A stretch of DNA of 64,000 bases from Bugula neritina. Its lineage: Eukaryota; Bryozoa; Gymnolaemata; Cheilostomatida; Bugulidae. Positions 1 through 64,000 of this stretch are shown here, one piece after another. The notes beneath the pieces were generated by a model. The model searched no databases, had not been told where the DNA came from, and saw only the letters and a list, made by a program, of their open reading frames with translations. The first letter of the stretch is position 1. Each line of letters opens with the position of its first letter. The stretch covers positions 22,842,819 to 22,906,818 of the forward strand of contig OZ037768.1 in NCBI GenBank assembly GCA_964035545.1. Reading direction: 5' to 3'. The position numbers and the translations under genes were made by a program.

Positions 1-1108
1 ACTGAATAATCGCTACTCCATGTTCATATTTATAGTCTTGGGTATTATAATCAGTACGAGACAGTATGTCGGTGACCCAATAACCTGCTGGGCACCTGCT
101 CAGTTCACACACGAATGGGTCGAGTATACGAACAAAATATGTTGGATAAGTAATACTTATTATGTACCGATGGATGAGTCAATTCCCAACAATGATAAGA
201 ATAAAGACCACTATATTGCCTACTATCAATGGGTTCCAATCATGATATTCCTACAAGCTATATTCTTCTTCGCACCGAGTATGATATGGAAGAAGCTCAA
301 CAGTCAGAGTGGTATACATGTTAATAAGATTGTGTCTGTAGTGGGAGGGGCGGAACACGGTAGTCCCGAAGTGAGAGATAAAACTATAAGGTATATAGTG
401 AGAAACTTAGACCGAGCTCTAAGATCTCAGAGAGAATACCGAACAGGCTGTTTTGCTCGATGCCGTCAATCTATAGCAAGAAACTGCTTTATTATATGTG
501 GAAAGAGATATGGAAACTATTTAATAATGCTTTATTTATTTGTTAAATTATTATACATTGGAAACGGTATAGGACAACTTTTCCTGCTAAATGAATTTCT
601 TGGAGATGGATATTACTTTTATGGGTTTGAAGTGGTTAATGATATGGCAAAAGGGAAAAATTGGACAACTTCCAAAAGATTTCCCCGAGTCACCTTATGC
701 GATTTCAAAATAAGAGCTTTGGGAAACAAAATACACGAGCACACGGTGCAATGCGCTCTGCCCATTAACCTTTTCAACGAGAAGGTGTACATATTCATTT
801 GGTTCTGGCTGGTCTTCATCTCCGGGGCAACCATCTTGAACTTTGTTCTTTGGATGTGGACATTGTTTAGAAGGAATCGCCGGCAATACGTTCGAAAGTA
901 TCTAAAAATTATGCACAAAAACTTCTCTAAAGGCGATTACTCGCCATCCAAAGAGTTCTGCGAGGATTATCTCCGACAAGACGGGATTTTCGTGTTGAGG
1001 CTAATCGCTAAGAACACAAATGACGTGGTGGTGGGCGAGATTATACAGGCCATGTGGGAGTACTACAAGAAGCACCATCAACCCAGTAAACTATCCGATG
1101 ATGTTTAG
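1..1108 (+). CDS. Innexin gap-junction/hemichannel protein, 5' partial
   Basis: Innexins are four-pass membrane proteins that form gap junctions and hemichannels in invertebrates. The frame is open from the left edge (LNNRYS precedes the first Met at 20), so the usual cytoplasmic start of about 20 residues lies outside the window. Counting from Met20, TM1 is residues 1-15, TM2 about 68-90 beginning with the family signature YYQWV, TM3 about 165-190 and TM4 about 257-281. Extracellular loop 1 has its two cysteines (DPITCW and NKICW) and loop 2 has two more (TLCDF and VQCALP), so all four diagnostic cysteines are kept. The cytoplasmic tail is short and ends in LSDDV. No intron is visible in this stretch. 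Family assignment is firm; the paralogue cannot be named. Confidence 0.95.
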   Translation, partial: LNNRYSMFIFIVLGIIISTRQYVGDPITCWAPAQFTHEWVEYTNKICWISNTYYVPMDESIPNNDKNKDHYIAYYQWVPIMIFLQAIFFFAPSMIWKKLNSQSGIHVNKIVSVVGGAEHGSPEVRDKTIRYIVRNLDRALRSQREYRTGCFARCRQSIARNCFIICGKRYGNYLIMLYLFVKLLYIGNGIGQLFLLNEFLGDGYYFYGFEVVNDMAKGKNWTTSKRFPRVTLCDFKIRALGNKIHEHTVQCALPINLFNEKVYIFIWFWLVFISGATILNFVLWMWTLFRRNRRQYVRKYLKIMHKNFSKGDYSPSKEFCEDYLRQDGIFVLRLIAKNTNDVVVGEIIQAMWEYYKKHHQPSKLSDDV

Positions 1109-1944
1109 TCACGAGCTTAAGTCATGTGACTACACATGGTCGTCATGTGACAAGCTTTCATCCATTCTTAGTCCAACCAGTACCATTTACAGATATTGTT
1201 CAGCAGTTTATTCCAATTGAGTTGATTTTATATTTTCAGCATTCCGAAATATATTTTAATATGTTATTTTATCTTTATATGTATTTGATGTATCGTCCGT
1301 AGAAATATATGTATTTGGTTCGCTCAGTAGCTAGAACTGTGTCATAAATTAAATAAGGTGTTTTAATTTTGATATTGTATATTAATTCTATTCACTATGT
1401 ACATTTACATTATGATATTAAAAGTTTAGCAATAAATATCATTCAAATATTGAAGAGAAAACTGCTTACAGAAGGTTACAAAAATATACAAAAGATGGGA
1501 TAAGTTGATTCAACGTTCAGTTGTAGCTGACTGTTTACACTGAGTCGTAGTTTCTGTTTGTATCCCAAGGTCAATCAAATGTCAGTAGAGTATGTGGAGG
1601 GCTCAGGGGGAACCTAAACATACAATATAAAGTTCACACAATGTATATAGTAGCCACAAGCTTATTTCTGCTAATCAAATAACATGATGCCAGAAGGTGA
1701 TATTGAGTGCAAAGCTGCATACAGCTACAACCCTGGAGAACATCTTCTACAGGATCGAGTCTTTTGAGAGTAACTTCGTAATATATACAATGTTTGTATA
1801 GCAATATAATGAACATATACTGTCTGTATAGTAATATAATACCGGAGATATAGCATTCTTCTACACGTGAACAAAGTTTATAGTTACATATAATCACAGT
1901 TATCTGTCTTCCAGAAAAAGAACTAGTTAACAAAAGGAGTAGAG
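1109..1944. other. Intergenic region between convergent innexin and MED19
   Basis: This AT-rich stretch should carry the innexin 3' UTR (+) and the MED19 3' UTR (-). I see no other gene; the short open frames here have no recognisable domain or codon signal. Confidence 0.6.
1431..1436 (+). promoter_or_regulatory. Candidate poly(A) signal of the innexin gene
   Basis: AATAAA lies about 320 bp after the innexin stop codon in AT-rich 3' UTR-like sequence. It precedes the convergent end of MED19, so the innexin 3' end probably lies near 1450-1470. Confidence 0.45.
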
Positions 1945-4900
1945 TTATCTGCACCTACCACTTCCTTTATCTTTATCCTTCTTTTTCTTTTTCTCTTTGT
2001 TTTTCTTTTTAGATTTGTCTTTATCCTTTTTCTTTGGCTTCTTGGCTGGTTCTGATGTTCCTTCTTCTACAAAAAGTAACCATAGCAACATGTATACATT
2101 ACCATAGCAACATGTGCATTGTCATGACAACATGTACGCATTACTATGACAACGCATGCATTACCATAGCAACATGTATACATTACTATGACACCGCATG
2201 CATTACCATAGCAACGTGTATACATTACTATGACACCGCATGCATTACCATAGCAACACGTATACATTACTATGACAACGCATATATAAATTACCATTAT
2301 CAGTACCATACAAATATTCAAGTGAGAGAGATTGTTCAATGTTGTGTGAATAATTTCTCAAAGTATTTTGTTTATAAACATGACTTTATTTCAACAGCCA
2401 AGATGAAACATCTCACAGCAGTTTTGTTTACCACAGCATTATATTGAAACAGTTTAGGAAGGGAACACGGTCTAGTGGTTAAAGCACTGGCTTAGTAAAC
2501 ACAAGGTTGGTAGTTTGAATCCCACTAAAGGCCGTTGATGATGTTAGGCGGAGCATTTGGTCATAATTGCTTTTTGTCACAATAGAAAACAAGTTCTTAG
2601 CCCGCTTTAAAAAAATTGTACCAGGGGTTCTCACAGGGACGGTGACTATAATTCATTATCAAAATTATCACAACTTTCATATGACACCTTGAGTACACAA
2701 CTCCACAACAATTATGCAGTGACTATAGCATCTCAATGAGCAGTATACTAGAAAGATAAAGCAACTCCCACTGACCCTGCACAAGAAGAGCTGGAGGTGT
2801 GGGCTTCAACTCAGATTCTTGCCGCGATCTCTTTTTAGATTTTCTTTTCTGAGGAGCAAATAACCTGTGTTGTTCGGGAAGCTGTAAGCAGTGCAAAATA
2901 AACTGGTATACTAGATATACATAGTAAGGCTCAGGTATATCAGTATATCATAAACTGGTATACTAGATATAAGAACAAGGTGGATGAGTTTACGACATGG
3001 GAGACAAATCCAATGCAGCTAAAATACAACGAGAAAAGGTGGTTATGAACCAGTGTGAGACAAGTTTTTTAAAGTTGAATATAAAAAATCAAGGGAAATA
3101 ATTACCACATTAAAACTTTGAGTTTTTTATTAAGCAAACTGCTTCTGTTGAAATGAAAGACAAATTCAGTACCATTAGCAAGAGAGAAGACAAATCTAAC
3201 AATTATAACCAGCAGAAAATAGAAGCTGTGGGTTAGACTTACTGGTCCAGGGTGTAATCTGAATCCAGCTAGCTGACTAGTACTCAGTGGGTTCAACTCC
3301 TTGCCTGTGATTGGTGGCTTTTCTATTAGAGACTTTAACGAACTGGAAAAAAGCAACAACCACCATTACATTCAATAGAGGTCTGCAGTAACATCTGCAA
3401 TAACATCTGCAGTGGCTTCTGCAGTGGCTTCTGCAGTGGCTTCTGCAGTAGCGTCTGCAATCACTTATACAGTGACATTTGCAGTAACGTCTGCAGTGAC
3501 GTCTGCAGTAACTTCTGCAGTGACTTATATAAAACTAGAAGGAGAAACAATCAGAAATAGCATTTAAACTTGACAACATAGTTCATAGAAATCATTTCGG
3601 ATTGTTTCAACACAAATGACCTTTTCATGCAGTGAAAAGCAGAAGATGAGAAATTCCAAGATGGCTGCAGATGAATAGAAAACTCAATAATAAAAAGTTA
3701 ACAGAATGACAACATAACAAAGTTGTTGATGAACATAACAATAAGAGTTCCAAAATAACAAAGTTAGTAAGCGATAAGTTGATTGGTTGAACTATAACAA
3801 GAGATAAGTTGATTGGTTGAACTATAGTAAGAGATAAGTTGATTGGGCGGTAGCATGGAATATGAGTTTACCAGGAATATTCTAGCTCTTTTAGTATTGC
3901 ATATCTCTCCCTGATTGAAGATTACATAATGATACACAAAATAGAAAGTTTATCATTGCTGCAATCTAAATGGCTATTGAAATCTACCACAAAGCAAGAA
4001 TATTGTAACATATTTGATATAAAATATAGAGTGAATGTAATTCTTTTATCTATACAATGGGTTTAATTTAGTTAAAAATTATTTTGGAAACATATTGGTT
4101 AATGACTGCTGTTTTATAATACATTAAACTAATAGCAAAGTCCTAACATAAAAACTGTCATATATTATAAAATTAGTCTTCACAATACACAAGCTGTATT
4201 ACTTGTGACATAAGGGAGCAGCCGTGGTCTAGGGGTTAGAGCATTTTGGATTAGTAAACGAAAAGTCATGAGTTCGAACCCCAGTAAAGGCCATTGGTAA
4301 TGTTAGGAAGAGCATCCAGTCATAATTGCTCCTGTGCCTCATATGAATAAATCTTAGCTCGGTTTAAAAAAAAACTTCCATCAGGGGTTTTCACAGGGAT
4401 ATCAACTATAAACTTGCGTGACAGTACTTGCTATATACTGAGAATATAATAGCCTGTGTACCCGGAGAACCCCACCTGTTATCATCGGCACTGCTGAGAT
4501 TGATGCTCCCAGGCAATGTTAACACTGAAGTTAGCTCCTCCTTCATCTTCTTACCACAGTACTTGGCGTAAGCATTCTCCAGACCGTGATAGCTGATGAG
4601 ATTCATGGAGCCAGTAACTTCTGAGGCTTCTACATATAAACAGCTTTATATCGTATCATATTGTGTTTTATATTATATCATTATACTGCATCATATTACA
4701 CTATATCATAATGTATCATATTATATCACATTATACTGTATTATACTATACATGTTTGACAAAGTACAATAGTATACTTTAAGAGTTACCACTAGGAAAG
4801 CACAGGCCATATCATAAATTAGCTAAATAAATGAAGTAAAAGTTGCTAAGTTGAGACAACTTTGTGAAATAACTAGAGTTTGAGGTTCATATATGATACA

Positions 4901-7900
4901 TCACAACTGTATGTAAGTTTTGCCCTTTATAAAATCTGTTTTACAGTGCATATAACTTTCCTTCACACAAATTGAGTGAACGTTACACTTCAAGAAGCAG
5001 TAAAAGTGACATGGGAGGTATTTTGTACAACTTAGAAAGAAAATTTAGCCGAAATACTCACTAATGAACGTACCTATTCACAACTAAAACCCAGTAAAAC
5101 TATCCAATTATACGCTAAGTATCAACAACATTTAAATACCTCGAATGGAACATAAATATCTGTAGCAGAGGTGAATATTAACTTTGGACAGCAAGCTCAT
5201 AGACTGACTTTAATACATGATTACCCAATCAGTGAAACTAAACACATCTTCCGGAGATATTTAGACAGACACCAAGTAAACAGTTGCCAGCTGATCTACA
5301 CCACTCATGGTGTTGATTTCAATCTGGAGTCATACTGTATACCTTCTATTCACAAGGAAGAAAACATGTTTTCTTGACATTTAAAAGTAATGAGGCTTGA
5401 CGTTAGCAAAACTCTGGAATAAAAGAACTCAACGTATATAAATAGCCGTTTATATAATAGATTATTATCTTTAATGATACAGCATACCTGGTGTAGATTT
5501 GTTCAATAGAATTAGATTGCGTATTATATGAATGATTATTAACAATATCTGCTGTGAAAAAGCAGGTGTCAACTTTCAGTATCATATTATAGACATTAGG
5601 GGGGGGGGTCTCAGCATCCCCGCAAACAGAAAGAATTTAGTCTGGGTGCACTAAAGTGAACTTAGCATTCGGTAGAACAGTGAACTGAGTTCATACAGTG
5701 GCTGCTGAATCATTGTGGAGTAGCAAGTGTAGAAGATATAAGGGTAGAATAAAGAAGGGTAGAATACACAAGTGTTGAATACAGAAGCAAGTGTAGACAC
5801 ACACATAGACTATGAAGCTGTTACAGATGCTGCTGGTGACAATACTTGTAATGTTTGCTGCGCTACAGCCAAGCTATGGGTTTGTATTCATTTATTAAGT
5901 AGCTTGTATATAAATTGGTGATGGAATTTCAAATCTACTTTTATATATGTTATATCGAAAGCCAGTAAAATGCTTAAATAGTTTCAAGGAAATTTTTACC
6001 ATTACTTTACAGTAAACACTTCTTTAATATAAAATATTGTAACCACAATTATATTATAGAAAATGTAACCACAATTATATTAAAGATAATGTTTTACTCT
6101 AAAAACGGCCAAAGCAATGGTTGACATAGGTATCAGTAAAAATACTGTAAATAAATTTCAACACATTTTGCCGGTTTCCACAGAAAATATTTTTCAACGC
6201 ACATAAAGGATCTAAATGACTTTTTCATTATTAAAATAAACATTTCTATTCAAAGACCTCAAAATTTATAAAATTTCTCTCATGTGATATTAAACGTTAT
6301 TTAGTATTCATTACATTTTCACTGCTGAGCAGTGTGTCAAGGCCTCTTTCCCACTTGGTATTTATTATAATTGCTAGATCTCTACTTTTAGCGGTGATGC
6401 TGACAGAAGTAAACAGAGAGGGAAAACAAAGTTGGTGAGAGGCACTCGACCTCCTATGTCACTTCAAGACTGGATCAACGAATAATAGTAGAGACAACCC
6501 CCAGAGTTTATAAAAATAACACAAAGAGAGAACCTTACATATTATGACTATTACAACTAACTTATGCCTTGCCTTTATGCACTAGGAATGAACTACTGTT
6601 GATAACGCAAGATGATTCATATTCATATATTATTTACATCAATATGTTTATCATCTGCCAGTTCTACTTACGATATTACCAAATAACAATGTTATAATAA
6701 ACAATCAGATCACACAACACAACTACGACTTCACAATAACTAAACAAAATTCGTCTATAATACGCAGAAGATTATATAATACATGAGTTCTGTTACATAA
6801 TATAAAGTCACACAGCAGAACAACCCAATAAAATATATCTAGACACATCTACTTTATGCTTATATATAAACTATTCACTCTACTCAAAGCCTTACTATTA
6901 GAATTGTGAAAAATCAACACAAGAATGCAACAACCATGACTTCAAAGTTGCTACAGAACGTGTTTAAATACACTGCACCTGTTGAAATTGTTTTCAATTT
7001 ACTTGTAATGTTTTTTAAAAAGTCACAGCTTGTAATGTCCAAGTACAAAACACATCTTAAATTTTTTTTTCAATTTTCAGCATATGAAATACCAGATGAG
7101 AGCAATTGCTCATCATCAGCTTGCAACCCCTGATAAAGCAAACTAATAGCTTAAGTACAAGCAAAACACCAACTCTTTATATAATACAAGTGGGTTTTAA
7201 ACAATGAACACTGACATTTATAGTTTTACAGCAGCAACCTAGAGTTGTAACTACAACATATATCAACATCAAAATTAAATAAGATAAAGGATTGATGATG
7301 TAGCAACAAAAATTATAAAGTTTCTAAGTTCCTTGCCCAGACATATTGTACAATTTTTGGCTTTTAAAAGTAAAAATATATAGTCTATGAGATGAAATTA
7401 CAGTAATTCAAATAGCTATGTAACGCAACAGCAATTACCAGCTATTGTAACAACACACGAAAGAGTTACACTAAGCATAATCTAGTTATTGTAATCTAGC
7501 AAGATAGAAGTTATACAGAAACGTGTAGTGATACATGAAACATTAGCATAACTACACAAAGTTATAAACTTTTCACGTTAATAGCTATTCATAGTTTTAA
7601 CATTACTATTAATTAGAAAAAATTTAACACCTAATCATTGATCAAACTCAAATTTTACACTTGTGATTAGAAAAAGATTAATTGTTTAATTGAATATCAT
7701 GTTGAATTACTAATGTCTGATAGCGATTTTGCTACATTTAGTCATAAGTGAACTTCTTTTTATAAAATTGGAGTTTAAAAATAATCATATTACTTATAGT
7801 TATACTCATGTCTTATAGTTATTTGATAAAAAATGTACTGTTAATGTTGGCAATTAAATATTCATATTTATATTACTATATTGTTATTAGGCTACTTTTA

Positions 7901-8263
7901 GTATAAGAAAACCATAATGTAATACTCATTACTCACACTGCAAAATTTAATGTAATTAGCAGTTAATTACTAAAAGTAGAAGTAAGTTAGAAAATGAAAC
8001 AAAATGAAAATGGTGACCATAATCATAATGATAACATTTGCCTTTGGTAAAACTAAAATTAAATGAGCAGACAATTAATAATTTTAAATAGATATAATAC
8101 CTGGCAATTCTTTGCACAAATAAAACGGTCCTTTCTGAACAATAGTGGGAGTTTTGCCTAAAGATATTGTAGTTTTCAAAGTGCCAGAGTAATCTTGGCG
8201 AGTCACTTGTGGAGATCTATTTCCCACAGGGCTATTTTTAAGCAACTGATCAAACGAAGCCAT
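1945..8263 (-). CDS. MED19: Mediator complex subunit 19, complete, 5 exons
   Basis: MED19 is a nuclear subunit of the Mediator head module, which links transcription factors to RNA polymerase II. Exons in coding order are 8263-8101, 4629-4476, 3342-3243, 2881-2776 and 2066-1945. They total 645 nt, 214 aa plus stop, with all junction phases consistent; human MED19 is 244 aa. Family hallmarks appear in order: GTLKTTISLGK and GPFYLCKE in exon 1; LISYHGLENAYAKYCGKK and LPGSINL in exon 2; SLKSLIEKPPITGK and LAGFRLHPGP in exon 3; LPEQHRLF in exon 4; and the lysine-rich basic tail in exon 5. A 3' splice site at 8279 just upstream of the ATG implies a spliced 5' UTR. Intron 1 is about 3.5 kb and contains another gene on the other strand. 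Identification is very secure. Confidence 0.95.
2079..2285. repeat. Minisatellite, about 22-bp unit, MED19 intron 4
   Basis: Tandem units resembling ACCATAGCAACATGTATACA repeat with substitutions. The array begins about 10 bp from the 3' splice site of MED19 exon 5 (exon starts at 2066 on the minus strand). Open frames through it are by-products of the repeat. Confidence 0.85.
2461..2651 (+). mobile_element. tRNA-derived SINE, copy 1
   Basis: The head carries pol III promoter elements: an A-box-like GGTCTAGTGGTTAAAGCAC and a B-box-like GTTTGAATCCC. A body shared with the copies at 4213 and 26821 follows (GATGTTAGGC/AGGAGCAT, TCATAATTGC, an A-rich tract, then CAGGGGTTCTCACAGGGA). The three-way similarity defines a dispersed family. 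This copy lies in MED19 intron 4. Confidence 0.8.
3380..3530. repeat. 12/18-bp minisatellite, MED19 intron 2
   Basis: Units of the type TCTGCAGTAACG and TCTGCAGTGGCT repeat. On the minus strand each unit reads as ...CTGCAGA, resembling a 3' splice site, and the array lies about 35 bp upstream of the exon 3 acceptor. Confidence 0.8.
4213..4411 (+). mobile_element. tRNA-derived SINE, copy 2
   Basis: The A box (TGGTCTAGGGGTTAGAGC) and a near-perfect B box (GAGTTCGAACCCC) are followed by the shared body GTTAGGAAGAGCATCCAGTC, a poly(A)-like tract and the terminal CAGGGGTTTTCACAGGGA. It lies in MED19 intron 2 and is the copy with the best B box. Confidence 0.85.
4640..4750. repeat. Degenerate ATCATATTATA-type repeat, MED19 intron 1
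   Basis: Imperfect TATCATATTATA repeats start about 10 bp from the exon 2 acceptor on the minus strand (exon starts at 4629). Confidence 0.6.
5812..6485 (+). CDS. Candidate secreted peptide gene nested in MED19 intron 1
   Basis: Two short exons, 5812-5879 and 6392-6485, join at a GT-AG intron in consistent phase (162 nt, 53 aa). Exon 1 encodes a textbook signal peptide: MKLLQML followed by a hydrophobic core to LQPSYG. Exon 2 encodes a short hydrophilic region rich in Lys, Arg and Asp that ends RGTRPPMSLQDWINE before the stop. There are no cysteines. It runs opposite to MED19 and lies entirely inside its largest intron. AATAAA occurs at 6827. I do not recognise the family; the layout suits a secreted or neuropeptide-like precursor. 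Signal peptide and splice sites are seen directly; expression is inferred. Confidence 0.5.
6827..6832 (+). promoter_or_regulatory. Candidate poly(A) signal for the nested peptide gene
   Basis: AATAAA lies about 340 bp after the peptide gene's stop codon. Several A/T-rich alternatives exist nearby, so the assignment is tentative. Confidence 0.3.
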
Positions 8264-9059
8264 CGATTTTTAATATCACTATAAGAAAACTAAACAAATA
8301 TTTGATTGAATTTCAGTTTGTAATCGCAACATTCAATTTAATTCCATTAGTAAATAAATTTTTAAAAACTCAAATGACATAGTTTATCATCACATAAATA
8401 TAATTTTGTGATATGAGAAAATCTCGAAGTCCCAGTACTTACGAGTTAGGTACAAATGCTTTAAATAATTCAAAATTTTTAAGAAGCTAGTTATGCGCAT
8501 AGAATTCTACCTGCCGCCTGTAAAATTGTAGCTAAATGTGTAACCTAGCTGCGCTAAGCCTATAAAAAGTAAAAGTGTTTTCACATGTAAAAGTAATTTG
8601 TTAAACTTATTAATTTTGTTTATCATTATTTATTTATTTATTTTAAATTTTATTTTTCAAAATAGGATTTGTGATTTTAGAAATTTAATTTAAAAAGTAA
8701 TATGTACTTTGCGTGTGTACATTAAAAAATACCCTCCTCTAGGAACTCTGTACTACTGTAAACTGTAAACCAGTAAAGTGATTACATTTAATTTTATAGT
8801 GGATCTGATTATGCATCGGTGATTAAAATTAATAATTACCACGTAACTTGTTTATAGGTTAATAAAGGTATAGCCGTATATATAAATTGCAATTATTATT
8901 AGACTTACAATTAGTTAAATGGTAAAGGCTAAAGCTACTGTTTAATTTTAATTTACTTATTTAATATTTTTGTTAAATTTAATGTTATACTTATTTATTT
9001 TTACAGTTTTCATATAACTATAATTATAAAGTTAAGTGTAACTGTTACTTTTACGGGTT

Positions 9060-9335
9060 TAGGTTTAGATTGTAAAGTTGCTATTAATAATAGTACTGCT
9101 ACTACTACGTCTACCACTAATAATTATGATACTCATATTGATAATCATGTGATAATATTAATAATAAATAATAATTATAACAGACTGTAAATGTAATACT
9201 AACACTAAAAGTAAGTCTAATAGACTAATACTAATGCCAATAGGCAGTAATAATATTAGTATTACTATTACTAATAGTATTAGTATTACTTTTAGTTTTA
9301 GGCTTAGTACTACTACTACTACTACTACTACTATT
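9060..9335. repeat. Trinucleotide-rich low-complexity tract
   Basis: Degenerate TAATAATAG/ACTACT motifs end in a pure (CTA)n run at about 9308-9333. Open frames on both strands through it are low-complexity artefacts. Confidence 0.7.
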
Positions 9336-10307
9336 GCAGTTGGTGTTACTATAACATGTACAAGTACTTCGAAACCAAATGCCAATGTGAATTGTCAAAC
9401 TCAGTTAATGCTGATGCTTGAAGTTGATATTCACAGACTCACAGTGATTACATTTAGTTTTACCGATACTCAAAACCAAACTCAATGTGATTAAATTTAA
9501 TTCAAATAGTCAATATGATCAAGTATATTCAGCATAAAGTATATGAAGACTAGATAAGCTTAAATATCGTTATGATTACGATTACAATAAAACAAATAAA
9601 ACCAAATTTATTTTAATTACTATAATCATTAAATAAACACAATGTTGGTACTCATGTGTTAGCTGATGGAGTGCGTGATTATGGTAATGATATGGTTCTC
9701 AGTTTCATAAGGCTTGGGTTTGAGTTCCAGCTATATCATTTCTGGCAAAAATTATTACCATTCAATGCAGGTCATCATCACTTGTCAAATTAAACTTAAG
9801 CCTCAGTCTAATATTTATTGCTTTAACCATGAATTTTGAGTTAAATACCAGAAACTCTTTCAAACTCAAATCTAAAAGTAAAGGCAGGTCTTTAAAAAAA
9901 GTTTAAAAATAGCCAGTAGTAATAGTGTGAACTAGGTATCAGTGAGAAGCTTTTAAATTTTAGTATTGAAGAGTACCAACAAATTTAATTGTTTTTTTTC
10001 ATTTTTGCTATTAAACTGTCAGCTAGTAATATTTTCTAAAGTTAAAATAACTATCAGTATTAAAAAATTAGTATACAATTACTCAACAATCAATATGTTA
10101 AACTAATCGAAATAGCAATGTATATTTCTTGTAACTACTATCCACTGTTATTGTTATTGTATTTTTATCATTATTGTTGTATTTTTTGTATTTATCAAAA
10201 GCAGTCTGTTACACATTAACTTTTAAATTTTTCTAAGGGTAGAAAGCGCTACAGTCTGCCACAATTCATCTGTAATGCTGAAGTACCACAGTGACTAATA
10301 TACTCAC

Positions 10308-10371
10308 ATTTATATGTTGACTCACTGAAGGAAACAGAATTAGACTTGGCATGAGAATGGACATAGCAGAT
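10308..10371 (-). other. Possible 5' UTR exon of MED19
   Basis: On the minus strand this 64-bp segment is flanked by a good 3' splice site (TTTATTTCAG) and a good donor (GTGAGTA). MED19 exon 1 has its own 3' splice site 15 bp before the ATG, so upstream noncoding exons are expected. It could instead belong to an unrecognised transcript. Confidence 0.25.
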
Positions 10372-10776
10372 CTGAAATAAAAAGAGGTATTTATTATAGC
10401 ATAAACTTAGGTGTGTATTAGTGTGTTGTTGTACCTGTGAGCGTGTGTGTGTTATGGTGAGTTGTAATTTAAAGTTGAAACAGAAAATATTGAAACATAA
10501 AATTATTCAAGATATTTTAGACAGCTATTTTAAAACTGACTAAATATATGCAAAATATTTATTATAATCATCATTATTTGCAAACAATATGTGTAGGGGT
10601 TTAGTTTGGAACTGTAAATGATATAAGAAATGAATAACGAGGTTATGGCAAAGTTGCAAAATAATGTTTCTGCTAGACAATAGATTTTTATCCTAGATAC
10701 TTTGCTGGGCTCTGCAATCATACAGAATGAATGTATAACTGTGACCTTCACCTTCTAGTCACTTTCTGAGCAGAGC

Positions 10777-13700
10777 ATGGATAATGTGAAGAAGAAGTTT
10801 CAATCCTTTGTCAAATCAAAGGTAAGACAAATCTTTGTCTAATATTGCCAGTTAATTATGGAGTTGTTTGCTCATTTCGCTAATCTAGTAAAACTTTCCT
10901 TGAATGTAAATATATGTACATGGCAATGCTCGTCAGTATTTGCTGTAAACTATTGTTGGATTAAAATATTTTCCAAATTAGAAGGTTTTTTAGAAGATAA
11001 ATTAAACCATCTAGTTTTTAGTGCATTAGTGTAATGTATAATGTATAATACATGTGATGAAAATTTGCAATGAAGAAGCATTTTACGTTTGCTAAACTAC
11101 AGAAAGCATTTTGATTTCTACTTCCTGTAAAATGTTTTAGTTTTATATTTTATTTATTGCATTTCAGGCTTCCACCACTAGTCTTGGCAGTGACCAAGAT
11201 ATAAATCACTCCTCCTTTGGGGGAGACGCTGTCATTGCTATTCACAAGTTCAAGGAGCACATAACAGAATCTCAAGACCCTCGGATAGACCAGGAGAATA
11301 TCGACAGCATAGAGAAGGTTTATTTCAACTCTGATGACAGTTTTGACTCCAGCGAGTATGAACTAAAGGCATGTAATAGTTCCTCTATCGGTGAAAACTC
11401 TAAGACGTAATATTTTCCTCACTCTGTTGAGAAGCAGTCTTTGGTTTGCTGTGAATTTAGATGAATAATTGTGTCACCTCATCAAAATAATGTTTAATTA
11501 CCTGACTTAAAACCCTTATCTATGCGACATGGTGATTGAGTTGTGTATTTATCAGGCAGCTTTTGTTCATATTCTACTTCACTAATATGTTTGGTCCCAA
11601 TATCTACCCTCAATACACTAGACTATTTCTTAAAGTGAGGCTTCGGACTACAAAACGCTAAAATGAATAAAAACAGGATTTTCGGCAGAGTACAACTGTT
11701 GTGTATAGCTCCCCTGCCTCTAAGTCTCACAATATAATATTTTGTTTGAAAGTTGTGTCACAGGAAATTTATTGAATTAATACGAAAGGTTGGTTTAAAA
11801 TGCAGTCTTTCCAAAATTTCATATTGTTTTCCAATTTCAATTAGAACATGTTTACGAGAAAATTCCATTTTGGTATGAGTAGGAATTTGAATTTCAGCTC
11901 ATGATTTTCTGATCCGTATTGTAATAGTTTATATATTTTAGAGTTTTTTTTAGAAAATAGAAAGTGGTGTACGCCAGGAGCAGATTGAAGTTCGGAGAGC
12001 CCTGTTGAAAAAACAGTTGAAATCGGTGAGCAAAGTCAACTTAATTTTTATCTAGTTAGAAAACTAAACCAATGTTTAGAGGGTCTTATCTTCATGACAA
12101 AAATTGAAGAGTTATTTTAAATTTACAGTAAGGTATAAAACTGTAAAAGCAAAGTCCCTGTTGTTTGGGTTCCAATACTTGCAATTAGTTGCCAAATACA
12201 CGTAATATATTGTATTGTCTCCTAACTCAACCCTTCTCTATCTGGAGTTGTATTACTGCAGGTTTCTAAGAGAGTGTCGGAGTTGATTCTAGAGAACCAC
12301 CCGGCGTATGCTACAGAGTTGAGGAGGGTCATGGAGCTGCAGGAGTCACTGAATGTGGCTCTGGATATCTGCACTGACAGCAGATCGTGAGTCTCATTGG
12401 TCACCTTTTCAGCCAATCATTGCCTAGGTCTTTGTCTATAGTTTAGCCAGTACTTTAGTGCTACTTGTTGATAATCTACACCATCTGTTAGCATGCTTGG
12501 TTAGGTAATAATGGAGAAGATGAAATACACTTTTAGTTGTAGGCTACTCTGAGCGCCCGACAAGGAGATTAAGTCGTGTCAAGCTGGTAGCACACAAATT
12601 TAGGGTTTCGTGCAGTTGGAAAATTCAATGAACCGTGACATGTAAACCACCAGGCATTGGTAACTCGTGTCAATGTTAAACAACCAGCTAAGCATTTCAC
12701 TTATTCACTAAATAATTTTTTCACAAGGGGAACTACAAGATTTTCATTGTTCTTGTGTGGTAGCTTTGTAACTGAAAAGGCAATTTCGAAATAGATATAA
12801 TTTTTTACCAAAGAGTATAGTGCTTGTGGTTTGTCAACGCCACTTACTGCATTTATCTCACCCTGCAGAGTGTAGAGAATGCAGCCGGGTAGGGACTACC
12901 CCTTAGATACAGTTTTCATTTTGTCATCACTCTTCTCTCTTCTCTTCTAGGTTTAGTCAGTAAATCCAGGCTTCAATATGGTTATTACATTTTATATCTT
13001 ATTAATGCAAAACCCTGCTTCTCAGTTGCATTATTTAATCAACATAAGTTATGTTATTTCAATCATATAGTAGTGCTGTGTTTTAAATATCTGGTAGTTG
13101 TCAATTGTTTTTTTCTTTAGAAAAAGGCTATATAGTCCAAGTACTTTTGTGTTTTTAAAATAAGTTAATTTAAAATTATTTCTGTTCATTTGTGTTTATT
13201 ATCAGTACAACGAAATTATTTCATGAGCGTTTCCACTCTGCCCTTCATTCACATCACATCAACCCTTTAAATTTGGTGAAACACAACATTTTGCTGCTAC
13301 ACAGTGTATGTACTCGCTATTCATGCCCATATTTCGTGGTTGACAAGTGCATAATATTGAGTTCTAGAAAATTTATATATTAAATAAAGTAATATATCAT
13401 AAATTTTATATTATGGTGTCTAACGGTGTCTATCAGAATAATAAACTATGTATATTGTAGTACTAGGTTATGTATATTGTAGTACTAGGTTATGTATATT
13501 GTAGTACTAGGTTATGTATATTGTAGTACTAGGTTATGTATATTGTAGTACTAGGTTATGTATATTGTAGTACTAGGTTATGTATATTGTAGTACTAGGT
13601 TATGTATATTGTAGTACTAGGTTATGTATATTGTAGTAGCAAATTACATATCATAACAATAAATGCTGTATATATTTATGTATATCTAATTTTCCAGCTC

Positions 13701-16700
13701 ACTTCAGAACTCTCGGAAAGAGTTCACTACTGCCAGTCTGCTGATGTTAGCCAATCACCGCAAGAGGCAGCAGCTACAGGGACTCATGCGCTCTCTCAGG
13801 ACTATAAAGACTTTACAGAGAACTGACGTGAGACTGAGAGAAATGCTTGAGGTACGTACTCTATATCAGCATTGAGCTCTACTCTGTATCAGCACTGAGC
13901 TCTACTCTATACCAGCACTGAGTTCTATTCTATACCAGCATTGAGCTCTACTCTGTATCAGCATTGAGCTCTACTCTGTATCAGCATTGAGCTCTACTCT
14001 GTATCAGCATTGAGCTCTACTCTGTATCAGCACTGAGCTCTACTCTATACCAGCACTGAGTTCTATTCTATACCAGCATTGAGCTCTACTCTGTATCAAC
14101 ACTGAGTTCTATTCTATACCAGCATTGAGCTCTACTCTGTATCAGCATTGAGATCTACTCTATACCAGCATTGAGCGCTACTCACTGCTGTGATATACTA
14201 ATGTCTATTAGTATAATTAGTGAATATAGCTGTAGAATTCATTGCAGAAAGGGTTTAATATTACTGGCTATTCTTTAAAGTTGCTTAGAGAAATGATTGA
14301 AAAGTTCTGCTTACTTCAAATGTTAGTGGGTGTCATTTGTTCATATAGCGTTGTTGATCTTATTTTAGGGTACTTTTTGCAACAGAAAAAGGCTGCTATT
14401 ATTTCCCTTGTAATACTTTATACTAAATGCTTCAATATCAACAATATTTATTGAGAGCAGCTCGAAGATTTGTAATGTAATGCTTTCCTGTATGTTATTA
14501 GAAGGAAGATTATGCTGGCGCCATTGAACTGGGCTTGGAGTGTCAGAAAGCTGCCACCATATTCCGCCACTACAAATGTATAAGGTATTACTTTAGTTGG
14601 CTTCAGCTGAAAGTGCTGTAGTGTTTAAATCTTGTGTCAAAGCATGATACAGTTGTAACTATTGCCAGTATACTTGTTGTGCGTGCCTCTACTATATTTT
14701 GGAATGTTTGTACATAGATTCTTATAGTGGACATCAGATTTTTAAACATTTAGTACTAATAGATTTGTGGACAACTTTTGGGAAAGTAGTTACCAGCAAA
14801 CTAGAGTGAAATATAAATTTGCATTGAATATAGTAATAATATCAAACACTCACATTTAGTATATCAAACACTTTCATTTAGCACATCAAACACTCATATT
14901 TAGCATCTTAAACATTCATATTTTAGGCACAATAGATGTGTAACATATTTTAAATCGACACTGGGCATATATTTCAGGGCTCTACATCACATTTTATTTG
15001 AATTAAACTAATGAAAATGTTACATAAACTTAAGTTTTAAATTTATGTAGGAAAGTTTTTTGAAAAACAAATACTAATGTGACTTCAGTTGTGTTCTCAG
15101 ATTGATTATTAATTCTATTTAATTTAATGAAACTTAGTAATAAGGAGTTGAATTAAAAGGAATTTTATCTTAATTGTGTATCACATGCCTAAAATCTATT
15201 TGTGTTAGTTGTCTGACCTTATGTATCACCATGGCAGTCACTGTTGAGTAAGGGGACATAACTCTCTGTATGTCGGTTGCTAAAATTGCTAGATGTCAAT
15301 TGCCTTCAAATTTACGGTCACTTTAAAAATTTTTATTTAAGCAACGAGCAATTTTTTAAAAAAAGAAGCAACTTGAAATTTTTCTTCTGCAAACTTTAAC
15401 CGTTGGAAAATTTCAAGTAGCTGATTCATTCAGAGTGATCGCAGAGCTGAGTGGGGAGACTCGCTCATCGTTCTACTTGCTATGTAAACAAATGAGAATT
15501 AATAATAGAACGGGACTTGTGCATCATATGATCAGTTTTTCTGCTGCCCGGTATTTGCACACAGTAGTGTGCTCAACTTCATAGATCTGCGAGATTCTTC
15601 AGCTGACATTGGAATGTCGCCCTTCTCTCAACAATGGTGAGCGTTGTGTATTTTATTTTGCAGTAAAACTTGAAACTGTGTTGTTTTCTTGTCCAGGTTG
15701 TGAATAAACTCCCTGGAATAAGTTATACTGTTTAATGTTAGCAGACCCGAGTATCTTTAGACTACTCAATAAATAAACAAATACAACAAATCAAGTTGTA
15801 AGTAAAACTGAAAGTAGATCTTATTGCTCTATTCAATTTTAAAATTTAGCATTTCTTTAGTAAAGCATTAAAAACCTCATCAAGTACAATGTTGAAAAGT
15901 TTTGAAATAAAGTTTATGCAACAGTATACAAAAAAGGAGTTGGTTTACAACTTTTCACTTCTACATTTTCATTACAGTCCTCTATTTTTTGTAATGCACT
16001 TAGCAAATTTTAAGCTTTCTAATTATGTAATGGAATATAATAGATGACATTTAAGTATTGAAACTTAAATTCTCATGTTATAGAACTCAATGATAAGAAA
16101 TCTGAAGAGTAAAAGTATTATGGGGAAGCGCGTCAGACTCGAGGCCAACAGTAATCAGGAAGTTAGACGAGACTTTTGTGATAAACTAGAAATGAATCTG
16201 AACTTAAAACCTTCATTTGACATCCAATCAAATTTTCTGCAAAAAGGTGAACAATTATTAAACAACGACTTTCAATTGCATAGAAAATTTAATTTTATGA
16301 AATATTTACTTAAATGACTGTTCAAAATGAGGTGATAGCTTATTTAAATGTTATGGGTATTATAATTATATTCTACAATAATTATTTTGAATTTCATTTA
16401 TTCCCCAATATATTTTTACAGAGCAAGTTGGTTATAGCAGAAATTCAGAATTAAAATATTCCAAGCTGCCGTCTAAGCATAGATCAAAATTTTCTCGGTC
16501 TCATAGAGAGCAACTTTACATTTCTAAATGTAAAACTTGTGGCTTTAAATTCAAGACTCACCAATCACACTTTTGCCAGGTATCAAGTAAGGAGGCAAGG
16601 TCTGTCTTGGAACATTTAAAGATGGTTCATTCTGGTCACACTGGACAAAGATCTGGGCTGAACTTTTCAAAAGCAAGAAATCCATTTATGAACTTACAAA

Positions 16701-19700
16701 GGAGTTTGAGTTCTAAAATATGTGGAACTTGTAAAAAAGATTTATCATTCATGTATACGACACGTCATGAATCAAGAAACAGTAGTAACGGAGAGCAAAC
16801 CTACCAACCTAAAACGAGCGAGGTTGATTGTTGTGCTAGTTTGAGTATACTGAAAGATCGCTGCTCCAAACATCCGTTCCTCTGCAGAGTTTGCGGCTCA
16901 GGATTCTCAAAGATGAATCAAATGATCTTTCACAAAATGAATCATTCTGACCTTGAACTTCTGCGATCACATCAGTTTTAATGACGCAAAGTCATTAAAA
17001 AAAATCATTAATTCAATAACTGTATTTGTGAACTTCTATTCTTGTAATTGTTGCCATGGACTTGTAAATTTTTTTCTTGTTTAAAGAATATAATTGGTAT
17101 AAGATACATGTTGAAATCCTAAGTTGTCTTCTAACCCTTTATCTGTATATAACATGCTTATCACAAATTTATATTCATTTCAGTCAACTTGGTGTAACAT
17201 ACAAAAACATGCAAAATAAAGTATGAGTATAAAAGAGTGTTGCTATGTTTTCTTTGTACAACAGTTTACTCATTTGTACCAAAAACATTATATTTGTAAT
17301 TTATTCAGCAATTTTCAAAATCAAATATTTACAGAGCAAGTAAAGCTCACCATGAGTTACGTAGCTCACTTAGTTTTGGTAGGATTTTTATTCGTGTACA
17401 CTCAATAAAGTTCTACAAAAATAGCTAAATCCAAATACTCAGTCTTGGCTGAACAAATGTTTTTGTTAAGAGTAATAATTTATGGACTAATTTTTGAAAG
17501 CATTTGCAGTATGTTAACAGTCTAGTGCTACTTTTTTGTAAATGTCAGGCATAGACTTCTCATCAATGGTATTTGTCTACTGTTGATTTTCTCTCAGTAA
17601 TTTTTATGAATATAATTAAAGTGGAACACAAGTTTGCATTTGGTAGTTACTAGACTAAGAAAGTAGCGTATTGTTTCAGTGAGCTGAACTCCAAGTTGCA
17701 AGATACACTAGAAATGATTGAAGAGCAGTTAGATATAGCCTTGTCCAAAACATGCAATAACTTTGATGAAAAACACTACTCCAAAGTGCAGCATGCGTAT
17801 CGCCTTTTGGGGAAAACGCAGGTGACTTTACATTGTTTAAGACGTATTTTCACATTTGCTTTGCCATATCAATTGCTTGTGTGGTTTTGATATTGACAAG
17901 GCAATTATGAGGAGAATATTATTGCTAGAGAGTTTATGTATCTTTTGAGTTGCAATTTGTGTTGCTAAGGTTATCAATTAGCTGTTTTCTGTACTTTTCT
18001 ATCAAAGACCGCCATGGACCAGTTGCACATGCACTTTGCCAGTACAATACACAACGTAGCATTCACTGTCGTGTTGGGGTATGCCGAACTCTGTTCCGGT
18101 ACAGGAGACGGTAGTTTCCAGAAGAAACAGTTTTCTGATCTATGCAAGGTATTCTCTCTGCTATCCTTTCACTGTAGAATTGTTATATTCAGTATGTATT
18201 CATTTGTATTTAATAATACCTTGGGGGTTCATGTTTTACTGTATAAAAGGCATCAACGTAATATTGTTTGCTGTCTTTTTATAAAAGTGTTTTTTGTTTA
18301 GAAAAGTTTACAACTTTTTACTATTAGATTTAGTAATTGTGATCTTAGTATTTTCTTTACACAGCTCTACAGGCTGTTATAAATCTTATACAATGCATAT
18401 TTTAAGTGCGAAATTTAAAATGTGTGTATAAATTGTCTTGCAGTTAGGTATAATTGTGTGTTTGTTTACAGTTGCTTAGCAACTTATAATTTATACCTTT
18501 ATCATTTGATTAGAACTGATGTCGCCTCTATTGAAGGGTTAACTTGAATTTAGATGATTTTGTTTAAAACCTTGTAGTTTAATTTTATATGTAAACCTAA
18601 AGTTTGCTAATAGTCACTGCATTATGATAGGGTCTCGGAGATATGGCAAGTATTTTCTAGTAGTTGTCTTTACTTTTTGCATTGTAACATGGCCATGGAA
18701 TATGTTTATATAATTATAGCGCAATGCTTTTATTCTCTGGCCGGTGTTACAATGTTACTAGGTGGCTCCTGATGTGATGGATAATATTGTGTTGTTTGAA
18801 AGATATTAATGAAAATATATTGACTCAAACAAATAATTTTTTTGTGATTCAAGAAAAAAGATTCACAAGAATGGGTTAAAAAAAATCTATCAAATGGCGC
18901 AATATTGTCCTAAAAGTTGTGGGCCAACTAAGTTTGAGAGTTTGGTTATGGGTTGAAGTATTTTATCGTTAATCATCTCATTGTCTTTTATTGCTGCTGT
19001 TTGTGTTATTCCAAGTTCATAAAATAAGATAATGTTTACTACCCATAATTCCTAGCCATACAGCTGTTACCGAGTTTTGTGTTTCCCCAAAGTTGATCTA
19101 CTCACCAATTGATGTCTAATAACTATTGTTATAACATTTCAATGCTGTCTGGTTATTGTGCATTGAGCTCTTCGTCAAGGTGTAAGGACTGGCTGCTTAC
19201 GCCTTCTGAAGCTTTTTTAAATTTTGTTGGTGGCATGAAAGCATAGCTTTTTAATAAAGCATTGATAGTACGCTCCTTGTTTAGAATACTGGTGTCTTAT
19301 GTGCTACATTCAATCAGCCAGTGACTTCTGTTTAGAGTTATCTGTCCTTACTCTCAGAATTTAGTTATAATATTAAAAGCTATAGTAAACTTGTACTGTA
19401 TCTTCTTGCTAAATAGTTTGTACAAATCTTGGAGTAGTCTTCTCTTGCTAGTGTCATGTAGAGACAATGCAGTTTTGAAATCAAGATACGAAAAGGGTTG
19501 TAACATGTAAATATATTGTAAACTGCAATACTATATGCTGATACAATGAAATTCTATATAGCAAAGTTGTTATTTATTATCGTAAGTATTATGCAGTATT
19601 TATGAGTTCTACATTGGCTTGGTTAAATGTTGAGGTTGACTAAATTTAATTTTTAAATATTGTATTTTCATGTTTTTATTTTTAGTATATACTAATAAAT

Positions 19701-22700
19701 TTATTCAAACAAATATGTTAGTTACATTTTAGTTGGGAATAATATACACACAATAACTGTGACATTGTTAACGTTTCAGTATATCACCCATGAGACCTTC
19801 ACCCCTTGCCTTATGGGATTGTGCAAAGCATTATGGGGTGTATTAGTCAATTACCATAAAACTAGAGCTTGGCATGAAACTAACGATGGGCTGTCATTGT
19901 CTAACTCAGAAGGTGCTTTAAACGATGCAGGTGAGCTTGAGATGGAGTTATTTGTAGTAGTAGTAGTAGTATTACTAGTAGTAGTAGTAGTAGTAGTACT
20001 AGCAGTAGTAGTAGTAGTGAAAGTAGTAGTAGTAGTGAAAGTAGTAGTAGTAGCAGCAGTAGTAGTAGTAGTAGCAGTAGTAGCAGCAGCAGTAATAGTA
20101 GTAGCAGCAGTAGTAGTAGTAGCAGCAGTAGTAGTAGTAGCAGCAGTAGTAGTAGTAGCAGCAGTAGTAGTAGTAATATAATTTTCCAGAATAAAATTTA
20201 CAGCATTTAAGCTATCATGTGTATACAAAGCAAATCTACTTTTAACAACGTCTTTAAGCATGTATAATAAATCATTACAAAATAGCTGTACATACATCCT
20301 GAATTGTGTAGCAACTGACATTCTATTGGCCGAATGTTGTAGATTCATCTGCAGATGACAATTTCAACAGGAAGTATGTAGCTCAGAAGTTAGAACATGG
20401 CCGGGTTCGTCTCTGGCAGGAAATACAACTCAAGATCCGTACCTTCCTTCTAGCTATTGATTTGTCCAACTTTAAGTTCAATGAATTCACTCAAATACTA
20501 AATCTTGTCAATAGGTAGGAATTGTTTTCCCCTGTTAGACGTTACAACCTGCTTGTATCGGTTTGTGTTTGTGTCTGGTTGCAAGATATGCTTTAACTAC
20601 TAGCCAACTTGGCAACAGGTTTTCGAGTTTATTAACTGTCAAATCTTACCCTATAAAATGGGAAACATTAGAAATTGTATAAATAAGTAGTCACAATATA
20701 AATCAAAATTCAGAGGAACACTATGAATATTACAGAACCAAAAAATTGACATGAACTATTGTAATTCTAATAAACTTACAATATTGATGCGTGGATAAAA
20801 ATCTTAGCCATCACAATACCGAAACCGATAGTTTGTCCATACAAAGTGTGTAAATATGGCGGTTTGATCATGATACACTGACTCATGCAGTACAGTGAAT
20901 GAACTAGCTCCGCCAGCTAATAGTAGCTTTGGTGAAAGCTTTTGAAGCTTGAAAGCTTTAATGATTGGCTGCCTGCCAATACTTCTGGGTGGCATACCAA
21001 TACATCGGTGGGGTCGAATTGTTTGGCAGATACTATTCTGACAAATATTGATAAATTATGTAAATCAAAACAAACAAAACAAACAAAACAAAATAGGATC
21101 AGTCACAGACCATGAAATTCTTGCACCAATCCGCTGACCCCTCCGCGCACCAGCCCGTCCCCCGAAAAACGGTTAAATGCAAACCCCTCCAGCGACACGA
21201 GCGTACACGCGGCCAAGAAGGTAGATCAGTCATTTATGGGTTCACTTCAGTTAATAAAGCCAACCTATGCACGCTGCGGGTTATGATAGTGTCTTTACAG
21301 CCTACATAGTCCCTCAGTTTCCCTGCTACCTTATAGTTTTTGTAGGAAAGGGCTACTTTCCTTACTACGCCATCTTTGCTCGGATATACTTGATGTACTC
21401 GAGCTAGTTTATACTGATTACGCAGCTGATTTGGATCCATAACAACTACAACATCTCCCACCTGAAAGTTTCGTCTTGGGGTATGCCACTTTTGGTGATG
21501 AATCAGTGTGGGTGCATACAATTCGGTCCACTTCCGCCAGAAGTCATCTGAGACTGTATTTACCAGAGCCAGTCGCCCCCTTAAGGAGTAGTCTGTATTC
21601 CAGTTGCCAGGATTCTTGATGAAGGGTCGTCCAATAAGTTGACAGTTAGGTGTTAATATGTTGATCTCAGAGTCTGAATCTGGCAGTAATCCCAATGGCC
21701 TTTCATTTAGTGTGTTTGCAGCTTCAGTGCAGATTGTGAGAAATTCTGTAGGTGAAAGCCGGCGGTTGCTCATTGAAAATGTGAAACATCTCTTGACAGC
21801 CTTTATGAGTGATTCAGCAGCGCCCTGATACCAGGGGCTGTCACCAGGTCCAAATTCCCATTGCAACCCATTTTCTGCACTGGTTTTCTTGATAGAATCT
21901 TTGTCCATGCGTCTCCACATATCTTTGAGTTCTTTTTCTGCTCCAGCTAACTGTGTTCCAGGATCAGAATAAATCTTGGATGGCCAGCCACGAATGTTGA
22001 CGAATCGAGTTAATGCCAACAGGAAAGAATCACTGTCATATCCGAAAACTGCTTCGATGTGTGCTGCTCGTGAACTGATGTCTGTGAATATTACTCCATA
22101 AGCTTTGCTCAAAGTTCTAGTCTGTTTTTCTCCTCTCACAATATACGGACCAAAAAGATCTATCATTACATTGTTGAACGGCGGTTCGGTCGTTAGTCGT
22201 TCTGTAGGTACACTTCCCATCAGTTGATCAGTGAAGCGAGGTTGTTTGAGTCGACACATTTGGCATGATGTTACTATGCCTCTAGCAACCTTGGATCCCT
22301 GCATAGTCCAAAACTCTTTTCGGAATCTTGCGAGTGTTGCATCTCGGCCACGGTGATAGCTGTCTGTATGTGCCTGCCGCATTGCCCAGTAGGTAAAGTA
22401 GTGAGTGGTGGGAAGGATTGATTGCATGTGCGTTTTAATCGCTGTCATGGGGTTATGCCTTAGGAGTCTACTGCCTACTATCCATACTCCACTCTCTGTC
22501 TTAATGGGGTGAAGTCTTGTGTATTTCCCTTTAATCTTGTTCAACTCAGAATCTATAGTGCGTTGTACCTGCTTCAGTAAGTAGAGTTTGGTCTGCCGTA
22601 GGTCTGTCACGGTGACGAGATCAGGTTGGATTCCCTTAAAACTTTTGTACTTGAAGATGTTGCAAACTCGAGCTATTGTCCATGTTAGACTCTTGAGGCT

Positions 22701-25700
22701 GCTGAAATTTTCATATTTAATAAATGATTGGACTTCTGTTGATGCAGTGACGGTGTAAACTATTTTCTTCTCTCCAAAGACAAGCTCATTCGAGTCAGAT
22801 GGCGATTTTATATCCCATTGATCCTCAGGCAGATAGAGAAAATTTGAGCCTCTCCACCATTCACTCAAAGGTCCAATGTCATTGACAGGCTTCCCTCGTG
22901 TAAGCCAATCTGCCGTGTTTTCCTTGCCACTTACCCAGTGCCAGCAGCTCATATCCCCATTGGTTGCTCCCTGAATTTCTCCAATGCGTACACCCTCGTA
23001 AACATGAAACTTTGTTGACTTCTTTTGGAGCATCTTGAGCACCGTTTTAGAATCGATAAGCTGATAAACTTTCTCAAACTCATAGCGCATTTCAGTCTTA
23101 ATAAATTGTCTGCCTCTCTTTGACCATACGACCTCATTGAGTTTTAGTTGAGGAATCTTGAGTTGTTGTTTTATGGGTGCTATACGACATTTAGCTGTAG
23201 CTTTGTTTACCCCTTTAGCAGTCACTTTAGATTCTGCCCTCTCATTGGTCGGAACAGGCGTGGATTGTGTGATAGAGGTACTGCTAGTAAATTCATACTT
23301 TCTTTTAATCTCTATAGACATGGACGTAGAGTCATTGACTTCCAAAGATCTGTTCAACTGTCTAGAACCGATTTGTTCTGCAGACTCAGTGACTGGGTCT
23401 CCCGGGCTCTGTAACGGATCCGAGTCATTAGCTGACTCAATCATACAACATTCAGTGGCGATAGTATGTGATTCACCACAATCTATAATATGCTGAGATC
23501 TTGGAAATGACTTTGGAAACTGACTGGGAGATGCGTCGGGACTATTGACACTGCAGGCCGGCGTAGAAACTGTAGACAAGTCCAAATCACAACTGTTGAG
23601 CGTGTCGTTGTGAATGCTTTGAGCAAATTCGACTTCCTCTAACTTCTTATGCATCATGGTAGCCTGTACGTGGAAAGATGAAGATGGAAGTGTAGAAAAG
23701 TTGCTAAGGGCAGGGTGTGATCCCTGCACACACAGTCCAAAGGGTCCGGAATATACATAGAGGTGCGGTCCTGCTTGATCAACTTGGTGTTTTGGATGCA
23801 ATCCAAGAAGATCGTTACCAATTAGCAGGTCGATAGGTCCCGTCTTCTTCAATAGCTTACTAGTGTCTACTTTTGGGAACAGAGATCCGAGGATGTTTGC
23901 ATCAAGTGGCCTGTTGATAGCCCCTGTGAGCTTCCGAAGGCTGTAAGCTAAAATCGCAAAGGTCCTTCCCTTTGGAGTTTGTAACTTTACTTCGTAAATA
24001 GTAGAAGTTTCGCTAACTTCATGTTCACCAAGTGTGCTCATTTCCAAATTCACCTTATCTATTTGTCGCGCACCCCACGCTTTAGCAGCTCTCTCCGATA
24101 TGAATGAAGCATTGGATCCGCCATCAAAGAATACAATAGCTGTATGAGATGTACCCACTACTTGAGCCTGCTGAATGCCAAATACTGTAGTATTTCCTGG
24201 ATGATTGTGCGCTCCATGATTGGGAGACACACGGACCGTGGTGCTAACAGCAGACGCTTCAGAATTCTCATTACTCTTGTGCTTAATTTGATCAGCTTTT
24301 GCTTTATTCTTGTTGGTATTACAATTGGTATGTGTATTAGTTTCAGCTGATTTGATACACAATAATACATAGTGGGTTGTTTTATCACAGACTGGACAAG
24401 GGGTTCGGAAATTTGGACAGCGCTTAGGCTCATGGGCACCCAAGCACCTAACACATAGAGAATTAGTTTTTATTAACTTGTATCTTTCATCTACAGACAA
24501 CGCCAAGAAATTTCTGCACTCAACAAGACAATGACGCTCACTGCGATGAATAAAACAGTAATTCTCACTATCAATAATTTTGCTATTATTAGTAGACCTG
24601 TTACTACTAGACTTTGGGCCACTGCTTTCAGTATGGAACGCTTTCACCTTCTGTTTATGCATACTGGAGGACTGCGGGTTTACAGTTTCTATGCGTCTGA
24701 GGGCTATCTGCCGTTCCTGCTCTAGAAACCTCATGAGGTGTGGGAATGGCTTGATTCTCTCCTCGTGAGTAAGTGAGTGAAAGTGTCTATCCCAGTCCCG
24801 TCTAATGCTTATAGGTAATAGGTTTGCAAGAGTATCGACCTGTGGCAGCGTAACAGCTTGCAAAAGTCCCACTTCACCGAGTTGGCTGTACGAACTTTCC
24901 ACTGCGTTGGCCATTTTGACGAGTTCTCGTGCATCTCCTTCCTTTACTGGCTTTAGTTCTTGTAGATTGTTGAAGACTGCTTGCACACTCATGCTAGGAT
25001 CATTGTAGACCTCTTCTAATCTACACATCATTCTCTCGTAAGCTTGAGGTTGAGTTGCGAAGATTGGCTGAACCATCTCCAGAGCTTCGCCTGTGAGAAA
25101 TTTTTTTAATTCACAAGCCCTATCGACATCATCGTAAAACATAGTGGCATACCTTAGCCATACTGACCTAAATTCCGGCCAATGGTATCTGGTGCCGTTA
25201 AATGGCTTGGGTTGTGAATGAGTTTTATGTATAGATGAATTGAAGTTATTTCCACCTGTATGTCTAGAGTCATAACTTATTTGACTAGTTCCATTAGGAT
25301 AGCTATCATATGCATTGACAACCGAGGAAGTTGCGCCGCGAATCAAGGATTCCGAATGAGCTGCACGATCAGGACTACCATGTAGATCACGTACTGAGAA
25401 CGTAGAAAAACGAACATCTCTGACATTGGTACTTGCTATGACACCTGGATTTGATGCCAAAGCTTCACCGGATGTGTGATCTTCCCATAGTACCTGCCTA
25501 TCACTACCACTTGCTGTGATACCTGGATTTGGTGCAAGAGTAGCCTCATGTGTGCTAGGGTGTGATCTAGGAGAAAACAACTGACCCGACGCGACCATAG
25601 TCGATGCATGACCCGCGCCGCTCGAAGGTGACCCCCCACCCATACCGCTCTCCGCGAGACCGGACTGGACCACGGACGGATCAGATTCACGGTGTTCGAA

Positions 25701-28700
25701 ATTCATGCTCTGTGACTGAGCCCTTGACATAAGAGCAAACTTAGACATACAATAATCTAAAGATAAAATAACTTCGTCTAGTTCTAATAATAAATCAGAA
25801 AAACCTATGGTATCTGCCAAACTTTCTGAAAGAGCTACACATTTCCTATGATGTTCAGTGATAAGAGTATTGTCAGTACAATCAGCAACTAATCCATTGG
25901 CTTTCTTAATTGCTAAAATAAGGCTGTGCTTGATTTTATAGAATTTGCTATGCCAAGTATTACAGTCAGAAATAGCTTTGTCATAACTAGCCTTTACAGC
26001 TTGATAGTACTCTACTGGACTCATCTTATTAACATAAGCAATGTCTTCCATAGACTCATCTGATGAAACGTATTCCAAAAAGTCATAATGGATAGTTAGA
26101 AAATCTTGATATGTAGATTCAAGCTGAGATCGCAGGCATTCCACTTGTGTAGAGTTGCTACTAGAGATTGCTGATTCTATGAGATTAGTTAGCATTGTTA
26201 CCTTAGACCTCAGAGTAGTACGTTGCTTCTTGAGTATAACTATGTCCTGCCGGTCCATGTCAGCCTCAACAATATTGGTACTGTATCGGTTTGTGTTTGT
26301 GTCTGGTTGCAAGATATGCTTTAACTACTAGCCAACTTGGCAACAGGTTTTCGAGTTTATTAACTGTCAAATCTTACCCTATAAAATGGGAAACATTAGA
26401 AATTGTATAAATAAGTAGTCACAATATAAATCAAAATTCAGAGGAACACTATGAATATTACAGAACCAAAAAATTGACATGAACTATTGTAATTCTAATA
26501 AACTTACAATATTGATGCGTGGATAAAAATCTTAGCCATCACAATACCGAAACCGATAGTTTGTCCATACAAAGTGTGTAAATATGGCGGTTTGATCATG
26601 ATACACTGACTCATGCAGTACAGTGAATGAACTAGCTCCGCCAGCTAATAGTAGCTTTGGTGAAAGCTTTTGAAGCTTGAAAGCTTTAATGATTGGCTGC
26701 CTGCCAATACTTCTGGGTGGCATACCAATACACTGCTCAAACAAGGTTTATTGGGAGTTTTCTTCTTTCTTAGGAATAATTGCTAATATAATGTGATGCC
26801 ACTATAAACAGAAACATTTTCAGCAGTCATAGCCTAGGGTCTAGAGCACTGACCTAGTAAACACAAGGTCAGTGGTTCAATCCCCAGTGAACGCCATTGG
26901 TGATGTTAGGAAGAGCATTCAGTTATAGTTGTTCCTGTGTCACATATGAATACGTCCTTGACCAGCTTATAAAAAACCTTTTCATTAAGGGTTTCTCACA
27001 GGAATAGTGAATATAAGCCCATGTGAGTTTTTTATGCTAGTATTGGGCATGAATCAAATAAATGAGTAGATTTTATATCATTTCATTATTGAAAATTTAG
27101 TTTTGCATCGAACTTCTGCACGTATTTATCCCAGGGTGCACTTCTCTAATAAGTTGGTGTCTTGGCTATTTTTTCTGGCCAAGTTTCGAGTGTCTAAAGC
27201 CAGGTTTGTCCATTTCTTCAGATTAATCTCAGTCGGTGAAGAATTTTCCAACTCCAAATCTGAACAGCTACAAGAGGCAATCCACAAGCAAACGCAGAAT
27301 TATTTCCACAGATATCACTCTGGCTGTATGGAAGAAGTGAAGATGTTTCTTGAGAATGAGGGCTGGGAGTTGTGTCCTGTTCGGCCCTCGTTTACCATAT
27401 ATCAGCTGCAGGTAACACCTTCATACTGTCAGCTGCAGGTAACACCTTCCAGGTTTAGCAGACGTTGCTAAGGTAGATAAACTCTTTTTCAGGACTTCAG
27501 TTTCATGAGAGGCGTGGGTTCAGCCAATCATCTCACAGTTAAAACTAAACTCTTTGCTGGCTCCGATGCTGCCTTGTCAGCAACTTCGGTCTATGATGTC
27601 AGTGGGGTAGCTGATTCATCCACCACTGGCTACTTCTCCTACGACTCCTCCCCCTTTGACGAGCAGCCGGACGAAGAGGTCCAAGAGGATTTCTTAGCAA
27701 CTAACGGCGTGAGTAGACAGTGACCAGTCAGCGTACGTGTTACGAGTTAGTTAGTGTATTATGAGTTAGTTAGTGTATTATGAGTTAGTTAGTGTGTTAC
27801 GAGTTAGATGGTGTGCTACGAGTTAGTTAGTGTGTTACGAGTTAGATGGTGTGCTTTGGGTCAATCGCATTGCAGGCCAACTTTCTGGTTTATTTGTAGT
27901 CAGCATACGATATACATGCATACTCTCTAGCATATAGCCATGTTCCCAATGTGGACAGGTCTTTGCGTGTAATTTAATTCATAATTTTCTAACCTTCCTT
28001 AATTATTTTATAATATGTGTGGTTATCTTCTCTTGCAGGTTTTATGTTCAGTAGATTATAACTGTAACTATACTTTTGATACTTATACACTGGGTGTTTC
28101 AGTCATTGTGTAATATTTCAGGATGACTTCTCATCAGATAGTGATGCAGACGTGGCCAATGAGCTGAAAGCAGATTATATAGATGAGGGTCTGGATTCGT
28201 CTTCCAGGTACGTCTGCAACTACTCTCTGTTTGATACCGATAGAGTCGGTCACATGATGGTCACATGATGGTCACGTGGTGGTCATGTGTGTATCATGCA
28301 TTGTCAGGTGACAGAAAGTATTGCTGGTATAATAACTGGGTGTGAACTTTATATTTCGGGATGTAGAGTAGTTTATGACGTGGCAAAAGGCAAAGGTTCT
28401 TCATTTTTACTAATATATGTCTTAAACCAAGAAAGTGCAACTCCTAAGAATTGAAATTCGTCTAGATACTTGCCATGACTTAAGTTATGAAGAAGTGCTA
28501 ACTGAGAGTGTCTAGTGATTCGATCTCAGATAGTCGAATATTAAAACTTCTATTATTAAAAGCACAAATTTTGCTCCAAGTCATGAAATATAGAGTTTAA
28601 AGCTAAACCTTGGTCACATGATTTCCTGTGTGTATTTGTAGGTCACATGACTCGTACTACCGTAAGCCAACACTAAATCGGGGGAAAAGTCGGGATAAAG

Positions 28701-31700
28701 ACAAACAACTTCACTCGCCAGTGTTGACCAACTCGTCTCTTACAGTTCTCCGTCAGTTTGGTATGTCGTATGAGTCATTATGAGTAGTTGAAGCTTATTG
28801 TAAGTTGTACTCTATTTTTTATACACATTTCAAGTAAACAGGAGGGTGATTGAATCAGCAGCTGTCAGGGGCAGCTATCTTTGCAGGGGGATTTCATTGA
28901 CTATATTATGATAGATGTTATGGTGTATATTTTTACAGACGTACAGTTTATACAGACGTGTAGTTTATGCAGACGTACAGTTTATGCAGACGTGTATTGT
29001 ATACAGACGTATAGTTTATACAGGCGTATAGTTTATACAGACGTACAGTTTATACAGACGTACAGTTTATACAGACGTATAGTTTATGCAGACGTATAGT
29101 CTATGCAGACGTATAGTCTATGCAGACGTGTAGTTTATGCAGACGTATAGTTTATGCAGACGTACAGTCTATGCAGACGTATAGTCTATGCAGACGTGTA
29201 GTCTATGCAGGAAGTGTTATCTTGTAGGAAAGTATATGCGAATGATGACGTTGCTAGAGCCAATAGCTTTCCAAGTGATTACAAGCATGTCACAGCTGTT
29301 TGACTTCTACTTCTATACTGTGAGTATACCTTGTCTTCCTTCATCACTGCCTTTCTATCACTACTATCATGTATTACAATACATTGCTACTGTCGAGTTT
29401 GTAGCTAGCTTTTGCATATTTTTGGAGTTGTCTGTTTAAATCACTTTTTTTGAGGATATAATTCCCAATTATCCTGATTGTGCTCCTGACTATAGTTTTG
29501 TGTTGTTAATATTTCAGGTTTATAAAAGATTTGCTGTTAACAAAATCGTAAGTATGCTTATAAGATTTATTCATTTTATGTGTTAGAATAAATCATAGAC
29601 TGAGTATATCATATCATAGACTGAGTACATCATAGACTGAGTATATCATAGACTGAGTATATCATATCATAGACTGAGTACATCATAGACTGAGTATATC
29701 ATAGACTGAGTATATCATATCATAGACTGAGTACATGATATCATAGACTGAGTATATCATATCATAGACTGAGGAAGCTACTGAGTTAAAGCCAGGAATT
29801 AGTCTCAAGTTGCAGACGACTCTCAAGAGACTAACAGACGAGCTGCAGAGTAACGGCAGCGCAGTGTTCCATGACGTGACGTCACAAGGCAGCAACGCCA
29901 ACCTGTACCTTCTGTCAGAGAAGATAGTAGCCATGGAGTCCCTGTAAGTGTTTCTAATAATACAGATCAGCGTTATGTTATTAGGATTTTATTGTCTTAT
30001 TATATTGTTGTTGTGTTATTTTGTTACTAATGTTCTATTAATTCTATTATCATCATCACTCTAGAGATGGTATAAGGCCTGGCCGAAATATTTACTTGAA
30101 AAATGCCAATTCAAAATATTCTCTTCATTAAACTTCTAGTCAATGACATTTTCCGTTATTACAATATAAGAATATCTTTTTGATATTCTTATACCAAGTT
30201 TATACGTGTCAAGACCATATTTACTGTATGGTGGAGCTGTCCGCGGGTTTTTTCTGTCATCACGACATCAATTTTTTTGAGAAATTTTTGAGGTTGTTGC
30301 TAAAGTGTTGGATTGAGTCTCATTGTAGACTATTTCAGTCTGACGCTTCTCTCCATTACACTTTATCGAGTTAATAGTAAACCTGGATTCACCCGGTGCT
30401 AAACATCTGTGATTACGAGAAATTCTGAGTTACTTGGTGGTGTTTGCTGTATCAGTGATAAGGTTGGCAGCAGTTATGTCACGCGGTGACAGCAAGGCTT
30501 GGTGCACCATTTTTAGCTGTTACTGTACCACACAGCATCACAGCCGCAAAATGATTTGCATCTGGACAGCACCTGTTTAAATAAAGTTTATTAGTATTTT
30601 TAAAATTAAAATATATTTTACTCATACAATTTGCTCCCATTTCTGCTTTAAATATTGTCCTAATTATATGATAATGAAAATAATAAATTTTAAGATACAT
30701 AAAATTTATAGATTATAATGGGCTATGATGTAAAATATTATATTATATTATATTTTGAAATATTCCAACTGATGACAAGTAGTAAGCAAAGACCTTTTTC
30801 TGTTATACTGAAAGTGAGTCATTTACTCCAAATGATTCAATTATTACTCATCTCAAGTGACCAGATTACTGTTTGAATCAGCATCTGTAACCCCGGCAGC
30901 ATTTGAGACAGCACCTGACCTCGGCAGCCATTATTGTATGAATCTTTTAACTTTAATCAGCTACAGTTTGAGGTGTAATTAGATTTGCGTTGACATTCAT
31001 CTCAAAAAGATAAAATAATACCAAATATGTGACTTAACTAATCTAATTTGGCATCTAAGGCAGTCAAAACAAGTCGTGGGTGTAAAACAGTAAAGCAAGG
31101 TGACACTATAGGCCTAACTTGTGGTCATCCCTATTTAGAATTTTACTCACTCAGTTTTTATAATTTAGTTCTGTTATTAGATTATCTCTGCTAGTAGCTT
31201 TCACTATGGTATGCATATCTTCTCATTGCCGTTTCTTGAAGCAAAGCATTGTTTTCAGAAGCCAATAAGAAATTGTTTTAAATATTCTTTCATTTGTAAA
31301 GGATTTTTTAACCTAGCCTTTCAAATCTAGAAATATATTGAATCTATAAATAAATTCTAGGATGGAGAAAAGCTAACATATGCCATGAATGTATGCAAAA
31401 AGTATTTTATCTACATCGTAGAATATATCCAACAGAATACTGCGTGGTTTGGAGTCAGTAAACTTTCTAATGGAACAGAAAGTTTAACTTTAAAATTTCT
31501 AAGCTTCAGATTATGATTTTTCTAGTAACCATGTATTTGTGTGCTAGCCTTAAGTTATCAATAATTGGCACCCTTCCTACCAGCCTGTGTATATTTTGCA
31601 GGGTTTACCTGGCTAAACAGTTTGAGAACCTGCAGCCAAATCTAGAGAAAATCATTCCATCGAGTAAGAGAGCTTTTCTGCAGCAGTTTTACTCTCAGGT

Positions 31701-34700
31701 TGGTTCACCACAAATTAGAGAAAAGAAATTCTGGAACGTTCCAAATATAGAAGAGTTTTTACTTTGTCCAATATTCTAGAATTTTCCAAATTTTTATCAT
31801 AGAGATTCTGTGCGATCCAACGAATAACATGATCGCCTGGCAGTAGCTGGGGTTGTGGTTACATAAGTGTATACCTGTTATTTCTATTGCAGACTATAAT
31901 GACGATATCGGAGTTACGATACCCTGTATATCTATCGGCCACTGACAGATTATTGAACCAGGAGCATATAGTTGGTCTCATCAATTCTGTTAAGTGGGAC
32001 ATCAAAGAAATCATGTCCCAACATAACAACTACGTAGAAGTCATATTAAATGTAAGTCTGACAATGATGTCTAAATATATATTATGTTATGAAGCATTAA
32101 TTATTTATACCTACTAAATATTTTTAATTCTGAGAGAATTAATTGATTTGGTTTAGCTTAATTCAAAAATCAATACAGACATGAGCAAAGCCACTCGTTC
32201 AATATATTTTTAGTGTATTAGATATTATATGAGCCTTACATAATATGCCTGAAGGCTATGGAAAAATTTTGCCCACAGCTTTTCACTGATCAAATTAACA
32301 GCAGCTATTTGGCTGAGTTAGGAATGAGACTGCCTTAACCTAACCAAACATGACACTGAGTGAGTGAGTGAAAGGGGATATGTGAGAGCATTTGTTTGGC
32401 ATGACAAGTGCTAGCATGTGCTCACTTGTTGTCACCCAATAACCATGTATTGTTGGTTGACAAGCACTTGTTCAAACTGTCAATGAACACCTTGCAAGCA
32501 CCTTGCTCTTCACAACACGTTTGACAATAATTATCCACTAATTGTTGTGTTGACTTAATTAAGTACAGCTATTATCCAGGCTTTTATCTTGTCTTTTGTT
32601 TTGGTGAGCATAAAGACACTGTACTGGCTCACATCTCACACCCATTTGCATTTTTTATTCACTGGATCTGTGAGTTTATTGCAGCTATTCATGCAGTGGG
32701 GATAATTTCATATTTTAAATGGAACGTTAGGTTATGACATTTATTAGCACTATTACAGGCTCTAGTATGTTGTTTGTTGGTGTCTGTCTGTGTGTCTGTC
32801 TGTATGTATGTCTGTATGTCTCTCTGTCTGTGTGTCTGCTACACTATGTCTGTCTGTTACTCGCCAGGAGTTCCAGAGGTTCTCGGAAAGGCTACTGGAA
32901 ATAGGTCAGCACGTTCCTGTCTCCGCAGACGTGACGGCAGTTCTCTGGCAGCAGTGTGGGAGATTGGCAGCACAGGCCTTTGTTGAAGGGTGAGTCCATG
33001 ACTCATCGTGTAGTACATATAGCACTATATGATAATATATAATATGACAATATAGTGTAGTATCCCAGTGTTGCTCTGTAGAATCACGGGTGGGTGACCC
33101 ACCCCCTTTCTTTAGTTGCAGTGATTGAAGGTATCAGTTTAACATGAGAGTTTATTATGAACGAATTTTATTGACCATTACTCATGTTTCAAACTACCTA
33201 ATGTCCTTTTTGTGTCCCTTAATACAGTATTACTGTATTACAGTAATACTGTATTACAGTATTACAGTATTACAGTAATACTGTATTACAGTATTACAGT
33301 AATACTGTAATACCATCAGCTACTGTAATATCTTCGACTACTTATTCACTGGCCAACAGTTCAAGTGGCATATTTATTACTTGGTCAGTATAAAGTAATT
33401 ACATGCTGCCAGCTGCAGTATGATTAATTTATTGTTCAGAATGCTGTCTATACTCTTATAAGTTGTAGCATAATGGCTTTATAAATAACTTACTTTTATT
33501 GCATATTAATACTCAGAATATGTGATGATTCTGTTATTACTGTTACTTATGATTACAGCATAACCCCATCATCAGCTCTTATATCAGTTAGTGGATATGC
33601 AACTGTTTCTTATATCCTGGAGTTTAAAATAGGTTGTAGTTGTCTAAAAGTTATTTGTTGTAATTAATTAATTCTATAGCAGTTTGCTAAAATTTAATCA
33701 TTCTTTTGTTATGAATTTGATTTTAAAAATCAATAAAAAATTTAACCTAGTAAAACCTACAATAAGTTTGTCAATACGTTTGAAGTCTGATGTTTTATTT
33801 TTGTTTCGTTGAAAATAGAAATTGGTTTTTAACTTAAAACATTTCTGTAGATTACCAAGTATGATTATATTAATATAATTGTATTGTATAATATATTATA
33901 TACATATTATATTGTATATTTTATTTTATTCTATATGTTATATATATATTTTATTTTATTATATATAATTTTATATAATATACTATTCTATATTGTGTTG
34001 TTTTATATATTATATCATTTTATGTATTATATCATTTTATATATTATATTATTTTATATATTATATTGCGTTTACAGATATTCGTGTGTCAAGAAATGCT
34101 CAGCAGAAGGCAGGGCTCTCATGCAGCTCGACTTTCAGCAGTTCCTGTTGAAGTTTGAGAAGATAACTGGGACCAGGTGAGTTGGTTGAAGGTGAATAAG
34201 TCGTGAGGTAGTTGTAAAGTAGCTTTAGTGTGGGGGGTAGGTGCACCGCCCGTTATGGAGGTGGTATTAGTAGCTTCTCGTATAGAATGTGTCTATAGAT
34301 AACTTGAGTGAGTGGTTATATTACACAACCTTTACAATTGTTCAGTGACTCAATGAGTTACTGTACATTGTATTAGAGAAGTCCCACCACTCTGCGTGAT
34401 GACTTTAGAGTATAACTATGAACGTAAGGTGTTCTTGCCTAGCCTGGGATTCAAACTCATCATGTCTCGTCAAGAAGGGCAATGCTTCAGTGAAACACTC
34501 CGGGCTCCTTTCAGGGTGTAAACAAACGCTGTTGTCGTGGTGATGGTACTTACTTCTCTTGTGTTTTTGTTTCTAGGCCGGTGGCGGGCAGAGAGTATGT
34601 GGAGACGTACATCAAAGCGTATTACTACCCTGAGGACACACTCGACACCTGGGTGAAGGACCATAAGGTGTGTATATAGGACAGTAGTTGGAGTTATTCC

Positions 34701-35769
34701 CCTGTTGTCTCTCTCCATTACATCACTCAACACACTCTCACCAACTCTTCCAAAAACTCTCGCTATATATTCCTCTATCCGACTCTAGTTTATGGTTCAG
34801 AAAGTTACAATGCAATGGAGTAACTGAATATAAAACTTTTACTCAAATTATCTCCCACATTGTTGCCTATAATTATAATACTTTCAATACAACGCTTCAG
34901 TTACACTCAACTTTCATTACAACATGATACTGGCATTGTCTCCCCGTGTTATTATAATTCTTTGCTATCATTTCAACTCTCTACTCTGATTCATAATTAT
35001 TTCCAACTGACTGAGCCAGCTGTAAACAAAGTCAAGTTACAGTTACAGTGACCATCGTATTGCTAATATTACACTCGCCTTATTTATTCTCTTTTATTTA
35101 CTGTTTGTCGACTATTGTGTGCATTATATATTAGAAATTATCTCCCATGTCTATCAACCATGTTATGGACATTACAATGATGTAATGTTGTCATAGAATG
35201 AATCTATAAATTATGAAATCTAGTCTATAGAATCATTACTATTCTGTCATACTTACTATTCTATTATACTTACTATTCTGCCATACTTACTATTCTGTTA
35301 TACTTACTACTCTGCCATACTTACTATTCTGTTATACTTACTATTCTGTTATACTTACTATTCTGTTATACTTACTATTCTGTCATACTTACTATAATTC
35401 TGTTCTGTTATACTTACTACTCTGTTATACTTACTATTCTGTTGTACTTACTACTCTGCCATACTTACTATTCTGTTATACTTACTATTCTGTTATACTT
35501 ATACTCTGTTATACTTACTATTCTGTTATACTTACTATTCTGTTATACTTACTATTCTGTTACAGGAATACAGCAGCAAGCAGCTGGTAGCTCTGGTCAA
35601 CTGCACACCTCAGCTTAGCAAAAGAGTTCGACAGAAACTAGTCTTTCAGATTGAGGAGCCAGACAGGGACCCCAAACTAATGGGCAACTCGCCCCTCGTC
35701 CAGTTACAGAACTTTGCTAAGAAACACCGCAGGGACAACTCTACGTCATCTCGAGACAACTTCAACTAG
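10777..35769 (+). CDS. VPS50: Syndetin (VPS50, EARP complex subunit), complete, 23 exons
   Basis: Syndetin replaces VPS54 in the EARP tethering complex (with VPS51, VPS52 and VPS53), acting in endosomal recycling and dense-core vesicle traffic. Exons: 10777-10821, 11168-11368, 11954-12025, 12262-12386, 13698-13851, 14502-14584, 17680-17821, 18008-18148, 19780-19930, 20355-20514, 27222-27411, 27493-27708, 28122-28207, 28642-28760, 29228-29319, 29518-29547, 29774-29943, 31602-31698, 31893-32051, 32868-32989, 34078-34176, 34577-34667, 35566-35769. The total is 2949 nt, 982 aa; human is 964 aa. Conserved blocks include [80 protein letters not shown] and [13 protein letters not shown]. The N-terminal half matches the Vps54-N-like region and the C-terminal half the DUF2451-type region of the family. 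Intron 2 uses a GC donor. Exon 1 (15 codons) is the least conserved, so the exact start is less sure. Confidence 0.95.
13440..13640. repeat. 22-bp minisatellite x9, VPS50 intron 4
   Basis: Nearly perfect copies of a 22-bp unit (GTACTAGGTTATGTATATTG plus 2 bp). The array ends about 57 bp before the exon 5 acceptor. Confidence 0.95.
13858..14180. repeat. About 24-bp minisatellite, VPS50 intron 5
   Basis: Units alternate between GAGCTCTACTCTGTATCAGC-type and GAGTTCTATTCTATACCAGC-type sequences. The array begins within 7 bp of the exon 5 donor (intron starts at 13852). Confidence 0.9.
15634..16981 (+). CDS. Candidate C2H2 zinc-finger gene nested in VPS50 intron 6
   Basis: Exons 16084-16246 and 16422-16981 join in phase and end with a stop, giving about 240 aa. 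A possible tiny first exon, ATG at 15634-15636 followed by GTGAGC, would splice in frame to 16084; otherwise Met at 16090 starts the protein. The last finger is canonical: [22 protein letters not shown]-x2-C-x12-H-x3-H. Two further CxxC knuckles (CKTC, CGTC) look incomplete, and one segment ends HLKMVH. The rest is basic and serine-rich. It is on the same strand as VPS50 and wholly inside its intron. A nucleic-acid-binding role is inferred only from the finger. It could be a decaying copy of a larger ZnF gene. Confidence 0.5.
17335..17408 (+). CDS. Possible alternative last exon of the nested zinc-finger gene
   Basis: The sequence ATTTACAG|AGCAAGTAAAG here echoes TTTTTACAG|AGCAAGTTGG at the zinc-finger exon (16422). 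Spliced to the donor at 16246 it keeps frame and gives [13 protein letters not shown] plus a short hydrophobic end, replacing all fingers by a 24-residue tail. CAATAAAG overlaps the stop. Only splice-site similarity and phase support it. Confidence 0.25.
19940..20178. repeat. (GTA/GCA)n trinucleotide array, VPS50 intron 9
   Basis: GTAGTAGTA and GCAGCAGTA triplets run for about 230 bp beginning about 10-15 bp after the exon 9 donor (intron starts at 19931). Read-through gives a poly-Val frame (+) or poly-Thr/Ala frame (-), neither a real protein. Confidence 0.95.
20554..21004 (-). repeat. 3' LTR of the BEL/Pao element
   Basis: 451 bp, matching 26282-26732 along its whole length by visual comparison. 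In element orientation this is the downstream LTR. The flank just outside is CTGCT, the target duplication. Confidence 0.95.
21234..26312 (-). CDS. BEL/Pao gag-protease-integrase polyprotein lacking reverse transcriptase
   Basis: One uninterrupted 1692-aa frame. A gag-like region spans about residues 365-540 ([23 protein letters not shown]). Two zinc knuckles follow: C620-x2-C623-x3-H627-x4-C632 and canonical C639-x2-C642-x4-H647-x4-C652. An aspartic-protease-like segment is at 724-835 ([11 protein letters not shown], then [10 protein letters not shown]); its active site reads D-G-G, not D-S/T-G. A remnant resembling the RNase H end is at about 1085-1140 ([21 protein letters not shown]). The integrase has an H/C zinc region ([14 protein letters not shown]) and catalytic D1385, D1450 and E1500. 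The reverse transcriptase expected between protease and RNase H is absent: residues about 870-1080 are low-complexity Ser/Thr-rich sequence with no polymerase motif. It is therefore presumably non-autonomous. Confidence 0.9.
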   Translation of the reverse strand: MQPDTNTNRYSTNIVEADMDRQDIVILKKQRTTLRSKVTMLTNLIESAISSSNSTQVECLRSQLESTYQDFLTIHYDFLEYVSSDESMEDIAYVNKMSPVEYYQAVKASYDKAISDCNTWHSKFYKIKHSLILAIKKANGLVADCTDNTLITEHHRKCVALSESLADTIGFSDLLLELDEVILSLDYCMSKFALMSRAQSQSMNFEHRESDPSVVQSGLAESGMGGGSPSSGAGHASTMVASGQLFSPRSHPSTHEATLAPNPGITASGSDRQVLWEDHTSGEALASNPGVIASTNVRDVRFSTFSVRDLHGSPDRAAHSESLIRGATSSVVNAYDSYPNGTSQISYDSRHTGGNNFNSSIHKTHSQPKPFNGTRYHWPEFRSVWLRYATMFYDDVDRACELKKFLTGEALEMVQPIFATQPQAYERMMCRLEEVYNDPSMSVQAVFNNLQELKPVKEGDARELVKMANAVESSYSQLGEVGLLQAVTLPQVDTLANLLPISIRRDWDRHFHSLTHEERIKPFPHLMRFLEQERQIALRRIETVNPQSSSMHKQKVKAFHTESSGPKSSSNRSTNNSKIIDSENYCFIHRSERHCLVECRNFLALSVDERYKLIKTNSLCVRCLGAHEPKRCPNFRTPCPVCDKTTHYVLLCIKSAETNTHTNCNTNKNKAKADQIKHKSNENSEASAVSTTVRVSPNHGAHNHPGNTTVFGIQQAQVVGTSHTAIVFFDGGSNASFISERAAKAWGARQIDKVNLEMSTLGEHEVSETSTIYEVKLQTPKGRTFAILAYSLRKLTGAINRPLDANILGSLFPKVDTSKLLKKTGPIDLLIGNDLLGLHPKHQVDQAGPHLYVYSGPFGLCVQGSHPALSNFSTLPSSSFHVQATMMHKKLEEVEFAQSIHNDTLNSCDLDLSTVSTPACSVNSPDASPSQFPKSFPRSQHIIDCGESHTIATECCMIESANDSDPLQSPGDPVTESAEQIGSRQLNRSLEVNDSTSMSIEIKRKYEFTSSTSITQSTPVPTNERAESKVTAKGVNKATAKCRIAPIKQQLKIPQLKLNEVVWSKRGRQFIKTEMRYEFEKVYQLIDSKTVLKMLQKKSTKFHVYEGVRIGEIQGATNGDMSCWHWVSGKENTADWLTRGKPVNDIGPLSEWWRGSNFLYLPEDQWDIKSPSDSNELVFGEKKIVYTVTASTEVQSFIKYENFSSLKSLTWTIARVCNIFKYKSFKGIQPDLVTVTDLRQTKLYLLKQVQRTIDSELNKIKGKYTRLHPIKTESGVWIVGSRLLRHNPMTAIKTHMQSILPTTHYFTYWAMRQAHTDSYHRGRDATLARFRKEFWTMQGSKVARGIVTSCQMCRLKQPRFTDQLMGSVPTERLTTEPPFNNVMIDLFGPYIVRGEKQTRTLSKAYGVIFTDISSRAAHIEAVFGYDSDSFLLALTRFVNIRGWPSKIYSDPGTQLAGAEKELKDMWRRMDKDSIKKTSAENGLQWEFGPGDSPWYQGAAESLIKAVKRCFTFSMSNRRLSPTEFLTICTEAANTLNERPLGLLPDSDSEINILTPNCQLIGRPFIKNPGNWNTDYSLRGRLALVNTVSDDFWRKWTELYAPTLIHHQKWHTPRRNFQVGDVVVVMDPNQLRNQYKLARVHQVYPSKDGVVRKVALSYKNYKVAGKLRDYVGCKDTIITRSVHRLALLTEVNP
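26282..26732 (-). repeat. 5' LTR of the BEL/Pao element
   Basis: 451 bp, the partner of 20554-21004. In element orientation it is the promoter-bearing LTR. The first in-frame Met of the polyprotein (26312) lies inside it, so the Met at 26258 just downstream is the likelier start. Confidence 0.95.
26821..27016 (+). mobile_element. tRNA-derived SINE, copy 3
   Basis: It shares the head (AGTAAACACAAGGTCAGTGG, B-box-like GGTTCAATCCCC) and body (GATGTTAGGAAGAGCATTCA) with copies 1 and 2, and ends AAGGGTTTCTCACAGGAA. It lies in VPS50 intron 10, 88 bp beyond the BEL/Pao element. The A box is more decayed than in copy 1. Confidence 0.8.
27738..27855. repeat. Short GAGTTAGTTAGTGTATTAT-type repeat, VPS50 intron 12
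   Basis: About five imperfect units of 20-21 bp start about 30 bp after the exon 12 donor (intron starts at 27709). Confidence 0.75.
28935..29215. repeat. About 17-bp minisatellite, VPS50 intron 14
   Basis: Units of CAGACGTACAGTTTATA and variants repeat about 16 times. The array ends about 12 bp before the exon 15 acceptor at 29227. Confidence 0.9.
29585..29773. repeat. Minisatellite forming the 3' splice site of VPS50 intron 16
   Basis: Units of the type CATAGACTGAGTATATCATAT fill most of this 226-bp intron. The last unit supplies the splice acceptor (CATAGACTGAG|GAAGCT), so every upstream unit is a copy of the acceptor. No polypyrimidine tract is visible. Confidence 0.85.
32775..32860. 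repeat. (TGTC/TGTA)n microsatellite, VPS50 intron 19
   Basis: Imperfect TGTCTGTCTGTATGTC repeats run into the exon 20 acceptor (exon starts at 32868) and serve as its pyrimidine-rich tract. Confidence 0.8.
33225..33320. repeat. Palindromic ATTACAGTA/ATACTGTA repeat
   Basis: TACAGTATTACTGTATTACAG units repeat in both orientations, so the tract can fold on itself. It lies in VPS50 intron 20. Confidence 0.8.
33880..34072. repeat. TATAT-rich low-complexity tract, VPS50 intron 20
   Basis: Repeats of TATATATTATATCATTTTAT run to within about 5 bp of the exon 21 acceptor (GTTTACAG; exon starts at 34078). Confidence 0.8.
35225..35562. repeat. 17-bp minisatellite, VPS50 intron 22
   Basis: About 20 copies of TTCTGTTATACTTACTA with minor variants. 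The last unit becomes TTCTGTTACAG, the exon 23 acceptor, so the array again looks grown from the 3' splice site. Confidence 0.95.
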
Positions 35770-35902
35770 TCTGAGAATAGTTTTGGTGAGGGGCGGCTAA
35801 CTGACCCCTCCCTCCTGACTGCGGAGCTGCGCACTTGGTCTACTGGCTATTTAATCGCAGAGTCTACCATTCAATATGGCTGACCAGCTTTATCTCTTGA
35901 AA

Positions 35903-35908
35903 AATAAA
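35903..35908 (+). promoter_or_regulatory. Candidate poly(A) signal of VPS50
   Basis: AATAAA lies 134 bp after the VPS50 stop codon, the first such hexamer downstream. Confidence 0.5.
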
Positions 35909-36835
35909 AATAACTGTACTTTTGCTCAGTTGTGACTTTAGTCGTGTAGCAGTGACCAGTAATTTATGTGTTATTTATGTACATTACTGTCTAGGTTGTA
36001 TACTGTTACTTGTTATAATTTACAATATGCATATACTCGTTACGTGTACGAAACTGGCCGCCTTATTCTTGACCTTTAGTTGATGACATTCCAGTGACCT
36101 TGGTACAGGCTATGTCCCCAATTACCTCGTGAAATTTTGTTAATTTTACATTTTGCTCTTCTTATGGTGTCTGTGACTTTGAGATTCTATGAGTGTTTGT
36201 ATTTTCTTTTATTAATTTTATGGTTATTTATATCCACTGTATCGAGGAAATTAGGGTGTAAATGATAGGAAATTGGACAATGTGAATGTATAATCATAAT
36301 TTATTTTAGAATTACTTTATTAACATACACCCTAATTACTTGTTATCACAAAATGCATTTTTATGTACTATAATTATTATTATATTCATATTTGTATCAC
36401 AAATATATTATTATGCAACCAAAAATAACTTTTAGAAATGTTTTGTTTATAAAAGTATTTTTATAATTCACACTCCAATGTCCTATAAAAATTTATACAA
36501 GTTAGCAACTTTAATATTTACATGTCATACTAGGGATACACAGTAATAATAAAAGATCCATATTAATTGTATCAATTGTTATATAATTGAGGAATGTAAA
36601 ACGCAAAATTGATGGCAAAGTGGGTGTGCAGTACTTTATATATGTAGATATTAGAGTATGGGCAAGATACAACATACAAGACATAGGAGTGAACTGTAAG
36701 CCTGGGCTATACCCAAGCTGTTTATTAAAACTCTGTTCACAGCTGCATATTAAATATAAATGAGAGATATATAAAGAGACCAAAGGTATGAGCTTTGAAC
36801 AGAGGCGTGGCTAATATAGGAAGTCACATGACTAA

Positions 36836-36841
36836 TTTATT
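36836..36841 (-). promoter_or_regulatory. Candidate poly(A) signal of the Ig-domain gene
   Basis: AATAAA on the minus strand, about 155 bp after the stop codon at 36994-36996. Confidence 0.45.
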
Positions 36842-36993
36842 AATTCATTTGTGTGTTCTCTCAAATAATTATTGATAACATATATTTTGTTGCTTTGTAA
36901 AATGATTTATAATATAAATATATAGTATGGTATAGCTACAACTGAATGAGCAAGAAGGCAGGTAATGTTTAGAGATTCAGAGTCGTGGGCTAC

Positions 36994-39900
36994 TCAGTTT
37001 CCCACAAATATCAGAGGTCCGTCACCAGTAGACTTCTTCATTTCTTGCGCCCTCTTCTTTATCATCTTCATCAAATCCTTTTCTCTTTTCTTTGTCAATC
37101 GGGCTGCGTCTTTCTTTTCACTTTTTGGCTTTCTCTTTTTTCTTCAGAAAATTATCATCAAATATGTGTTCCAGTGCAATATTCAAACTTTAGTATTATT
37201 ATAATGAGTATATAGACTTACTTTCTGATATAAATGAATTGAACTATATAATATGATTATATTACAATATCCTAATATGATTATGTTATTACCCTATATT
37301 ATTATATTATAATATGATTATATTACTATATTATATAATTATATTGTAAACTCCTTCAATGCAATATCAATTTGAAACATACATGAAACTATACGTTTTG
37401 TAAAACATATTTTCACATTAGCTTTAGCAGTAAGAAAAGCACACGATTATTAACATTCCTAATGCATTTATAAAATGCGTGCAATGCATGTACCACAGGA
37501 CTATGTTACTCACATATCACTGCTATCTTTATATACTTTCTCCATCCACTCTATCCATTTATCATCACTGTAGTTAGTCTTTACCTCCAGTAGTACAATT
37601 CCCTGTTCAACTAGCCCTTGGGGGCTCTTAGCTTTTATTGTATACCACCCGTTGTCTTTCTCAGTTACTTGCAACAATCTCAGTTTATAGTCAAACCATT
37701 TGTCATAGAATGTTCCCTTTCTGTAGTGAGGCTGAGATAAAGACATGTGACGGCTGGCCATATTCCCTAAAAATATAGCATAAGTTCTCTCAAAACTCAG
37801 CTCATACAAGCCAAATAAAGCTAATATATACAATGCATCACTATTGCATAACTTTTTGTTCTTCATTTTTATATGAAAAGCTAGAAAGTTGCATTTGAAG
37901 ACATGCATAGGTGAAAACATGTTATACAAACACTGCATCAGAGTGTACTCCATGTTATATAAGTATGTAATAGTTTTAAATATGTTAAAATAGCAATACA
38001 GTTGGAATATATTTGTAATAATAGAATACAGTAAAGTATTGCTATTAAGGGTGTAAATATTGAAACATTTCTTTTAATTTTTTGCAATTAATCAAGATTA
38101 TGCTTTTGGAAAAGAACTTAGAATTTTGGAAAGTACAATATTTTTCAATTTTTTCGACGTAACTTACAATAACTTACGTGTATAGAAATAAATAATTAAT
38201 AATTTACAAATCGATGACAGTTATTTTTTATTGACTTATATTGGCAGTTTTGACAAATATATAATTTATCAGGTTTTTTAGTTTAAATAAAGCAGTGATA
38301 ATCCTTTTTGAATAAGATTAGGTAAAGTTTATTGAAAAAGTGTTTTAGCAAATTTTTTGAGTAGTTTTCTGAGAAAGGGATCAACACTTAAGTGTTTGCT
38401 CAGTGTTTACATAAATTAGGTTTCTGCAGAAAAGAGTTACAGTAAATAAGATGCAAACAAATGAAATCTTTTCTGATTAAGAAAAATATCAACACCAGAG
38501 AACAAACCAACACACTGATTTAGCATGTGGATCATAACACTTGAGGTATTTGCTAATGAGCTAAGAAACACTGTGTAGGTTTGAGCTTTTGCTTCATAAA
38601 TAAAACCTTAATAACTTTTGCTACTTAAAACAGTTTCAGTTTCTTTCTTTTGTGCTTTTTGTAACTCATGAAACGATGTACTAGTTTATTTTTGCAATAA
38701 TAGTTTATGTTAAAACTGTTTTATACCCTCAATTTAAAAATCAGCACACGATGACATAGAATAGTTTAGAAATTAGTTGAGCCAAGGCAGTTTAATAGTT
38801 TTTGGTTAAGTAATAATAAGCGTAGATGCTGCAAATCATTTGGAATTATAGACTTTTTATCAAGTTTTTGATAAAAAAAGTAGTATGCAGGTAAAGAAAT
38901 TCTAAAATATAACTTAGAGCTTTTGGGAGCTAGCCAGGTACTAGCCAGAAAAATCAGGCGCAGTGTGAATTTTGAAACCATGCAAGCTATGCTCACTCTA
39001 GACTCATTACATAATAAATTGAATTACTGAGTAAGTATATTAGCCCTGCATACCTGTATCTAGTAACGTGTCATTGTAGAACCACTGCACTTCTATAACA
39101 TCTCCCATAACTTGACACTGTAAATCTACAAAACAGATATAAACGTCTGCATGAGTGTATGTAGTCAGATATATGAGTTCATGTATGTATTAATGTGCTA
39201 CCACCTTAATATACTATAAGCTAGCTTACTCATTGGACACAAAATCTAGTGCAACTGTAAGTCAATTGCTGTTGTAGTATTTACTTGCTCAAACTGATAT
39301 TTTATATATCTATAAAACGTTTCTTATTACAAAGTGCTTTCTTGAACAATGAACAAACTTCCAATATATATTCCTAGTTTTTTGAAAAAGCTACATGTAT
39401 ATAATTATATGTAGTATAATGTGTTTTTAAGCATAAGAGCAATATTTATGAAGAGGTTGGATTTATTTCTGTGACATTGTTTATTAAAATAAATTTATAC
39501 ATGTGAAGTTGTCTCACCTATGTAGGGCAGCACGCTGTGTAGCCACTTGACCATTACTAATCTCTTACACTTAAATATCAGCATATCCTGTTCTTGTCTT
39601 TCCAGGTATTCTAGCACATCCTGTATGAAAAGACAATGCAGGTATTATTAACTCTGCTTGACTCTAGGTAACAAAGCAATTGGTCTACTTATTCCAGATA
39701 AAATATACGTATATATAATAGCAGTCCATTAATCTGTTTGTTATCTAATTTACTTAATTCATGATTAAACTAACTATAGCCATTTTCACCAGCTTTTACT
39801 GTTGATGTTAGAATATGTATATTATATGTAGTACTATTTATGTTACAAATTTGTTAAATAAACCCTTATATAAAATTTTTGCCCCCACTGGGATACAAAC

Positions 39901-42900
39901 CGAGACCTCTGGCTTGCAAACCTAGCATGCTAACCACTACACCACAGAGTTTACTGGGTAAACCAAACACTGCAGCTTAGTTTTACACTTTTACACTCTC
40001 TATTTAGAAAATGTTATTGTCAATAATTTGCTTGCAGAAATTTCTGTCAATGAACCTAAAATAACAAATTTGTGACATCTCTCACACCTCCTTGAGCAGT
40101 TCTTCATAAAAGTTTGAATTGCCATTAACTAAAGGTGAGATGTGTTGAAAACTCATGTTTCCTATAATAATATATTCTATTATAATAATATATTATGTTA
40201 TACATGCAGGTTTCAAAGTCTTTGACTTATTAACAGCATGCTTGCCCTCCTTATCACCTACAAGTGCTTCTGTAAACATTTTCAGATCGGAAATTTTACC
40301 TTATTTCAACTTGTAATATGCATTATTTTATACGCTTTATTGTATTTTATCATTATTGCTAGTTATTCTTATTTATAGCAGATTAATCATTATATAAATT
40401 GCAAGAAAAACCAAATAATAATCACAAATAATTAGGTGTCTATGTGAACTTTACAGCTGGTAGTATTCTTTTAAGATGTGTAATAATGCATTAGGCTAGA
40501 CTGGAAAACAAGTATATAATGTATACTAAAGCATGTATAACCTAACTATTTCTTACTAATAGGTAAATTGGTTAATAAGTAAGTTAATTTAGTTTTGTTA
40601 CATCAGAATGGTATTCAATTATATTCAACTATCCCAGAGCACCGTGGGTGTTCATGCTACTGATTTATTTTAAATAATGATTTATAATTTCAGTGTACTA
40701 AACATCAAAGCCTTGCTGCCGTTAATTAAAAGTAAGTGCTTTTAGCTTTTAGCGGCAGCACTTTTGTAATAAACTAGCAAACAGCACTGCTATTCAGTGA
40801 TATAAGCAATTATCATCGGAATAAAAGAATAATGGAATTTAAAATTAGGTTCTTAATATGTTTTGTTATACACATAAATTAATTTATAAATAATTATAAG
40901 CCAATAAAAAGGCTAAATGTCTAACAGCAGGAGGGAAAGTTAGCATTGGCTAACTCAGTTAGCCTAGGGCCACACTGTGCGTATTTTCGCATGCGAAAAT
41001 TAAAATCACGAGTAGCAAAGGTGTCCACTGTAGCGTCAGTGATGCGTGATAAATAAAGCATTCATTTTTAAATCGCACTCAATAAAACGCTTTCAATAAA
41101 ACGCAATTTACTGGAATATAGCACTAAATAAAGAAAATGGGCTCGCTGAATAGCTACCAGCCAATTAGGTGACAACGACAGAGACGATTCGCACTTGCGT
41201 TGAAAATGCAGAGCGACAAGTGCGAAGGTTTTCTCAACGCGCACAGTGGACACCTTTGCTACTTGTGATTTCAATTTTCGCATGCGAAAATATGCACCGT
41301 GTGGCCCTAGGCTTAGAGTTTTACTATCACTATGTTCTGATAGTTGGTTATCTTGGATTCATTTCATGTGACATATGTATTAAATGACAAAAGGGTGCAT
41401 GATGGTTACAAACTTTATTATGTATATTAGCTAACATTAATTCTCCTTAGATTAAAGGCAAATCAATGTATCATGACTAAAATATGGCTTTATTCAAATC
41501 CTATTCATGTTATGACTCATTTGTTTTATTCAAAACAATTGATTTCATAGATGTTTGGCATACATTTTGCATGATAAATTCTTTAGGGAAACAGCTGGAA
41601 ACTGACTTCTAAGCTATGATTAATAATGTTATTTATACGTGTGCTTGTTTAACTAAGAAATCAAATGAGTCTGATACATTTAGATGTAATTGTGTTATTA
41701 CCAGTTTCTTCACTGATTCCTAGAACTTATTGATTTATCTAATAACGTAAATAAAACACTTGTCTTTTGAAAGACAGCTATTATATTAAATTAACAATCA
41801 TTGTTACATTTAATTGCAATTAATGGAAAAAGCAGTTCATTTACGTTTTCAGTATGATGTGATATCTATAAACGTAGATGATAGCTATGATATATTATAG
41901 TAACAACAATGATATAGTGTACGCTGTCTACTTGCTTTTATAAGTATTTGATATTTTTAGGTTAAAATGGTGTCAATGAGTTATAAAAAATAAATTCTTT
42001 TTTCGTAATAAGAATTGATTAGCAGTAAGTATCAATGGTTAAACAATATATTGCAACAGCTAGTGAGCTCATCAACTTCAAGTATTATAACGCACACTCT
42101 TTAAAATGTTGCTGTTTTTAGATTGAAAGCATAGCGTGGTTTGTTTGAAATCAGCAACAGGAAATAATCAAAAGTTGAGTCTTTTTCTTCCCCCAGATTG
42201 ACTATTATTTCACCAGAATTTGAAAATTTAGCTAAGCTTTAACTTAAAATTTGCATTTGTTTATTTTTCAAATAAACTTTTCATTTCATTGCTTATAAAT
42301 CTATCTCACTCATAACGATTGACGTCCAGTTCTCCATAAAACATCTTGTTATATGCACACCTTATTATAGTTAGCTGAAAGTCTCAACATATACTTAAAT
42401 TTCATGCTAAATACTCAATTGATAACAAAAGATTCTTAAAAATATATTTAAATGTAATCTCTGCTAGATTATAAGCGCAAGAATTTGTTTTAAGATTACC
42501 AAAGTTGTAAGACAAACAGACTACAGGCAAAATATTCTTTACTCTCAAACACAAATATGCTGTAAAACTATACACCTATTCTTTTACAGTGTGTTTATTT
42601 AGCACCTGTAGTTATTCAGTGCTAGAGGCAATACTCTAGAAAGTATTTATTTACTTGTATATATTAGTGAGACAATAGAAAGAACCAGGTAATATGAGAT
42701 ACTGCTGCTACTGTTGACAAAATTAATATGTGGTCCCCATGTAGTCACAGCATTTGAGTTACTGTGATATCCATGTGTGTTGAATATACGGTAACACCTT
42801 ATTATCTATATATTGAATATACTGTAATACCGTATTATCTATATGTTGAATATACTGTAATACCGTATTATTCATATGTTGAACATATTTTAATTGCTTA

Positions 42901-43743
42901 CTGCATTATCCACATATTACACATAGTAGCATCATATAATTCATGTGTTGAACATGTTGTGACACCACATTATACGTATGTTGAATATTCTTTCTTACTG
43001 TGTTGAAACTATATTAAAGAAGTATAATACTCATTTCCATGTTTTAAATAAACTAAAGCACTTTCTATATTTACAAAGTGTTGAACTGCACAAAAGTCTA
43101 TTCAAGCTACATTTGATATCAAATTTCATTGCAGAGTTAGTCTAAATATATAAACTAAGATAACCTAATACAAAAACCAGTTCATGGTGGTAGTCCCAAA
43201 ATGATGCAATACTCTTAGCGCTTACCGCATCGCTGTTTAGTTCTAGATCCGTTCTCTTTTTTCTTTTTCGAGCATCAGCAATATTTACATCCAATAACAT
43301 TATTAAAAGTAGTGCAGTTGTGAAGGCAGCCTTCATTGTTAGACTTTTGCAGGAGACATAAAAATTTATTCATTGAATCTACAATATTCAATTACTTGAG
43401 AAATGACTTAATAAAGAAATACAAGCAAATAAAATTTGTATACATACAAAGAATTTATAAATAAATGCAACTAGAATTAGGTAATAATGTGAAACAATAA
43501 ATTTTGTTCTATTTTAAACAGCAATACAACATAGTTATTGCAATATGACATTGTTAGCCTATGAAATATGGAATCTTTTTAATTGTCAGGAAAATATGTT
43601 ATCATAATGTATAAGTGCAATAGTTTACCTGCGAGCTTAGTTGCTTGTTTCAGGTAATCTTTCTTTAAACCTCTTGTACATTGTTTTTGCATTTCTAACA
43701 GACATGTTCCTGTATGCTCATTGATTCTTGCTCTGTATTTCAT
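36994..43743 (-). CDS. Single Ig (I-set-like) domain protein with lysine-rich tail, 6 exons
   Basis: Exons in coding order: 43743-43629, 40161-40088, 39620-39518, 39125-39054, 37766-37514, 37141-36994. They sum to 765 nt (254 aa plus stop) with every junction in phase. Residues about 98-180 form an Ig I-set-like fold: B-strand Cys101 (LQCQV), C-strand Trp112 (VQWFYND) and the F-strand signature at 159-163 (DNGWY), where the usual second cysteine is missing (YTIKA). The N-terminal 95 residues are charged and probably helical; the last 50 are strongly basic (KKRKPKSEKK and similar). With no signal peptide and no disulfide partner, an intracellular protein is likelier than a receptor (inference). 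The first exon's ATG is chosen for phase and lacks protein-level support. I cannot name the family. Confidence 0.6.
39870..39965 (-). mobile_element. tRNA-like sequence (SINE head or tRNA pseudogene)
   Basis: On the minus strand, GTGGTGTAGTGGTTAGCATG (A-box type), a TTTGCAA loop consistent with a TGC anticodon, and GGTTTGTATCCCAG (B-box type) are in tRNA order. Stem pairing is imperfect and the flanks differ from the other SINE copies, so it is a separate SINE family or a tRNA-Ala-like pseudogene rather than a working tRNA. Confidence 0.45.
40962..41312. mobile_element. MITE with about 70-bp terminal inverted repeats
   Basis: A 351-bp element begins GCCTAGGGCCACACTGTGC and ends with its near-perfect inverse. 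The TIRs of about 70 bp each contain the palindrome TTTTCGCATGCGAAAA. It is flanked by TTA at 40959-40961 and 41313-41315, a 3-bp duplication typical of PIF/Harbinger elements. It has no coding capacity and lies in intron 1 of the Ig gene. Confidence 0.8.
42765..42995. repeat. About 30-bp degenerate repeat (TGTTGAATATACTGTAATAC)
   Basis: About seven diverging units occur in intron 1 of the Ig gene. The open frame across it is repetitive and not considered coding. Confidence 0.7.
43226..43336 (-). CDS. Signal-peptide exon of an unidentified secreted protein, partial
   Basis: The ATG at 43336 opens a 37-codon exon: MKAAFTTALLLIMLL, an Ala-type cleavage region (VNIADA), then a basic cluster RKRKKR and DLELNSDA, followed by a good donor (GTAAGC) in phase 0. 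The basic cluster would suit proprotein-convertase cleavage. The next exon of the Ig gene (40161) needs the other phase, so this exon probably belongs to a separate nested gene on the same strand. I could not find its partner exon with confidence. Confidence 0.4.
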
Positions 43744-44213
43744 AGACAATATTACAAGCAGTTTACTTTTGACCAATGAAAACACTGGATCTCACTCAGC
43801 TAGAGAACATGTAATTTGGAGTTATTTTCTCAAAGTTATAGCACTTGTTCACAAACAAATTTTGAAGTTGTCTTTTTTCCAATTATTGCTTTCGTAAATA
43901 TTAATTCATGCTATGGTATTAAAATTAAAAAAATTTATTTAAACTAAATTTAAAACAACAAAAACAATTGATCAATATATTCAATTTTTTAAAAAAAAAA
44001 GTTAAAGAAATTATACTGTGTACGAGAACATGGTATCATTTATTTACAGGTTTCTCAAACAACAACATGGCTGGAGGAGATTTCCAGTGGATTTCTCAAC
44101 ACTGACGAAGTTTTTAGCTATTTGTTTCATAATGCTTTATATTGGATTATATTTTGAAGTAGAAGTATTGCAAAAATGGATTAATATTGGAATAATAAAC
44201 CTGCTGTTCTAAA
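43744..44213. promoter_or_regulatory. Divergent promoter region, Ig gene (-) and TTC28 (+)
   Basis: Only 470 bp separate the two proposed start codons, which face away from each other, so both promoters should be in this AT-rich stretch. No TATA box or motif stands out. The call depends on both first-exon predictions. Confidence 0.35.
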
Positions 44214-47200
44214 ATGTCGACTCTCAGTCGAAAAAACACCCATAATGAGGAACCTGAGGTAATCAATTATCAATATCATAATTAATTTACATTATCATTA
44301 TGAATATGATTTAATCATTATGATTATGATTTAATTTTATCATTTAGGAATTAAATTTAATTTTAATATTATCGAAAAATATAATTATATTCATTATCAT
44401 TACGATAATCATAATGATGATCTAAAAGTTAGACTGCTAGGTCTATAGGCTCTAACTCTAAGTATTAGTATAACCAAGTCTCAGGATCTTTGGTTATTGT
44501 AATTGACTTAGAGTATAACTATTAGTATCACTATGACTATCACTATGAGTATGACTATCAATATCAGAGTGATAGTCATAGTCGTAGTGTATCATTATGA
44601 TTAACAGATTATCATTGCTGATAGTCATAGTGATGCCTGATGGTGATGGTGATTGCTAGTAGACAGTAGTAGCAGTACTGGAACTGCTGCTAGTGCTAGT
44701 AGCTGTACAACTATAAGTTTGAGATTAGGTGTTACACTTAGTGTGACTCATTGACTTGCAGTATTATTATTTATTACTAAATTATAATTAAGATCATTGT
44801 CATTATGATAATGATTGAGCTTAAGGCTAATGATTAAATCTATTGCCATCACTCTGAGTTGAAGCTAGACTTATCATTTTAAGACATGGTGAGTATTGCC
44901 ATTGGTAATGGTATAGATATAACGATCACAACGATAATGATTATTGGTAGTTATTTAAGATGATATTTATTAATATTTAAAGTCACAGTAGAACTGAACC
45001 AGATGCAGTTTTTTATATTTGAAAGTGTGATTACATTTGATTCAACTTTGTTAATCACATCAGTCACTTGTTTCGAATTTATTGATCACCTTTTGTTTAC
45101 TACATTTGTTCACATTCAGCCAAAAATAAACTGTTGTAATATTAGCAACTTGCTTTGAATTTTAGTTTTTACTTAACCTGTGATAATGTACATTAAAATG
45201 ATGTAATTTTATGTAACTCAACTTTAGTGATAGAAACTAAAATAAATCACCTCACAGTAATAGTTTATTCAAATAGCGAATGCTTTAGTTGCCAATTTTG
45301 AGTTTGAAATACATAAATCAATGCTCTTGCCACTTGGTTATATTTATGCTCAAATAGAGATGAACTTGAAGTTAAAACTTAACTTTATTTTTGAAACTGT
45401 TGCCATATATTCAATTAAAATTTAACGAAGAATATTTAGTATACATTAAAGGCTAATAATATTGTTACTGCAGTAGCAGATCTAAAATTATCCTATAATG
45501 ATAATCTAGCTCAACTTTAGTAACTGTTAGTAATGTTTTTGTTGAACTGAAACAGCATCTGGTACAATAACCTATGATGAATGATACTTTAAATGGGCAT
45601 AGCAACATCTAAATTTCAGCATCAACAGGCCAACTAACTTTCAATCAGTAAAATTGATTTATTTTTATTGAATGTCATAGAATTGCCGATTTTGCAATAA
45701 GAAATGGAAGTTTGATGCATTTTATTGCATATATGAGATTATTTAAACTTCTTATAGCTAGATGCGACCTAGTAATAAATTGAGATAAAGGTCATGTGAA
45801 TCACAAAAATACCACCACAGATTTTTCTATAATCCACTAAGTCAATCATTACTAAATAAGTTTACTAAGTAACTGGTGTTACAGCTCTGCATTTTAATGA
45901 AGCAGTCACAAAAAAGTTTTGTTTTATTACACTCTTTTCAGAGCTCCAAGTTAGAGTTGAATTTTTCAAAATGGTGATTGTTTACACTGTGTTAATTGAG
46001 TTTACAGTTTATCAGTCAGATATAGCTGTGTTGTGACAAACATTTCACTGTCATCAAAGTTCAAACTGGTTGTTTTTTCCTTAAGCATATTTCTGTGTGG
46101 TCTAGTCAAGTTTGATCATGACAACTATGTGCTTCATCACTGGCTCAGCTGTGGTTTTGGAATTCTAATTTTAAGTCAGACTGAATCACTCCTGTTGATT
46201 CTGAAGCATCAAATCTATTTATAACTAAGGTTATTTGGAGCCATTAAGTTAGCCTATTCTATTTTTAGTTATTTTTAATAGACTGAAGTAGGATTGCTTT
46301 GTGAATTGATTATTTAATTAGAGTAATATAAAGACGGAATTTATTAAAAAAATTGTGATTGCTACTAATATTTTTGTTGATTTCGACAATATGTCAGGCG
46401 GCAAATTTTTATTTTGACAAAATATTTTTTCCAGTATGTATGCGACAACGGCTACATAACTTGTCTAACTGTGCTTGCACACGTGATACCAACAATATTT
46501 CATGAATGCAGTAAAAAGCCTGGCTATATGATTAAAGTTGAGCAGATGGTGAAAATAGGTGAATATTCCTTCAGTGGCAAATATTACAGCTTGGCATGTC
46601 ATAGAACTGTCAGATCATAATTAATTTACAACAACTTATTTATTATAACAGAGTTTGACTGCAGCCAACAGTCAAGCCTGTCACTAGAATAATTCATTGT
46701 TGTTTATATAATCTAGAGTTTTTGCTGTTGCATTTGAAAAGTGATAGTGTGGTGTATTCATTTTGTTGTCAAAAGCAAACTTAATATTACTTTGGCTAAT
46801 AATAGACTTATAATTTACATTTGCTATTTCTAATTTATCACACTGTGAAAGATGAGATTTGAGTTATGCGTACAATACTGGATTAGTATTGCACACTTGA
46901 ACTAAGTAGAAACAGTAGAGGGTTACTCAATAACTTTAGTGGGTAGTAGAGGTCTACGCACGACCAACGCGCAGTCCGTTCGTCTGCAATGAACTTTCTC
47001 ATTAACCTGCGCTCTCAGGTCTCCAGTATGAGTTGACTGAACTTCTCTGAGCAATTGCTGTACTAGTTGATAGTCACGACTTGGAGATCAATGAGTAGCA
47101 GGAGGCACCTCGATCTCACTGCTCCCTCTTCAGTCACACTATGATCATTCATTCACTAATGACAGATTATACCCCAATCACTCACTAACCTAATTATCTG

Positions 47201-50200
47201 ATTCTTGCATGCCTTTCATATGTTCAAATTAAGTTGATTCAAATTAAAGCAGCAATTTTACAAAATTGACCTTCATGACATGACAACCTTTTGAAGACTA
47301 AATTAATAGACCCTCTTGACATTTAATAACACGCTAGAATAAACTTTGTACAACTAGTTGCTGGCCATTTATTGTCCACTCTGGTTGCCTACTTAAGCAA
47401 TTTGCTTTTATTTTTATCTTTGACCATTTCTGGGTTGCCTTGAAAAGTTACATGAAAGAAAAAGTTGGGGGCAACAATTATTCTTTCCTTCAAAAAGTAG
47501 TGGTTGACAATTCCTACTTTTGCCCTCCTAGATCAAAATAAATTTATATCTTGGTAGCTTTGAATTTGAGAACAGGATATCTATTCAGATGTAGATGGAA
47601 TGAGTCACTACTGCCTACCAAGACGTACTACTTTGACTTGAAATAAATGTACCATTCACTAGCTTGCAGTAGACACAAAGTAAACTGAAATGCTATGGTC
47701 TGCTTGTAGATTGAGCTACAGAGTGAATACCTAAGTGCCGGAACGAGCAGCGGCAGCGGTGCTAATCAGACCCTCTTCGCCGAGAAGGTGAAGAAGAGCC
47801 AAGACGCCATACAGAAAGGAGATTTCAACTCTGCCGTGTCTCACTATTCAGATGCCATCAAACTCGATCCTGTAAGTTGATTCGTTGAATTTCAGTAACA
47901 ACTGATTTCATTGGTTTGCCTGTCTTATCACAGGAGCTGGAGACAATGGTTAGTACAATGACTAAAATAATGTTTTTTTATTGGTGTTTCCTTTTTATCA
48001 ATCAAGCTGTGTAACGAGGCAGGGGATAATTAAGTTGACAGAACACTTGTGTTGCTGGTAGAGAGTGGAACATGTCATTTCTTCTGTTTGGTTGGCTAGC
48101 TGTATACAGCTTACAACTTTCATTTCCTATTTTAATGCTAAATCGTGTCTTTATACATTAGAGAAAAGCTGAGTGCTCGTGCGTTGGAGGGATTAAATAG
48201 GCATGCCATGTGTTCTTAATCTCCTAATGAAGAAACTCTGGCGCCAGCATGGTTTTTCTGGGACTCTAACCCACAAGTTGTGATGTGCACAATTTACCTG
48301 AAGCTAGTTGTGTACAGTTTACCTGAAGCTAGTAGTGCACAGTTTACCTGGAGCTAGTTGTGTGATGTAATCACTTTTGTTGTAGGTGAATCATATACTG
48401 TACAGCAACCGTTCGGCAGCCTACGTCAAACTTGGTCAGCACGAGAAAGCTCTGGCCGACGCTCTCAAGGCCAAAGAACTAGACTCATCATGGCCCAAGG
48501 TTTGCTTCTCTCTTCTGCTGTTAGTTGACCTGGTGGACAGTGTAACGGTTGGCTGTCTGGAGGTTTGATAACTCTGGGCCACAAATAGACTTGAGTTCAA
48601 ACAGCTGGATAAGGGGATACAATGAACCTGTTTATTTGGCCACTTATCGTTGACTGTGGCTAAGTTTTGCTTGTATTTTATCATATAAAAACATTTTCAT
48701 AACTTTGTTTGCTAGAAAAAATGTTATCAGTTACATAGTAAAACAGTTAAACAGTCACAGAGTTACAAAGTTACAGAGTGAAACAGTTACAAAGTTACAT
48801 GGTTACAGTATCAACTACTTGTAGTATGCATGTGTAGTGCAGAGTACAGTTCACACGGTTTTATCTGTTTCACCAGTAAACTGGCAGTTTATCTGTACAC
48901 TGGCTAGTCTAATTATACACTATTAGTGGTTGGGCATGGCTTGGTGTGGTTTGCTGTCAGTTAGTGAATATTGTTATAAATTATACAGTCCAGTTTCTGT
49001 ATCAGTCAGTCCTAGACAACCTGACACTACAGAACTGGACACACAGTGGCCGTGGCTGTCCATCAATCATGTCTGGTGGTCATAATCTCCCACTAATCTC
49101 TCCTATGAGTTCACCGTTAACTGTTCTCTTTACTACTATCAATAGGTCTAGTGGTAAATTACAACTATAACACAATGATTACCTTTCATTTTCATGCACA
49201 AATTCAAACAGCGTTAATTCACCCCTTTGATACCTCATTTCACGGTAATTTCCTTTTGTATACCAGCTATTGAATAGAATTTGGGCCACTTTTACAACCC
49301 ACTAAATTATCGATAATATTTGACTGCATTTTATGCTGAAATACAAACAAAAGCTTAGCCAGTTGATTAAGATGTTTGCAGCTAATGAGTGTGAATTATA
49401 TTCGCACTTTCCACTGTTGGTTGACCCCTGATAACAAGCACGGTTGGTCGTAGTGGAAGTAACTTTAGCTAGTCAGGCCAGAGGGTGCAATTTCTACAGT
49501 ATAAAATAGGCTCATCAAAAGCGAGTGTATATTGAATTACCCAGTGACACTGCACTGTTTACTTAGAAAGCAATATATTTGTCATCACTTTGTGTAGATG
49601 TGTGTTGGCTACTGTAAAAGCTAACTATTTGTTTATTACCTCCCAGTTCAGCTGCTCTAAGTTAGTGAAATATCAAGTAATCTCTCCTAGTAGGTGGCTT
49701 TCAAGTGCTTTTAAATCATGAATAATTGAATTTTAAAAACTGTGTCCCAAAATCTTTATTAAATTGGATGTTAGAAAAGAAAAAAAATCATGTAATTTGA
49801 AAACATTCTACTCTTTAGGTTGTGAAGGCAGTTTGTATTCCTTATTTTGACAATTTTTTATGTTTTGAACTGCCAAAGCCTCTGTTTCACTTTGTTTTCA
49901 TATGGTTGACAACTCCGAAACAATTGAAATGTTCAAAAAATCCTTTCCGTTATCTCAACTACACTAACAAGTTCTATGCACTTGCGTTAGTAAGTTTGGT
50001 ATTAATTCTATTTTCTTCAATATGCTTGACTAGTAATTCATTTGCCGTATTAATGACACGACACGCTATTTATGCCCTTTATTTTGATACAATACTATAA
50101 CTACTTGAAATTCAGACCCCAGATGTGTCCTATGCTTCAATTGAATAAGTTGTAGTTTAAATACTCCAGTTACATTACATTCTATATAATTGGATTGTGT

Positions 50201-53200
50201 TATTATAATTATTTTCTGGCATCAAGCCACAAGTTATTGAAAGCTGTAACAGCTCAGCAGTGAATAAACCATGCAATAGCCTAATCTGCATTAGCTATGC
50301 TTGTCCTTTTCAATCTGGTGTTATATTCTGCCATACTCAAATGTAAATGGTCCAAAACATAAAATCAAAATGATTAATTATGTAATTTCAGTAAAACAAA
50401 TATTTTTAAATTATAATTTAAATTATTAATGCTCAAAGAGGTGTAGATATTTGACTGCCTTAGCTGTTAGTCTTCCAAGTGAAAAATAGTCAAATGTGGG
50501 GGTGTTGGGGGGGGGTGTTGGGGGGGGGTGTTGGTGCATATCCTGTAAGATACTGACATTTCAGTGAAAATATCTGATGCATTGACATTGTGTTTTGTAG
50601 CCACCTATAAACACCCATTCTAATCAGCAAGAACTTTGTTTGGAGTGTATACATTATAAAGACTGAAAATACTATTGCAATAGCCTGAGGCTGCCATTGT
50701 GTTTCTATTGCATTGAATATCCACATGATTTATTAAAATCTTATTTGCATAATGGATTAGATTTTCACATAAAAGGGATAATTGCTGCAAATATTTATGA
50801 CTTTGTTCTGTGCTGGAATATAATTCATTCAGTTATGTGCAAATCAGCCCGAGGCAACAGAAAATCCTCAAAGGTTCTAGAAAATACCATGAAACTGCAG
50901 TATAATATGTATAATGTATAATGATTCATGGCGTCTGATGGTGTATTGCAGGCTTTCTACAGAGAGGGAATTGCGCTGCAATGTTTAGGACGGTTTGCTG
51001 ACGCTCTGGCAGCATTTGCTGCCGGCCTAGCCTTGGATTCAAAGAGTGCTCAATTATTAGGCGGGCTGGTTGATGCAGCATCGCGGTCGCCCCTCAAAGG
51101 TATGGATGTTGCCAGACTAAAGTATAATTAGATATTTACTAGGTTATATACAATGTGGGCCCTAATTACAATTTAATTAATTCTTATGCAATTTATATGA
51201 ATAAAGTGTACTATGGTGTCGTGGCTTAAGATGTAGTAATCCGATTCTATGAGTGATCTCTCCACCACTTTCTCTAGAGCTCTATGATTATGTTGTATCT
51301 AGTCCTAGTCAAAACATAACGTACAACTATTAACTGCATTGGTACAGCTAGAGACTATATAATATTTGAATTAGGAATCAGCACCACTATTTTCTTTCCT
51401 CTAAATTAAGAGAGTAGATAAGTCTGCACCTGGGTATTTAAATTCAAAACTTTCATGAGCTTTTACCACGAAATTCTCAATGGATCACTTTTCAACACAA
51501 TTTCTGCAAAGCACACGTGCATGCAATTAAATAAGGAATAGAATAGCAGTCGTCTGCAGCTATGCTATGAATTCTGGGAATGTGCCAAAGCAGTAGAGCT
51601 AATAGGGTCTGAATTTCGTGACTTTGTTGTCAACAAAATTATTGCCACCAAACTTTATCTATAAATGATTAGATGTGGCATGCAGTCAGCAGTAATGGCA
51701 GCATGCTATTCCTTTACCTTGAAACACAAAATGATTGTTTAATTACTTAGCTTCACTCTGCCAGTCTCACTCTTCCAGTCTCACTTTTTCAGCCTCACTC
51801 ACTCAGTCTCACTCAGTCTCACTCAGTCTCACTCACTCAGTCTCACTCATTCAGTCTCACTCACTCAGTTTCACTCCCTCCGTCTCACTCAGTCAGTTGC
51901 ACTCAGTTAATCTCACTAACCCAGTCTCACTCTATCATTCTCACTCACTCACTCACTCAGTTTCACTCACTCAGTCAGTTTCACTCACTCAGTTCCACTC
52001 CCTCCGTCTCACTCAGTCAGTTGCACTCAGTTAGTCTCACTAACTCAGTCTCACTCTATCATTCTCGCTCACTCTCTCAGTAGCATTTTCCAATTCACGA
52101 GTCACTCAATGGTAAATCTTTTAAACCTTTGAAACTCATCCCAGTAAGGAAAACTTAGGATAGTAGACAATAGACAATAGAAGCATAATTAGTAATATTA
52201 TATTCCATAATTTATTATTTAAGGTAGATTTATGGCATTTAAACTGCTATCAAAGAAAAGTAGACAGTACCTCTAAACTAAATCCCAATTTCAAACTTAC
52301 TAATACAACAGATTACATATAATATCTACCTCTGCATCTACCTTTACATTTCTCTTCTGCATTCAATTATTTTTAAAATTCTCTGAAACATGAAAATCTA
52401 TAAAGAGAAAAATTATTATTTTCTACGATGGCTCCTCCATGGAAATATTAAACCAAGTGCTGTAATCAAGCACAGCTGCAATTTGCACAAGTTTTGTGTA
52501 ATTTTAGAAGCATAGAGTCTGGGGAGAATATGTAGATAAGTTTGTAACTATTAATTGAATTGGAAATGTTATACACTGGCTAATTTGTGCGGTGAATAAA
52601 TGTCATGTAAACTTGTAATCATATAAAATTATCTAAATGAACAAAAATGAAATAGAATAACAAGAAACGTCTGCACTGGTTTTTCTGCATATAAACCTGC
52701 CTTAAATATTTTGCTAGTAGTGATGCAAATTTTTTTCTGAAACTACACATGAGTTAAATGTAGACTTGTTTGATGCGGGATTTTAATTACAGTAATTATA
52801 TTAATTTTTAACTGATTTTAATAAAAATTATGTAGATGATGAGTATATTTAAATATAAAAATAAAGTTCCACGGTGACATATACCCAAGTAGTGTTTTGG
52901 ACAAAATCAATAGAAGTATTCTTTATTTTAAATGGATATGTCTAATTTTGCTGTCTTTAGTATTTCTCAGTTTCATAGACTCATGTTTTGTATGTATAGA
53001 AAAAATGTAGATAGTGTATAGATAATGTGAGGAAAGTATATAGCTGGTGTCTAATTATTATTATGTATACTATAGAGTGTGTAAAAGGTTTGTAGATAAT
53101 GTATATAGAGTATAGAAAGCATTTAGGTAGAGTATGTAGAAGGTATAACAGAGAGTATATAGAAGGTATAACAGAGAGTATATAGAATGTATAACCGAGA

Positions 53201-56200
53201 GTATATAGAAGGTATAACAGAGAGTATATAGAAGGTATAACAGAGAGTATATAGAAGGTATAACAGAGAGTATATAGAAAGTATAACAGAGAGTATATAA
53301 AAGGTATAACAGAGAGCATCTAGAAGGTATAACAGAGAGTATATAGAAGGTATAACAGAGAGTATATAGAATGTATAACAGAGAGTATATAGAAGGTATA
53401 ACAGAGAGTATATAGAAGGTATAACAGAGAGTATATAGAAGGTATAACAGAGAGTATATAGAAAGTATAACAGAGAGTATATAAAAGGTATAACAGAGAG
53501 CATCTAGAAGGTATAACAGAGAGTATATAGAAGGTATAACAGAGAGTATATAGAAGGTATAACAGAGAGTATATAGAAAGTATAACAGAGAGTATATAGG
53601 AACTATTTACACAGAAACCACCTATTACTACATAATTTACTGATACATATAAGATCAATAACTCAATACAACACAATCTCAGATATGCACTTAGAATCTT
53701 CCTCTTAGGTCAGGTAACTGTTTGATGCCATTTCTATTAGCTGTCCACTCATGCATAATCTTCTTATACAATATATCACCTGATGCTACAGTCAGATTAC
53801 TCTCTATTCTATACTCTCTGTTCTATACTCTCTGTTCTATACTCTCTATTCTATACAATAGCAATTATGTAAACTTAACATTGGGTGTCTTGTTCTTCTT
53901 CACCTCTTCTAATAATTGTTATTCTAAATTATAAACTTTATACTGTAAATTTATGTTAATTAAAGCAGTTTTTGTCTGCTTGAAGCTCAAATATGAATTG
54001 ATATTAAAATTTATTCCTGCACGAACTTTGTGCTAAACTCTGCCACCCATGATGCCTCAACCTGTTCCCTCCCTCCCTACGTTCCCTCCCCTCTGCTACG
54101 TTTCACCTGCTATTGGTTTTGGTTAAGTGCTTATTTTCAAGTAGAATAACCAGTTGCAGTGTATTTCAAACTGTTGCTGCTTTACTCCAGATGTAACTGT
54201 TTTTATTAACTCATAATATCAAAACTTGTCTTCAGGTTTAAGTATTTGTACAGCTATTCAAACTTAATCAGGTCGATTGTGTTTGTCAGTATCTCCTGTA
54301 AGCTAGGTCTAAGTTCTTTGTATGAGTTCTTCTAATATTCTATAGTATTCCATAGCGCTATTCAGCTTTACTGTTATTATTCTCTGTAAATACTATGCTG
54401 AATGCAAGATTTAGAAGTGAAAGACTAGTCATTCCTATGAAATCATGAATAGGAATGCATCCTTAGCAGTTTTCTTTCCAATGTAGTGTATTCTAATCAT
54501 TTTTTATTGTGACTTGCTTCTACAAATTTTTAGCTGTTTTTGAAAAACTTGGTATTGAGAAAAATTACTATGAGTTTTTAGTATAGCAAGTAGCAGATAT
54601 TTGGATTGTATTATAATATAACTTTGAATAAAGCCGATTGGCTGATGATAAAGCTGCAGACGACTCAGTTGCAATGCTACTTGTAAGACTTCCCGCATTG
54701 TTTCAGTCCTGGCAAACCATGTTGTTATCTTGTAGTATGCAAAACAATGTAGTAGTAGTAATAGTCGGATTTTCTAAAAATAGAGGCTTCACTTACTATA
54801 CTGTATGTTACCCTAATGTCTGGCTATATGTTACATAACCAGTAATAATATTTATATATATAATATTGATTTGTTATTAAAACAAGTCTCACCTAACAGG
54901 TGTTGCTGCCAATGTCACCAGATGCCAGTGTGTGTATTTATTAGAGATTAAACTCTACTTGATGGAACTGATATAAGTTTCAGTTCATTATGTAAATCTA
55001 TAGCCAGCTAATTATTGTCAACCCGTTACTTTGTTTCAGCTCGATTCTCGCCCACATATCAACAGCTCCGCTCAATGAAACTCGACAAAAATGCTTTTGT
55101 TATCATCTCAGTGATTGGCCAAGACTTGCTAGCGTGCAACTACCATGCTGCCTCTGTGGTGGTCTTGGAATCAGCTCTGCTTATCGGAACTTGTAGTCTG
55201 AAGTTGCGGGGCAGTGTGTTCTCTGCCCTCAGTAGTGCTCATTGGGGGCTCAAGAACTGCGACCAGGCTATTTCTTACATGCAGAAGGATTTGTCTGTTG
55301 CTAAATCCCTGGGTGAGTTTTCTACTAGTAGTATTAGTAGTACTAGTAGTACTACTAATACTAGTAGTACTAGTAGTAGTAGTACTAGTAGTAGTATTAG
55401 TAGTAGTACTAGTAGTAGTAATAGTAATAGTACTAGTAGTAGTAGTGGTAGTACTAGTAGTAGTAGTGGTAGTAGTAGTAGTGGTAGTGGTAGTGGCAGT
55501 GGTAGTAGCACTGGTAGTAGTAGTAATGGTAGTAGTAGTACTGGTAGTAGTAGTACTAGTAGTAGTAGTAGTAGTAGTAGTAGCAGTAGCAGTATTAGTA
55601 GCAGTAGTATTAGTAGTAGTAGTATTAGTAGTAGTGTTATTAGTAGTGTTATTAGTAGTACAGATTGTTAAATGTCAATTTATCAAACACCAACTTACCA
55701 TGTGACCACAATGTTACATAATCAGCAGACAATAAAGTGAAAATCTGTGAGAAACTTCTCTGTCATTCATTATTTGGTTGCTTGGACTGATAGCTGCTTC
55801 TATTAGTGTTGTAATGTTGATATATTACAGTGCTCCCTCATATCTCTGAAACCTCAATTTATGTCATAGTAGAATACCAGATTCAACTAATGGATTAGTT
55901 ACATTCGGCCATTTTGTCTCTATTAGTCTATAAGCGCACACATAAGCCACATACCAGGCCCAAACCCTTCTAGAATTTCGTGGGATATGGAGGAAGCACT
56001 GTAATATTATTATATTGCTGTAGATGATTTTATGTCTCAGTGAATTTATTAATTTTTGAAAGTGCATTTTGCTGTGAGGCTCAAAATAAGGAAAAAAGAG
56101 TTTAACTTGAGGTAAATTATACGATATTACATTAGGTGAAAGAGTTGTGTTAATGATAATTTGGAAAGACAACTCCTACTTAGTCTATGCTGACTTTTAG

Positions 56201-59200
56201 CCTCTATTGAGTTTTGCTGACTTTGTACACAGTTGTGCTGAACTGAGAAAAGCAAAGAACTACAAACAAGTGGCTAAGCATCAGTATTTTAGCATTTTGA
56301 GAATTCTTTCACTAATTTTTGGTTCTGTGTTGTTAGTATATGTGACACTTGGTAATTTCGGTATCACTTTTGCTAAAAGAAAACATTTAGTATACTGTGG
56401 CATCACATGAAATTTTAATAAAATTAGGAAAATCTTACAGATACCAATTAAAGGAAAACTACATACTAACCCAGTACTAGTACATGTTTATAACTTTGGT
56501 TATACTAAAATATACTCTCTCTTCATCATTTAAAATAACTAGTTGAAATGTTTAGCAATAACACAATGATATGTTTTGTGACTTCGAGTCTAATGAAAGC
56601 TTTAATGGGTTCATTGTTTTCACCGAGTGTTCATAGCTTTATTCACCTCCCATCATAAACTGACTTAGCCTGACATTCTTATAACGGTAATATGTTTTAG
56701 TACGGGTGGTGTGACCGCGAACCTAACAGCTGCTGTCACATGGCTCTGTGAACTTACTGTGTTGTTATTATTGTAATAGTCCACCACACGATATACACTA
56801 TACACTATACACACGCAGCAGTAGTGACATTCTATAGCTTGCAGTAGGCACGACTGCTGCCTGACATTTGGCATCTTTGACCCCGTGTTTGCAGGTTACA
56901 TCAACAGCTTCTCTACTCGCTATTCAGTCATACTTTAGCTTCTCTCTCTGCTCCATCTACTTTGCTACGTCTTGAAGAGTTTAATTTATTTTATACTATT
57001 TTCAATATTTTGTAATTCATTCATGTTTTTGTTGTTGGAATTTTTTGTGTAAGTTTTGTTGGTGTTGTGCCAAATAGCTAGATAACATCTGCTGAGTATA
57101 TTATTATTGCATTTCACCAAGACCTCTTCAAACTCTCTCTACAGATGATGAAGAAGGTGAGGCAAGAGCTCATGGTAACCTAGGATCTGCGTACTTCTCC
57201 AGAGGTAACTATCGGGAGGCATTGAACAACCACCGCCGGCAGTTGAAGTTGGCGATGAAACTTAAGCTAAGTTCTACAGCATCGACAGCACTGAGTAACT
57301 TGGGTCACGTTTACACGGCTATCGGTGACTACCCCAATGCTCTAGCCAGCCACAAACAGTGTGTGCTGCTCGTCAAACAGTCTACGGACAAGCTGTGGGA
57401 GGCGAGGGAAATCGGTAAGTCTTGTTGAACTTCTAGCCACTCACTCGAGCTACCAGAAGTATTGGATAATGGCCCATAAATTAACTTTTCTGGCAGTTGA
57501 ATTTACATTTTGACTTTTTCATGTGGATTACCAGCCTTTGAAGTCATTGAGTAACTTTGCTGAGTACTTGAAACTGATTACCTAGTTTATTGGGAGAAGA
57601 AGCTCTTTGGGGTTGGAGAGACAATTCTGATGACTGTATTTGAATGTTTGGGTCAGAAATGGTAGTGGTCTACTTGGTAGTCTGTTTTGCCCCAGTTAGA
57701 CTCGACCCACGCCTACATACCTCAGACTTAGCAACTGCTAGTCATTCTTACGTCATCTTCAAGGAATATATTATGTAATCTGATTAAAATTGTAAAACCA
57801 GGTTGTAATTTTTTGCATAATTTCTTTAAATAAGCAAATTTTATACTTTACAAAAAATTGAAAAGTTCAAATCTCCACCTGCATGGGTTTTTATTTCCTT
57901 TGAATAGTGTGAGAAAGTTTATCCATATCAGGGAATGGTGTGCATTGATCTACCATGTGTGTATTAGTATTAGTTGTATTAGTATTTAATTCTTTATTCT
58001 TAACTCCATTAACCAATTTTTGATAATATCAATATGCCCTGCAGGAAATGAAAAACTAAAATGTTTTAAGTTCGATGCAAGTTACAGTGAGCAGTGATTT
58101 GCCTTTTAATAAATAATAAAATATTTATAGTAAAATTTGTTTAATGCTAAATATCTCACAAAATACAAAATATTCACTTATGTTACTAAAACCAGTAAAA
58201 TTTTATTTTAGAAGTAGAGTTTAATATATCATCTTTTCACATCCTATATTTTTACGTCACACAATGACTCATTAGTACAACTAGGCTTCCAATGATGTCT
58301 AATAAATGTGAGAAACAATGACCTCAAATCCCGTTTTAAGGATGAGAATTTTGTTATCGGGATATGATGAAAGGTTTAGTGTTATTATTTTGCCATCTGC
58401 AGGTAATGTTGGCGCTGTGTACACTGCCATGGGTGACTTTGCCAATGCTCTAGAATGCCATAATGAACATTTAAAGATAGCCCGAGAATCTGGTGAAAAG
58501 ATGGAGGAGGCGCGGGCACTGAGTAACCTGGGCAGTGCCCACCACTACAACCGAGACTACGACAAGGCCATCAACTATCACCTGCAGGTCTTACAAGTCT
58601 CTCAACAACTCACGGACAAAACTCTAGAGGCTCGGGCGTACGCCGGCTTAGGGCACGCCGCCCGAGCTCAAAACAATTTATCTAAGGCTAAGGTGTACCA
58701 CGAGAAGCAACTGGATAATGCGTTACAAACCAAAGACAAAGCCGCCGAGAGTAGAGCGTGTTCCAATATCGGAATTGTCTACCACCAGTTGGGGGAGTAC
58801 GACGCCGCCCTTAAACTGCATAAAAAACATTTGAGTATAGCGAAGAATCTGGGTGACAGAACTAGTCAAGGAAGGGCTTATGGTAATATTGGTAACGCCT
58901 ACAGTGCCCTGTGCCAACACGAGGAGGCAATCAAGTTCCACAAACAGGAGCTGGCCATCTCCAAAGAAGTGAGTAGTGCAATACTTCAGTCACTTGTTGC
59001 CTCATAAATAACAATAAAGTGACAATAGATTTGTTGGTAGGAAGTTATGTTAGACTGTGGTCTTTGCTGTAAAATCACTGGTTAAATTTGGACATTTTAT
59101 TCTTACTGTTTATAAGAACTAGAGCTAGTTGTGGTAGGATCTCAGCCTAAGATTTGTGAACCAGGGGGGGGGGGGTGGTGGTGGTACCTGTTGTTGAGCT

Positions 59201-62200
59201 GCTCGACAATTAAGGGAAGGATTAACACTTGCTAAATCCAGTTCACCAGGGCTTAGAAACTCTCACTGTGACATGTAATATGCTGGCATTTCACTCCAGT
59301 CTACTATAATGTGGAAATTCAGTTTTCAACTTGTTGTAGTTGTAATTAAATCCTTTTTTTGGCTGAAAATTTTTTTCTGGTTGCTTTTTTGCTGTAAGTC
59401 ATGGCTTCAATGATTCATCTTTTTAAAAATGAAGTGCCAAGAAATAGTTAGCTTGAGCTTCTCAACTCTTATGGCGATTTGTCTTGGAATTTGGGCTACA
59501 AACTCAGTGAATATTTTACAACATTTAAAATAAAATTGCGACACTCCCTGTTGTTTACTTGGTGGTGTCACTCATAGTTGCTCTAAGACGCACCTGACCA
59601 AACTAACCCACTTTGACTGCCCTTTTGTTCTCCACATTCCTGCCCGGGTCTCACAGTGTAGTCAAATCGATTTGTTTGGAGCAATTAAGTGATTTCTATT
59701 GATTTTTACTAAAATAAACTATTGTTTACTGTTGTTTTCTGAGAAGCAGTTAATGATGGCCGGTGCACTGCGTGCAGTTGGTTTGTTTTTGTTGCAGCGA
59801 ATTTTCAAAAACAATAGAGTGGATAATTCTTAAAAGATGCTATGATTTTCAGTGTTGATTTTTATGAAATGCATTTCTGGTTGCTTACTGAAAGCTAATG
59901 TTTCTTTTCCAAACAGCGAGAGTTGATTTGAGTCGAGTGTCACATCTACTTGTATTTAAACTGAAAATAAGGAATTCACGGCCATTGGCGTCTGTACGTC
60001 ACGTGTTGACTGATATATTTACTTTTTTATATTTATCTGTCGTGTATTTTGGTGATTTTGGCCTGCTATATTTATCTGTTTGTTGTTGTAAAACTATTTA
60101 TATTTTTGTTTATTGATATTCACTGGGAAAAAACTTGATGGGAAAAAGTTGGTAGCTTCACCAGTTCCGGTTGAGCAGCTGTTATCACTAAACTCCCAGA
60201 GATGGTGTTTATGTCTTGCATTTCATCAAATTCTCAACTCTTTTAAACAATCCGTCAAAATTCACTCAGAAATTTCTGGAAGCCCAAGTTTATTTGTCCT
60301 CTGCCCTGATTTGTAATGTTTGTGGATTGTTTCTGTAAACATTATGGTTGTCTGCTACATAGGTCAGCGATAAACACTCTGAGGCATCCACTCACGGTAA
60401 CTTAGCTGTTGCATACCAGGCGTTGGGTATGTTCGAGCAAGCCTTGCAGCATTACAACGCCCACCTCAACATAGCCCGGGATCTGAAGGATATTGCCAGT
60501 GAGGCACGCGCCCTCAGCAATGTCGGTAACTACTACAGTGTGAGGGGGGAGTTCACTCAGGCCGTTCCTTTCTACATGCAGTACCTCCAGGTTGGTGAAA
60601 TATTGTACAGGATGTGTACTGTTGCATTCTGGTACACAGGATGTCCACTGTGGCATTCTTGTCCGCAAGATGTCCAGTATTGCATTCTGGTCTACTTTTA
60701 AAGCAACATTTTAATTAATCTATTTCACTAGAAACTGTAAAAATTGTGCCGAAAAGTCTGTATATGGTGAGATAAGGGATTGCAAATATTCAAATACTTA
60801 CGTTAGCCCTGATGTGTATATATACTATGTATAGTGTGTATATATACTATGTATAGTGTGTATATATACTATGTATAGTGTGTATATATACTATGTATAG
60901 TGTGTATATATACTATGTATAGTGTGTATATATACTATGTATAGTGTGTATATATACTATGTATAGTGTGTATATATACTATGTATAGTGAGTATATATA
61001 CTATGTATAGTGTGTATATATACTATGTATAGTGTGTATATATACTATGTATAGTGTGTATATATACTATGTATAGTGTGTATATATACTATGTATAATG
61101 TGTATATATATACTATGTATAGTGTGTATATATACTATGTATAGTGTGTATATATACTATGTATAGTGTGTATATATACTATGTATAGTGTGTATATATA
61201 CTATGTATAGTGTGTATATATACTATGTATAGTGTGTATATATACTATGTATATAAAACATATTCTATGCAATTCATAGTTGAGTCAAGAGCTGACGGAC
61301 TCCGAGGGGGAGGCTAGGGCGTGCCACTGTCTGGGATTCGCCCACTACTCTCTTGGAAGTTACAGGGAGGCTATCAGATATTACGAACAAGATTTAGCTT
61401 TAGCCAAAGATCTTAAAGATCAACTGACAATGGCTCGGGCGTACTGTAACCTGGGCCTAGCTTATAAGTCACTAGGACAATACTCTCAGGCACTGGAGTA
61501 CCAGTACAACTTCCTTCAAATCACTCATACCCTCCGGAATATTCCGGGAAAGTTCCGAGCTATGGGCAACATCGGAGATATTCTAATCAACATGCAGAAC
61601 ATGCAGGAGGCAGTTCTACTCTACAATCAGCAACTCAAGTTGGCCAAGCAGGTGAGAGGTCATTGTACTGGGCTCTGGAGTTCGCTGGAATAACATTCAA
61701 GTTTTATGATAATTTTATGATAATAATAACCATAGTTGCATTTTAAAAAAAAAAGAATTTAATTCAACGTTATTGTTAAAAACCAACTTTTAAGAGAATA
61801 TTAATTTTATGTAACCTCTGTTGACTCCCTTCTCATTTGTTATTCATAAAATATTCAACGTAAGATAGAAACTGGAATAACAGTTGGAGTGCTTCTTTAC
61901 AAATAAGGTTAGCCAATCAGGGTGTATATAACACCATGTTTATATAATAATGTATTTATTCCAAATATTGGGAAATTATGTAAGCAGCGAGTTTTCTGGC
62001 TTGCTGAATAACTTGAAGGTGTGTTAGTCACTTGTAGGGTTTCACTGTCTTCAATGTAGCTCATCCCTTCCATAGCCAACCTTTCAGCCATTATATCCAC
62101 CCTTTCACTCACTAAATCGGCCATCTTTTCACCCATTAAAGCAGTCATCTTTTCACCTGTAAAAGCAGCCATCTTTTCACCAGTTAGAGCAGCCATCTCT

Positions 62201-63806
62201 TTGCCCATTATATCCACATATTCATCCATTAAATTCCTTTTTCCCAGTTTGTTTATTATAAGATATGATCTCGGTTTTATTGGCCATCAACTCACTGCTC
62301 AGGTATGAATGCCAGAAACCCTCACAGTAGATAAGCTCTTCACTAATTACATTCCTTTCCTAATCCTCACTCTGAAAATCTTGCAATCCTACATCTAAGA
62401 TTTCACCATTATGTCCATGTAGTTGTACTTTTGAGTTTAACTTATCTACTTAAAAATTAAACCACCATTTGAGATATAATGTTCTTGCAATGTCACCACT
62501 ACTAAGGTTTTCACTTTTCACTTGCCTGTATCGTGCAAAGCTCAAAGTTCAGGCAGTATATTGGCTTGTTATACTGTCTTTGTTCTTTCCCCAAACTGGG
62601 CTGAGTTTTTGACTTTTTTGAAATGAGTTATTTACAATCTTTGGGTCAAAGGTCAATCAGCTGACTCTTCACACGAGTTTATCATCAGCTGAGAGAGTTT
62701 AACTTGGCATCCCACAATGGCTGGATGACATTCAACTATTTCAAATTTTTAATTGTTAACCAAGTTATTTTAATTAAAAGAGGAATTTTCTATATCTGAA
62801 AGTGGCAAAAAATTTTGAAATCTACAACCCATTTTACAGAATACTTTCTTCTAAGACATTCGATTTGTGATTTTTATTCACATCGAGTTATAAAGGCACA
62901 ACCTTGCTAATTATAAACATTATAGCGTATTACATACTTACAGTGTAAATATCTCATACAGTATAAGTTGAAATTATAATTTCTGCTGGTTGTTTCTAAT
63001 TTTGACACTTACTTTAGGCCAATGATCATTCACTGGAGGCAGCGGCTTATGGGGCCTTAGGCATTGCTCACCGAATTATGGGGCAGTATGACAAGGCCCT
63101 CGGCTTTCACACTCAGGAACTCAATCTACGCCAGGAACTGAACGATCTCCGAGGTGAATGCAAAGCTCACGGCAACTTGGGGAATGTACACGTCTCTCTA
63201 GGCAACTATATACAGGGTTACAAGGTAAGTACAGTTTATATACTTACTCTCAGAAACTATATACAGGGTTACAAGGTAAGTACAGTTGATATACTTACTC
63301 TAGGCAACTATATACAGGGTTACAAGGTAAGTACAGTATATATACTTACTCTCAGAAACTATATACAGGGTTACAAGGTAAGTACAGTTTATATAATTAT
63401 TGACAAGGTACATGTATTTCGTGTGTTGAAACTTGTGACGATAAACTAAAATGTTGATAATATTCAAAGCTTTAAGCGTTCCATGCAGTGTTTGTTTTTT
63501 ATTTAATGTGAAGCAAATAGTGTACTTTCAATGTTTATTGGTATAATCTCCCCTGTCACTCTACAACCTAGAATCATCTCCCCTGTCACCATCTATATAA
63601 CATAGAGTAATCTCCCCTGTCACCATCTATAGCTTGAGAATGTTATTATACAGTGCTACGAGGAGCAGCTGGAGAGAGCGAGAGAGGTGAAGGACTCGAG
63701 TATTGAAGCCCAGGCTTGCGGTAACCTTGGCATTACAAAGATAAACATGTCCCAATACGAGGAGGCTATTGGCCTGTTTGAACAGCAACTGGCCATGTTA
63801 GAGCAG
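44214..63806 (+). CDS. TTC28: Tetratricopeptide repeat protein 28, N-terminal part (3' partial)
   Basis: TTC28 is a very large TPR protein ending in a CHAT domain, linked in vertebrates to midzone organisation and cytokinesis. Exons: 44214-44258, 47710-47871, 48386-48499, 50952-51099, 55040-55312, 57145-57414, 58403-58968, 60363-60590, 61280-61651, 63018-63224, 63654-63806, then beyond the window. All phases close: 2538 nt, 846 aa. A first TPR triplet (VNHILYSNRSAAYVKLGQHE) leads to a linker typical of TTC28 (SPTYQQLRSMKLDKNAFV, IGTCSLKLRGSVFSALSSAH). Long 40-residue GNLG-type TPRs follow (ARAHGNLGSAYFSRGNYREA, SNLGHVYTAIGDYPNALASH, ASTHGNLAVAYQALGMFEQA). The CHAT domain is not yet reached. 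Exon 1 (15 codons) is supported only by ATG, donor and phase; the rest is secure. Confidence 0.93.
44280..44960. repeat. Low-complexity (ATTATCATTATGA) tract, TTC28 intron 1
   Basis: Degenerate TATCATTATGAT, GACTATCACTATGAGTAT and inverse forms recur for about 700 bp just after TTC28 exon 1. The remainder of intron 1 to 47709 shows nothing recognised except a somewhat GC-richer patch at about 46930-47150. Confidence 0.55.
48300..48368. repeat. 25-bp tandem repeat x3, TTC28 intron 2
   Basis: CAGTTTACCTGAAGCTAGTT units repeat three times, ending about 20 bp before the exon 3 acceptor (exon starts at 48386). Confidence 0.75.
50497..50534 (+). other. G-run tract with G-quadruplex potential
   Basis: GGGGG-TGTT-G9-TGTT-G9-TGTTGG lies in TTC28 intron 3: three very long G runs with 4-nt spacers, one of which can supply two strands of a quadruplex. 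Confidence 0.55.
51760..52080. repeat. CTCACTCAGT minisatellite, TTC28 intron 4
   Basis: Short units CACTCACTCAGTCT with longer-order duplication (a block from about 51870 recurs at about 51990). The Ser/Leu-rich frame through it is an artefact. Confidence 0.85.
53115..53605. repeat. 23-bp minisatellite x about 20, TTC28 intron 4
   Basis: Near-perfect AGAGAGTATATAGAAGGTAT+AAC units. Because 23 is not a multiple of three and the unit lacks minus-strand stops, all three minus frames are open, giving repetitive Tyr/Leu/Ser-rich pseudo-proteins that are not genes. A higher-order duplication is visible (53250-53320 resembles 53430-53500). Confidence 0.95.
55316..55665. repeat. (AGT)n trinucleotide array, TTC28 intron 5
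   Basis: AGTAGTACTAGTAGT runs for about 345 bp starting within about 10 bp of the exon 5 donor (intron starts at 55313). Read-through would add poly-Ser in frame +1. Confidence 0.95.
60812..61256. repeat. 22-bp minisatellite x about 20, TTC28 intron 8
   Basis: Almost perfect TATATATACTATGTATAGTG+TG units. The array ends about 24 bp before the exon 9 acceptor (CATTCATAG-type; exon starts at 61280). Confidence 0.95.
61909..62229 (-). other. Repetitive minus-strand open frame in TTC28 intron 9
   Basis: A 106-aa frame from MDEYVDIM contains four imperfect 8-residue repeats (GEKMAALT, GEKMAAFT, GEKMTALM, GEKMADLV), encoded by a 24-bp tandem repeat, then VSERVDIMAERLAMEG. The repeats would form an amphipathic helix. 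There is no clear splice site or neighbour gene, and I do not recognise it. It could be a remnant of a mobile element or a chance frame over a repeat whose length is divisible by three. Confidence 0.25.
63190..63395 (+). repeat. 51-bp tandem repeat x4 spanning the TTC28 exon 10 donor
   Basis: The unit (GGCAACTATATACAGGGTTA CAAG|GTAAGTACAG and about 17 more bases) contains the last codons of exon 10 and its splice donor. Donors lie at 63225, 63276, 63327 and 63378, each 51 bp apart and identical over GGTTACAAG|GTAAGTACAG. The unit is 17 codons with no in-frame stop. Confidence 0.95.
63541..63635. repeat. Tandem repeat x3 (AATCTCCCCTGTCACCATCTA), TTC28 intron 10
   Basis: Three copies of a roughly 35-45 bp unit end about 20 bp before the exon 11 acceptor (exon starts at 63654). 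Confidence 0.75.
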
Positions 63807-64000
63807 GTGAGGTTTGCCTGTAGATTACCTGCGTAAGTCAGCAGTACACAGCCATTAGATAGTAGGTAATATCACTTAGCTAAGCCCTCTTTCTGGGCTA
63901 AATGCACAACATAAATCAGATTTCACTCATTACTAGGCTATTAAATGAACTATGAAGATGGAACTTTGAAGTGTTGAGTATTTATCACATGTTAACAAAA

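Follow-up and report, generated by a model that had tools for sequence, protein, structure and literature searches.

The closest described counterparts of the arrays reported here are the 'mirage' minisatellites of amphioxus. According to excerpts of two reports (PMC3087553, PMC3902484), these are minisatellite-like tandem duplications across exon-intron boundaries (5' and 3' sites alike) in Adh3, the globin genes BflGb6 and BflGb9, TnC, and PGBD5; the AG/GT is kept in many copies and the unit length is variable. They were described gene by gene and were thought to be possibly general to cephalochordates (excerpt of PMC3087553). A second related process is intron gain through tandem duplication of AG/GT segments, which the same excerpt attributes to Rogers, Zhuo et al., and Gao and Lynch. 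In C. elegans, the intronic minisatellite CeRep25B is over-represented near alternatively spliced regions, as stated in an excerpt of PMC4039745.

In the Bugula neritina genome, we found arrays that appear, on their sequence, to match the amphioxus mirages in another phylum: as far as those excerpts describe the latter, the structure is the same, with units spanning the boundary and AG/GT kept. The mirage class is also marked by undisturbed regular splicing and by copy numbers that are unstable between haplotypes or somatically, and the present comparison covers the sequence of one assembly alone. Compared with amphioxus as portrayed in the excerpts, B. neritina differs in belonging to another phylum (Bryozoa), in having arrays at many loci rather than in single genes, in a strong donor bias, and in at least one intron that is nearly all array. 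As with the AG/GT intron gain outlined there, a splice-signal segment is duplicated in tandem and could supply new introns; however, in that process the new intron arises inside an exon, whereas the bryozoan arrays sit at introns. CeRep25B, as excerpted, is one repeat family with splicing-regulator motifs, whereas the bryozoan units are many, unrelated, and copied from the local splice site.

The occurrence of boundary-spanning minisatellites in a bryozoan, with an approximately forty-fold genome-wide excess of a donor word in tandem, suggests a shared mutational route or a repeated origin. These arrays offer natural constructs in which 2 to 11 almost identical splice-site copies stand in series (41 in one looser array), by which the choice of the spliceosome among equal sites can be tested, and they also allow tests of intron growth or origin via tandem duplication. 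Among the open-licence papers listed in literature searches, none described such arrays in bryozoans, a scope from which priority can hardly be judged.

Array units and splice-site words

In the window (the whole 64-kb stretch of DNA analyzed), 15 arrays lie near splice sites, and four of them resemble their own junction, one of these weakly. The clearest is the donor-spanning array of TTC28 (63196..63399, + strand; TRF and spliced alignment), a 51-bp unit in four copies composed of 21 nt of exon end, GTAAGT, and the intron start; the initial annotation had correctly described it as spanning a donor. Here, TACAGGGTTACAAGGTAAGTACAG occurs four times at a spacing of exactly 51 bp, and the donor match (24) was equalled by no control junction. 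The coding exon, which ends in the first array copy, was placed at 63018..63224 (+ strand) by spliced alignment of P0121 and P0122, the latter putting its start at 63043, and the reading frame is open across the array (63018-63449). The acceptor-spanning array of VPS50 (29592..29773, + strand; TRF and spliced alignment) lies at a gap of 0 bp from the exon and consists of ten 16/21-bp units, each carrying CATAG|ACTGAG, i.e., the 3' splice site and the first six exon bases; its acceptor match (20) was likewise equalled by no control junction, and the AG is kept in 10/10 copies.

Of the other two resemblances, found on junction comparison in VPS50 (both + strand), one is partial and one weak. A 17-bp-unit array whose end lies 3 bp upstream of the last acceptor (35236..35562) has an acceptor match of 12, as high as no control, and the AG has been lost in its copies. 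The weak case, a 23-bp unit repeated 14 times from 5 bp after a donor (13857..14183), has lost the GT in its copies and has a donor match of 9, which 1.8% of controls reach. The acceptor match of an interior array (start 33220) is reached by the same share of controls, so this resemblance may be due to chance among the 43 arrays tested. The remaining 11 of the 15 near-splice arrays neither resemble their own junction nor span a boundary. For these 11, the birth at splice sites that the initial annotation suggested is conjectural.

Boundary-spanning arrays were also identified outside the window, in blocks B3 (9654-9994) and B4 (3971-4015) and at the donor-word loci L029, L030, L033, L039, L044, and L046. 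Several donor cases and one clear acceptor case (VPS50 29592) show that both boundary types are duplicated. Where donor arrays are clear, the unit repeats the exon end plus the donor, and among those checked GT is present in every copy of the TTC28 array (4/4), of the array in the astacin-like gene of B3 (7/7), which we take to be an astacin, and of L029 (11/11), as well as in all copies as read of L035 (5), L039 (3), and L044 (3). L030, L033, and the array of B4 are two-copy junction duplications. At the other extreme, 858 bp of an 862-bp intron is one 21-bp repeat, and its functional donor is the first of 41 copies, in register and matching the unit at 14/19 positions. With regard to orientation, the best donor-like signal was stronger in sense in six of eight donor-side arrays, and antisense-stronger in all three arrays near both splice sites. 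The 12 acceptor-side arrays had no sense-strand bias (acceptor-like signal stronger in sense in five, antisense in seven), and the proposal that they are built of acceptor signals was rejected.

A genome-wide comparison of words was also performed, a tandem pair being defined as two occurrences of a word 18-48 bp apart. The donor word AAGGTAAGT formed 576 tandem pairs per 3,101 occurrences, compared with 12 per 2,537 for its mirror and eight per 2,193 for the one-base variant AAGCTAAGT, a tandem rate about 40 times that of either. Nineteen tandem AAGGTAAGT loci were present in C1 and C2 together, against 1.3 expected at the locus rate of the mirror word. By eye, these 19 loci shared no unit outside the searched word, so the excess does not come from one large satellite; nor were units shared between loci as in a single satellite or transposon family. 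Of 21 tandem AAGGTAAGT loci examined by reading, 14 carry their array directly at the end of a coding exon or no more than about 30 bp from it, and the other seven could not be placed at an exon. Exons abutting arrays have homology to TRRAP (E 1e-13), kynureninase (1e-14), ArgRS (1e-5), trehalase (3e-17), and HYR (3e-7). A second donor word, CAGGTAAGT, had at least two clustered loci among the first 100 sites listed. The acceptor word showed a modest tandem excess (17/3186 vs. 2/1890, p=0.016). The birth of repeats at splice signals, or tolerance of them, which the initial annotation had suggested, is therefore borne out for donors by the word excess, the exon-end positions, and the retained GT, and weakly for acceptors. 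Rough rates for composition-matched words were 0.07% and 0.6% in the blocks; in the window, itself rich in arrays, they were 2% and 21%.

Placement of arrays in the window and in sampled blocks

Within the 34 introns of MED19, VPS50, and TTC28, 15 of the 23 strong arrays lie no more than 60 bp from a splice site, as against 5.7 expected when every array is slid inside its own intron (20,000 simulations), and 12 lie no more than 25 bp away (3.0 expected). The median gap is 24 bp compared with 150 expected, a clustering matched by at most one of the 20,000 simulations and stable at all 16 threshold settings tried. The window, however, was chosen for its striking look, and its array density is four times that of the sampled blocks. 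Low-scoring repeats (TRF 50-99) in the window and blocks showed no clustering (4/17 near vs. 2.8 expected). When the four junction-resembling arrays were removed, 11/19 were still near in the window (3.6 expected), so the clustering is not caused by duplicated junctions alone.

The 11 junction-unlike arrays occur on both sides of introns. In VPS50 (+ strand), a 22-bp array (13447..13638), a 17-bp array (28925..29210), and an AT-rich array (33864..34067) end 59, 17, and 10 bp before acceptors, respectively, and a 19-bp array (27737..27853) starts 28 bp after a donor. On the - strand, the 42-bp (2079..2283) and 12/24-bp (3382..3526) arrays of MED19 lie 12 and 39 bp before acceptors, respectively. 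TTC28 (+ strand) contributes 25-bp (48284..48362), 22-bp (60813..61255), and 34-bp (63543..63631) arrays at 23, 24, and 22 bp before acceptors, and a TAG-rich (55326..55660) and a 29-bp array (60607..60691) at 13 and 16 bp after donors. The placements first cited for the MED19, VPS50, and TTC28 arrays (gaps of 0-59 bp) were right, as was the view that most arrays of the window lie within about 60 bp of exons.

The assertion that only a few arrays are far from exons was too strong, since eight of the 23 are far. Besides the two intronic counter-examples named at the outset, 53129..53599 and 51762..52074 (+ strand; nearest exon 1,440 and 662 bp off), there are six more, starting at 3769, 14839, 33220, 48729, 53798, and 62103. 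Similarly, chance had been considered improbable on the ground that introns are long. The clustering does exceed the sliding null, but intron lengths are mixed (81-6707 bp, median 670, n=34), and by chance alone roughly one-third as many arrays as observed would be expected close to exons.

The genome-wide check of distances proposed at the same time was carried out on four sampled 50-kb blocks. Their exons were modeled ab initio, and one donor (in the astacin-like gene of B3) was reset by hand to GTAAGT. The blocks weakly repeated the placement bias of the window: 7/14 arrays were near vs. 4.4 expected (p=0.04), and without B4 the result resembled chance (5/11 vs. 4.2, p=0.36, in B1-B3). A fifth block, B5, consisting of one 20-bp satellite, was left out, and a junction match in B3 (25764-25818, donor match 13) was not counted because its intron is short and doubtful.

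Origin of the arrays

We consider it probable that the B. neritina genome carries many mirage minisatellites, i.e., junction duplications in which one copy works and the others are intronic passengers. A duplication of about 15-50 bp would run from the exon end through the donor GT into the start of the intron, or in fewer cases cover an acceptor, and this first step may be an ordinary microhomology or slippage event. One copy would stay the working splice site, presumably the only one spliced, and the others would multiply in the intron by slippage or unequal exchange and then drift. Some near-splice arrays without junction similarity could be old or shifted mirages. A bolder proposal, which we regard as somewhat unlikely, is that used donors are hotspots of tandem duplication through a transcription- or splicing-linked process and not merely tolerant of it; a few percent of strong donors would carry arrays, and introns would keep growing, or even be made anew, out of copies of the splice sites that bound them.

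The arrays might instead arise anywhere in introns and last longest beside exons, because transposon insertions and indels break intron interiors and purifying selection guards intron ends. Such survivorship, which we regard as rather doubtful, would account for those near-splice arrays that do not carry their junction (11 of 15 in the window), and at least one long intron does hold a retroelement-like ORF (window 21246-26258); however, the roughly 40-fold tandem excess of the intact donor word over its one-base variant and the reach of units into the exon are left unexplained. Simple geometry, by which introns of a few hundred bases often put arrays near exons, agrees with the median intron length, with the 5.7 of 23 arrays expected within 60 bp, and with the placement in B1-B3. 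It is contradicted in the window by the 15 of 23 arrays found near under within-intron sliding and, among arrays with at least 300 bp of free room and junction arrays left out, by 8/16 near vs. 2.0 expected; word counts are moreover independent of intron length, and we judge this explanation very unlikely.

It also seems unlikely that GTAAGT-type sequence is intrinsically prone to duplication, apart from splicing. The seven tandem AAGGTAAGT loci not placed at an exon point that way, as these seven, from about a third of the genome, outnumber the whole-genome four of the mirror word or three of AAGCTAAGT. On the other hand, twice as many loci lie at exon ends, the units include unrelated exon sequence, a single base change abolishes the effect, and some non-exon loci may begin with degenerate copies, as L035 and L047 do on closer reading. 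Positive selection, through identical extra donors that raise splicing efficiency or give alternative isoforms, would be consistent with the GT or AG kept in checked copies of the clear arrays and with the frame left open by the units of TTC28 (51 bp), L030 (33 bp), and B4 (21 bp). Yet recently homogenized copies retain GT without selection, the copies of VPS50 13857 and 35236 are without GT or AG, and read-through of L029, whose exon had no PDB or Pfam match, runs into a stop at once. Selection for unit lengths in multiples of three was rejected (7/17, p=0.33), and positive selection in general appears quite unlikely.

Gene models and repeat calls

Tandem arrays were called with TRF, the main cut-off (unit of at least 8, score of at least 100) giving 23 intronic arrays and two outside introns. 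The array at 4670-4750, which had been assigned to MED19 intron 1, lies outside the intron set and was not counted. The coding exons of VPS50 (syndetin; 10777..35745, + strand) were set by spliced alignment against the Watersipora homologue P0001, and those of the TTC28-like gene (47722..63811, + strand) by spliced alignment with two of three homologues tried (P0121 and P0122), P0123 being left out on account of poor alignment. MED19 exons (1959..4629, - strand) were placed by PDB match and reading frame. A 27-bp VPS50 exon (18762-18788) was dropped as doubtful, leaving the 34 introns. For ab initio gene finding, weak priors predicted too many tiny exons and strong priors too few; the version kept was trained on homology exons with an intron cost of -11.0. 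At two neighboring settings before self-training, both ends were right for 28/37 and 27/37 training exons, with 47 and 39 exons predicted in the training genes. Two short-unit arrays were also noted in the window, at 32781-32838 (29 bp from an exon) and 19954-20175 (23 bp from an exon).

Placement of arrays relative to splice sites

Introns were delimited in three genes of the window (G000:C4:22842819-22906818). The VPS50 exons were clear in a spliced alignment, made with a purpose-written aligner, to the protein of the cheilostome bryozoan Watersipora subatra (68% identity; at most 51% for the others among the matches listed), and a doubtful 27-bp VPS50 exon was left out; the TTC28 exons were taken from the homologues P0121 and P0122, while those of MED19 rest on a MED19 match in PDB together with the reading frame. 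The resulting set comprised 34 introns of 81-6707 bp (median 670 bp). A 6.7-kb VPS50 intron contains a single open reading frame of some 1,670 codons that resembles a retroelement polyprotein (21246-26258, minus strand), and exons that we take to be innexin-like lie upstream of MED19 (55-1108, plus strand).

Strong arrays were defined by a unit of at least 8 and a TRF score of at least 100, and the null distribution was obtained by sliding each array inside its own intron; two strong arrays of the window fall outside the 34-intron set. The distance to a splice site was at most 60 bp for 15 of the 23 strong intronic arrays, against 5.7 expected, and at most 25 bp for 12, against 3.0, an excess that persisted at all 16 threshold settings. 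The clustering described in the initial annotation was thus borne out, although the number of arrays lying far from exons had been given too low. Low-scoring repeats (TRF 50-99) showed no clustering near splice sites, either in the window introns (1/5) or when window and blocks were pooled (4/17 vs 2.8 expected).

Four 50-kb blocks sampled elsewhere in the genome, with exons predicted ab initio, contained 19 strong arrays, 14 of them within introns. The trend in distances there was the same (7/14 within 60 bp vs 4.4 expected, p=0.04) but weak, since exclusion of block B4, whose gene models were judged the poorest, left 5/11 vs 4.2 (p=0.36). The placement bias by itself was therefore weakly reproduced outside the window. 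Strong arrays were also about four times denser in the window (25 in 64 kb) than in the blocks (19 in 200 kb).

Splice junctions carried in repeat units

Array copies away from the border were compared with their own border and with other junctions, and 43 arrays were reported. A clear likeness to the own junction was found in three window arrays, which belong to the TTC28 donor 63224/63225 (match of 24), to the VPS50 acceptor 29768 (match of 20) and to the last acceptor of VPS50 (match of 12). The likeness of the array at the VPS50 donor 13851 was weak (match 9, reached by 1.8% of controls) and no better than that of one interior array. The 51-bp TTC28 unit joins the last 21 nt of the exon to GTAAGT and further intron sequence, and its four copies are exactly spaced; CATAG|ACTGAG occurs ten times in the VPS50 acceptor array. 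The other 11 of the 15 near-splice window arrays showed no likeness to their own border in this test; with the four junction-like arrays set aside, clustering was still strong (11/19 vs 3.6 expected). Donor-like signal was stronger in sense in 6/8 donor-side arrays, the opposite of the strand tendency of three arrays near both splice sites, and of the 12 acceptor-side arrays, 5 had the stronger acceptor-like signal in sense and 7 in antisense.

Similar structures were found in the blocks. An exon end with GTAAGT is repeated seven times in a presumably astacin-like gene (B3, 9654-9994), and an exon end and its donor are duplicated, in two copies, in B4 (3971-4015). In a gene assumed to encode a receptor guanylate cyclase, 858 bp of an 862-bp intron consist of a 21-bp repeat; the donor in use lies in register with the 41 copies and forms the first of them.

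In the three testable features, these junction-carrying arrays match amphioxus mirages, minisatellites whose unit straddles the exon-intron border (PMC3087553, PMC3902484), and on this likeness they were classed as mirages. What is new relative to amphioxus is their presence in another phylum, with notable genome-wide abundance; the VPS50 identity values make a cheilostome bryozoan the most likely source.

Donor-word tandem pairs across the genome

A genome-wide pattern search (215.8 Mb) counted words together with tandem pairs, in which a second copy lies 18-48 bp on. The donor word AAGGTAAGT gave 576 pairs among 3,101 occurrences, as against 12 among 2,537 for its mirror TGAATGGAA and 8 among 2,193 for AAGCTAAGT, in which one base of the GT is changed; the acceptor word TTTTACAGG gave 17 among 3,186 and its mirror 2 among 1,890. 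Because array copies enter both word and pair totals, loci were counted as well. On contigs C1 and C2 (about one third of the genome), donor pairs formed 19 loci with differing units, vs 1.3 expected at the mirror-word rate of four loci per genome.

All 19 loci (about 600 bp or more each) and two wider clusters were read, and an exon end lay at the array or within about 30 bp of it in 14 of the 21: nine placed by coding score, three by homology and two by degenerate copies. When scored up to the exact position of the first donor, the sequence reached a coding score of at least 8 at 9/21 loci (p=0.0004), compared with 12% of 480 strong donor-like block sites, some of which are real exon ends. 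Homology added kynureninase, HYR domain and ArgRS loci, and TRRAP and trehalase homology confirms two of the nine. Exon ends at L035 and L047 emerged once degenerate first copies were allowed, the L047 array beginning about 20 bp inside the intron. None of these three routes placed an exon end at L031, L034, L036, L040, L041, L042 and L045 (7/21). For the 12 loci located through score or homology, the second copy reproduces 6-31 nt of the sequence preceding the donor, with no more than two mismatches; the lowest lengths are close to chance level.

At the kynureninase locus L030 (G000:C1:569100-569800), the upstream intron has a 27-bp array directly before the acceptor, every unit of which carries CTAGCAG|GTAAAT or GTGAAT (minus-strand reading, first 200 bases), so that one short exon has arrays on both sides.

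Origin of the arrays, and a separate satellite

Arrays with exon ends in the unit are DNA-level tandem duplications across the exon-intron border. The first step is seen in the two-copy duplications at L030, L033 and B4, and expansion in arrays of 4-41 copies. A working gene still requires that one copy be spliced, probably a single one close to the border. By RT-PCR, such structures appeared to be spliced normally in amphioxus (PMC3087553). Unit lengths were not biased to multiples of three (7/17), which argues against a coding or isoform role. Donors may be preferred either because more arrays arise there or because arrays are better retained there, and the near-splice arrays free of junction sequence may be old mirages or survivors beside quiet exon flanks.

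A single 20-bp satellite (ACTGAAATATACTGTAACAT) fills all 50 kb of a further block in mid-chromosome (G000:C2:18000001-18050000), which is a candidate centromere.
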